NCBI RefSeq assembly: GCF_001638985.1
Contig: NW_017265142.1
Span: 682,001 to 746,000 of the forward strand
DNA from: Phycomyces blakesleeanus NRRL 1555(-)
Lineage: Eukaryota; Mucoromycota; Mucoromycetes; Mucorales; Phycomycetaceae
Reading direction: 5' to 3'
Length of the DNA: 64,000 nt
Shown here: piece by piece, positions 1-64,000 of the stretch
Layout: every line of letters begins with the position of its first letter
Numbering within the stretch: the stretch's first letter is position 1
Position numbers and translations under genes: made by a program
The notes under the pieces: generated by a model
Databases searched by the model: none
What the model was told of the DNA's origin: nothing
The model's input: the letters and a program-made list of their open reading frames with translations, nothing else

Positions 1-97
1 CAAATTAATTTCTAATTAATGACAATTTTTCTTTCAAAATAGTATTTTTATTATGCTTTTATAAATATCATCTATAAAACTCGGTATTGCCTACCCT

Positions 98-123
98 AAT
101 AAAATAAAATAAAATAAAATAAA
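98..123. repeat. (AAAAT)n microsatellite
   Basis: A short run of about five AAAAT units lies just downstream of the T1 accessory gene. A similar run occurs at 37030-37066. Nothing else is evident in bases 1-202 beyond AT-rich sequence. Confidence 0.8.
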
Positions 124-202
124 GCAAACAAAGCAAAACAAACGATTTGTATTAGTTTTGATCTTATAGATGGCTTTGTATTTAAAAGTAACTTACATGT
201 TA

Positions 203-733
203 TCAAGTTCTTCCATGGAAGATGGCAGATCTCCACCTTTGAGAAAGTACAAAGAGGGTTACCCAGGAATTTTCAAACCTTCCAATAGGAATATTCCTCC
301 TGGATGCCCTCTCTTCGATGCTTCTAACTAGAATGTTTCTCTGGTTAGGCGCCAGGCTACTCCACAATGAAATAGCCATACCATTCATATGGTAGCCCCA
401 GATTGTCGTCTGTACCAGTTTGTAAGCGATTCTGCCGATCGCCTTGTACAGAACCTTTGCTTCCGTAGTGTTACCTCTGGTAAAGTGCAATGTCAAGGCT
501 GCATTGACACCATGGACTGAGAGTGCCCAGTGGTTTGGCCCATTATGGAGAGTGAGGCGTGGGATAGTACTGTCACTAATGGCAAATAGAAAAGGGACTA
601 TATTATCAGAGGTTTCCCAGGCGGCCAGCTTGGTAACAGCCTCACCACCTTCCAGCCTGGCCTCAAGATGGGCATATGCAACCTCCAGTGTCATAAGTCG
701 CTGGTTTATCTGAGCAATGTTTAATGATGACAT
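203..733 (-). CDS. CACTA accessory protein (T1 element)
   Basis: Open frame of 176 codons, starting at the ATG at 733-731 (MSSLNIAQINQRL) and ending in TGA. The N-terminus is short and coiled-coil-like. The C-terminal half contains a pattern (Pro-x3-Arg, then N-S-W followed by S-Q-R-W) that matches the accessory genes of copies A/B, T4 and T6. It lies head-to-head with the T1 tnp2 gene, 239 bp away, as in copies A and B. The product is of unknown function. By analogy with two-gene CACTA elements it may help bind the element ends, which is inference. A donor-like GTAAGT near the end (about 190) means the true C-terminus could continue into another exon, possibly outside the window. It is the least damaged part of T1. 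Confidence 0.6.
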   Translation of the reverse strand: MSSLNIAQINQRLMTLEVAYAHLEARLEGGEAVTKLAAWETSDNIVPFLFAISDSTIPRLTLHNGPNHWALSVHGVNAALTLHFTRGNTTEAKVLYKAIGRIAYKLVQTTIWGYHMNGMAISLWSSLAPNQRNILVRSIEERASRRNIPIGRFENSWVTLFVLSQRWRSAIFHGRT

Positions 734-972
734 TTTTATAACTATATATATATGAGGATATAAAATATGAAAAAAATTAGTGTAAAACAAAAACAATAAG
801 AAAAAATAAAAAGAAAACAAACAACTAAAACCCCTTTAAAAAAATTTTCATGATAATTAGCACACTTGTAATTTTTTATTGTCCACTGATGGAATAAAGA
901 TTAATATCAAATCCCAAGTGGTTTTTTCCACCTTACATCCCTATTTTTTAAAATACAAAATAATAATTCAAA

Positions 973-3900
973 ATGAACATTAATGACTTATGTAACCCTG
1001 TTACCAAAAACAAAACAAGTGGTTATATGCTTGACAATTCGTTCTTTGAGCAACAACCCACTCAAATGGATATCAATATCACTTATCCAGCTTACGACAT
1101 GATGGATATTAACAATAAAGCCTCTGTCAATGATTCAATTGACTTTGATGGTTTCTTGGCTGCTGCCACTAACAATGTTGAGGCCGATGAAGAGGACACT
1201 TTTCATATGGAAGCCAAATCCAGCAATGTTGAGATGGAGTACACCTCTTGTAAGAACAATTAAAAGAAAATGTTAATAATAACATTATTACATATGATTA
1301 TGTTTATGTTAAATATTAACTATATAAATATATTAGAGAATGGTCCTGGATTCACACGTGTCTGAAACCAAGGAATGGCCCAAGCTGAACCAGAGCAGGC
1401 CAACATTGAGTACGACCAGTTTGTACCAATATACACTCCCAACAGCCGTGCTGAGGCTGCTAGTCTGGAGTTGTTCTCCTTGTTTATTGCGAACAGTGTT
1501 TCTCGTGAAATCTACAATTAGTCGGTCAAGATAGTAAATGAGTACATAACAGAATGTGGATCCCATAAGTTTATTACTATCACATATCTATTATATTACA
1601 TATACTTACTATTGTATTAGCTAAAACAGATTCACTTCTGTCATATTACAAGTTGGATACCTTGTTAAAGCAAGAATACACTGTAAAGGCCCAAGTGTAT
1701 GACATGTGTGCCAGTGAGTGCTTTTGTTTCCCCAATGTCAGGCCTGGAAACTCAATCATTGAGAATGAGGTGTGCCCTCACTGCAATGGACTGCAATATC
1801 AGCATGAGAGATACACTATATGACCTGTACAGACATACCAGGTAGTGCTTCTTTTGGAGCAATTATGCTTCAAGTTAGCTCACCCTGAAGAACAGGCAAA
1901 GATCGCCTATGGCGCAGAGGTTTTGGCTGGTAGCTGATCGAATGTCCATAAGAATATCTTTGATGGAGATGGCATCCATAGACTGCTCACAGCTGAGATT
2001 GTTGGCCAGGGTGACATGGTGGTGTCTATGTTTGTTGACCAGTTCAACCCCTTCAAGGACACCACCATGTCAGCTAGCATCATTCATGTTATTAACATGA
2101 ATATCAACCCTGCCAAAAGGTAAATAAATCACATTGATTTAGATATATATTTATATATACTAATATAATATATTTAGGTACAAGAAGGGTAACATGATGC
2201 AACTGGCCATCATCCCAGGGCTTAAGCACCCAAAGAACATTGCTTCGTTTTTGGAGCCCATTCTTGCTGACCTGTGAGCCTTGCAGACAAGTGGAGTGAA
2301 GTGCTGGGACAGAGACCAGTATGTGGTATGTAAGGTTCATCTTGCCATGGCAACTGGAAATACTCCAGCTGTCTCTTACTTGATGAACCTTATGCATCAC
2401 AATGCACAATACAGCTGCCACCACTGTTTTGCCTGTGATAAAAGTATTGCCAAGACCATGTGCTTCCTGAAGAGCAAGGGTTTTGCCCCCATAAGGGACG
2501 TAGGGAGCATTTGCAGAGCCAAAGGAAGCATAAGTTATAAAATATTAAAAAAAAACACTAACATCATTTTACAGATCTGGTGATAGGAGATACAATGCCT
2601 TTGCAGAGTTACTCACATTTATCAGTTCTGCTTTCTTTGGTCAGGATGAGATACACCTTCTGGGTCACAGAACAGGGCACCAGCTCTATCAAGCCCTTGG
2701 TGATAAATTCTGCCCTGGGACTGCAGGCCCGGGCAGAAAATCCCATAGCATGCACCTGCAAAAACGTCTGCAACGACTTGAGTACCCCTTTGCCCTGAAT
2801 GTCAGTCTAGACGACATCAAAAAAGCAGTCAGCACATCCAGAGCGGATATACTGATGGCGTTTACCAGTATGTAAAGGTCAATGAAGGAATCAAACAGCA
2901 AGAGGAAAGCTGTTGATTAGATGGACTTCCTCTTGTTCATTGTTCCAACTGTAGTCATCAACCACCTCTGCTTTACCAGTGCAAAGCAGGCTGTGAGAGA
3001 TCTGGTACTAGCGTGCTTCATTGTCTAACAATGGAGTATCACCACTAGCGACATTGTTGCCATGAAGCAGTAAGTCACTTAGATATATATTTCTATCTGG
3101 TTTTTAATGAGTTTTATAGGGCAATTGGCCACTGGCACTCCTTCCTGAGGTGCAAGATTTTGGATGGTAAGCTGAAATCCAATATATTTGTGATGAACCA
3201 GCACATGCTGGTTCAACTTGGTTTCATATTGTGGGAAATGGGCCCTTTGTGGGCTTACAGCTGCCGTCTGATAGAACGCACAATCAGTACCTATACATCT
3301 GCAATCAAGTCCAGTAAGGAGCCCGGAAAAAACATGGAAAATGTTCTTTTCTGGATGGCAGCTATCAGCCACTGCTGTGGCAACCGTCCAGTCAGGACTA
3401 GACCAGCTGACAGAAGGACCAGCAACTTCGAGGTTGCAAGTGATGATGTTGCTGGTCCTCAGCTGTGGTCCAGTCCGGCCAGGTATAGCATGGCCAAGTT
3501 GGCCAACACCATTGGCATGGAATGGGAGGACCTCGTCTAACAGTTGTTGCCTTTCTGGGCAGGAGAAGGAGTTTCCTCCTTTGAGGAACAAGACGAGGTG
3601 ATTTGCACCACAAAGATGTGGAAAGACTTGGTGGTTTACAGAGTCCAGTCCTCCTTTGATAGTAGACATGTTCGAGCTAATAATCTTATTGTGCTTGAAC
3701 ATATGTGGGAGTAAGTGTTGTTAGTTATATTCTACATTATTAAAAGTTGATATTAATCATAATTTAATTATGTTTTTTGAAAGTTATGGATTTGTCTGCA
3801 AATTCTTTTCCCACACTGTCAAAGGAGTGACCAGGCTCTTTGCAGCCACCGAGAGTCTTTTTGACATCAGGCCCTTGCCGGGCATGCTCTTCCCTGTGTC

Positions 3901-4009
3901 AAGCAACCGCTCACAGGGTGAGATGTGTATAGTGGACGTGAAGTCCATCAAGGGGATGGCTGACCTCGTTCACGATACTAAGGATGGGGCCATTAGGCAT
4001 ATTTTCTGA
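973..4009 (+). pseudogene. tnp2-type CACTA transposase, decayed (T1)
   Basis: Fragments of a tnp2-family transposase run in order along the plus strand, separated by short introns. They comprise an acidic N-terminal exon (973-1260), a Cys-rich segment (CPHCNGLQYQ) around 1770-1800, the core 'MQLAIIPGLKHPKN' near 2195-2245, and a Cys/His segment (YSCHHCFACDK) near 2410-2445. The C-terminal part runs to about 4009 (KGMADLVH near 3955-3975). In-frame TGA codons interrupt the core at 1821-1823, 1935-1937 and 2275-2277, and further shifts and stops follow. The gene cannot make a full protein. The family normally encodes a DDE transposase of roughly 900-1000 residues that cuts at CACTA-type termini. 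I could not find convincing terminal repeats; the left end may lie outside the window. Confidence 0.8.
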
Positions 4010-4349
4010 CCCTTGCCGACTCACAATCAGTAGTTTTTTCTTCTTCTTTTTTTTCCCTCTTTCTTTTTAATAAATGTATATAAACCTTTCGTCTTATTCA
4101 GATATTACTCAACGAAATTAATTGTCATTATCATTTTATTTAAAATTGCGCATCACCAGAAAATCCGAATTAATGGTATATCTGATTGATTGACTATATT
4201 TGTAACCTTGATCAAAATTGTAAACAAAAAAGAGCAGTCGTCTTTTTTTTCTCACTTAAAATAGGCGTCTGAGTTTAACACATGAAAAAAAGATTAATCA
4301 CGGGTCCACAGCTTCTAAAAGGGGCTTAGAACACTCTAAATTTAGTAAG
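4010..4349. other. AT-rich gap with no gene
   Basis: No gene or clear repeat boundary was seen. It probably contains the unrecognised right end of T1. It ends at the ATT target duplication (4350-4352) of the Harbinger element. Confidence 0.5.
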
Positions 4350-4545
4350 ATTAGGTGCTCGCCACCACCCAAAAATTTATCGGCATGGAAAATATATCAG
4401 TATTGCAAGCATTCTAAAAGGGACATCACGTGTTTTTTATTTTTGTCTCATTTTGGAAAAGTAAAAAGATGTGCTAAAATAACCTGCCTTTTTCCTTTTT
4501 AATTACCTTTTCTTAAACAACAACCTTTTATTTAACATCTTCAAA

Positions 4546-6331
4546 ATGAACAACAACAACAACAACAACACCAGCATTGATTCTTCTGCTGAGATTCTTC
4601 GACTTCTGGCCTTTATTATTAATTCTCGCAGAAATGCAAACTTAACCAACGTTGAACTGCTCTTGAATCAAATAAGTAAACAGGATTTGATTTTGCAACA
4701 ACAAATTGAACGGTCCAGACAGCAACTTCTTGATTGTGCAGCAAACATCATGATTGAAAGTTTGCAGTTAGTTAGTTGCGATTATTTCTTTATGATCTAC
4801 ACTTGCAGATCACACTCATTCACCCTGGAACGCGGCCCTCAAGAAGTAAATCATGTCAGATATGGTGTTTTTAGACAATGGTGGTATGTACGCCATCCAA
4901 CTTTGACTGACGATCTTGGGAGCAACAGCTTCCAGTTGCAATACCAAATGAGCCGTGCAAACTTCGAGTTACTTCTTAACATCGTTAGCCAGCATCAGGT
5001 GTACGAGGCGGTTTTAAATAACAATAGCTATCCTATTGAAATTCAAGTTGCAACAGTTCTTTGGCGCTTTGCAAACACGCATTTTGGTTACCATCTCACT
5101 GAACAGTTTCTTGGTGTCAGTGCTGGATCCTACACACGGTTTACCATGCGGTTCATTACTGCCATGTCAGACTATTCTGATAAGTTCGTAAACTGGGGAG
5201 TCCATGACAGTGAAACAGCAGCAAGAAGGGCAGCTGAATTCGAGCAACCTGAAAGACGTGGTGTTCGTCTACCTGGTGTCATCGGGGCAATTGATGGAAA
5301 GCTTATTTCCATTCAAAAGCCCTCTTTACACGGAAACTCCTGAGTGGATCGCCACAACAAATCTTCTATGAATCTCCTTGCTGTGTGCAATGCCAACAAG
5401 CACTTTATGATTGTCAGAACAGGGCAATCTGGTAATATTTTCTTCAAAGAAATTTCTTATAAAGCTTTGTACTAATTTATTACTTCATAATCTGAAAAAT
5501 ACTTAGGCCATGTCAACGACGCAAGGCTATTCACAGATAGCTCTCTCTACATAAACATGCTTTTTGACCAAGATTACTACTTCCCCAACAATACGGTCAT
5601 TCTTGCAGGTAATTGTTTATGTTAAAGCTTCTGTTTAACAAACGTACATCTTTTAATCCAATGTTCTATTAATATAGATTCTGCATTTCCAATCATGAAA
5701 AATATGCTCCCTCCATATCCCATTACAACCGAAGACCCCAAGCAACAAGTGTTCAACAAGGCGTATGCAAAAACATGCCATCACATTGAAAATGCATTTG
5801 GCTTACTTGTACAGAAATGGCATTTTTTGTTGAGACACTTGTATTTTTTGGGTATCAACAAGATGACTCTTACCATTATCACTTGTTGTGCTCTTCCCAA
5901 TTTTTTGTTTGGATAACAACAACACAGCAAGGAACATCTTGGAGGACACTCTTTGTACTTTCGAGAACCAAGTGCATGGTTTTGATGCGTACACAAATGG
6001 AGGTGATGATAATGACGTGGAGATAGAAGTTGAGGATCTTGATCCATTTATGAACGAGATACCTGTGGATTTGGAGAATGCTTCACGAACTGTGAATCGT
6101 TCTGTGAGACAGCTCCAGTCTGCGCATAATCTTTCTCAAGAACACGGGAGACAGAGAAGAGAAAGAATGATGGAGGTCATGAGACCATTGACAGAGACCC
6201 AGACGAGATGGTTTCAGGCTGACCTTCGAGAGCAGCAGAGGCAGCAAAGACGCCAAAAAAGACAAGACAGCCAGCTGAGAGCGATCTCCAGAAGAGGGGG
6301 CAGAAGGAATAATGATCAATATAACCAATAA
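4546..6331 (+). pseudogene. Harbinger DDE transposase, broken
   Basis: Three exons fit: 4546-5431, 5507-5608 and 5678-6331, with GT..AG introns of 75 and 69 nt. The N-terminus begins with an Asn run. A helical region follows (FGYHLTEQFLGVS, residues about 185-197). The catalytic acids are visible: Asp in GAIDGKL (near codon 250), Asp in LADSAF spanning exons 2 and 3, and Glu in HIENAFG in exon 3. GHVNDARLF precedes the second acid. Two lesions break it: an in-frame TGA at 5341-5343 (after HGNS) and a one-base frameshift near the T-run at about 5901-5912. After the shift an open frame runs on to TAA at 6331, with a basic, Gln/Arg-rich tail. The role would be excision and integration of the element in the nucleus, together with the Myb-like partner. 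Confidence 0.85.
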
Positions 6332-6412
6332 AAAACCAATGAACAAAAGATAAACAAAGGTTGTTTTTTTATATTTTCAGTTTAATATTTTGTAGAACAA
6401 AGAAAAAATCAA

Positions 6413-7936
<1,524 letters not shown>

Positions 7937-8344
7937 AGTTATTTTAAATTGAAGGTTTTTAGTTTGTAGAGCTGGTAAAAGGTAAGTAAATACTACTTGG
8001 TTTATTTAATTGCTTTTATATGTCAAATTTATGTTTTTAAAGGCCCAAAATTAAAAAATAAATTAAAATCCAAAAAAGGAGTGCTGGTAGTTTAGATTTC
8101 CTTTTTTGTTATCCAGGAAATCTGCCTTGGACATGTTTTCAAAATAAAATTAGTCGGCATCCATTTCCTTTTTTAGATTTTGTTCTCTTTTGGAATCCAG
8201 ATTATGTCATGGCATTGATTTGTTTGAAATAAAAAACACTGCTTAAATTCTTGATGCTGATAAATTTTCGGGCGGTGGCCAGCACCTATTGATATGATTT
8301 TTTACAAAGTTATATGGATTTTGTAGATATACAGTTTTTTTTTT

Positions 8345-8699
8345 GCGAGAACTTGCACATTTTTTCCTACAGTATATTGGTAATATTTTAGTATTCCAAC
8401 CCAGATACTTGGGTAATGTTTCATAATATTAAATAGTTGTAGTTGTAGTCTCCCAATTAAGCATTCGTATAATAAAAGAAATATGTAAATGAAATATGAT
8501 GATGCCATATATATAATATGCATGTATTTGTATATCCCATGTTATAGTGATAATAATAAATAATCAATTGTGTGTATTATAATCTGTGTATTAAATAATA
8601 TCTCAAAGGCAGATTCATTTGATTGGAATAGCTGAGAATATCATTTTATCCTTCAGTCTTACTCTCAGATTCAGCAGTAATCAATACTTGTTTACAACA
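8345..8699 (-). repeat. Truncated LTR related to the Ty3 LTR at 51170
   Basis: Read on the minus strand from 8699 the sequence starts TGTTGTAAACAAGTATTG and follows the LTR at 51170-51800 closely through its first 300 bases or so (to about 8375). It then jumps to a piece resembling the LTR 3' part (CAAGTTCTC). Roughly 200 bp of the middle and the very end are missing. It lies between the Harbinger element and the LINE fragment. Confidence 0.8.
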
Positions 8700-11335
8700 G
8701 TAGAGATTAGACCGGAGGTGGTGGAGAAGGTCATCTATGACATGGTCTTAAGCAGGGTCAGAAGTATAGAGCTGTCTGTAGAAAGATGCAGCAGCATCAG
8801 AGAGGCTATCAGATTTGGTGCAAAGTATGTCAGTGATAGGATGGTGGAAGCAATCAATAGTCTTGAATGTTTGTCAAGAGGCAATAGTAAACTTAAGATA
8901 TCCAGCAGAGTTTTTATCATTTTTGGGCCATTGTTTACTAGACCGCAAGGCAAGGATCTCTATCCATTTGAGTTGGATGTCTTCCAGGAGGCAGAGGATA
9001 TGTTGGTAACTGGTAGTTGCGTGAAGGGTTGTTGATGAACTTCCAGACGAGAATGTCTTGGGTACATTATTGTGAGTGTTCCAAGTTGACAATAGATCTG
9101 CGAGGGCGACGTGAGTAAGAGAGAATAAAATGACAAACCTCCTCTTTAAGTTAGTCCCACTGTCATTGAATGCTGCCTATACATTGTAGGTTGCATATGA
9201 GAGCAGAAATGATATCAGAGAGTTTAGCACAGTAATTTGGATTGCGAGCAAGATGTGGGCTGGCCCTCAACAACCCTTTACCAATGTGTGTAGAATAGTC
9301 AAACTGGAATGTTGTTCAGAGCAAGCAATGATCTGACCAGTTAGGGTGTATATACTGTACAAATGAAGACAGTCAGTGAGATACAATGTCAGGAGAAGCA
9401 GAAATATAGTCAATACTAGAGGAGAACAGACCTCAATGAAAAGTGGATATGGGTAATTCACCAGGGATAGTTACACAGTCGCAGAAATGGTTTTGAAGAT
9501 ACTTTATTCATTGCTTGGGTGTGCAGCAAGTAGGGGTAGACGAGTGATAGTAGATATAGTAGAAAACCCCCAGCAAAACAAAGTGGGATGGTGCTGAAGA
9601 GATAAAGATATGATTAGAAAGAAGAGATGAGTAAAACGAATAATGAGGTTGGGAGGTTGCAGGTGCATAGATGACACAAATGCGAATCAAGAGAAAATGT
9701 AAATCAGAGTGAATGAGAGTAGCAGAGATAGATAGACCACACAGACTAAAAATGGGGTTAGTGAATGTGATAGAAGGCGAGAATGAAACCAGGCCTTAGT
9801 GAGGTGACCATAAGGACAAAGAAGAACGGGATTGAAGATCAAATGTCTGTTGAAGAGAGTCTGAGTGGGTGTGGGTTTCTTGGAGAGTGAGAACATCTAG
9901 TTGTAGTGTGCGATGATAACAAACAAAAAGATTATGGGTGTGTGTATTATTGGTCTTGGCTAGACCTTGGTAGTTAAGAGTAGCAATGAATAACTTGTTC
10001 ATATCCTTGGTTGGCCTCTGCAGCAAGGGCTTGTTCTAATGGCAGAGTGGCTTGTTGTTTATGGTAAGAAATTTTTAGACACTTAGCTTTGTCTTCTTTG
10101 AATGTACTGGAGGCCAGTCTAGCGTTGATGTCAAATCAAATGTTCTCAGCAGAGTCATATATGCTGGATCTATCTGACATATATATCTGTCCATCCTCAT
10201 TGTTGAGTTGCGTGTTGTTTGTCTGTTCTGTAGTAGATGAGGCAGGGTGGGCTGGCTGAGCTGGCTTGGGAACCTCGCCATAGTCAGGGTGTGCAGGGTC
10301 ATACTTAGACAATTTAGAACCATTGGTGAGATGTCAAGTGTTCTCATTCATTTGTGTCAAGATCACAAACTTGTTATATAATCAAGTGGTGATATTGGCA
10401 GAGGTGGGCATAGGAGGCTGACAAGTGGTTGGGCGAGAAGCAGTGGAGGTTTTAGGGCATTTGCAATTGGAAGCAGCCAATGGAATGGGCATGGTGACTT
10501 GCAAGCAAACGCATTGAAGATGGCCTACTTAATGACAGCTGTGACAGGTGCGGATTTCTTTTGGGCGTTCAGCACAGTCTTCAATAACATGACACATATC
10601 CTTGCAAGACTTGCAATGCATACCCATCTTATTCTAAGTGGCAACGAATGTGGCTGTGTTATACAGATCATAAGTGATGTGATGGGTCAGGAGTTTCAAT
10701 GTGTAGTTGGAGTTTGGAGGTTGAGCAATGTAGGTATACGTAAAGCCTAGAAAGAAACCATGTTCACAGTAAATGACAATCTCGTGGACGTGTCCATAGT
10801 GTGTAAGACAGGAACAGAGACCAGTGTGGTGAGCAGAGAGAACAACATTAGGAAGCTGAGTAAGATTCAGTTAGAAGAGTTGAGAAGTGGAAAGAATGGC
10901 AGGGATGGGGTAGATCGTCTTATCCAAAATAGTGAGGCCCTGTGGCAAGACAGAAGAGCTGAGATCAGCAGAAGCAAAAACTATTTCGATAGAGATGATA
11001 GAGTTCTTGGTCGTAGTGATGACAACAAAAATTTGGTCATCAGTAAACAAGGCGTGGGATACTGTATAGAAGGCATTCAGTCAGTTTGAATTAGCAGTGG
11101 AGAAGTCAAAAAAATGGAGTGCGCCACAGTGCCTTGGTGTTATATCCAAGAGCAAGAGGTGAGAGAAGGGCCAAGAGTATGTCTGGTACAAGTGGTTGAA
11201 AGGCAAGAGGTCAGACCAGTGTGAGCAATTTGAGTGTAGCTAGCTGCAGAGAGAGAAGTGATAGTAGCCGTTTGGGTGGGTGTGATGTTTGATGGTAGTA
11301 ATATAGTGGAGTTAGAGCATTCACAGTGATATGTG
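8700..11335 (-). pseudogene. LINE (non-LTR retrotransposon) fragment: ORF1 and endonuclease
   Basis: On the minus strand, 11335 to about 10100 holds a degraded ORF1 with two CCHC-like zinc knuckles (CKSCKDMCHVIEDC and CHSCH..GHLQCVC, about 10640-10500). From about 10010 downward there is an APE-type endonuclease: IATLNYQGLAKTN, then LDVLTLQETH with the catalytic Glu, IYAPATS near 9670, and SSIDYISASP followed by NWSDHCLL near 9430-9320. Frames change and stops are frequent. No reverse transcriptase is seen; the sequence is cut off at 8699 by the LTR remnant. An intact element would encode an RNA-binding protein and an EN-RT protein for target-primed insertion. Confidence 0.8.
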
Positions 11336-11388
11336 TAACTAAAATAATTACGTAAAATAAAAAAGACGCATTTAAAAGAGATAATTTA

Positions 11389-11600
11389 GACCATTCACAG
11401 CAGTCTTCATAAAATTAGTAGTGTATGTAAAAAAGCCCTGGATGTTTTTGTAAATTGTTAAATTTAAAAAGCCAGTAATTATTATTGAGAAATAATCAGT
11501 TAAATTTTTTTGTTAAGCAATCCGCTGGGGATGAAAAAATCTAAATTTTTTAGCTAAATTAACATTCTTGTTAAATTTACACAGACTGCTGTGGATGCTC
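11389..11600. mobile_element. Tourist-like MITE, 212 bp
   Basis: Ends are inverted copies: GACCATTCACAGCAGTCT on the left and, on the opposite strand, GAGCATCCACAGCAGTCT on the right (16 of 18 match). TTA flanks both sides (11386-11388 and 11601-11603). There is no coding content. The TTA duplication and size fit a PIF/Harbinger-type MITE. Its ends do not resemble those of the 3.9 kb Harbinger element nearby. Confidence 0.82.
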
Positions 11601-11603
11601 TTA

Positions 11604-12640
11604 AGTGCAATAGCAGATTATAGTAGGTATGGGTTGTCTGTTGTTGGTGGCAAGGTTTCTGGGAAGAAGTTCTCTAGAGTGGTAGTGAAGGAAGCTATGT
11701 CTAAATGACTCAAAGAGACAATCTGTTTACATTATAATGACAGGCTTTTCATTGATGTTTTGATTGCTGTGATAACTGTAATAGTAATTACTGCTTGTTT
11801 TCTAGCCTTTATCAAAAATTTGAAAAGCGGTTAGACTTTTGAATTTTGTGTTTTTATTTCAGCACAAATACCCAGGTTTATTAAAAGCATCTTCAGCAAT
11901 TAGATTTCAAACAACATTATATATAGTGTATAGTAACTACACCAAGGATTGAATACAAGTTAAAAAGAGATGTTCAAGCTGTGCTTATTCTATAGAAAAA
12001 AACAATTAAAACTTTTTGACAATCCAAATGCTCTTTTTTTACTGATTATTTTTTTTTATAAATACATTAAAAATATAAATTTAATAATTTCTATATTGTC
12101 AGGTTTTTAGTGAATATAATTTATATGCTCTTTTTGATACTCATCTCTATAGACTATTATTCGTTTTAACAAAAGCTATATAGAATAATTTCAATTACAA
12201 AGATTAATTTATAACTACATATGACATTTAACTGATGCATGTATTCTTAATAAATTAATTATAATACACTATAAATTGATAGTCACATTTTGATATCAGC
12301 TAACATTTCTTTCTATTTTACCTTTTTTTTGACATGTTCAAAAGTTTTATTCTCAAAAAGAAGTTCTCAGTCATTAACGAAAACAAGTCTAAATAAAATG
12401 TAGTTGATCCTTTTAAAGATAAAAAGTAGTAATTGATTTAATCAAGTCTATATCATTTTTAATTGTATATCTTTTGCTATAGACATGATGTGTAAGAATT
12501 ATAGAGAAACAGAACATGCAAATAAAAAGTATTATAAATGCACATTTAATAAATAAGTTTTGGTTGACTATGATACATATTTAAACTTATCTTTTCTATA
12601 TACATTTTTATGCTAATAGATGTTTTTTGTGTTAACTACT
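11604..12640. other. AT-rich stretch with no recognisable gene
   Basis: Very AT-rich, with poly-T and poly-A runs. No open frame of useful length, no RNA gene and no clear repeat ends were seen. Confidence 0.5.
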
Positions 12641-13340
12641 ATTGTTAGTTAGACCATCCAGTAGAGCCAAAAGAAGTCTAAGTTTTGGTTTCAAGGAAGA
12701 TAAGCATAGATATAAAGGAAGAAGAAAAATTCAATAATAATTCTTTTTTAGTTCTGTGCAGAAGTTGTCAAAAAGAGAGTCACAGTACATTGCAGTCTCA
12801 TGAATGTGTTAATCATATACCATAAAAGTCTGAGGAGTTTGCAAATAATCTTGGATTTTCTTATAAAGCTCTAACAAGAAAACTCCCATTGAATACTGCT
12901 GCCAATAATGCATATAAAGAGTTACTAAGAAATAAGATCATTATCACTTCAGATGATCTCCTTAATATCATATTTAGTGCAATGATATTCATAAACAGCT
13001 CCTGATTGACATCTTTTTACAATTCAATACCTAACTTCATTTACCAACAGACATTTTGGTACTTGGTGTGTCAACTTGTTAATAACTGAAAGGTAACAAA
13101 GAGCTCTACTGTACTATCAGATCTTATACAATCCTGAGATATCTATAGGACATTGATTACAAATGTCATATATAATCAAAACCTACAAAAGTGGGCCAGG
13201 ATATTGAAAAAGGATTTGGTGAGACTAAAAAATAACCAATGTGGAGTCACAGAAGTTTTATGAAAGATTTCAAAGAAATGAGAGAGAGATGGAGGTCTTG
13301 TTACTGTTACAGCAGTTTTAGGAGACATGAGATAATGATA
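12641..13340 (+). pseudogene. Decayed gene of unknown family
   Basis: A conceptual plus-strand reading gives protein-like stretches broken by several stops: a Cys/His motif (VLCRSCQKESHSTLQSHEC) near 12755-12810, then FSYKALTRKLPLNTA and LLNIIFSAMIFIN. The Cys-x2-Cys..His pattern looks like a small zinc knuckle. I do not recognise the family. Given the surroundings it is likely part of a transposon. Confidence 0.4.
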
Positions 13341-13561
13341 CTGCACAATTTAAGGTGACTGCTAGTCCGAGGCCCAGCTATAAAGTGTCTTAGAGAACCT
13401 CTATCCCCATTCTTTATAAGCTCACCCCTGTCCCCATCTTTAGATCATTCCAATTTTCTGGGAAAAATAAAAACACCCCCTTTTTTAAAGTCATTAACAT
13501 TTAGCTGTGAGAATAAAAAAGAATATTTCCAAATAACAAGATATGATGCCTTTTTTACGTT

Positions 13562-13594
13562 GTATACATTGCATACATTGCATACATTGCATAC
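13562..13594. repeat. 9-bp tandem repeat (GCATACATT)
   Basis: About 3.7 direct copies of a 9-bp unit, GCATACATT. The rest of 13341-13863 shows nothing recognisable. Confidence 0.85.
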
Positions 13595-13863
13595 ATGAAT
13601 CAATAAAAATACTTATATAGCTACAGTGACCTTTTATTAAATATGAGCACCAATTTCAATACCCCTATTGAGAAGATATACTCGCTTAAAACAAATCTCT
13701 CATCCCTGAGAATAGTTATCCTGACAAGCAGAGTGTCTTTCAAGCCATAAACAATTACACTCTTTCTAATAACTTCACCATTAAGATTAAGAATAGAAAA
13801 TTTCCTATTCTTCACATCGCTTGTTCAATGGCTGGTGTTTATTATGACAAGTGCAATATAAGT

Positions 13864-14430
13864 AATGAGAAAAGAAAGAAGACATCTAACTCTTCTCTTA
13901 CTGGATGCCCCTATCTCTTAAGATTTTCTTATAAGAAGAAGAGTAAAAGATATCTTCCTTAGCCTGCCTATAGGAAAAACAAACATTGCCACAACCACCC
14001 TGTCACCTCTGAGAATTTGGCTACTTCTCACTAAGAAAGAATGTCTCTTTTGACTGCTGAAGATGTCACTATTGCAAAGACAATGTTAGAGAATCACGTC
14101 AAGTTCTGTAATGTTCAGAAGGCAACAAGTGACAAGGTGACAGGAATGAAAAAGCTGAGGATCAGCAATATGAACAATGTCAAGTATAGTGCTACTCGTG
14201 GGTATAAGAAATCTGCCCATGGTGCTACTGAGCTTATCAGAACAATGGAAGCAAAGAGATTTTCCATTCTCTACAAGTTCAATAAAAGAAATAGACTCAC
14301 ACACATATTTCTTACAAACAATATAAGGATCAAGATAGCTCAAAGTTTTTCTGATGTCTTTGTTGTGGATGCTATATACAAGACAAACTGCACAAAAATG
14401 TTATTGGTTTGCATAGAAGATGTCAGTTGA
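13864..14430 (+). pseudogene. FAR1/MULE-type transposase fragment
   Basis: One reading frame continues through 13864-14430 with in-frame TAG and TAA stops before the ATG at 14041. Upstream of that ATG it reads LTGCPYLLRFSYKKK and KNKHCHNHPVTSENL, a FAR1-like Cys/His DNA-binding pattern. Downstream it reads RLTHIFLTNNIRIKIA then FVVDAIYKTNC, the usual start of a MULE transposase core with its first Asp. The core stops at TGA 14428-14430, and the later catalytic residues and termini are absent. It is a remnant only. Confidence 0.65.
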
Positions 14431-14537
14431 GATATTCGGGATTTTTTATGGGTTAGTATCTCAATAATGAGAAAAGTAGATACTGTGAGAGTGTTATTTA
14501 TTAAGGAGACCAAATAATATTATTTTTATATTTGCTA

Positions 14538-14722
14538 CTATTCAAATCCCTGTAATTCAAATTCCTGTTGTGTAATGATTGGTTTACATTGTATGAGTGT
14601 GTAGTGTACATGTGCCTGGCATATAACAGTTCCGGAGATTGTTAACTTGCCAGGTTCATTAGCAAGAAGGAATCAGTGTTTGGTTGTGGGGTCTGTTCTT
14701 CACTCAATTGTGGTGAGTATAC
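14538..14722 (+). repeat. Dispersed repeat, copy 1 (pair at 60692-60864)
   Basis: From CTATTCAAATCCCTG through AACTTGCCAGGTTCATTAGC to about 14722 the sequence matches the minus strand of 60692-60864 at roughly 85 percent by eye, with a small insertion near 14550. It sits just before the T2 accessory gene, so it may be that gene's upstream region or exon 1, or an independent short repeat. Confidence 0.7.
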
Positions 14723-15936
14723 CACAAGGCTCACTGCTATGGAGGAAAGCCACAAGACCATGGATTCAAACATTGGCATTGTCATCAAGGGGAACAAAGA
14801 TTCATTGGAAATACTTGATAGCATTGTCAATGCCTCTGGAGAACTTCTTGTAGTTATTGTTTCTACTACTATACCTGCTTCTGCTTTTGTCCCTTTCGCA
14901 GCTTCTTCCATTGGTTCTACTCCAGATTGATATACAACACCTTCTGAGGCTTTTTTTGGTATCTCTTCTGCTGCTCCTTCTGTTGCTCCTTCTGTTGGTC
15001 CAGTGATTCTTACTGATGCAAACGCTGGTGAACTTAGTAAACAGGATCACACTAGAATTTTAGTAAGTGTTGAGATGTACAGTAGTTTATCAACATAATA
15101 TCTCACACTAAGTATAGGCTCTTATCCAAGAAGAGTTGAAGAAATACAACTTCAAATCAAATAAGACAGAACTAGTTGCAGCTAATGACAGTAAGCACAG
15201 TTGGGATGTTAATGTTGATTACAGACTTCCACCCAACAGACAGCTGATGCATGACCTTCATGCATACCTGGCTCCAAAGGTTGTTGGGACTAGTGTTTGA
15301 CAGGCCAATATTAGCAATTTTATATATACAAACTTTTGTGGAACGAGACGCTGAATCAAGGAATTCTATGAAGCGCGCAAAAAGACAAATTCTTGGTCAA
15401 GAAAAGCAGATCGAGAGAACGATGTATGTTAGAAGTATATTTTGATTGCAAATTAAATGTCTTCATATTAATACATCTATAAACTAGCATTTTGACTATC
15501 GCAAGCTGACCTACCATACATTCAAGGCTGAAATTGATGTGAAGGTGGGTAAGAGCTGCAACGGGCTCTTACAGAAAGAAGCAATGTCTGAGGGCAAATC
15601 TGAAGATAATATGCCTGGAGTCTCTAGCAACCGTGCGATTCGTACAGTGCGTCCAAGTTGGAGGAGCGATGAGATAATTTCTTTTGTTTACATTATTGCA
15701 TATAGCTTTTTTTGGTTTTTTTATGAATTTAAATGAAACAGAACTTTGATTAATCACTTATTTGTATTTAGTACAACCACTTTCTTGCAGTTGTTGATGA
15801 TTTTATGTGTAATTGCATGGATTTCAATTCGCATCAGATGTTGAAGAGGTCCTTCGGTAGAGATACTGTTTTAGCAGTCCTGCCTAGATTGACGTCCCTT
15901 CTCCCTCACTGGGCTTTTAGAGATAAGTTTCAATAA
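14640..15936 (+). pseudogene. CACTA accessory gene, decayed (T2)
   Basis: Exon-like open pieces occur on the plus strand: a helical segment near 14735-14930 (LTAMEESHKTMDSNIGIV), a Pro/Ala/Ser piece near 14935-15060, a piece near 15120-15420, one near 15490-15680 ending RPSWRSDE, and a last one at about 15771-15936 (YNHFLAVVDDF) ending TAA. Several in-frame stops occur between and within them (for example after GTSV near 15298). The gene converges with the T2 transposase, exactly as the T5 accessory gene does. RPSWRSDEYNHFLAVVD can be aligned with TPRNRHLLVDEYFTVL of the T5 protein. The function is unknown. Confidence 0.55.
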
Positions 15937-16260
15937 ATTTTGTTTTCTTATCCTCTACATCCTCCACATCCTCCATCTGACCATGATAAATGTACCAACA
16001 AATATAAACACTATGATTATTCTTTTCTGTGTGCCTTTAAAAAAAGGAGTTATATTTTTTATTATTTTTTAAATGTATTGTTTTTTTGGCAAAGGAATGA
16101 CCAGCATCTTTTTTACTTTTCTGCGTGTTGTGTACTTAGCAGTTGCTACTTCTAACATAATTCCATGCACTGGCAATACACATTGGAAATCGTCAAGAGA
16201 AAATGTTGGAAAGCAGATTTCAATGTATTCGTACTCTCACAATTTATCATTTTCGGGTGT
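15937..16260. other. Intergenic gap between convergent T2 genes
   Basis: AT-rich, with poly-T and poly-A runs that could hold the 3' ends of both T2 genes. No separate gene seen. Confidence 0.5.
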
Positions 16261-19182
16261 TTACCATTTGATAAATGCAAAAATATGTTGAGAAGTGTGA
16301 AGAAGTTGCATCGGGTGGCAATGGGTGCGGAGCAAGGAAGTAAGCAATGAAGAGGTGGGTGGAGAAGTAAAGGAATGGGTGAAAATGTACTGTATTTGAC
16401 CCGTGTATACTATGATATGCTCACTAGTACTTCCAATGAACTTTGCTTGTACAAGAGAGCCATGACTTCCAGATTCACCTTTACCCTTGTAGACCTGCCC
16501 AAGGATGTTGATGTATTTCAACAGGGTGATTGTATTGTTGACAAAGTATGGTGATTCCGACGCTTGTTGAAAGTGAACTAATTGTTCATTGTTGTATGCA
16601 ACTTTGTAGTATTGTAAGAGATGAACATAGTGAATGTCACTCATTGTGGTAGCAGATTTTAATGATAGAGGGAATGCGGAAGGAGGGAGAGGTTCGTTGT
16701 CTTTTACAAGTACATTTGGATCTTTAGAAGCCTTGACAAATGACTGTATGCGGAAGGTACATTGATGGATGGATGAAATGGTGGCGGGTGTAAAGGAAGA
16801 AATGAGTTTGGTAAGGAGAGGAAATGCAGATGTCTGGTGGGTACTCTGAAGGAAACTTTTGACAAGATCGTCTTTGTGCACATCTTCAATAAATATCTTC
16901 ATAAATGTTTCTTTAAACCCAATCTTTCTGTTTGTCTTCAAATTTTTTAACAACTCATTAAATCGCTCAAACCCAAATAGCCAATAACCGTACACTGGTC
17001 CAAAATCACAAATTGTATTTTGAAGATGGAGGTGTAGGTGCATATTACAGGTGAGGATTTTGGCGTTGTACAGCTCGTCATATCTGGTGCAAAAAGTTTG
17101 AAGAAACTGATGGGCAGTGTTGACTTCATTGAACGTGATTGTTGGCTTGATCAACAGGCAGCGTGCATCAACAAAGTTAATCCAGTTTTTGAATCTATCT
17201 TTTGCAAGAACATCTTTCAACAGAACTGGCGAGTATATGAGCACCCATTACTTCAACTTGTCTGCCTTCATATACAAAAACTGCTTTCCTATTTTCGAGT
17301 TCAAAGAGGTGTATCCACCAGGCACAATCATTGTTTCTGCAATTTTCTGCATTGCCGCAAAATCGCTATCTTGAATGTCTTCATCTTTGATCCAACGATT
17401 CATCAATCTTTTAGGCGTTCCCAGGAATAAATTATGTATGGGATCAATGATCGTTCCACGTACTAGATTAAGATATCCAAGGTGATGCAACTGCAACTAT
17501 TGAACACCATTTTTGACCTCTAGCCGATGCCTTTCTGAGGGGGTACTAGCACTTTCTCACTCTTCAGCATGCAACCTGTTCTCTACACCATCACGAAGCA
17601 CCCACCGAGAGAAGTCAAACCCACAAAAGTCAACATTGACACCGTTTTCCAAGTGAGGGAAATGTCTGTTGCACTTGTAACATGCGCATGTACTGTTGTG
17701 CGAGGTGAAACCACTTGTCTTTCTTGCTGCCGGATGTCACAGGCCACCATCATCAATGTGGCACGGACGCGGACACCACTAGGACACTTGAAAGTTGGGA
17801 TTGCCAGTCCCTCATACAATCTTATCAGATCATCTACCATAGGCCGGAGATAATGGTTTATCTCTTCAGATTTGGGTTCCTTCGGGCCAGGCATCAATCC
17901 TACAAGAAGTGTGTTCTCTGGCTTGTATCTTTCATTGCGAGGCAGATTGTTTACTACCAGGTATATGGCACCAGTCGAGTGCGTGACGTTATCAAAAGGT
18001 TGAAACCAGTCGATGTTGAGAGTCAACATTAATGAACGCGAATCCTTTGTGAATTGCACACCATCTTTGTCTTTGAGCTCCTTCCACATGGCACCATTGT
18101 ATATGTCACACATCATATCCACTATCTTCAGCTCGTGATTCCAATGTCTAATTTTATCCTCGAATCCTGGACGAAGAAAAAACATTCATAAAGTATTAAT
18201 GATGGACTGGTACAAGTATGAACGCTTGGCCACCAAAGCACCCAATGCTAATGTTTTTGTCAATTGGCAGTTGCAAGACGAGCATGCACCAAGCTTTACG
18301 AAATCGCAATGAGACGGGACAGATGCACTTTCTTTGTACACCTTGTGACAATCCTAACACACAACAAATTTCTTTATGCCTTTGGTCATGGCTGAGAAAC
18401 CTGTCATGCGCTGAAGATCAGGAAGGCTCAAGGGCAGTTGGAAATCCTGCTTGTAAATTGTCAAAAGCTTGTTGATGAACTCGATCAAGACAACGGCACC
18501 CTTGTCAACCACATAGCAGGAAGCAAACATCACCACAAAAGTAGCAATGAACCTGTGCACTGGGTTCTGGGGCATATCAGGGGTGGCAAAAGGGTCTATT
18601 ATAAAAAATATTTAATGCTTTTTTTTAAAATTTTTAACACTAACTGACCTTCACTATTCAATTCATTGTTGTCAAGCTCAATAACATTGTCTTCGCTTTT
18701 GTCTTCATTGATTTCATTGCTGTTGCTTCCACTGTCATCATTGTTGTCATTGCTGATCACGTCATTAGTAACGGAAACGTCTTCAGTGTCAGACATTGAA
18801 GCTCCTTCCCAAACAGGTGAGTTTGTCTTAGTATACGATTCTTTCAGGGCTCCGGGTTGATTGGTTAAGATAGCTGCATTTAGAATATAACACTTGGTTA
18901 ATATCTAACAATATCTGAATTAAATAAACCTTACATTCATCATTGATCTCCATCATATTTCTTTGGGTAGACATGTCTATTATAACAAGTTATTTCATTG
19001 ATTACAATGCAATTAAATAAATTCAAATATTGTACCCCTTTCACATCTTATGGCATTTAGTCTTACCCTTTTGTTATGACGTTGAGCAGTTCTTCTGGCA
19101 ACAAAACTATAGATGAGATCGTTCTGACTATATCCAGCACAATGGCACTTTTCGTTGTAGAGTTCAGGAATTGGGGACATAA
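16261..19182 (-). pseudogene. tnp2-type CACTA transposase, decayed (T2)
   Basis: Read on the minus strand. The first exon starts at ATG 19182 with a Cys/His segment (CHCAGYSQNDL..QRH). An acidic Asn/Asp/Ser exon follows near 18796-18650, then a hydrophobic stretch with MTGFSAMTKGIKKFVVC (18575-18354). The core (18185-17583) includes LTLNIDWFQPF and GLMPGPKEPKSEEIN. The C-terminal part (17496-16261) includes TIIDPIHNLFLG, HLHLHLQ and GYWLFGFERFN, and ends TAA. In-frame stops interrupt it near 17560 and 17500 and at the boundary 17245-17247. It aligns without gaps to the T5 transposase across most of its length. The right end of the element seems lost at the insertion of copy A (19355). Confidence 0.85.
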
Positions 19183-19373
19183 TGTTTATTTATTTTTACT
19201 TTGAAGTGTTAAGAGAAAAAGGAAACAAGTACAACGTTTACTAAATTTACTATGTCTTTATAATGAATTGTTATGTCTTTATAATAATAATAAATAAATA
19301 ATATTTTTGCCTGTTGTATTCAAGCCAATAAAAAACCAGAAACAGTGTTTTAATCACCACGGCAGAGAAAATG

Positions 19374-19610
19374 GTAACATGTTACCACTTTGGTAACATA
19401 ACTGCCATTTTTTACTTAATAAAAAATGGCAGTTATGACTCTGTATAAGGCCAAAACAGGCACTGTTACCATTTTTTACATAGTAAAAAATGGCAGTTAT
19501 TTATTATGTAAAAAGCCAAAACAAGCACTGTTACCATTTTTTTCATAATAAAAAATGACAGTTATTTATTATGTAAAAAGCCAAAACAGGCACTGTTACC
19601 ATTTTTCAAA
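19374..19610. repeat. Subterminal repeats of CACTA copy A
   Basis: Three direct units of 64-65 bp begin at 19421, 19485 and 19550. Each contains AAAAAATGGCAGTTAT (one base differs in unit 3) and later GCACTGTTACCATTTTT. The motif ATGGCAGTTATG also occurs near the right end (26597-26609 and 26853-26864). Such subterminal repeats are the usual transposase-binding sites of CACTA elements; the binding role here is inferred. Copy B has the mirror set at 59395-59630. Confidence 0.85.
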
Positions 19611-20617
19611 AAAAAAATCAAGCGTCCTTCCTTTCCTCTATTACATTCTTTCTTTTGTTCTATTGTTTTCAATTCTAGCACAACCTCTTGTTTTTCCTTT
19701 GCAGCTTTAACAGAATGGTCTGTTTTTTATTATACAATATTGAATCGGGTTTAATTGAATTGAATCTTTATTTCAATGCATGTTTTATTAAATGAAAATG
19801 ATAATAATAATAGTAATAATGAAAAAACAATTCCATTGGCCACTCGCAATAAAAAATGGTTCTGTTTAGCTACTGCAAAACGTATGCAGTAAAACACTAC
19901 TATTCAAATTGTATTTCATATACTTTGGGTATTCTAATATATCTTAGATAGCACTTATTATTTTTTACCAATTTCTACAAATATACTAATATTAGAGAAA
20001 AAACTTAAAATAAATAAATAGATATAATATTATTATAATGCTTACCTTTATATAATATGCTTACTTGTTCAGTAAAATAAGCATTTACTTTAAGAATATA
20101 TATATATATTAAAGAATGTATTAATATTTAAAATCTATATATAAGAAAAGCAATAAAACATAAGCACTATAGAAAGTCATTATCGTAGAAGAAGAAAAAC
20201 TTGAGCAAAGTTTCAAGTCATGTAACATGAAGCTAATTCGAATCTGATTCATACAACCAGAATGAGCATCTTGTTAGAAAGCTTAACGTGTTTATTCTAC
20301 TCAATATACTTACATATAATAGAACGACTCCCAAGTATAATATATCAGTACAAAAATATTATTATTAATTTTTTTCCCAAAAAAAAGGCTATATACTATT
20401 TCCTTTTATATTTGAATGTAGCGGAATTGTAGATGCTGTACATTAGCTTCAAATTCTTGTAATCACAACATTAGCAATCATATGAAAGAGGTTGATAAAT
20501 TTTTTATATGAAAGAAAAAAGGAATAAAAAACATAAAAAGAAAAATGACGAGATAAGAAAAAAAATGCACTAAAGACAGACTAAAAAAATCAAACTTGGC
20601 CAATCACAGCAGCCAAA

Positions 20618-21648
20618 CTACGATCTTCGGCTTCTCTTGCGAGCAGGCTCGACACTTGCTGTGGGTGGAGGAGACCTACATAAAAGAGTAAGAAGTTTAT
20701 ATTAGTTTTGTATTAACAGCGCATGAGAAAAAGCAACAATGGTAACTTACAGCACATCTGCCATTATGGGCGACTCAACATTACCAGTTTCTGACATATC
20801 AGGAGAAGAAAGTGAAGAATCACTTATGTCTCACTGTGTCTATAGCATAATAAAAGGAAACGATGTTAATTAAAGTTTACAATATATAGATTTGTTAATT
20901 GATAAACTTACTTTGTTCTTCTCTGCCATTCTTCTCTTGTGCGTCTGGTTGTCACTCTTGAAGCTTTTCCGAAGAAGGCTTCTGGCACACCACATTCTTT
21001 TACATTGGTGGATATGCAATCCACCATTCTTCGCCAACCTCTCCAAATGCATCATGTAGTATTCCCTGTTTTTCTCTGGGATATTCTTCCATTCTTTTGA
21101 GGCCGCAGGATAGTCTTTGTCAATGATATCATGCTTTACCATACGGCCTAATGTTTTGAGATGCAGTCTTTTTACTGTCAAATCATGGTCTGAAAGAGGG
21201 ACTAATGGGGGCAAAGGCTGCCCTTGTGGAACTTCTTTGTAGCGCGCCTTCCAGTCCTGCTCTTGAAGAATCTGAAGCAACAGATTGTATTTTTGTGCTT
21301 TGTTTTTTCCTTTGAACTCGCCGCCAGTATTGATTACTCACTTACCAAGCTGATCAGGGTACTCTGTGAGCTGGGCTCTTTTCACAGACTTGGCAATGCG
21401 CTCAAGAGCTACAAAAAATATATGACAATATTAATAAAGTAAATAAACATCTAAGTACAGAATATATATGACTTACAACTCTGCTCAATAATGCTTTGTT
21501 GCATTGTAGTTAGATATTCCGCACTGACTGCTGGCGCAAATTGATTGCTGAATTGCCTTTGAAACTCGCGCAATGCTTGCTTGATTTCAGCAAGATCAAC
21601 CTCAATCTTTTGAATTGAATTGAGGAGAGTTGTGTTAATATCAGACAT
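20618..21648 (-). pseudogene. CACTA accessory gene, copy A (two stop codons)
   Basis: Four exons on the minus strand: 21648-21477, 21408-20912, 20839-20751 and 20675-20618, giving 271 codons. The N-terminus is MSDINTTLLNSIQKIEVD with a coiled-coil-like stretch to about residue 45. The middle has WKARYKEVPQGQPLPPL and a conserved segment IPEKNREYYMMHLERL..HQCKRMWCARSLL. The C-terminus is SPPPTASVEPARKRSRRS, a likely nuclear localisation signal. TGA codons interrupt it at 21340-21338 (copy B has CAA there) and at 20833-20831 (shared with copy B). A TATA-like TATATAAATAG on the minus strand near 21780-21770 lies about 120 bp upstream. The function is unknown; it is probably a DNA-binding helper of the transposase. 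Confidence 0.75.
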
Positions 21649-23087
21649 GTTTAAGTTTTTTTTTAGCTATAAGCAGTGAGTTGAAAAGAAAAGGTGATAG
21701 TTTAGACAAGTAGAATAAGAGCGATTTGAGTTTGAGAAAGGCAACGATTTATTACAAGCAATTGATAGCTATTTATATAAAAAAGATACAGACAGATGTA
21801 CAAACAAAACATATAAAAGAAGGGATGCTTATGCACTTGTATGCACCTGTCTGCACCTTTCTGCAGTAGCTCATGTGAACATGATACAGTCTTTTTGTGT
21901 CGACACAACAAAACTGTAAGAAATATAAAGATAAAATGAATTAGACTTTAAATCAATATTATATGTATATATGTTCATACTTTGCACCGTCTACATATTA
22001 AATGTTTTAAAGTATATAATATAATAATATAACTCTATACATATTGCAGATATAGCATGAAATTTGGTTAAAGTTCTCGATGACAAAACCCTGTACCAGT
22101 TAAAATTATAACTTTAAATATACTCTACAGTAGCTATATAACATCTGAACATCATATAGTTAATTAGCCCCTTTTTATCAACATTAAAGTAAATGTTATG
22201 ATACTCAAGTTCATATCATACTTATTATCATTATCGACTAAAACGCGTTTTGATTGATGCTGTCATCAAAGGTAAAAATAATTTTAACTGTCATTACTAT
22301 TATTTACCAAGGGGCATTTTTGACTGAAACCGTACATTTTTGAAAAAGGTGTGCTTTAACTCACATCGGCACTTTCAATTAACACCCCTTTCGATCAGTA
22401 GTGCTTATCTTGATGATGTCAGTAAAAGAGTATCAGACTATAGCTCTCATTATCTATATCTATTTCTTTAAGTTTTATACATAAACAAGAAAATAATGCT
22501 ATTAGCTAAATATATATTCACTATCTCAAAAATATTATTAGTACAACACAGATAATATAAATATGTCTTTTCTACCAATATGTTTAGACAGTACTACTTT
22601 TTTTTAACTGTTAATTATTAGAAGGCTGTTTTTCTTTGCCTTTGGTATTAGAGAGTAATTGATAATTTATTTAAAAAAAAACATAAATTATTTGGTCATT
22701 AATTATCCTAAATATACATATACCTCTTTATAAAGCCCAAAGAATATCTAATCGCTCACAAGTAAAGAGTACGTGTCTGTTTCACCGGTGCTCTTTTAAT
22801 GGTACCCCCTTGTCAACCAAGAAGTATTTTAACTTACATCATAATTATTAATGAAAAAGAATCTTTCCAACCACGGGAATTATTTACTGACAGGTGTTTC
22901 ACCTAGCATTGACATTACTGTAATCATTGCTATATCATCATTATGAGAGAGAAAAAGAAAAAGAGCCGCAAGCATTTTGGTTAAAAAATAAAGAGTATAT
23001 AAAGATGTCTTTTACATTTAATAAATAGTACCAAAATCCTCTTCGCAGCTTTATTTTATATATTACATACGTACCAACCCAACCAAT
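21649..23087. promoter_or_regulatory. Divergent promoter region of copy A
   Basis: This 1.4 kb non-coding stretch separates the two divergent genes. TATA-like boxes face both ways: TATATAAATAG on the minus strand near 21775, and GTATATAAAG at 22995-23004 about 85 bp before the transposase ATG. The same region is conserved in copy B (49580-51018). No other gene is seen. Confidence 0.55.
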
Positions 23088-26000
23088 ATGTCTTCTTCCA
23101 ACGCCAGCCAGCAGAGAGATAGAATATCTACACAGCAATACCAATGTGATCAATGTGTCTTGTTTTTTGATAACTACCAGAAGCTGCAAAACCACAAGAG
23201 AATTCACAGAGGAGATTCAGCAACAATGACTGAAATTGACCAGTCTATTCTGGATGATGTTGACATGTACCATGACGAAAATGATACTAGTAATGAAGAT
23301 GAATCTGTTAGCAATTCAGGTAATGAAAAGAGCTGTAATTGTATTATTTATTTTCCAATTACTAAATAATGTATTACAGAATATACTATGGAGTCTATGG
23401 AGCTTGATAATACTATTTCATATAAGTGCGCATGTAATTTTGAGGACAGTGAGGGTGAAGCTCACATTTACAACAGCAGTCAAATCAGTACAAATACTTC
23501 TACCAAGGCCGAGTTGATGAGTATTCATCTGTCTCAATTGATGCTACAGCATAGAATTGCTAGAGCAGCATATAGAGACATTGTTCAATTTATAAACACT
23601 GTCATCCGAGACCATGACGATATAATGATGGGTAAAATATTATATTTTCTGTTATCTTGTACTTTAATTCCAGATCACTAACATGTAGTGATATCGGTTT
23701 TTTTTTAGAACCTGGGGGTAAGATCAGTCATGGCGAAACTGTTGATGCTTTGCTCAAGTCAAAGTCAAGTGTCAAGGACCATGAGTATGATGTCTGCTCT
23801 AGTGGTTGTCGATTGTATGGCATTAATTACGACCAGGAATCTTGTGTTGACTGCAGCAAACCGCGATACAAGACTGATCCTGATCAAGGTCAGACACCAG
23901 CCGCCAGTATGAAACTTATGTCAGTTGGGGATATGCTTTCTCAAATGTTGGCAGATCCAGCCACAAGAGAACTCCTCTGTTACAGAGCAAACCGGGAATC
24001 TGTAGCTGGTCAGCTAACCGACATTTTTGATGGTGACAATTACAAGCAGTTGGTGCAGCAGGGCCTGTTCTCCAATCCCGATGATATTGTCATTGGGCTT
24101 TATACCGATGGGTTTGTCAATCAAAAGAAAGGCAAAAACTCATATACCATCATTCATTGCATAATATTCAACCTAGACCTATCCATCAGGTAATTAATTA
24201 ATTTATTACTATTTATTATTATTACATTTTTTTTAAAAAAAAATTACTAATAAAATACTTAGATATACCAACAAATACCTTTTGCAACTGGCAATTTTGC
24301 CTGGCCCCAAGAAGCCAACTCATTTGGACTCCTTTCTTATACCCATCATCAATGAATTGCGAGATCTTGAGGCACATGGCTTGGTTGTCAAGCACAATGG
24401 AGTAGAGCTTTGCAGATCCAAGGTCTATCTTCTGCTTGCTTCTGGCGATATTCCAGCTGTAGCTGATATGGCCCACATTGGTTCCCATACAAGTTTATTT
24501 GGTTGCCATTTTTGTGAGACCAAAGGCAAATGCCCTACTAACAGATGGCATGGCATGTACTTTGATGACATTTCCGCCCGGTTAAGACCTTTGGAAGACT
24601 TCAAAGTAGGCAACCCTGTAAGTATACAAATGTTCAATTAGCCATCTTTTTTTCATACTAAATAACTGCTTGTAATAGTCGAAGAACATATACCAGCTGA
24701 GCATATATACCCAACTCTCAACCTTCTCTGGATCATCATTTTTTGTATTAGATGAACTTCATTTAATTGCAAGAGGGATTGGAAAGCTTGTGTATGACCT
24801 GATTACCATCACCCTCACAAAGGAAACCAAATTTTATTATACCCATCCAGACAATACCCTCAATACCACTGAATACCCTTTTCATATACCAAGAGCAGAC
24901 CTTGTAACAATTGGAAACTGTATCACCAGCTCACGAAAATATATACCCACCTCATTTCAAGGCAGTTTCGACAACGTATTTGCCAAGATCGATGGTACTC
25001 GCACAGTGGACTGGCTTGACTTTCTCTTATACCTTGTCCCCACTTTGGTCGTGCCTTATTTACCAAATAGGGCTGTCAAAACAGCTCTATTATCTCTCAT
25101 GAAAGGTTGCGCGCTTGCCTTGCAATGGACGTTGACATCAGAATTGCTTGATGAGATAGAGTCGTATGTTATTATACGTCTCATATATTATCATTACAAA
25201 TAGCTGATTGTTACCATTTTTTAAATATTAATAATAGATACTTCAAGCACTGGCACTCGTTTTTATATCAACAAGTCCAGAATAGTACCCTGTCTCGTAG
25301 TGTTTTCCGACCAGTGCAACATTACCTGGTCCATATACCCTATATCATCAAGCAGCAAGGCCCCCTGCAATGCTACTCCACTCGCTCAATGGAGAGAGTA
25401 ATTGGCGTCTTCTCAAAATTGATAAAGTCCAAATCAAAGGGTGGCCGAAATGCCAGTTTTCTCATTGAGTGATTTGCAATTCACAATTATACCAGCACGG
25501 CAATCAGCATCTGTGATGAAATCAACCTCATTCGGCCAAAGCCATATGGAAGAGAGAGCTACATGGACCTTCCTAATGATCCTAGTGGTGTGCAGTTGTG
25601 GGAGCCGTTTCATCAGTTTGTTAATTTGAACAATGATTCGGTGGAAGGTGTAGGCAGCCCTAGTGTGAAGGAAGCTTTATTGAAATACTACCAGAGAACA
25701 ACAGGCTTGACTGGCCATGAGTTTGGTGACTCTGTTGTTGTTGTAGCTGCACGTCTGTGGATGGACTCGACTGTATATTCCTCATGCATGTACCGAAGAA
25801 AGAAAAACGAGACCAGCCGTGGCAACCATTACGTGATGTTTACTTGCCCCTATAGAAAGTAAGTATAATATTTTTTGATATACAATCAAAAGTTGCTTAT
25901 ATTCTATTTATTTATTTATTTTAGCAACCGTAATGTAATTGTTCACAGCTGGCTCATCGGTACAGTACAGTTCTACTTTCAGCATGTAGATTTCTATGGC

Positions 26001-26276
26001 TTTCCACACTTTCTTGCTTTCATGGAGATCATGAAGGAACATGACGCGGCTGGCCATGACTCATCAGTACCTATCATCAAACAACGGTCACAAAGCACCC
26101 GTATACTAGGCCATCAAACGCAACCAACTTATGCAGTTATAAGTGTAAATGATATTTGTCATCAAGTTGGTCTGATCCAATACCCACTGAATGGAAACCA
26201 GTTTTATGTAATCGCACCCTATTATATCTTTAACAACAACATGCGCATTACTAAAGGCAATCTTTCCATTCTGTAA
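23088..26276 (+). pseudogene. tnp2-type CACTA transposase, copy A (one TGA)
   Basis: Seven exons fit without phase conflict: 23088-23319, 23380-23631, 23709-24189, 24263-24617, 24679-25163, 25238-25858 and 25925-26276, giving 925 codons to a TAA. The N-terminus has a perfect C2H2 finger (C-x2-C-x12-H-x3-H in YQCDQCVLFF..HKRIH) followed by an acidic stretch. The core has CSSGCRLYG, LYTDGFVNQKKG, LAILPGPKKPTHLDSF and a Cys/His pair around FGCHFCETKGKC. The C-terminal half has TRTVDWLDFLLYLVP and FKHWHSFLYQ. The only lesion is TGA at 25470-25472 (codon 680, after SFLIE). Copy B has the same TGA. T4 has Arg at the aligned position, so CGA to TGA is likely. The protein would cut and rejoin CACTA ends in the nucleus. 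Confidence 0.88.
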
Positions 26277-26907
26277 TCCTTTTTATTTTTATCTTATTTT
26301 TCTATATGCTCTATATCCTTATATCTTTTATATTTTTTATATCATCCTTGTATCTTACATTCTTTTTTTAATTTTCTCTATTTCTTATGTTTTTTTTAAT
26401 CTCTATATGCCCCGTCTTTCTTTTCTTCTTTATATACTCTGGTTTTTTTTCTATTCTCTATACATCTTATGCTTTTCTCTTCATTCCCTATATGCTTTAT
26501 ACGCCATTACGCGATTTAAATAAAATCAAATTGCCAATTCATCAAGATAAAAAGAATATCTAAAAAAAAAAGAACGTAGTTTAAAAAATAAAAAAAAATG
26601 GCAGTTATGTTACCATTTCGTTCACACATTCCAAAAATTATTAATCTTAATAATTGTTGACATCTTTGATATTCAATAAAACATATATTTCAATACTCAA
26701 AGTGGTCATTACAACTTACAAACATTTTTTACAGTATTGAAAATATTGTACAGCAACAAAAAAAGTGTTATTATGTTACTTTTTTAAATTGCTACGAATG
26801 AGATTACCATCTTACAACAAATGGTGGAGATTTTATTGGGTTTCGACCAAAAAAATGGCAGTTATGTGCCTACTTTTGGTCCAACTGCCATTCATCCCAC
26901 CGTAGTG

Positions 26908-28197
26908 TCTGTTTCGGTTTCTATTTTACTTTTGTTAAGCTATGATGTAATCAGGAATAAGTATCAAAGTTGTTAAATTTATTTCAATTATCTCTTGAGA
27001 AAACTCCAATAGTAAAATACACACTTTTTTATATATGGTAAACTAAAAATTTTAAAGGCATAAGCGGAAAAAGAAGTCACATTAGCATACATTTCCATAT
27101 TGGGAAGTCTATTTAAATTCCGTTAGTAATAATCATATATGTTTTTTTTAATTTTGTAAAAAAAGGCAAACTCTGCTGTAGATCTACCATTATGTCCCAA
27201 CTTTGAAGGTATATGACTTTTTATCTAGGACAGCCAGAAAAAATCTGGACCATGGAAACAATAGGTAATGATTATATCTATTATTTCCACGGTCTCGCTT
27301 TATGATAACTTGATTTTTGCAAAGGTCATATACGTTTGAAAAAGTGCCAAAAACTTAGATAGTTATCTCCAATTGTACCATATGTCAGAGTTGACATTGG
27401 TAACCAAAATTGGGATTTACAAGCAACCAGTAATGGTTGACTTTTTAGAATAAAAGATCTTGACTTTGTCAATTGGTCTATCACATATGTTTTAGATGTT
27501 TAAGATAGTAAATATACTTGTAGAAGATATTACTGAACAACAAGCATCTAAGACATATTATAGTAGCTATTCTTTTAGCCAGAAATCAATTATCATTTTA
27601 TATAAATAGTCAAGAAATACATTTAATAAAAAGCATCTTTATTTTTATCTAAAAACTATTCTTAAAAACTTAACGATCCCCAGTGGTATTGATTCTGCAA
27701 CTTAGTTACAAGTGCCAGAAAAGAAATACCAGATCAAGACCTGACACATATATCAGAGTTGACATTGTGGATAGAAATTCTTAAGTCAGGTATCCAATTG
27801 GTTATTTCTTTTAACATATGCCCTCAATATTATACCAATTGGTTCCCCTTTTTGTTACACTATGGGAAAAAGATAGTCTTTTTCGAATTTGTGGCTTCAT
27901 TTTTGGCCTATAATAATCAAAAGATTGCCAAAAATCCAAGTTGAAACAAGAAAATCTTTGTTCTTTGAAATGGTTGATAAAAAGCAAATGAATTGCTTAA
28001 AATTAAATCCCAGGAGGGACAAATGTCCATTCTAATTAAACATCTTACATTTTTTGTAAATATAGATTGGAATTGAGAAATATTGGATGTCAGAAATAAA
28101 AAAAAAGAAAATATCTAAACTTTCTGCTGCTTGGATAAAATTTGTTAAGACAATTTGAAAAAAAGAAAAATTTATTACAAAAAGAAAAAAAAACAAA
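26908..28197. other. AT-rich intergenic region between copy A and T4
   Basis: No gene was seen. A direct repeat of about 20 bp containing CAGAGTTGACATTG occurs near 27385 and 27750. An LTR-like end lies at about 27590-27700 (separate entry). Confidence 0.5.
27590..27700 (+). repeat. LTR-like 3' end with possible primer-binding site
   Basis: TATATAAATAG, then AATAAAAAGCATC, a T-rich stretch and GATCCCCAGTGGT occur in the order expected of LTR promoter, polyadenylation signal, U5 and a TGG-starting primer site. The same order and the motif GATYCCCAGTGG recur at about 59670-59785 and 60040-60135. The LTR starts were not located, so this is a family resemblance only. Confidence 0.4.
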
Positions 28198-31080
28198 TTA
28201 TATATCACTTAAGGCACCAAGTGTCAATTTTGGACCACGTTTAAGGCTAGACCAAATGATGTAATGGCTACCATTGACATTTGATGGCACCAAGCCAACC
28301 AACTCTATAATGTCACTGGCATGAATCACTATAGTCTTCGGTTTTACTACAGATGTAATAAGCAATCTATTTTTCAAATGCACACTATATATGGTTATGA
28401 GAGCTAGTAGCCATCTCTTTGAGTTGTGTACATGTTGGAAGAATATAACTACCTTTCCGAAGAAATGCTTATATTCTGGATGGTAAGAGTCGGATCTTCT
28501 GGAGTTCATGTTCACTTGTAGCTGCACATGAACATGACATGCCTCTCTTGTAGAACTTTGGTTGAATGCAGCGTCAATAACACAACTGTTAAGATAGGCC
28601 TTGCGACTTGTCTTTATGGAAGGCTCAAGCATACTACATTCTTTCCCCTTCAAATTATAAAACGTTCTAAGAAGCAATAAAAGATGAGATCTATCTTCAA
28701 AGCTATTGAAAATTGTTAAATTCTTCAAAGGCCCCCAGAACTCAATCTCACACTCAGCATTGGCAGGATCACCTCCTTCTGTAACAGGCCACCCATCGGT
28801 ATATGCACTGTAAACTAGAAGGTTAGCTAATGGAGTTTTGGTGCTTGTAACTGTTGTCAGTTCTGCTACACGCTGGGATTGCATCAGTCTGATCATGATG
28901 TTTCCAGCATTGACACTGACTTGGGAGTTACTCTTGATAGACCCGGAGTACTCATCAATGGCTCTTTCCACAGTTCGTGTGTTATATGCTCTTGGTGGGC
29001 CATATAGATCAATCATTTGAGGATAATGCTGAATAATGTGCTGGTTAATTGTGAACACGCCAATGTCAATATCTGCTGTAGAAAGAAGACTCTCTAGGAA
29101 TATGTTCTATTCTACAAGATTACTAAGAAAAAAGATAAAAGTAAATTACTATGAAAAATGAAATAAAACATGGCATTAAACATACTTTCTTATTGAGGTC
29201 TGATTCTCTGCTGATAACTTTCAGCTCATGAGTAAATTGCATGTTTGAACCAGGCCAAGTAATGCCTTTCGGGCAACCGAGTCTTGGACACGCTCTGCAA
29301 CCAACGTGAGGACAACAAAGAGTAAAAAGTCTGTCCAATCCACAGCTCTAAAGAAACTGGCATTCTTTGTCACATCTCTCCAGGCACCATGCAACAATGT
29401 AGGAATTGTGGATTTTGCGGCTACCATTGTAGCACCAATCTCCCTTTGAGTGGCAAGAGAAAGACATAGAGAATGCTTGATTCCATACTTTCTGCGTACA
29501 AGTCCCCATACCTGTTTACTGATTCCATGGCCCAGATCATGCATCTTGTCTAACGCAAAAAAAAACGGGCCAGAGAATGTTTCCATTGAGGCTAATGGTG
29601 ACTGACCATTGAGCCCCTTTCTGTCTTCACTGCTTGCCAGTTTGTAGTTTCTAAAACTCTCCAGTGAGCACGTCTGAGTTCCAGGCAACATGTAGAAGTA
29701 CTGGTCATGTTTAGGAGTTTGACCCACTATGTGACAAATACAACAGCCATTCTTACTTGTGTGGCCAACATGGCATGCCAGCTTTGCCAGAGCCAGAATA
29801 TCGCTAGTGGCCATGAGGACATGCACCTTTGCCCTGATTGTCATTGTCATTGTCTTTACTTCCATGCCTTCTGTCTGGAGTAAATGAAGATCTCTCAGAG
29901 TTGGCTTAAGAAAATACCAGATGTCACTGGGACCAGTGCAACCAGAAAGTATTGCTATTTGGATAGTCCTGTTTTTCTCATAATGGATCGTTGGACTCAA
30001 GTTCAAGACAGTTGCATGAACAATGGTTACTAATCCAGGTACATTGTATGGGTTGAACCTGTCCATGGACAACGAAATCGTAATATTATTTTCACCAGAA
30101 AACAGATGCTTCATAAATTGGTACACATGACCATCAAAAACATCTGCTTTCTGCCCGTCTTGGCTGGATTGATGGTTATGACAATAGAGCATTTCAGTCC
30201 CGGTCTTATCATCAGCCTAGCACAAAGCAAGCTGTCTGGCCAAAGGAAGCTGTACAATCGATATCACAGGAACCCTGGTATCACTTTTGCTAGTTTGGCT
30301 ATTTTGGTATCTTGCTTCACCGCATTTTACACATGCGATATCATTCTTGTTGTTGAACTGCATATAATCTCTGATGCAAATGTTGTGTCCATCTGCTTTG
30401 ATACCCGAGAAGCGCTCAAGAAGCTTGTTTTCAAGGTGTGGGCTGCATGCTTGGTACATAATATTGATAGAACAATCATGGATCTGGTTGAAGTGTTCTA
30501 CAATCTTTTTGTGGGCTTGATGAGAAATTCCGAACTCTTGGATCAACTGCATGAACGCAAGATTCTTTTTATCATTGTTGCTGGGAACAGGAAGAGGCTG
30601 GCTAAAATCAAAGACTAGCAAGGGTGTGATGCCTTCAATTTTGTCAATGACATTCTCACATTCTTCTCCAAAATCGTACTATAGTAAGATAAACAACAAT
30701 AAGTATGATTATCATAATATATATATTTATGTATCTCACCATGGACTCATCATCTTCAGTACTGTCAATGATATCCATATCCTCACTACTGCTTGTGTTG
30801 ATGTTTTCTCTGTTTGTTTATCAAAGTATACAGCTAATTAATATACTGTCTATTGTTTTGTGTTTTTGGTTTTAATAAGCTTACCCAAAAGCCAAGTTAA
30901 GAATCATTGCTGATGTAAACTGGCTTTGATCAGGAAGAGAGACAGTTTGGAAAACTTTGCTATTGGCAAGTAATTCTGCCCTATTTGTCATGCATTGTTT
31001 GAGCCATCTTTTATATGTTTGACTGTTATTAAAGGTCGACTTGCAAGTACGGCATTGGTAACGAGGGGCTTTTGTAATTT
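28198..31080 (-). pseudogene. tnp2-type CACTA transposase, decayed (T4)
   Basis: Minus-strand exons: N-terminal finger exon about 31080-30885 (YQCRTCKSTF..KQC, with the first zinc-binding His replaced by Trp and no ATG left), an acidic exon near 30800-30740, then a long exon of about 30670-29220. The long exon contains CVKCGEARYQ, LSMDRFNPYNVPG and AILSGCTGP, and a His/Cys part (HVGHTSKNGCCICH). A C-terminal exon runs to TAA at 28198-28200. Lesions are TAG at 30219-30217 (after LALC), a frameshift near 29240 and the lost start codon. It is the same divergent-type family as copies A and B, but well diverged. FFRAVDWTDFLLF aligns with TVDWLDFLLY of copy A. Its accessory gene lies to the right on the plus strand. 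Confidence 0.82.
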
Positions 31081-31429
31081 TGGATATGTTTGAGGTAGAT
31101 AAAAAAAAACTTTGTTATATAAGTAAGAATAGAATTAATTAATTTCTGAATGTATAGCTTTATACTTAATTATATAAAGACAATGATGTTATATGCATTC
31201 TGAATATATGCTCAGAATCTTAAAGAAGTATTTGTATGTCATCAGTGAAGTTACTAGATCAATGTTTCTTCAGGAGTAACCAATAGATTTGTATAAATAA
31301 TTTGAAACTAATAATTTGAAGCTAAAAAATTGAAGCTAAAGATTTGAAACTAATAATAGTTTCTGGTAAAAAATTTTCTCTTTGTTTCTTTTTCTATAAC
31401 AAACACGTAACTGATTTTTTTTTACAATT

Positions 31430-32550
31430 ATAAACAATACAGACAATACAGTGATTCAGTTGCTTCAAGGAATACAAGCTGCACTTGTGGTGATCCAGAC
31501 ACTAGGTTGTTGGATTTATTACATCTAAGAACATATTCCTATTATTATAGTAAAACAGCTATCATTACAAGAACAAATGAATAATTTATTTATTTTACTT
31601 ATGGTAAATCAATAAGACCAATAATTAATTACAGTAAGTACTGTAATTATGACAGCTCAGTAAGCACTGAGTTAATATGAGGACACTGCAATTAGATTAA
31701 ATTATAAACATAGCAGTACCAGCTCTCTAATATCTAAATGAACTCAGACTTAAGAAATTAAGATGTGACTGACAAAGCAGATCGTGTTTTGATATAAAAA
31801 GGACAACTTTGTATTCTTTAATAAAGACAACCTATATACAGTCTCAAAGTATTCTTATATACGTCTCAATCTTTTTACTGTTGATTTTATTCTATAAAAC
31901 TTCACAGCACTTATTTCTCTAAAGAGTGGTCAAGAAGCATTGCTAGGCCGTCAAGAAGCATTAGAAAAAAAACAAGATGCAATGCAACTTCAAATGACAA
32001 GTTTCTACAATGAATTTAAAGATCGGGAATTTCCAGATAGAACTATTGTAATTTCTACCAGTGTAAGCAAATACCATAACAACTAAAGTCCTTTCAATTA
32101 ATGTCAAACATAATAGACTATTACTGGCATCATTCCAAGACCCATATCAAAAATCAACGATATAACTTTAAAGCATATATATAAGATGATAACAGACAAT
32201 CTTAGAATAGAATTGACTGAGGAAACCAAGAGAATTGTTAACACATGTAACAAGGTCATATGTGATCAACTGGCAGCTCTTCCATCTGTTCAGGATCTTG
32301 GAACAAACCCTGCCTGGTCATTGTTTCCTCAAGAGGATAAAAACAGGCTGTGTATCAATCATTCTATCATACTCAGAGACAATAGAATCAATTTTACCAG
32401 ATGCCACAGAAACTGGGCATCAATTGCAAGGGTTAGCCAGCTCTGGAAAGGGTGTAAGAAGCGAGAATACTCTGGTAAGTTCATATCTGGTAGGTACAAT
32501 AAATTGTGTAATTAATGTGAGAATATGTAATAATCTGAAAGAATTTTAGC
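31430..32550 (+). pseudogene. CACTA accessory gene, decayed and split (T4)
   Basis: The first coding piece begins at ATA 31430-31432, probably a lost ATG, with NNTDNTVIQLLQGIQAAL. A solo LTR interrupts it at 31486-31906. The frame resumes in phase as ISLKSGQEALLGRQEALEKK, a coiled coil, up to a donor at 32063. The next exon (about 32115-32475) has IPRPISKINDITLKHIY, then FPQEDKNRLC and NWASIARVSQLWKG. It ends just after a short intron (acceptor near 32549). The last exon matches the T6 fragment at 63626-63904 closely and shares the Pro..Asn/Arg..Trp-Ala-Ser pattern with the T1 accessory protein. The gene is divergent from the T4 transposase. No T4 terminal repeats could be fixed. Confidence 0.75.
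31486..31906 (+). mobile_element. Solo LTR, 421 bp, second LTR family
   Basis: It starts TGTGGTGATCC and ends AAAACTTCACA, with GCACT on both sides (31481-31485 and 31907-31911) as a 5-bp target duplication. It contains GATATAAAAAGG and AATAAAG as possible promoter and polyadenylation signals. Removing it with one GCACT restores a continuous frame in the T4 accessory gene, which independently confirms the borders. Orientation was set from these signals. It is unrelated by eye to the Ty3 LTR at 51170. Confidence 0.88.
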
Positions 32551-33474
32551 CAGTATGATTCATGAATAAAATATTATTTCTATTATAACAACCAATAAAA
32601 ACATTTTTAAATAATGATCTTCTATGAAATAAAACTTTTTTGCCCAATTAAAACTGCGGACACTGCAAAAGGAGGGTGGATTCGGTCGAATTTTATTTTT
32701 TGAATTTTGGCAAAATTTGGAAAAATATTTCAAACACCATCGTTTTTCAATATATTTTTTTCTTGAGATGGGAATTCGCAATTTTTTCTGATTATATTAA
32801 ATAAACACAGATACAAACACAAATATTTATTAATTAGGCAATAAATCGCACAATTGTCTTAAAAAATATATGTTTCGATTGACTTGGCAGAAAAATAAAA
32901 AATAAAAATAAAATATTAAATGTTAAATGTAGTATTTAATTATTTTTCTGGAAGGAAAAACTTGTTGTTACAGATGCACCTAATTTAGACTCAATAATAT
33001 TTTTATTGCATCGCAAAAAATACTGAATTTTATTAGAATATAATAATGTATGACATATGACTTATTTTTAATAAGAAAGTATATCAAAAAAAATTGAAAA
33101 AAAGAGCAAGAATTGATGTCATAAAAAATACAAGAAAAAGAAAATCCAAAAAAGGCCACTTGCCAAAATGAGCGAGAATTGATGTCATGTTAAAAAAACG
33201 CGAAAGAGAAAAACTACGCCATTATATCAGTGATTATTAAATTGAAGCCCAATTAATAATCAGGCACACTTTTTTTAAGAAAAGATCGCTGCATCAAAAT
33301 CCATTTGTAATTCTTACTAATAGGGACGGTAAGCTCAATGTAGTCAATGACATAGTGAACAAGATATATCAACTCATTATTAATGACAAAAATAAGAGAC
33401 ATATAAAAGATGAAAATAAAATATAGTATACACCTCTTTATTATTTTATTATTATTAATATTATTCTTACTGTT

Positions 33475-36400
33475 ATGAATTCTACAACTAAAACCTACAC
33501 TGTTATGTGTACATGTTCATCATGTACCAAAAATGCAATTGGCGGAATTTTGCAAAATGCACAGACCTTTAAGCATCATAATAATGCTGATAAGTTATTA
33601 GACATTGGCCCAAAAAATCGAGGTAAATGACATTTGAGTAGTACGCGCATTACTGGATAAATTGTAATCTAATATTTTTTTTGTTAATTATCAGTTAATA
33701 CAGAAGTTGTCGAAGAAGAGACAGACGTTGAGATGGTAGATGTATCTGAAACATCGATTGATTGTGAGTATAAAATTTCTTTTTAATAAATCATAATTTA
33801 GATAGCTAATAGTCTGGTTTTACTATAGATGAAGACAATTATTCTATTGTATCAGCCAAAACTACCATACAGAGTGTACCTTTTTTGAGAGAAGACAAGA
33901 TTTTTCAATTCGAAGAGTCTGATGTCGAGACAACATCATTGGCTTCTGACAATGACGATCCTGATTCAAGCGATGAGTCTGAAGATGAGAGCGAAGTTGA
34001 GGTTGCCGGTGTTGAAGATTTTGAAGACATGGTTGCTTCCGGTATGCATACATTTAAAAAAGAAATATACATAAATTGTGTTACAAATAATTAACAGAAA
34101 TACTTGCCTTTGTAGTTGCTTCTTTGAAAATTCATGAAATGTCTCAAACAAGCCAATTCATGGCTCTATTTGGCGTTATCTTTCAGGCGTTTTACTTGGT
34201 TCAAGCAGGTGGAACTGCTATGTTGAAATTCTTCCGCCATCTTCTTGTTGCCTTTGATAAGGATACCAATCTCCCACTCACCATTGATGCATTAAAGACT
34301 ATGACCGGCTTCAATTTCATGACAAAAAGCATCGTCAAATACACCGTCTGCAACAAGTGCTTTGCAATTTACCTACCAGGCAATCGCCAACCAAATTGCA
34401 CATTCGAAAAATACACAACCACACCACCAACATACTCCGGAAATCCTCTTTTCTCTGACACCAAAGCTGATCGCGCCGTCCCTCTCATGGTTTTTCCATA
34501 CAACTCGCTCAAGAATGCATTGGCACAGCATTTCGCCAAACCTGGGTTCGAGCATCAAATCGTTCAATGGAGATCAAGGGAAACTGTAAACAGTACCTTG
34601 TTGGACATCTATGATGGTGCAATGTGGTCTGAGCTCCTTGATGAAGATGACGAGCCTTTTGTGAATCACGACCATTCTTTGATGTTGACATTGAATGTGG
34701 ATTGGTTTCAACCGTTCGAGGGTCGTACACATGCAAGTGGGGCCTTGTACCTGTCAATGAACAACCTACCTAGGGAAGAAAGAATGAAGCCAGAAAACAT
34801 TATCCTTGTCGGTGTCATGCCTGGTCCAAAGGAAGCGAAGATCGACCAGATGAACAACTTCTTGGAACCTCTGGTAGACGAGCTGGTAGAGTTATACGGC
34901 GGCATAACTATGAAAACTCCAGAGTTCCCCAATGGTACTAGTATCCGCGCTGCTCTTATGTGTGTTGCTTGCAACATACCTGCTGCAAGAAAGACTGCTG
35001 GATTTACAGGATTTGCAAGTACAAACGCCTGTCACATATGCAAGCGTCATTTCACTGTTGTTGCTGGAACAAGTAAGATCAATTATTCTGGATTCGATCA
35101 TGAGAACTGGGTCTCCCGAACAAAAGAGGAAAATGCAACCGAAGCTGAGATGTGGTTCTGCGCAGAATCTGATGCAGAGAGAGCTGTTTTGGAGAAGCAG
35201 CATGGCACCCGTTTTTCCGAGTTGCATCGCCTACACTACTTTGATCCCGTCCGATGCACGATTGTTGATCCCATGCACAATTTGTTTCTTGGGACAGCAA
35301 AGCGTATGATCAGTGTTTGGAAAGACCTGAGGTATCTCCCAACTGCTGTTCTCGTCCGTATGCAACGTCTTGCCGATGGTATTCTTGTTCCTCCTGGGTA
35401 TGCCGTTTTATCAACAAAGATCGAATCTGGTTTCCCGTATATGAAGGCAGACAAGTGGCGATTGTGGTGTCTGATTTATTCGTTGGTGGTACTAAAAGAC
35501 GCTTTGCCTGAAGACGACTACAAAAACTAGACTCTCTTTGTAAAAGCATGCCGAAAGTTGACCGGTCCTTCAGTCACATATTCAGAAATTGACAGCGCAC
35601 ACCAGCTCCTTGGAGAATTCGGAAAAGAGTGTGAGACTCTTTATGGAGAGAGCAGCATCACGCCAAATATGCACTTGCATATGCACTTGCGTGAGTCAAT
35701 GCTTAATTTTGGTCCGGTATACGCATTCTGGCTGTATAGCTTCGAGAGATACAACGGCAAGTTAAAGAACATCAAGACGAACCGTCGCAATGGTCTTGAG
35801 GTCACCTTCATGAGAGTCTTCCTGGAGAAAGCATTCATTGGTAGCTTTCTTCGAGTGTATTCTACCAATCTTTCATCACCACTGATAGAGTTCCTTGAGG
35901 GGGTTGCCCAAGTAAAATCAAATTCCGACAGCTCTTCTCCCTTGAATTTGGATGCTGGCCACCCTCCTGCGTTGCCATTTAGCTTAGCAATGTTCCAGCA
36001 AGCTGCTACAAATCCATGGTACAATGTCACCGGAAGTGAGGCCTTGCCCCCGACCACATTGCCAATCAAGTTGCAGCCTTTGACTATGATGAAGGATGAT
36101 CACTATCAGTGGTTATTTGAATTCTATGTCAAGGCTTACCAGAGTACAAGTGTTTCCTTCTGTGTGGTAGGGAGAATCCCAATTGGTGAGGATGTATTTG
36201 TGAACAATCGGATTCAAAAGGTGAAGAAGATTTCGTTGCTGGGGCAAGAGTACTGCAGTGGTGAAAAGAAGAAGCGCGGGTCTTTTGTGAGGGTATTGTT
36301 TCTTGAGAGAACAAATGACGATGTATCTGAATTCCCTGGTCAAATAGAGTATTTATTTACTCATACCATCAAGATCGGTGGAGTCAAAAGAGTGTCAACG

Positions 36401-36622
36401 TTCGCATTCATTAAATGGTTTCCCACCTACCATTCAAGTAGTCATCAGCCATTAGCTGATCAAGGTCTGCAGTTGTGGGACAAGGGATTTATGGAAGAAG
36501 ATGCTTCGTGCATTGTTCCAGTGCATCGTCTGCATTCGTGCTTTGCATTGACTACGCATAAAATGCAGAGTGGGACGCAAAAGCACCTGGTTATTCCACT
36601 GCCTAGAAAAGTAGTCACATAA
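33475..36622 (+). pseudogene. tnp2-type CACTA transposase (T5), one TAG
   Basis: Four exons: 33475-33622, 33695-33763, 33829-34041 and 34116-36622, all in phase, giving 978 codons before the TAA at 36620-36622. The N-terminus has CTCSSC and a following HH pair, a likely zinc site. Exons 2-3 are acidic. The core has LTLNVDWFQPFEG and GVMPGPKEAKIDQMN, and a Cys/His segment NACHICKRHF. Then come IVDPMHNLFLGTAKRM and MHLHMHLRES, and FWLYSFERYNG follows. The only lesion is TAG at 35528-35530 (after YKN). The aligned T2 residue is Trp, so a single TGG to TAG change is likely. The protein would act on the CACTG ends of T5. It is convergent with its accessory gene, 623 bp apart. Confidence 0.88.
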
Positions 36623-37245
36623 AAAAATAAATAACAACTATTTAGGTTACCAGTATAAATAATTATAATAGAAGTTTTTTTGACTGTAAAAAGGTTTAGC
36701 TTTATTTATCTCTGTATTCTTATTTAGTTTTAACATTACTTCTTTATTAAGTATTTAAAAGAGCAATAGTAAATTATATTACCAGTTTTTTTTAACTATT
36801 AACAAATAGTAAAAACCATGATTTATTTCTCTTGCTTTTATCAATAATATAAAAGACAAAAAAACTTGTATATTTAATACCCGACATTTACCATTTTCTT
36901 TGCCTTTATTACATATTCTTGCTAATATCGGTATTATAATTTCCAATAAAAAAAAACGAGGATAAAACAATCAGGGTTATATAATTAAATAATTGCTTTG
37001 TATATATATTTTTTTTATTAATTGGCTTTAAAATAAAATAAAATAAAATAAAATAAAATAAAATAAATAATTTATTATTTTGATTTTTGATTTTGTCTTT
37101 TTCTTTTTCCTTTTATTTATATATTAATTGCTTCTCATCTTGACAATACCGCCTGATTATATTTTACCACTTCACCCCACATCATTCAACACAATCAATA
37201 AAAATCATTAAAGTACTATATGCACTTTGTAAACAAAATAACGAT
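36623..37245. other. AT-rich gap between convergent T5 genes
   Basis: Holds the 3' ends of both T5 genes and an AAAAT microsatellite at 37030-37066. No gene seen. Confidence 0.6.
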
Positions 37246-38334
37246 TTATTGTTGGCGTGTGTGAATCCAAGCAGCAACACGTGCCTTTTTCTCATTTGAT
37301 AACTCGGTGTTTCTCAAAATAATTGGATAGACAGAATTGCCAATGACGTCTGGTCCCTTGTTAGCAAGTCTCTGTTTCTTCAAAACAGTAAAGTATTCAT
37401 CCACCTGCATTATAATATTAATACTTTTGAGTTAGAAGTATTAAAAAAAATAACTTTTATTATGAGAGCCTTACCAAGAGATGTCTATTTCTAGGAGTAT
37501 ATCTAGTTTTATTTTTCTCCTCATCTGACTCAATATCAGACAACATGTCATAGTTCAGAAGGTCAACGACAGTCTCACCAAACTTAGACTCAAGGTTTGT
37601 CTTGTCAGCTAAGTGAATTACCTTGTAGTCTGCAAGAATCTGAAAAAAAAAGTTAAAATAGTTTACACAAAAACTGTTGACTATACTTACGTTTCTCTTT
37701 CTGGACCGGCGTCGAGAAATCCGATTTTGTCGAGCTATCTTTTCTGGCAAAGCTTTTGCCCTTTGAAGCATATACAAAATATGTCTTCGGGTTTTCTCTT
37801 CCACAACTGCAGACAAAACAGACTTTACTTCAGCTTGCTGATGTGTGTAGCTCTGCACTACATCAGCAATGGGACGGTTGGATGTCAAGAAGGCGCCCTC
37901 ATTGACTGTCAATGGCATTGTTGCCAGAACTGCTCGTGTTTGAGAACGGATCAATCTCTGCAAAATATAATGTAAGTAACTTTGCAATATTCTATTACTA
38001 GTATATATCCTACCGAAACCGTTGGAAGGCAGTACTTTATATATTCTCCTGTAGTAAGAGCCTGACCGATGGGACTATGGTTCGAATTGTTATTCTGGCC
38101 ATTGGTTGCTCCCATGTTGTGGTAGACCTTCTCCAGAAGTGAATAAGATTCATTCAGTCGGGTGCTCATGGTGGACAAAGTGGACAGGACAGTACCATCT
38201 AGCTCTGCGCTAACTGTCAAGCTGGGAAGAATTTCCCATTGTCTTGTGCTTGCTGCTGTCCCAGCGGTTTGTTGAACAGACTTTTTTGTAGTCGTCTTTT
38301 TCGTTTTTTTGGATTGCTGCGTATTAGAAGACAT
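37246..38334 (-). CDS. CACTA accessory protein (T5), intact
   Basis: Four exons on the minus strand: 38334-38014, 37957-37691, 37639-37475 and 37404-37246. Each is a multiple of three, giving 303 residues with no premature stop. The N-terminus is Lys/Thr-rich (MSSNTQQSKKTKKTTTKK). Residues about 45-80 are helical. Exon 2 ends with a strongly basic run (RISRRRSRKRN, residues about 186-196), a likely nuclear signal or DNA-contacting stretch. Exon 3 is acidic at its end (DIESDEEKNK). The tail is VDEYFTVLKKQRLANK to TRQQ. No known domain is recognised. Its conservation beside tnp2 in T2 and T5 suggests a helper in transposition, perhaps binding subterminal repeats, as a second protein does in plant CACTA elements. 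That role is inference. Confidence 0.85.
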
Positions 38335-38499
38335 GAATTGAGATATTTAAGGCTAATGAAAGAAATGGAAACAATGTGAATACTTTAATAATTAGAGTCG
38401 GGTTTCTTTAAAATAATAAAATAAATCAAAACATACGTAAAGGTGGAAAGTAAGGCACCAAAAGATTATTTTTCTGATGATGCTCTTTATAGCATTTTG

Positions 38500-39640
38500 C
38501 TCTCTATATTATACTTTTCTTTATAAGCCGACTTGGAAAGGCATTTGTAATAGCTTACATCCATTACAAAGATGTGAGAGATTATGGTTTAGTACGTAAT
38601 GTCTTGTCTCAATCGGGATGGGTTGAATGACTTTCAATTTGCTCCATTGATTCTATCAGTTTCTCAGGGTCAACGGTCATAAAATTATAATTTTGAATTT
38701 CCCCCGTTTTTTTTTTAATTTTTTCTTTCTTCTTCTTTACTTCTTTCTTAATGTCTAACATGGTAAGCATCAACTCACATCAAAGTTTCAAGACCTAATC
38801 ATCTTGTTGTTTTTATTCTAGCATGATACACTATGCTTTAAACCACCAAGTCCTTCTTAACTGCCTCAAAAATAATGATAAAAAGGTAATAAAAATATAC
38901 TTGAATATTTATTCACGATTTATGTATTAATTATTCTGCTTAGATTTTTCTGGCCCGTTAACAAAGACATATACCTTGGGAGGGTTTACAAAATGGTATG
39001 TTGTATAAGTATTAACGTGCACCTTCAAGATACAACTTGTATTTATTATTTTTCTTAAGTATACCATACACTCTATAGTCACTGGTCTTTATCTCGGTCC
39101 TCTTTTTTTGATTATACACCGACTCTTATTCTCTACAGATAGACAAGTAAGTAAATAATCATTCTACTTCTTTGTATGTAATTCTAATGAAAAGAAATTA
39201 TTTTATAGATAATATCTCCATTTCCCGCATGCTGCATCTTCTATTGTATTGAATAATTGGTAAGCAAAAAATAGTCTGATACTCTTTATTTCATTCTAAT
39301 AAAAGATTATATTTTATAGACAATGTCATTGTATTTTGTGTTTGTCAACTCTTCTGTTTTCTGAACTGTCTGGTAAGCAAACCATAGTCTTATTTACTTT
39401 GCATCGTATTAACAAAAGTTATTATTTTTATAGACAATATTACTATAATTGAGACATTTAACTAAAACGTTGATATATCTATCTTTATGTTAAAGACATC
39501 CATCTGTTCTCGTGTTTAACTTTATTGTAAGTACATTCATATTTTTTAAATAATCTGTCGCTCTCAAATAAATATACCTAGAACATTCTTTCTAATCCAC
39601 CCTATAATTATTTTTTATAAAAGTAAACAAACAGGCCAAG
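38500..39640 (+). other. Small spliced gene or non-coding RNA inside T5
   Basis: A chain of canonical introns of 55-64 nt is visible: 38763-38821, 38886-38943, 38996-39059, 39147-39208, 39260-39319, 39373-39433 and 39527-39581. All are GT..AG, and most have CTAAT- or TTAAC-like branch sites. Exons are only 51-87 nt. No long protein results. The longest spliced frame starts at ATG 38875 and runs through three introns to TAA in the exon at 39209-39259 (65 residues, hydrophobic middle GLYLGPLFLIIHRLLF). Units at 39147-39433 look like duplicated intron-exon pairs of about 113 bp. A TATAAG box at 38522-38527 faces rightward, divergent from the T5 accessory gene. It could be a small membrane protein gene or a spliced non-coding transcript. 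Confidence 0.5.
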
Positions 39641-39877
39641 AAGGCGTGCCGCAGCAAGCAATGGAATACAGTAGGGGTCGATTGCACCAGGGGTGGACCA
39701 ATGGATGTTCGAAAGGAATAACATAGTATCCACTAAAATAAATGACGGCATCGAGTGTGATGTTTCTACCCAATTGCAACAGAAGACGATTAGTGATGTA
39801 GACGAATAGAAACAGCTAGAAACAATAAGAAAATTTTTTCAAACCAATAAAAACCTTTAAAATGACCCATAAACCTC

Positions 39878-39916
39878 TAAATCTTGACTAAATCTTGACC
39901 AAATCTTGACCAAATC
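39878..39916. repeat. Subterminal tandem repeat of T5 (AAATCTTGACC)
   Basis: Three and a half copies of AAATCTTGACC in tandem lie about 330 bp from the right end of T5. A further inverted copy (TTTGGTCAAGATTTAG) occurs at 40203-40218. Such repeats are candidate transposase-binding sites. Confidence 0.75.
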
Positions 39917-40246
39917 TCTTCTTTAACAACCCATATATAGTAATAAAAAGATGTTGAATGTTATGTGCTGTATTTAAAAAAAAACCCCAAAACCAATATA
40001 AAATGAAAAATCTGCGGTCTGATAAAAGTGTGTCTATATTTTCATGACCAAAATATATCACATAAAAGTATATCACACTTTTTCTTTTTGCGTTCCTAAA
40101 ATTCAGTATACTAATTGTATTCATTTAGCTCACGAATTTTAAAAAATTGGCATCATAAATTCTGATCGAATTCATGCTGAATTTTATTCATTCAGACAGT
40201 ATTTGGTCAAGATTTAGTATACTGAATTGGCCCTCCTTTTGCAGTG

Positions 40247-41069
40247 GGATGAATCAGAATATATATATGAGAACCAATTGAGAGAATGTTTTTGTTTAAA
40301 TGACCAATATTATCAATGTGCATACTGCAATAAAGTTTATATTATCCAATTAAAAGTAGCAGTATAATGAAAGTATTTTATGAGTGACAATACAAAGATT
40401 CTTTTTTTCCATCTATCACAATAAGAAAGCTCTTTTTTATTTTCTTTCTACCAATAGAACAAAAAGAATAATACATAAATTTAAATATCGGGATATGAAT
40501 AAAACCTAACATTCATCAGTCAACAGAGATCTAATTATATTTCCAAAAATAGGGGTGGTCTTTTTGCTGGTTTTACCAAAACTGCCACCCAAAAGACCAC
40601 CCAAAAGACCACCTAAAAGACCACCTAAAAGACCACCAAAAAGACCACTTTTTTTCCTATATAGTGTATTTTTCTTATAATCAGAAAGAATTATTGGACT
40701 CCGATATTTTTTTCAAAAGGCAAAAACTTTGTCAGAAATGTCAATACAAAAAAACCATTGCTCATGGACACGGAGAAAGTGTTTCTGAAAAGAACTGTGC
40801 GAGCAGCTTGTTTGTAGTAACATTTCCAACAAAGTTTTTGACTTTTAAAAAAGTGCGGTGTTCCAATTTAATAGCAGGGGAAGAGAAATATTGAGACTTG
40901 AATCTATATCTCTGATGGCATCTCAAGGCAGATATAGAGAATTATATATCCTAAATTAGCAATTACGCGTAACATGCGGAGTATAAACCACGTTTTTGGA
41001 TGTGACAGCTGTCTATCAAGACTGTTCTGAAAACACTTCTTTTACTTTTACCAAAACAAATTCTTAAAA
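40247..41069. other. Intergenic region with 12-bp tandem array
   Basis: Mostly AT-rich. At 40591-40650 there are five exact-length 12-bp units AAAAGACCACCC (last two bases vary). GGGGTGGTCTTTTTGCTGG at about 40552-40570 is an inverted partner of the last units, so a hairpin is possible. It may be the left flank or end of the DDE transposon that follows. No credible gene seen. Confidence 0.65.
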
Positions 41070-43728
41070 ATGGGTCGTAAAAACGCTTGCTCTATCCTTA
41101 CTTCTAAAATGGTTCGAAGAGAGGGCGGAAAATTCTGTGCCAAGTCTCCAATTATTACTATTGATACAGAAAAGGAAGCTGGAGAAAAGGAACCTGTTGA
41201 AAATCAAATTGTAGAAGAGTACGACTGGGAGCTCTTGGATTTAGATATGGATACAATGATTGCTGCGTACTATAATAGCTTTCTGATATAAAGACCAGAC
41301 GCAAGAAAAAATTTGCATAGACTCTACAGAGAAGACTTGAGATCATCGATTATGCACAACAAGAGAAAAATGAAAGAAGAGCTTGAGGCAAATAAAGACA
41401 AGAAGGTCAGAACGCTTGCTGATTTTGGTTTCTTGGTTCCTGTTGCACCAGTTTCGCCTGTAACAGAAGCATTAACTGTATACAAGCAATCAAAAGATGA
41501 GGAACTTGAAAAGATTCGTGAAGCTTATGAGAAAATCTCTGAGATGATAAAGTCTCCAGTCAGTTCAGATAGCGAGTTGGGCAAGTTTGCTTTGTTTGAA
41601 GTAAGAAAACACATTGCTGTGAAAGAGTATTTCTGACGCCTCTTGAACAATTGCAAGAAAATCGAGGCATCTGAAAAAGCAGCAGAGATTTTTTGGACAA
41701 CACCTTCCAAGTACCGTGGAGAGGCTGTCTGCAGTTGGGTCAAAGAATTTCTTCAGTTTGGCAAAATTTCTGAACATCAACAGGGCAAGCATGCCAAGCA
41801 GTCTTCAATTGTAGACGATGAAGACCTTAAAAAGAAAGTAATTGTTTGGCTTCGTACTCAAAAAGCAGAAAGACGAACTGTTGTGGATTTGAAAAAGTAT
41901 CTCAATGAAATGCTTTTTCCATCATGCCTTGGTGTAAAAGGCAACGTGGCCATAAGCACAGCATGAAAATGCATGAGAGCTTGGGGGTACGTCCACCGCA
42001 AGAACAACCAGGACGTATATTATGATGGACATGAAAGACAAGACCTTATTCAGTATTGCTATGCTTGGGCAATGCGAATGATAGGATACAAACAATGTCT
42101 GTCAGACTTTACTGGGGAAGATGAAGAAATTGAGATGACCTCTCTTCTTTTGGAGAACCAGAAGAAGCTGGTTATGGTGACCCATGATGAGTCCACCTTT
42201 TATGCCCATGATGAAAAGGTGGACATGTGGCTTGAGGAAGGTGAAAGCCACATCCGCAAAAAAGGTCAGGGAAGATCTCTGATGGTCAGCGAGTTCCAGT
42301 GTGCTTGTCATGGCTGTTGTAAATGAGTATTGACTACTGATGTAATTGAGAATAAGTCTGAAGGAAATAATATAAGGCCTCAGCTATTCCAGTCAAAGGT
42401 GTCTACCAATTACTTTATTATTTAACACACAGGTTTAGCATGCATGATAGTAATTATATTTCATATGATGATATCACCATAATATGTGATACATCAGTGA
42501 ATTATTATAAGCATAATTACAACTCATAAACACATTTACTTTCGATATTAATACTTTATTGGGACTACACACATTTATATAATTAATCATACATTAATTA
42601 TCTCAAGATCACGTTGCTCTGATTAAGGCTCAGATAGGACCAATTACCTGACCCCAGTCATATAATTTTTCTGATCCAAAATAATATAAATAGCAGTAGT
42701 GGTTCAGTGTAGGAACCTGGTCAAACTTTGATACAAAATCCTTTCTCAATAAACAAAACCTACACAAGTTCTCCCGAATCTTCGTTCCTAATCTAAAATC
42801 TTCAATTCTTCCTCTTAAAAACTTCTTCAACTTCAACCACCACAACAATGGCACTATGCGAGTGAAGGGATGGGTCTCCTGCAGAATATTTAACGTTGGG
42901 GTAGCATATGGCAGTTACTGGACAAGCAAAGACATGCTTGACCAGCTGAAGAACCATGTTATCCCTCTGTTCAAAAGCTTGCATGAGGGGTGCACCGGTG
43001 TCTTTATTTTCAACCAAAGCAGCAACCACAAAGCATATGCCACAGATGCCTTGGTTGCCACCCACATGGTTCTAAAGCCAAAGATTGTTTCTGAAAATGA
43101 CAAGTTCATTTTCAAAGATATAACGTTTTTGAGAGATGGATGTATCATCCCTCAATCATTGTATGAGACAGTCTTTGAAGCTGGAAGGAAAGGAAAGGGG
43201 CCAGTAGAGAAGAGACAGTTTGTTGGCATCCAGTGGATCCTTCTGGAGCATGGACTGTGGATGGAACTGGATCCATTCAATCTTTCTAGAAGATGGAGAA
43301 TGGACTGCAATGGAGAAGAAGCAAAGAACCACTGTTGCTGTGCCCGCCACCTCTTGGCCTCTCAGTCCAACTTTTCTGGACAGAAGACAGCTATTCAAGA
43401 GGCGGTGGAAGAGGTGGGTCACATATTTGAGCTGTACCCCAAGTTTTATTGTGAATGCAATTGAATCAAGCATTACTGGGGCGCAGCCAAACGTGTGGCT
43501 CGCCTAAACTGCGATTATTCTTTCAAGTTGTTAGAAAAGAATCTTCTGTCTTTCTTGGACAGTGCCTCTCCTGTGGCTGGTTCTCCTTCTATGATCAGAA
43601 GATTTTATAAAAAGACTTGGAGATATATTAAAGCTTACAGCAAGTTTTTAGATGCTAAGGATGCTGATGCTGAGGTGAAGAAATTCACTTCAAGAATTAG
43701 TAAATCTTACTGCAGCAGGCATCCATGA
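41070..43728 (+). pseudogene. DDE-superfamily transposase, split and broken
   Basis: A single reading frame of about 707 codons once the inserted solo LTR is removed. The N-terminal part is charged and helical. The middle has VVDLKKYLNEMLFPS and MVTHDESTFYAHD (likely first catalytic Asp), followed by GQGRSLMVSEFQCACHG, where the LTR sits. Past the LTR come YWTSKDMLDQLKNHVIP, GVFIFNQSSNHKAYATDAL (second acid changed to Asn-Gln), and FYCECN then HYWGAAKRVARLNCDYSF, the region of the third acid. Four in-frame stops: TAA 41289-41291, and TGA at 41634-41636, 41964-41966 and 43462-43464. It resembles transposon-derived DDE endonucleases common in fungi; I cannot name the superfamily with confidence. 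Terminal repeats were not found. Confidence 0.8.
42315..42847 (+). mobile_element. Solo LTR of the Ty3 family, 533 bp
   Basis: It starts TGTTGTAAATGAGTATTG and ends CCACCACAACA, with ATGGC on both sides (42310-42314 and 42848-42852). It is clearly related to the 631-bp LTR at 51170 (same start, same CAAGTTCTC and ACAACA end) but diverged. It interrupts the DDE transposase frame, and excision of LTR plus one ATGGC keeps the frame. It is the product of LTR-LTR recombination after an older insertion. Confidence 0.92.
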
Positions 43729-44339
43729 TTAAAAAAAATAAAAAAATAAAAATTTATAATTTATAATATAAAATGCTGTGCCTATGTATAAGTTTCAATA
43801 TTTCAGTTTTTTTTAAAAAACTAGCGGACATTTAATACTGGTTTTTGTTATCGGTGTTTTAAATGAAAAAATTGACACAAATCCTAAAATTCCTGATTTT
43901 AATAAAAATACACTCTAGTGTTAACCAAGACATATTATATCACCTTCCATAAATGTAAAACCAATATGTCTTGGGTAAAATAATTAGATTAAATAGTTTC
44001 ACTTTTAAGAAATCTGTATAAATACTCCAAGATTTATATCAATAAAAAGCATTCAATTCTCTATATTCCTATCTGTTCCTATTTATTCACAACGTCCTAG
44101 TTGGTGGTGATCTATTATCAAAACTTATACAAGTTAAAATAATAGAAAGATATACCCAGTCAAGACTTGATATATATGTGCTTTCTAATTCTTTTGTGAG
44201 CAAAAGGAAATCACTTTGGTCGTCATTCTCAAAAGAGAATTCTGTGTAATCGTCATCCTGATTGGCTGACAAAATTCAGGCATGACACATTACAGCAGAC
44301 AAACCCAGATTGGGAACAAAATATACATTCGAATTAACG
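43729..44339. other. AT-rich intergenic, possible LTR-like piece
   Basis: TGTATAAATACTCC then CAATAAAAAGCATTC and a pyrimidine-rich stretch (about 44010-44095) resemble the promoter-to-U5 order of the LTR-like ends at 27590 and 60040. This is weak. No gene seen. Confidence 0.35.
44318..44321 (-). terminator. RNA polymerase III T-stretch
   Basis: Four T on the minus strand, about 19 nt after the end of the tRNA-Gly gene. This is the usual pol III stop signal. Confidence 0.6.
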
Positions 44340-44410
44340 TGCGCGGACCGGGAATCGAACCCGGGCCCTTCGCGTGGCAGGCGAAGATTATACCACTTAA
44401 CCATCCGCGC
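44340..44410 (-). tRNA. tRNA-Gly (anticodon GCC)
   Basis: A 71-nt cloverleaf on the minus strand. The acceptor stem GCGCGGA pairs perfectly with TCCGCGC, followed by discriminator A. The D-arm region is TGGTTAAGTGGTATAA. The anticodon stem TTCGC/GCGAA encloses loop CTGCCAC, giving anticodon GCC. The T-arm is CCGGGTTCGATTCCCGG with a perfect B box. No intron. This is the only clear host gene in the window and supports a nuclear chromosome. Confidence 0.97.
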
Positions 44411-45756
44411 TAGATGGTATTTGTTGCGTGTATTGTAAACAAGTCAAACATTTTGCCATGTCGTGGTGTCCAGTACTGGAATGTCAGTCTGCTCAGTGGG
44501 CTTGTCCGGTGGGTTGTCGTGACGTGTCGTCCCGGTTATGAGAGGCTGACGTCAACGGTTTGTTGATGTGGTGCTGTGCCCTTGGTGGTAAGAGGAGAAT
44601 TTTTCCATGTACAGAAAAAATCTTGTTTCTATTCCCTGTTCCTTCTATACACAACACTTTTTTTTTCTCTTGTTAACATATTTATACACATTGTACTCAT
44701 TTGAAGTCATGGTTCCCCATGTTAGTAATATCTCTCTTCTATAATGCACATAACTCACTGAAAAAATTATATGATTTTATTGAGTAGAAAGAAAGCGAAT
44801 ATCATATTGAAAGCATGAGTTTCAATATGATTCTATCAAAGTTACCCCCTAAATACTTAATATACTTGTAACAAGTAGAAATAAGCCTAGAATCATAGAG
44901 AAAATATTATTCTAGCAGAAAGCAATACTGTTCTTCAGTCTGCCAATGTTATTTGAATATATGATGCACAGGTTTGTGTTGTGTATTTAAATTATATGAG
45001 TATTATATTCTATTTTAAATCTGTATTTAATTTATAAAAAGGAGCAAACATGGATACTATTCTAACATATATACTTTTCCACATTTTGTTATATAATTAT
45101 TTGCTGTTTTATAATTGATATATGTGAGAAAATAGACTATAAGACTTATAATCTGTGGGAAAGTATTCTTTTTAATATGGACATAAATACTTCTTTAACT
45201 AACATATCTTCCCCATTTTTTACTGTATATTTAATTCTAGTTTTATAATAAAAATTTTTGGGATAGTATACTTTATGATGTATAATATATAGAAGAGCAT
45301 ACATTTTAAAAAAGTTTTTTTTTGTATTGATTTGATTGAAAATTTGTGTTTATTTGTTTATTTTAGACAATTGAAAAAGAAATATTTTCTTGAAAAACAT
45401 GATGATTGTATAATAGTTATTCATAAAACTATTAAATCTATTAATGCTTCTAAGCATATGCAGCTAATTGATCTTTTGTCTAAGCTGTTATACTAGTGTT
45501 TACATGAAGATATAACAAAGTTTTAAAGCCATATAACAAAAAAAATTGAGAGAACAATTTTTAGACAAAAGAAAATGCATAAGCTAATATTATTTTGATG
45601 TAATTGTTATATGAATATCTCTTAAAAAAAACTTACTGATCTAAAGACAATATACACTAGAAAAACATATGGGAATTACTATATACAAAATTAAATTATA
45701 ATAATAGAAAATCTGGGGTATTTTTTCATCTAAGCTTTTTTTGTATGTTTAAGATT
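44411..45756. other. Non-coding AT-rich flank
   Basis: No gene or repeat boundary recognised over 1.3 kb. The last three bases (45754-45756, ATT) are the flank of CACTA copy B that pairs with the left flank of copy A. Confidence 0.55.
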
Positions 45757-46386
45757 CACTACGGTGGGATGAATGGCAGTTAGGCCGAAAGTAGGCACAT
45801 AACTGCCATTTTTTTGGTCGAAACCCAATAAAATCTCCACCATTTGTTGTAAGATGGTAATCTCATTCGTAGCAATTTAAAAAAGTAACATAATAACACT
45901 TTTTTTGTTGCTGTACAATATTTTCAATACTGTAAAAAATGTTTGTAAGTTGTAATGACCACTTTGAGTATTGAAATATATGTTTTATTGAATATCAAAG
46001 ATGTCAACAATTATTAAGATTAATAATTTTTAGAATGTGTGAACGAAATGGTAACATAACTGCCATTTTTTTTATTTTTTAAACTACATTCTTTTTTTTT
46101 TAGATATTCTTTTTATCTTGATGAATTGGCAATTTGATTTTATTTAAATCGCGTAATGGCATATAAAGCATATAGGGAATGAAGAGAAAAGCATAAGATG
46201 TATAGAGAATAGAAAAAAAACCAGAGTATATAAAGAAGAAAAGAAAGACGGGGCATATAGAGATTAAAAAAAACATAAGAAATAGAGAAAATTAAAAAAA
46301 GAATGTAAGATACAAGGATGATATAAAAAATATAAAAGATATAAGGATATAGAGCATATAGAAAAATAAGATAAAAATAAAAAGGA

Positions 46387-49300
46387 TTACAGAATGGAAA
46401 GATTGCCTTTAGTAATGCGCATGTTGTTGTTAAAGATATAATAGGGTGCGATTACATAAAACTGGTTTCCATTCAGTGGGTATTGGATCAGACCAACTTG
46501 ATGACAAATATCATTTACACTTATAACTGCATAAGTTGGTTGCGTTTGATGGCCTAGTATACGGGTGCTTTGTGACCGTTGTTTGATGATAGGTACTGAT
46601 GAGTCATGGCCAGCCGCGTCATGTTCCTTCATGATCTCCATGAAAGCAAGAAAGTGTGGAAAGCCATAGAAATCTACATGCTGAAAGTAGAACTGTACTG
46701 TACCGATGAGCCAGCTGTAAACAATTACATTACGGTTGCTAAAATAAATAAATAAATAGAATATAAGCAACTTTTGATTGTATATCAAAAAATATTATAC
46801 TTACTTTCTATAGGGGCAAGTAAACATCACGTAATGGTTGCCACGGCTGGTCTCGTTTTTCTTTCTTCGGTACATGCATGAGGAATATACAGTCGAGTCC
46901 ATCCACAGACGTGCAGCTACAACAACAACAGAGTCACCAAACTCATGGCCAGTCAAGCCTGTTGTTCTCTGGTAGTATTTCAATAAAGCTTCCTTCACAC
47001 TAGGGCTGCCTACACCTTCCACCGAATCATTGTTCAAATTAACAAACTGATGAAACGGCTCCCACAACTGCACACCACTAGGATCATTAGGAAGGTCCAT
47101 GTAGCTCTCTCTTCCATATGGCTTTGGCCGAATGAGGTTGATTTCATCACAGATGCTGATTGCCGTGCTGGTATAATTGTGAATTGCAAATCACTCAATG
47201 AGAAAACTGGCGTTTCGGCCACCCTTTGATTTGGACTTTATCAATTTTGAGAAGACACCAATTACTCTCTCCATTGAGCGAGTGGAGTAGCATTGCAGGG
47301 GGCCTTGCTGCTTGATGATATAGGGTATATGGACCAGGTAATGTTGCACTGGTCGGAAAACACTACAAGACAGAGTACTATTCTGGACTTGTTGATATAA
47401 AAACGAGTGCCAGTGCTTGAAGTATCTATTATTAATATTTAAAAAATGGTAACAATCAGCTATTTGTAATGATAATATATGAGACGTATAATAACATACG
47501 ACTGCATCTCATCAAGCAATTCTGATGTCAACGTCCATTGCAAGGCAAGCGCGCAACCTTTCATGAGAGATAATAGAGCTGTTTTGACAGCCCTATTTGG
47601 TAAATAAGGCACGACCAAAGTGGGGACAAGGTATAAGAGAAAGTCAAGCCAGTCCACTGTGCGAGTACCATCGATCTTGGCAAATACGTTGTCGAAACTG
47701 CCTTGAAATGAGGTGGGTATATATTTTCGTGAGCTGGTGATACAGTTTCCAATTGTTACAAGGTCTGCTCTTGGTATATGAAAAGGGTATTCAGTGATAT
47801 TGAGGGTATTGTCTGGATGGGTATAATAAAATTTGGTTTCCTTTGTGAGGGTGATGGTAATCAGGTCATACACAAGCTTTCCAATCCCTCTTGCAATTAA
47901 ATGAAGTTCATCTAATGCAAAAAATGATGATCCAGAGAAGGTTGAGAGTTGGGTATATATGCTCGGCTGGTATATGTTCTTCGACTATTACAAGCAGTTA
48001 TTTAGTATGAAAAAAAGATGGCTAATTGAACATTTGTATACTTACAGGGTTGCCTACTTTGAAGTCTTCCAAAGGTCTTAACCGGGCGGAAATGTCATCA
48101 AAGTACATGCCATGCCATCTGTTAGTAGGGCATTTGCCTTTGGTCTCACAAAAATGGCAACCAAATAAACTTGTATGGGAACCAATGTGGGCCATATCAG
48201 CTACAGCTGGAATATCGCCAGAAGCAAGCAGAAGATAGACCTTGGATCTGCAAAGCTCTACTCCATTGTGCTTGACAACCAAGCTATGTGCCTCAAGATC
48301 TCGCAATTCATTGATGATGGGTATAAGAAAGGAGTCCAAATGAGTTGGCTTCTTGGGGCCAGGCAAAATTGCCAGTTGCAAAAGGTATTTGTTGGTATAT
48401 CTAAGTATTTTATTAGTAATTTTTTTTTTAAAAAAAATGTAATAATAATAATAAATAGTAATAAATTAATTAATTACCTGATGGATAGGTCTAGGTTGAA
48501 TATTATGCAATGAATGATGGTATATGAGTTTTTGCCTTTCTTTTGATTGACAAACCCATCAGTATAAAGCCCAATGACAATATCATCGGGATTGGAGAAC
48601 AGGCCCTGCTGCACCAACTGCTTGTAATTGTCACCATCAAAAATGTTGGTTAGCTGACCAGCTACAGATTCCCGGTTTGCTCTGTAACAGAGGAGTTCTC
48701 TTGTGGCTGGATCTGCCAACATTTGAGAAAGCATATCCCCAACTGACATAAGTTTCATACTGGCGGCTGGTGTCTGACCTTGATCAGGATCAGTCTTGTA
48801 TCGCGGTTTGCTGCAGTCAACACAAGATTCCTGGTCGTCATTAATGCCATACAATCGACAACCACTAGAGCAGACATCATACTCATGGTCCTTGACACTT
48901 GACTTTGACTTGAGCAAAGCATCAACAGTTTCGCCATGACTGATCTTACCCCCAGGTTCTAAAAAAAAACTGATATCACTACATGTTAGTGATCTGGAAT
49001 TAAAGTACAAGATAACAGAAAATATAATATTTTACCCATCATTATATTGTCATGGTCTCGGATGACAGTGTTTATAAATTGAACAATGTCTCTATATGCT
49101 GCTCTAGCAATTCTATGCTGTAGCATCAATTGAGACAGATGAATACTCATCAACTCGGCCTTGGTAGAAGTATTTGTACTGATTTGGCTGCTGTTGTAAA
49201 TGTGAGCTTCACCCTCACTGTCCTCAAAATTACATGCGCACTTATATGAAATAGTATTATCAAGCTCCATAGACTCCATAGTATATTCTGTAGTACATTA

Positions 49301-49579
49301 TTTAGTAATTGGAAAATAAATAATACAATTACAGCTCTTTTCATTACCTGAATTGCTAACAGATTCATCTTCATTACTAGTATCATTTTCGTCATGGTAC
49401 ATGTCAACATCATCCAGAATAGACTGGTCAATTTCAGTCATTGTTGCTGAATCTCCTCTGTGAATTCTCTTGTGGTTTTGCAGCTTCTGGTAGTTATCAA
49501 AAAACAAGACACATTGATCACATTGGTATTGCTGTGTAAATATTCTATCTCTCTGCTGGCTGGCGTTGGAAGAAGACAT
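46387..49579 (-). pseudogene. tnp2-type CACTA transposase, copy B (one TGA)
   Basis: Minus-strand exons 49579-49348, 49287-49036, 48958-48478, 48400-48046, 47984-47500, 47425-46805 and 46738-46387, collinear with copy A. Intron 3 is 4 nt longer. Substitutions relative to A include several Asp/Asn and Gly/Ser exchanges, i.e. G/A transitions. The premature TGA at 47193-47191 is at the same codon (680) as in A. The C2H2 finger, GPKKP motif and C-terminal half are conserved. Apart from that TGA the frame is open. Confidence 0.88.
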
Positions 49580-51018
49580 ATTGGTTGGGTTGGTACGTAT
49601 GTAATATATAAAATAAAGCTGCGAAGAGGATTTTGGTACTATTTATTAAATGTAAAAGACATCTTTATATACTCTTTATTTTTTAACCAAAATGCTTGCG
49701 GCTCTTTTTCTTTTTCTCTCTCATAATGATGATATAGCAATGATTACAGTAATGTCAATGCTAGGTGAAACACCTGTCAGTAAATAATTCCCGTGGTTGG
49801 AAAGATTCTTTTTCATTAATAATTATGATGTAAGTTAAAATACTTCTTGGTTGACAAGGGGGTACCATTAAAAGAGCACCGGTGAAACAGACACGTACTC
49901 TTTACTTGTGAGCGATTAGATATTCTTTGGGCTTTATAAAGAGGTATATGTATATTTAGGATAATTAATGACCAAATAATTTATGTTTTTTTTTAAATAA
50001 ATTATCAATTACTCTCTAATACCAAAGGCAAAGAAAAACAGCCTTCTAATAATTAACAGTTAAAAAAAAGTAGTACTGTCTAAACATATTGGTAGAAAAG
50101 ACATATTTATATTATCTGTGTTGTACTAATAATATTTTTGAGATAGTGAATATATATTTAGCTAATAGCATTATTTTCTTGTTTATGTATAAAACTTAAA
50201 GAAATAGATATAGATAATGAGAGCTATAGTCTGATACTCTTTTACTGACATCATCAAGATAAGCACTACTGATCGAAAGGGGTGTTAATTGAAAGTGCTG
50301 ATGTGAGTTAAAGCACACCTTTTTCAAAAATGTACGGTTTCAGTCAAAAATGCCCCTTGGTAAATAATAGTAATGACAGTTAAAATTATTTTTACCTTTG
50401 ATGACAGCATCAATCAAAACGCGTTTTAGTCGATAATGATAATAAGTATGATATGAACTTGAGTATCATAACATTTACTTTAATGTTGATAAAAAGGGGC
50501 TAATTAACTATATGATGTTCAGATGTTATATAGCTACTGTAGAGTATATTTAAAGTTATAATTTTAACTGGTACAGGGTTTTGTCATCGAGAACTTTAAC
50601 CAAATTTCATGCTATATCTGCAATATGTATAGAGTTATATTATTATATCATATACTTTAAAACATTTAATATGTAGATGGTGCAAAGTATGAACATTTAT
50701 ACATATAATATTGATTTAAAGTCTAATTCATTTTATCTTTATATTTCTTACAGTTTTGTTGTGTCGACACAAAAAGACTGTATCATGTTCACATGAGCTA
50801 CTGCAGAAAGGTGCAGACAGGTTCATACAAGTGCATAAGCATCCCTTCTTTTATATGTTTTGTTTGTACATCTGTCTGTATCTTTTTCATATAAATAGCT
50901 ATCAATTGCTTGTAATAAATCGTTGCCTTTCTCAAACTCAAATCGCTCTTATTCTACTTGTCTAAACTATCACCTTTTCTTTTCAACTCACTGCTTATAG
51001 CTAAAAAAAAACTTAAAC
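49580..51018. promoter_or_regulatory. Divergent promoter region of copy B
   Basis: The inverted counterpart of 21649-23087, with TATA-like boxes facing both the transposase (minus) and the accessory gene (plus). No gene seen. Confidence 0.5.
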
Positions 51019-51169
51019 ATGTGCGATATTAACACAACTCTCCTCAACTCAATTCAAAAGATTGAGGTTGATCTTGCTGAAATCAAGCAAGCATTGCGCG
51101 AGTTTCAAAGGCAATTCAGCAATCAATTTGCGCCAGCAGTCAGTGCGGAATATCTAACTACAATGCAAC

Positions 51170-51800
51170 TGTTGTGAATGAGTATTGATTACTGCTGAAT
51201 CTGAGAGTAAGACTGAAGGATAAAATAATATCCTCAGCTATTCCAGTCAAACGGATCTCCCTTTATGATATTATCTAATACACAGATCATCATACACATA
51301 ATTGATTATTTATTATTATCACCATGACATGGGATATACAAATACATATACATTATATATATGGCATCATTATATTTCATCTACATATTTCTTTTATTAT
51401 ACAAATACTTAATTGAGAGACTACAACTACAACTATCTAATATTATGAAACATTACCCGAGTATCTGGGTCGGAATACTAAAATATTACCAATAGCATAA
51501 ATGCTCTTCTTTACCAAAACTCTTGGACTGATCTGACTGGAGAAGTATCATATCAATTGGTCTTTCCGGATCTTTCCAGAAGAACAATACTCCTGGAAGA
51601 TGACTCATCGTGATAAAGATTACTTAAGCACACACTGAATTACAAATTAGAAAAACATATAAATATCAGTAGATAGTTCCGTGTAGAAAGACAATCGAAT
51701 TTTATATTTCTTTACTTTTCTTTTGAAATAAACAACCTACACAAGTTCTCACGAATTCTTTCGTCTATATTATATTTTGCTTTATTTTCTCCCCACAACA
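51170..51800 (+). repeat. 5' LTR of the Ty3 element
   Basis: 631 bp, TG...CA ends. TATAAATA at 51658-51665 and AATAAA near 51727-51732 could serve as promoter and polyadenylation signals. Related LTRs lie at 8345-8699 (truncated) and 42315-42847 (solo). Confidence 0.95.
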
Positions 51801-51819
51801 TTTTTTTTCGTGAACTACA

Positions 51820-54800
51820 ATGAACTCTCCTGCTGACTTGTTTCCCGCTGGTTTGACCCCTGTTCCTGAGGAGGCTACCTTGTCCCCCATGTCTGCGGAT
51901 GAATTATTCTCTGACTTGAGTGAGCCCGTCCTCTTTCCGGATGCTGCCCCTGGTTTTGGTTCCGTTTCTGGTTCTGGTTCCCCTCCCGTTGGTAGAGAAG
52001 TAGCAACTGCTTCCTCCTGTGTGGCCGTTCTCAAGGCTGAATTGGGCAACCACATCGAGGCCTTCAGCGCTGCTCATGTAGCAAACAATGAGCAAGCAGC
52101 TGATGATGCACTCCGCAGGATCGAGCGCACAAGATTGGCAATCACTAGCCTTGAAAAGTGCAGCGAGATGCTTGCCTCTCCTGGTACAAACACAGAGAGA
52201 GCTGGCCGTGAAGGAGGGTTGACTCTCAACAGAAGAGATCTTCCCAAATTCCAATTGGCCTCCAGTATTATTAAGCCCTTCCCAAATGAAGAGGTTTTTG
52301 AATCAGTTGGACATTTCCTACGTACCTTCAAGAATGTGATCGAGTCTTCTTCCTTGGACATCGAGAGAGTTTGGAAGAAATTCCTCCCACTTTGCCTGCC
52401 TCACACTGATGACGGATGGGTAGAGATGGATCTTAAGAAGTGTATTGATTGGAAGGCGGCGAAATCATGCTTCAACAAAAGACATGGTTCCAGCTTGGTG
52501 TCTCGACGATTCACAGACCAGGTCTTTACAATGATGATGAAGAACACTGAGTCCATCGGTGATTACTCGAAGAAGTTCCTCCGTGCGGTTTACAATGCTG
52601 GTTTACCCAAAGACGATGCTCGCATCGCTGATCGCTTCCTTGCCTCGCTGACCTTATCAGTGCAAACACTGGTAAGAGTTACCATGGCCCGCTCTGGTCC
52701 CAATGGGGAGTCCAAGCGTGATTGGACTGTAGAGCAGATCACGCAGATCGGCAGAGACATCCTTGGGGATGACAACAGGCTCTATGCTGAGGCGACCCGA
52801 TTGATTCCTGGTTCCCGTGGGCAACCTGAGAAGAATAACGAGGAACATCCCAGAAAGAAGCTTCACCATTCCAACAAGATAACCAAGCATGAGAAGACAT
52901 TTTTCTGCTCGCACCATGGAAAAAACCCGACCCATGAGTCCAGCAAGTGTTTTACCTTGATCAACCGCAAGAACAAAGCCAGTAGTTCCAACAGTCGCAA
53001 TCCTTGCAGACGTTGTGGTGAAAACTACTACCATGGTCATGTCTGCAAAAGCAAGAACAATGAGCCAATTCTCATGGTATCCCAGTCTCCCGCAAAGGAT
53101 AAGTCTGAGCAGACGCTCAAGACGATCCAGGACAGGATAGATGAAGACATGGAGGAAATATCATTTGAATGTAAGTACCTACTTGACAGAATTGAGAGAA
53201 GAATTAAAGCTAATGATGCGTTTAATCTTGTAACTCCAATCATAATAGAGAACCAGAAGTTAATCGGGATGATCGATACAGGCAGTTCCCGCACGTTTAT
53301 AAATTTGAAATGTTTAAATAACAATTTACAAATAACAAAAATAAATTCTTCAATTGGTTCCTTTAATTTTCTGTCTAAGAATAGTAGTACAAAGAGATTA
53401 GGAAAAACTGATCCTTTAAATTTTAAATATATAAATGGCATCACCTTTAAGCATGCACCAGAGGTGTTAGAGTTTAATACGGGTTTTAATTTTGATATCC
53501 TCCTTGGAAGAGATATTTTGGCAAAGATGAATATTGGATTAATTAATGTTGCATATGATATTGAAGGAGAATATGTCCATTCAGATAATGCAAAAGACTA
53601 TGCCGCCATTTATGAAAATCTAAATATTGATAAAGAGAAAAAGTTTGAACCTGATAATTCGCCAGCTGGCACAGCACAGCAACGAGCAGAATTTATGAGC
53701 TCTATTAAAGCATCACTGGAGGAAAATAAGAATATTCCCGTTGAGTCATATTGTCCTTTATCAGAATCTATTATTCGTTTACCTACTAAGGAAGGTGCGA
53801 CGGCTTACAGACGGCAGTATCCTATACCGCACGCTCTAAGACCAACACTTGACAAGCAAGTAAAAGAATGGCTTGAGACAGGAACTATTGTCAAGTCCAA
53901 GACCAACACTTCCTTCAACAGTCCAATGTTGCTTGTTCCAAAGAGAAACAAAGCTGGTGAGATTGTCAGTCATAGAGTGTGTTTAGATGTGCGATTGTTA
54001 AATCAGATCCTACCTCCCACATTCAATTATCCAATTCCAAAAATTCAAACAATATTTCAAAACTTAAGTGGAAAGAAATTCTTTACCACACTCGACTTAT
54101 CCAATGCGTATCATCGTTTCAAAGTTGCACCTGAGGATGTACACAAACTGACATTCACTCACTTAGATGGGCAACAGTATAGCTTTATTAAAGGCTGTTT
54201 TGGCTTGAAGATGCTTACTTCACAATTTCAACATGTCATGGCTACTTTATTTGATAAGATTGACTGTGTACAGAATTTTGTTGATGATTGTATTGTTGCC
54301 AGTGAAACATTTGAACAGCATGTCAAAGACGTAAAATTAGTTATTGAAAAATTGTCATCCGCGAAGTTGATTCTGAACTCGGAAAAGTGTGTCTGGTTTC
54401 AACATTCAGTGAGATTGCTTGGTTTTGTCGTCAATGAGACAGGCACCAAGGTTGATAAGCGAAAGTTGACAAATGTTGACAAATGGCCTATTCCTACAAC
54501 TGCGAAACAGATTCAGCAATTCATGGGTTTGATCAATTACTTCAGAGATTATATTCCTATGATTTCGAAGGTAGCTGAGCCTATTTCACGTTTGAGTCAT
54601 GCCAAGAATGTGTCTGGTCAATGGACAGATGAGCAGACGAAAAGCTTTAAAGCACTAAAAGACATATTGCACCAAGATTTAATTCTTCATTACGCAGATA
54701 TGTCACGTGAAATGTATGTGGCCACAGATGCATCCCTTTATGGAGCAGCTTGCTTATTGTTTCAGCGAGATGAACAAGGGCGTGATAAATATATCAGCTT

Positions 54801-56685
54801 TGTATCAACTTCCTTAAGCCCATCGCAGCGACGATGGAGCACAACTAAAAGAGAATTATATGCAGTCGTTTTGGCGCTTGAAAAATTCCGTCCATTTCTG
54901 TGGGGCCGACAGTTCACAATTTTTACTGATCATCGAGCACTCATTTATCTCCACACTCAAAAAATCGCTAATCCGATGATGATTGGCTGGATTGAGACAC
55001 TCCTTGACTTTGATTTTAAAGTGGTCCATATTCCTGGTTTGTTGAATAAACTACCTGATTTGCTAAGCCGCTTGTATCCTCCAGAGGATAGTGACAAGCT
55101 GGTGGAGGATGATGGATTGAGAAAAATCAGAACAAATGACTTACAAGCTAAAAACAGAGTTATTGTTCAAAAGAAAAAATATAGTAAAGACAGAGTGCTA
55201 AATGTACTTGCAACGCAACTCGTCGAAAATGCTTCAGAGTCGTCCGACTATATGTCACCTCCTGAAGAAAAGCGTAATGGCTTACTAAAAGAAGCACATT
55301 CGTTTGGTCACTTTGGAAGTCAAGCTATAGTGAATGATCTTCATTCACAAGGCTTACACTGGACTAATATATATGAAGAGGCTAAAGAGATTATTCGTTC
55401 TTGCCCTGAATGTCAGAAGCACAATATTAGCAAGAAAGGCTATCACCCATTGACTAATGTTGTAGCATTCCGACCATTTGATCATATTGCAATTGACTTA
55501 TGCGGTGAATTCCCTGTATCAGAGGATGGACACACGTACATGTTAGTTCTGGTTGATGTATGCTCCAAGTACATTATCTTGAGACCACTGCCAAACAAGA
55601 ACTCAACAACAATAGCTAAAGCATTGATAAAGATTTTTGGAGATTATGGTTTTCCCAAAGTAATGCAAAGTGACAATGGTCTGGAATTTAGAAACTCTTT
55701 AATGTCAAGCCTATCTAAAGAGCTTGGGATTGATCGAAGATATTCGACAGCATATCACCCACAAGGAAATGGTATTGCCGAAGCCAGTGTAAAAATTGCA
55801 GAGAATACTGTACGTAAAATGATGAGAGCGAACAGCAATGACTGATGTCACTATCTACCGATTGTTCAGCTGTGTATCAATAGACATATTCCTCAAAAAA
55901 CACTAAGTGCGCCGTTTTCATTAATGTATGCTCGCAGAGTCAATGTGCCTGATGAGTATGGTGACAAAGATAAATACTCTCTTCCAAAAGCCACAGTTAC
56001 AATTGATGAGCTAGAGAAGCAGATTGATCATATGAAAAATATTATATTCCCTGCCATTAACGAACGTGTGTTAAGGATTAATGAGGAATTAAAAAAGAAA
56101 TATGATCACAAAAATATCCTAATCGACATCCCCAAAGGAACACACGTTATGGTCAGATTACCACATCGATCAAATAAATTGGCACCTATTTATGAAGGTC
56201 CATATACAGTGGTTCGAAAGAATAAAGGAGGATCGTATGAGTTAAAGGATGAGCAAGGTGAATTGTTACACCAAAATTATACACCCTCAGAACTCAAGAT
56301 GGTCACCATCGATGAATCAACAATTGAGAATGAGCTCTACAAAGTTGAAGACATTCGAGATCATCGTGGTACTGCTGGTCAACGAGAATATTTGGTCAAA
56401 TGGGCTGGCTATGGCGAACGCGCTAATACATGGCAAAAGGCTGAAGACTTTACCGATTCCACAATTGTACAAAAATATTGGAAGAAAGTTAGAGAGTTGG
56501 AACGTTTAGAGAATGAGAGAGCTGAAGACTTGATTAACAAAAGTGCATCCTCAAAAAAGAAAATAGTTCACACTTCAAGACTAAATGGTAAAAGTAACAA
56601 TAACGATGAGCACAAGAAAAGAACACTTCCTACCACTTTGAGTAGAGAAGAAAGATTACACAAAAGAAGAGCAACAAAAAATTAA
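51820..56685 (+). pseudogene. Ty3/Gypsy Gag-Pol polyprotein (one in-frame TGA)
   Basis: One frame of 1621 codons broken only by TGA at 55843-55845. Gag has a Cys/His segment (FCSHHGKNPTHESSKC, then CRRCGENYYHGHVC, about residues 365-410). Protease has DTGS with Asp486, followed by LLGRDIL. Reverse transcriptase has LDLSNAYHRFKV and FVDD (Asp822-823). RNase H has ATDASLYGAA and FTDHRALI. Integrase has an HHCC-type zinc region (SFGHFG..CPECQKH) and catalytic Asp1226, Asp1285 and Glu1321 (spacing 59 and 35). The TGA falls just after the integrase core where a Trp is usual, so TGG to TGA is likely. Downstream the frame continues to a C-terminal chromodomain (YLVKWAGYGERANTWQ, about 56338-56490), which in this clade targets insertion to certain chromatin. 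Confidence 0.93.
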
Positions 56686-56868
56686 AATAACAAAAAATGA
56701 ACACGTAATCCACAAAGCTGAGTTTACAGTGTAGATCTCCATAAAGTACAAAAATTATGTGCATGATTGACTATAATAAAATAAGCAATTGGCCAGACAA
56801 TGAAATAGTAAATGAAATGTTTTATTGCCGAATCAACAAAAGGTATTGTTGAATCTGGTGGAGGATAA

Positions 56869-57499
56869 TGTTGTGAATGAGTATTGATTACTGCTGAATC
56901 TGAGAGTAAGACTGAAGGATAAAATAATATCCTCAGCTATTCCAGTCAAACGGATCTCCCTTTATGATATTATCTAATACACAGATCATCATACACATAA
57001 TTGATTATTTATTATTATCACCATGACATGGGATATACAAATACATATACATTATATATATGGCATCATTATATTTCATCTACATATTTCTTTTATTATA
57101 CAAATACTTAATTGAGAGACTACAACTACAACTATCTAATATTATGAAACATTACCCGAGTATCTGGGTCGGAATACTAAAATATTACCAATAGCATAAA
57201 TGCTCTTCTTTACCAAAACTCTTGGACTGATCTGACTGGAGAAGTATCATATCAATTGGTCTTTCCGGATCTTTCCAGAAGAACAATACTCCTGGAAGAT
57301 GACTCATCGTGATAAAGATTACTTAAGCACACACTGAATTACAAATTAGAAAAACATATAAATATCAGTAGATAGTTCCGTGTAGAAAGACAATCGAATT
57401 TTATATTTCTTTACTTTTCTTTTGAAATAAACAACCTACACAAGTTCTCACGAATTCTTTCGTCTATATTATATTTTGCTTTATTTTCTCCCCACAACA
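56869..57499 (+). repeat. 3' LTR of the Ty3 element
   Basis: 631 bp and the same sequence as the 5' LTR by eye. Preceded by a purine-rich tract, followed by GCAAC. Confidence 0.95.
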
Positions 57500-58384
57500 G
57501 CAACAAAGCATTATTGAGCAGAGTTGTAAGTCATATATATTCTGTGCTTAGATGTTTATTTACTTTATTAATATTGTCATACATTTTTTGTAGCTCTTGA
57601 GCGCATTGCCGAGTCTGTGAAAAGAGCCCAGCTCACAGAGTACCCTGATCAGCTCGGTAAGCAAGTAATCAATACTGGCAGCGAGTTCAAAAGAAAAAAC
57701 GAAGCACAAAAATATAATCTGTTGCTTCAGATTCTTCACGAGCAGGACTGAAAGGCGCGCTGCAAAGAAGTTCCACAAGGGCAGCCTTTGCCCCCATTAG
57801 TCCCTCTTTCAGACCATGATTTGACAGTAAAAAGACTGTATCTCAAAACATTAGGTCGTATGGTAAAGCATGATATCATTGACAAAGACTATCCTGCGGC
57901 CTCAAAAGAATGGAAGAATATCCCAGAGAAAAACAGGGAATACTACATGATGCATTTGGAGAGGTTGGCGAAGAATGGTGGATTGCACATCCACCAATGT
58001 AAAAGAATGTGGTGTGCAAGAAGCCTTCTTCGGGAAAGCTTCAAGAGCGACAACCAGACGCACAAGAGAAGAATGGCAGAGAAGAACAAAGTAAGTTTAT
58101 CAGTTAACAAATCTATATATTGTAAACTTTAATTAACATCGTTTCCTTTTATTATGCTATAGACACAGTGAGACATAAGTGATTCTTCACTTTCTTCTCC
58201 TGATATGTCAGAAACTGGTAATGTTGAGTCGCCCATAATGGCAGATGTGCTGTAAGTTACCATTGTTGCTTTTTCTCATGCGCTGTTAATACAAAACTAA
58301 TATAAACTTCTTACTCTTTTATGTAGGTCTCCTCCACCCACAGCAAGTGTCGAGCCTGCTCGCAAGAGAAGCCGAAGATCGTAG

Positions 58385-59649
58385 TTTGGCTGCTGTGATT
58401 GGCCAAGTTTGATTTTTTTAGTCTGTCTTTAGTGCATTTTTTTTCTTATCTCGTCATTTTTCTTTTTATGTTTTTTATTCCTTTTTTCTTTCATATAAAA
58501 AATTTATCAACCTCTTTCATATGATTGCTAATGTTGTGATTACAAGAATTTGAAGCTAATGTACAGCATCTACAATTCCGCTACATTCAAATATAAAAGG
58601 AAATAGTATATAGCCTTTTTTTTGGGAAAAAAATTAATAATAATATTTTTGTACTGATATATTATACTTGGGAGTCGTTCTATTATATGTAAGTATATTG
58701 AGTAGAATAAACACGTTAAGCTTTCTAACAAGATGCTCATTCTGGTTGTATGAATCAGATTCGAATTAGCTTCATGTTACATGACTTGAAACTTTGCTCA
58801 AGTTTTTCTTCTTCTACGATAATGACTTTCTATAGTGCTTATGTTTTATTGCTTTTCTTATATATAGATCTTAAATATTAATACATTCTTTAATAAATAT
58901 ATATATATTCTTAGAGTAAATGCTTATTTTACTGAACAAGTAAGCATATTATATAAAGGTAAGCATTATAATAATATTATATCTATTTATTTATTTTAAG
59001 TTTTTTCTCTAATATTAGTATATTTGTAGAAATCGGTAAAAAATAATAAGTGCTATCTAAGATATATTAGAATACCCAAAGTATATGAAATACAATTTGA
59101 ATAGTAGTGTTTTACTGCATACGTTTTGCAGTAGCTAAACAGAACCATTTTTTATTGCAAGTGGCCGATGGAATTGTTTTTTCATTATTACTATTATTAT
59201 TATCATTTTCATTTAATAAAACATGCATTGAAATAAAGATTCAATTCAATTAAACCCGATTCAATATTGTATAATAAAAAACAGACCATTCTGTTAAAGC
59301 TGCAAAGGAAAAACAAGAGGTTGTGCTAGAATTGAAAGCGATAGAACAAAAGAAAGAATGTAATAGAGGAAAGGAAGGATGCTTGATTTTTTTTTTGAAA
59401 AATGGTAACAGTGCCTGTTTTGGCTTTTTACATAATAAATAACTGCCATTTTTTATTATGAAAAAAATGGTAACAGTGCTTGTTTTGGCTTTTTACATAA
59501 TAAATAACTGCCATTTTTTACTATGTAAAAAATGGTAACAGTGCCTGTTTTGGCCTTATACAGAGTCATAACTGCCATTTTTTATTAAGTAAAAAATGGC
59601 AGTTATGTTACCAAAGTGGTAACATGTTACCATTTTCTCTGCCGTAGTG
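58385..59649. repeat. Right end of copy B with subterminal repeats
   Basis: Non-coding and the mirror of 19355-20617. Three units containing ATAACTGCCATTTTTT and AATGGTAACAGTGC lie at about 59395-59600, and the terminal CCGTAGTG ends at 59649. Confidence 0.85.
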
Positions 59650-59669
59650 AGACATTTATAATAGCTGGA

Positions 59670-60140
59670 TAGGTTTAGAAAAGATATAAAAGAGGATGTT
59701 ATTTCATTCAATAAAAATTATCTATCTTTCTATCCTCTTTTTATTCTTTTATCTTTGTTTACGATTCCCAGTGGGTTTGTCCAATTTTGGCTGTGTTATA
59801 ACATTGGAAGAACAATCCAGATCAAACACAACAAATGTTGTCAAGTGTCAATCTAGTATTTCTTTTGGGCAATGATATTGTTGGACATTATTTTGATGAA
59901 TCCATAAAATCTGAAGATGGTTAACCACAGTACCTCTTTATGCACAGTAATATCTTTCTAAGCATTAACCGCAGTATAATGACTCTCCTTTTATTTAAAT
60001 ATAATATAATAGCTACTGCAGATAATAGACAGTATAAGTTTAGAAAACTATATAAGACAATTCAATTCATATCAATAAAAAGTATCTTTTATCTTCTCTT
60101 TGATTTTACATATACTCCCTGATCCCCAGTGGGTTTGACC
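59670..60140 (+). repeat. Two LTR-like 3' ends in tandem
   Basis: At about 59670-59785 and 60040-60135 the order is TAGAAAAGATATAAAA-like box, CAATAAAAA, a pyrimidine-rich stretch, then GATTCCCAGTGGGTTTG or GATCCCCAGTGGGTTTG. These resemble each other and the piece at 27590-27700. They look like U3/R/U5 ends with a TGGGTTTG primer-site-like sequence. Full LTR borders were not found. The rest of 59650-60432 has no gene. Confidence 0.45.
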
Positions 60141-60691
60141 TTTTGACTTTGTTATAGTAAAAGGAAGATCAACTCAGATCGGGAACAACAATATGGATGT
60201 TATGCACTATGGGAAAAAAGAGGGTCTGCTGGGGGTTCACTGGGGGGCCGCTCAGGAGGTCGCCCAGGTGGGTGTTTTTTGCCTACCCACTTTTTCACCT
60301 CCTGCCTGTTATGGATTATTGTATAACTACTATGAATGGAATTGGTGTGGCAATACTACTAATTTGCATGAAATTTGGTAACTGGCCACACTATGCTAAA
60401 GCAGGGAAAATTGATGGTAAATGAGATATGCTTGCCACTAATCATAGTGGTATTGTCACTAATTTACTGAATAGTAAGGCAGCATGCTTGATTGGCTTAG
60501 TTTCAAACATATTGATAGTAGAAGTATGATAGTAAATCAATATATAGAAAAATTGATAGTAAAATTGGTGGATTTTATTTTTATTCATATGCTTACTGCA
60601 CAGTAGAATATACAATAGAAATATATAATAGGCTGTACAATGTACTATATGATATACTGTATGATGTATTATATGATGTACCATACAATGT

Positions 60692-60864
60692 GTGATATAC
60701 ACATCACAATTGAGCGAAGAACAGACCACACAACCAAACACTGGTTCCTTTTTGCTAATGAATCTGGCAAGTTAATAATCTCTGGAACTGTTACACACCA
60801 GACACACGTACACTACACACTTATACAGTGTAAACCAACCATTAGACAACAGGGATTTGAATAG
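60692..60864 (-). repeat. Dispersed repeat, copy 2 (pair at 14538-14722)
   Basis: The minus strand reads CTATTCAAATCCCTGTTG through AACTTGCCAGATTCATTAGC and matches 14538-14722. It shows that sequence upstream of the T2 accessory gene also exists here, next to simple repeats rather than a gene. Confidence 0.7.
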
Positions 60865-61904
60865 TAGCAGATATAAACAATATTATTTTGTCTCTTTAAA
60901 AAATAACACTCTCACAGTATCTACTTTTCCCATTATTAAGATACTAACCCATAAACAACCCCGAATACCTCACAATATACTATGCAATGCCCTATACTAT
61001 AGACTATACAATGGACTATACAATATAATATATGGTATACTATGTCTTTTACATGACATATAATAATGCATATTCATATACAAGCTTAATAATAATACTA
61101 GCAATATATCTTGCATATATACTAACTTATATATTAGTTATATAAGTAATACATACCTTTAGATATATCAGCTATAAATGGCGGGACTCTTCTTTATGAA
61201 TTATAATTGTTGATGCTTTTCTATTAAAATAATGTTCAAGCAATTCTGTTCCAGTGTTGTATAAAGCTAAAGTAAAGAATACTATGAATATATATATTTA
61301 AAAGTATTTTTTTTTGTAATTACCTCAAGTATATTCATTAACAGCTTCAAGTAATTGTGATTAAAGTCGAAGTCTACAAAAATAAGTTAATATACAAAGT
61401 AAATACACATAGCCCAGTAAGCTTACATTTATAATTTGTTTGCATTCGAAGATTGTTCAGTAGCTACTATACTGCAGCACAAGCCCCAAGTAATTAGATA
61501 CATCTACTCATTGATAGCTGGCCAGATTGTTTAGTATACCCTATACAATATCACTTTAGTAAGACTGTAACTTACATTGGCTGTATTTTGTGAAAGGAAG
61601 TCAAAAGTATATTATATAGTAGCTGCTTGAAAAAAAAACTGCAAAAAAAATGTATTTTTCTAGTTGCATTAGTCTTTTTTTAAAAATCAAAACACAATTG
61701 TAGTGATTTTATATCAAACGTGTCTTAAATTTTGAGTGGTGCATGTTGTTTGAATGTGATTACAGGAAAAGTAATAGAAGAAAGTAGAGGAAATGAGTCG
61801 ATTTGTCATTGATTAAAAAAAGAGAAATTGTAAAGAGAATTTTTTGTTGTTGTTCTGGAAGATGGAAATAACAGGGAGTTCAAAAAATAAATAAATTTGA
61901 TGGC

Positions 61905-62560
61905 TCCGCATGTTTCTTCTTGGTGGTGAGGCTGCCACACTACTTTCTGCCTCATCAATGCTACTTTTAAAAATATAGTTTAGTCATTATATTAAATTTT
62001 ACATTTGAACAATCTATACATACCTCAACTCTTCTTCTTGAACTTCTCTACTTAACTTTGCCAGCATATTCTTTAATAAAGAAAAGTATTAATGAAATAT
62101 CTTACATGACACTAAATTTAATATGTATTATTTGTCACTTCTCCATTTGGTGTTCAGCCTTCATCACTTCTTGAAGGAGAAGAACAGCAACTCATTGATT
62201 TCTGAATTTGTGTAAAGCAAATTAGTACTTCAAAATTAACTCCTTGAGTCTCAAGGAGTAGTACAACTTTTGTTGACTACTCAATCTTTCTCAGTTTGTC
62301 TCTACAATGCCGTCTTTATGCATAATATGGTGGCATTGCCTTGTAGACATGTGGAACTGCAGTTGAATGAGCTTTTGCTCTTCTAAGAATATGCTGATAT
62401 CTGTCTCCTGTTTCTTTTTCCACAGATAGTTGATCAGTGCATTTATCCTTGCAGTTGCACTTGGTATCTTATTTGTTCTTATTGGGATAAAATCAACATG
62501 AGTCTCTGTCATTGTAACAGGAATATGTCTTACTCCTCTCACAAGCAATAAAAAGTAACT
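61905..62560 (-). pseudogene. Remnant exons, probably T6 accessory gene
   Basis: Minus-strand pieces: 62548-62291 (85 residues, with ATARINALINYLWKKKQ and LEEQKLIQLQFHM, helical), a short exon near 62068-62025 (MLAKLSREVQEEEL) with flanking GT and AG sites, and a tail near 61965-61905 (ASPPRRNMRSHQ) that recalls the SPPP..basic tail of the copy A accessory protein. Stops separate the pieces. The function is unknown. Confidence 0.4.
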
Positions 62561-63096
62561 TTTTGTTTTTTCAATAATTAAAATATACTTTTATTTTAGC
62601 AAATTAAAACAGGTGAAAATAAAATAGAGAGCAAGTCATGTAAATTAGATGTATAAAGTAGTTATAGAGATTTACTATCATCTTAAAAAATAATTTCAAG
62701 ATGATGTTCATTTATGTAGAAAGAAAAAAATTAATGCAAAGTAAAAATTTGAGCAAAATAAAATATAAAAAAAAATCAATTTAAATCCCGCACTTTTGAT
62801 AAATTAGTGGAAAAGATAGTTGATCTGTCATATTGATTAGTGGTATTGTCAAAATACAACAATCTTGACAATGAGACAAAAAAAAGTTTTACAATTTCAA
62901 ATAAAAAATAAATAAATCAAATTGCTATACTCTCTATATGATATAAATGTAAAAAAAAGACATTTCTATTATGTTAATCTGCTCTTAAATACAACTTTAT
63001 CTTTTTCAACTTTTTTAATATTTTTACCAAACTCTAGAACTAATTTGATTGGTTAATTAAAATAAATTAGTGGCATATTCACTACCATTAGTGGCA

Positions 63097-63625
63097 GTCA
63101 CACTAATTTCATTCATAGTGAACACTGCTCATTAACAAATGTGAAGTTTTATTTAGTTACCAATACACATTTTTATAATCTATATTTGACTTTTTATTGG
63201 TGCTTATATACGAAAGCCTTGGTTTATAATTCTCTTTTATTGGGTATTAAAATTTCCATCTTAACCTTATATCTAAAACCATTGGTCACTTTACAATTCA
63301 TATTCACTTGATTGGTTTTCATTTATATAGAGCTTGGATTATTAATAATTTTAATTGGATTAAAAACATATTTTTCATCAAATATTCTTATAAATGAGTA
63401 TTTTATTGGTTGTTGGAATAGAAATAAATTTTACAAAACATGGTTTATTGGTTGTCAAAACACAAAATAGTTTATTGGTTTTCAAAACAAAAAATGACTT
63501 ATTATATATAGATTATACTGACTAAATATAATTTTATTCACTAGACTCTATTGATAGTTAATATTTTATTATATGATACCTATCAGGCACAGACTTATAA
63601 TCTACTGTCGCTTTTTACAGTTTTT
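63097..63625. other. AT-rich gap
   Basis: Repeated TTTATTGGTT-type motifs (about 63403-63485), no gene. Confidence 0.5.
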
Positions 63626-63955
63626 CTATAATTGGCTAACCTTTGCAACAGATGCCCAGTTTTTGTGGCATCTAGTAAAGTCTATACCATTGTTTCTAAG
63701 TAGACAGGCATGTCTGGTGCACGCCCAGTTCTTGTCCTCTTGAGAAATTGCACTCCAGTTTGGATATTGTCCCAGAGCTTGCACAGAAGGAAGAGTGACC
63801 AGCTCATCGCAGACAAAACCTGTACAAGTGTAAAGGATTGCCTTGTTTCCTTTATCCAGCTCAACCCCAAGATCGTGGCTCATCATTCTGTAGATATGTA
63901 CCAAAGTTATATCTTTGATATTTGGTACTGGTCTTGGAATTGCTCTACTGAGATT
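63626..63955 (-). pseudogene. CACTA accessory gene fragment (T6)
   Basis: The minus strand reads AIPRPVPNIKDITLVHIYR, then ALGQYPNWSAISQEDKNWAC and NWASVAKVSQL, followed by TAG where the T4 paralogue (32115-32475) has Trp, again TGG to TAG. A second stop follows within about 20 bases. The upstream part of the gene lies beyond the window edge. It is a close relative of the T4 accessory gene, so a T4-type CACTA element overlaps the right border. Confidence 0.7.
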
Positions 63956-64000
63956 CTGTATTATCTTATGTTAGCCTGTATACTTTGCTTCCTTTTATTA

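Follow-up and report, generated by a model that had tools for sequence, protein, structure and literature searches.

Paralogous insertion targets support an inversion between two CACTA transposon copies in Phycomyces blakesleeanus

The closest described counterparts of the locus studied here are the Galileo inversions of Drosophila buzzatii: for inversion 2z3, the available text of PMC2775673 describes oppositely oriented transposon copies at the breakpoints, an exchange of target duplications and an origin by ectopic recombination. Galileo is a P-superfamily element with 7-bp duplications and long inverted repeats, and its copies at the breakpoints are reported to be chimeric. Ectopic recombination is also a frequent term in the available text of two papers on ascomycete transposons (PMC3562529 and PMC4112212). 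Searches of the fungal literature on CACTA elements, inversions and ectopic recombination, and on Mucor or Phycomyces transposons, yielded no direct precedent as judged by titles, and none was found for fungal inversion breakpoints with target duplications or for CACTA elements with reversed ends transposition. Recombination between transposable elements as the cause of an inversion is best demonstrated when both original insertion sites are available, and this usually requires a second strain. In the case reported here, both CACTA copies inserted into multicopy repeats, so that the order of both sites before insertion can be read from a single assembly.

The window, a stretch of 64,000 nucleotides from contig NW_017265142.1 of P. 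blakesleeanus NRRL 1555(-), contains the two CACTA copies A and B, the second of which is interrupted by a nested element:

19355..26907, plus strand: CACTA copy A, 7,553 bp, with the ends CACCACGG...CCGTAGTG
45757..59649, minus strand: CACTA copy B, in two parts (45757-51169 and 57500-59649) split by the nested LTR retrotransposon, with the ends CACTACGG...CCGTAGTG
51170..57499, plus strand: LTR retrotransposon inside copy B, with 631-nt LTRs without a difference and the 5-bp duplication GCAAC (51165-51169 and 57500-57504)

Copies A and B form inverted repeats in opposite orientation (arm pairs I1-I5 at 98-99%) and are 99.13% identical, with 66 aligned substitutions and small gaps; two runs of about 760 bp are without a difference, the longest difference-free run being about 767 bp. 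They share with the CACTA (En/Spm) superfamily the CACTA.../...TAGTG ends, the 3-bp target site duplication and repeats near the left end. In a Pfam scan that took in 10 of the 35 ORFs, the copy A open reading frame (ORF) 24282-24641 gave a weak tnp2 (Transposase_21) match at 20.9 bits (E 2.2e-4), under the cut-off of 28.6. Compared with the superfamily, nothing unusual was seen in A and B; read without introns, their coding region lies in short ORFs. The comparison set comprised 16 other long copies, 14 of them with both ends (L023 is without a left end and L024 without a right end); 18 of 139 first-look candidates were scored for this family, which may thus be larger.

Neither A nor B is flanked by a matching 3-bp duplication of its own. 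In element orientation, copy A (plus strand) has the flanks AAT/TCT and copy B (minus strand) the flanks TCT/AAT, the four words being located as follows:

19352..19354, plus strand: AAT, half of the swapped 3-bp target duplication left by the first insertion, into target T3
26908..26910, plus strand: TCT, half of the swapped 3-bp target duplication left by the second insertion, into target R2
45754..45756, minus strand: ATT (AAT on the minus strand), the other half of the T3 target duplication
59650..59652, plus strand: AGA, the other half of the R2 target duplication

This reciprocal swap, pointed out in an earlier note on this DNA, was confirmed for all four words. The same note put the chance of both matches at about 1 in 4,096; with the local base composition it comes to about 1 in 2,549. 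Unequal flanks in one copy are not rare by themselves: a perfect 3-bp duplication was found in 8 of the 14 other copies having both ends, and the remaining 6 are unequally flanked. Reciprocity is confined to A and B among the eight copies with unequal flanks (28 pairs), no reciprocal partners being found among the six others. Unequal flanks of copy L021 were considered as a rearrangement mark and rejected: this copy was inserted into a paralogue of the region near 44650 of the window, and its flanks follow the normal order, so that its unequal flanks are no evidence of rearrangement. In the comparison of flanks with one another, overlaps were also seen for L013/L014 and L022. Taken alone, the flank matches are suggestive, and the claim of an inversion becomes firm because empty-site tests can be added to them.

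Since A and B sit in other multicopy repeats of the same genome, paralogous empty sites exist; the empty sites used here are such repeats, not the same locus in another strain. Both targets are now divided between the two breakpoints:

14726..19354, plus strand: left part of T3, a CACTA-like repeat that holds the left end of copy A and is matched at the join by at least 39 further sequences; left-truncated, limit approximate
45655..45753, minus strand: right end of this T3 copy, which now adjoins copy B and ends in ...TTTTTCTAGTG
26911..26944, minus strand: short left arm of repeat R2, now adjoining copy A; far limit approximate
59653..60191, plus strand: rest of the R2 region, adjoining copy B; far limit approximate; the join test used only 59650-59849

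The empty sites predicted from an inversion, already named in the earlier note, were both recovered. The T3 site, in which 19354 is joined to the reverse complement of 45753, has 40 genome matches; 39 of them cross the join, and the other is the left half in the window itself. The R2 site, in which the reverse complement of 26911 is joined to 59653, is crossed by 39 of 45; the remaining six are the window's own right half and five stretches not reaching the join. As a control, joins in the present order were crossed by 0 of 40 and 0 of 49 genome matches. Among six R2 relatives first read beyond the join, four fit (L037, L038, L041 and L042), L039 is too diverged to align at the join, and L040 is rearranged beside the arm. 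At these paralogous sites the flanks of A and B stand in inverted order, and each rebuilt target carries one 3-bp word. In 16 R2 copies read, this word is AGA (15) or AAA (1). In 24 readable T3 copies it is CAT (21) or TAT (3); AAT occurs in none of them and in both separated flanks of the window, which strengthens the link between these two flanks. The word AAT accordingly looks like a private variant of the window's T3 copy that marks one target. The target duplication of T3 itself was considered as a third independent mark and rejected, since the T3 copy in the window is truncated near 14726; the six other T3 copies read on their left side run on past this truncation.

The best reading of these data, and in our judgement a highly probable one, is that a crossover between the inverted CACTA copies turned round at least 18.8 kb; the same event had been proposed in the earlier note, and the rebuilding of two targets in flipped order, with present-order joins crossed by no match, supports it. 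Two elements of one family would have been inserted separately and in opposite orientation, element X into the T3 repeat at AAT and element Y into the R2 repeat at AGA. A later homologous recombination, with a crossover inside the two 7.55 kb copies, would have inverted the intervening DNA, so that the present copy A would consist of the left end of X and the right end of Y, and the present copy B of the left end of Y and the right end of X. T3 and R2 would thereby each have been divided between the two breakpoints, and the target duplications would have been swapped. All four element ends are found at the place and in the orientation that the two insertions demand. We infer a crossover rather than template switching, its position within the copies and its timing, and we take the present order to be probably real in the living strain.

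Opposite homologous copies at both breakpoints and exchanged target duplications are the marks of ectopic recombination, and A and B carry both. As in Galileo inversion 2z3, each of the two breakpoints carries a copy of one DNA transposon, the copies being oppositely oriented, the target duplications are exchanged, and the unrearranged sequence has one copy of each target word. In contrast to Galileo, the element here is a CACTA transposon with 3-bp duplications in a Mucorales fungus, the inverted segment measures 18.8-40 kb, and paralogous repeats, not another chromosome, supply the unrearranged sequence. The inversion is an ordinary kind of event, and the flip is well supported.

Among the alternatives, an assembly flip, a caveat already raised in the earlier note, is disfavoured and in our view unlikely: the true chromosome would have X in T3 and Y in R2 in the order of insertion, and wrong arms would have been joined inside the repeats. 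Such an error leaves the same marks at all four junctions. A and B are 99.13% identical, and in their two difference-free runs of about 760 bp a short-read or Sanger assembly could switch copies. Against it stand the 66 substitutions and small gaps: as no identical run exceeds about 767 bp, reads clearly longer than this would keep A and B apart. No N was present in any of 82 loci (294,509 bases, overlaps counted twice), and copies of a 6.3 kb retrotransposon with 99-100% identity are fully assembled at 14 places, including the window. Contig C50 starts inside a copy of this 6.3 kb retrotransposon, and contig C4 ends a few bases from a T3 match. Because of the missing Ns, the fully assembled retrotransposon copies and these contig ends in repeats, the assembly appears to consist of gap-free contigs built from long reads.

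Aberrant transposition, in which the transposase would have used one end from each copy as a hybrid element, is known as reversed-ends transposition. It is the other transposon route to inversions in the available text of PMC2775673, yet it is a very improbable origin of this one: it would move the ends elsewhere and create a new duplication there, and this mark of a hybrid-element product is not seen. Instead, all four ends are correctly oriented at their first insertion sites, each of the two rebuilt targets has a single 3-bp word, and only the connection inside the elements has changed. That no rearrangement took place and the flanks diverged or match by chance, as the unequal flanks of 6 of the 14 other copies with both ends might suggest, is refuted by the empty-site tests and of negligible probability, since two independent targets are rebuilt only in inverted order and the same unusual base is found in both AAT flanks.

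Allele sharing between A and B adds to the history of the copies. They have 39 common alleles that are absent from all 16 other copies (the next pair has 7), and these exclusive alleles are clustered on about 80% of the length: none lies in A positions 1-856 and 1545-2161, and 6.6 per kb are found elsewhere, up to position 7471, almost at the right end. Compared with sites specific to A or B, this clustering was equalled in 7 of 20,000 shuffles by runs and in 16 of 20,000 by maximum chi-square. These tests are independent of how the regions are cut, whereas the probability of 2.5e-4 for 0 sites in the unshared regions is too small, because the limits of the shared and unshared regions were set with the sites already known. 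Private changes amount to 7.8 (A) and 5.0 (B) per kb in the unshared parts (other copies 0.7-24.6), and to 1.5 and 1.7 per kb in the shared parts (others 0.7-17.4), plus the 6.6 in common. A and B differ at 31 sites in positions 1-856 and 1545-2161, and both alleles occur among the other copies at 12 of the 31. The nearest of the 16 copies reaches 97.6-97.8% in the interval 1500-2000 and 98.8-99.2% in two intervals of 1-1000, and CACTA copies outside the 16 compared could be nearer to A or B.

The patchy sharing, observed in these alignments, points to exchange between A and B. Gene conversion, during the crossover or in other contacts of the two copies, has probably made about 80% of their length alike. 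As the parental copies are not distinguishable, allele sharing gives neither the site of the crossover nor chimerism of A and B. The sharing could also be older than the inversion if A and B were mother and daughter of a local hop, with a plain crossover at a later time and third copies replacing part of the left 2.1 kb. This reading, which concerns the history of the copies and does not compete with the accounts of the inversion, is possible but doubtful. It agrees with exclusive alleles that reach almost the right end and with the 12 of 31 differences having both alleles elsewhere, a pattern that recurrent C>T changes could also produce; the rates of private changes in unshared and shared parts instead fit two old separate copies homogenised late. 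The pair also offers a case, in a Mucorales fungus, of inverted transposon copies between which conversion has probably taken place. It is rather unlikely that the inverted copies keep recombining, with both orders of the 18.8-40 kb segment present in the species or among the nuclei of one mycelium; if they did, repeated exchange would maintain the similarity of the copies in their middle and right parts, and the left ends would diverge with age. A search for split paralogous targets could serve in the same way to find inversions mediated by transposable elements, or misassemblies, in other repeat-rich assemblies.

The size and contents of the inverted piece can be described from two features:

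26908..45756, no strand assigned: smallest segment that the inversion must contain
44339-44410: tRNA-Gly within the inverted segment

The 18.8 kb given for the inversion in the earlier note stands as a minimum (18.85 kb), not as the full size: the exchange points lie inside the copies, and the inverted piece therefore comprises 18.85 kb plus parts of A and B, 40.3 kb at most. For a DDE element described in this segment, two of its four ORFs were scanned (41973-42326 and 42856-43464), and neither had a Pfam match. The ORFs of the elements designated T4 and T5, also within the segment, have Transposase_21 matches above the cut-off (30.5 and 56.8 bits).

The earlier note had claimed that neither of two CACTA copies in opposite orientation, A and B, has matching 3-bp flanks of its own, and that their flanks match crosswise, as after a flip of the segment between them. 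The four 3-mers are present as listed below, and the crosswise match is borne out by empty sites of the repeats on either side.

19352-19354, left flank of A: AAT
19355-26907, + strand: CACTA copy A, 7,553 bp
26908-26910, right flank of A: TCT
45754-45756, left flank of B: ATT
45757-59649, - strand: CACTA copy B, containing a nested LTR retrotransposon
51170-57499: the LTR retrotransposon in B, with a 5-bp duplication and 631-nt LTRs showing 0 differences
59650-59652, right flank of B: AGA

A and B are classed as CACTA by their ends and by the 3-bp duplications; the tnp2 match found in A scores under Pfam's cut-off. In the genome that contains the window (53.5 Mb in 60 contigs; 18 of 139 candidates scored), at least 16 long CACTA copies were found besides A and B. 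Both ends are present in 14 of these 16, L023 and L024, with one end missing, being excluded from the flank count. A perfect 3-bp duplication is found in eight copies and is absent in six (L014, L015, L017, L020, L021 and L022), so unequal flanks by themselves say little. Among the 28 pairs of the eight copies with unequal flanks, A and B form the sole reciprocal pair, and both of their matches would occur by chance about once in 2,549, given the local base composition.

The 2.5 kb left of A belong to a repeat, T3. Scoring 40 of 359 candidates gave at least 41 matches besides the window (83-96%), and most of those listed (35 of 41) extend up to the insertion point. Past this point, four T3 copies (L033-L036) continue into what the window carries at 45753, in reverse complement; the sequence at 26911 is not what follows in these four. 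When the predicted, inverted-order join was used as a 299-nt query (junction at 200; 40 of 52 candidates scored), 39 of the 40 matches listed crossed the junction and ended at base 296 or later, the remaining one being the window itself, which stops at 201. With the present-order control, none of the 40 matches listed extends more than 3 nt beyond the junction (40 of 95 candidates scored).

The bases immediately right of B also belong to a repeat, R2. Six relatives were read across the join. In L037 and L038 the window's sequence from 26911 on, in reverse complement, adjoins R2 with a single AGA between; L041 and L042 align likewise, L039 is too diverged for alignment at the join, and in L040 the DNA next to the arm is rearranged. 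A 240-nt query built from the predicted R2 join, its junction at base 40, gave 45 listed matches (40 of 172 candidates scored). Of these, 39 begin at base 7-10 and cross the junction, the other six being the window itself and five stretches starting at base 64. None of the 49 matches listed for the present-order control extends back more than 3 nt before the junction (40 of 199 candidates scored). The two present-order controls are probably little weakened by the number of candidates scored, since a full-length crossing copy is expected to have more words in common with the query and to rank above those listed.

The target words were read as well. Of 26 small T3 loci examined, 24 were readable, each a different copy (L048 and L050 stop short of the word, the copy of L048 being covered via L053); the word is CAT in 21, TAT in three and AAT in none of the 24, and the window carries AAT at both separated T3 flanks. 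For R2, with L039 and L040 left out, it is AGA in 15 of 16 loci and AAA in one. These readings indicate that each flank pair derives from one target; in T3, AAT is apparently a variant of the one copy that was hit. The observation on the flanks is confirmed, and its reading as an inversion of the segment between A and B is supported by the independent empty-site tests.

A and B are mutually closest (99.13% identity), followed by L009 (98.30% to A and 98.29% to B), which is itself 99.28% identical to L010. In total, 39 alleles are common to A and B and absent in the 16 other copies, whereas other pairs have at most seven. These alleles fall at A positions 857-1479 and 2162-7471, with none in 1-856 and 1545-2161. 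Private changes amount to 7.8 (A) and 5.0 (B) per kb in the unshared parts (0.7-24.6 in other copies), and to 1.5 and 1.7 per kb in the shared parts (0.7-17.4). The 66 substitutions between A and B comprise 21 A-only, 19 B-only and 26 with both alleles in other copies, 12 of the 26 falling in unshared parts. Among 20,000 shuffles, seven matched the observed clustering of shared versus private sites when scored by runs, and 16 when scored by maximum chi-square. The simplest account would be that A and B are two separate old copies, about 80% of whose length was homogenised at about one-fifth of their age (1.6 private against 6.6 shared changes per kb). A less likely alternative is that they are mother and daughter and that the left end was later overwritten in part.

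An assembly flip that left the arms of A and B wrongly joined appears improbable. Two difference-free runs near 760 bp leave some room for it; however, the longest such run is only about 767 bp amid the 66 substitutions, N is absent from 82 loci (294,509 bases, overlaps counted twice), and 6.3 kb retrotransposon copies of 99-100% identity are fully assembled in at least 14 places, including the window.

All four element ends fit original sites, in the orientation that two original insertions (X into T3, Y into R2) require, and the sole change is the connection inside the elements, which points to the product of an exchange between the inverted repeats X and Y. Transposase acting on the ends is strongly disfavoured by the fit of all four. 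An exchange of this sort is of an already known kind: the Galileo inversion 2z3 of Drosophila buzzatii bears the same marks (PMC2775673). There, both Galileo copies are described by the authors as chimeric; A and B display patchy sharing.

The nested retrotransposon has at least 13 other full-length matches in the genome at 99-100% (22 of 512 candidates scored) and probably belongs to a very recent burst. Its second ORF (55924-56685) has a chromodomain match. Over the first 500 residues, its polyprotein shares 92% identity with a protein of Mucor saturninus; among named organisms, Rhizopus delemar follows at 46-49% and Mucor velutinosus at 37%. Judged by this single mobile element, the host would most likely belong to the Mucorales.

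The six copies with unequal flanks may include further rearranged CACTA elements. L022 (G000:C33:9200-17300) has an R2 copy next to its right flank, and the flanks of L013 and L014 overlap within one repeat. Across 18 long CACTA copies (19355-26907 and 17 others), 517 of 761 low-frequency two-letter sites are C>T/G>A, found at 54% of CpG positions (182/336) versus 15% of other C/G (346/2,320), a skew of the kind expected when methylated C decays. Two T3 ORFs at 16261-18185 (- strand) resemble, by eye, the transposase ORFs of T5, an element between A and B, which appears to place copy A, itself a CACTA, inside a CACTA-like element. The window's T3 copy stops at 14726, where six others run on. 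At 7551-7949, a tandem array of 12-nt period encodes a serine-asparagine run in a 507-aa ORF (- strand).
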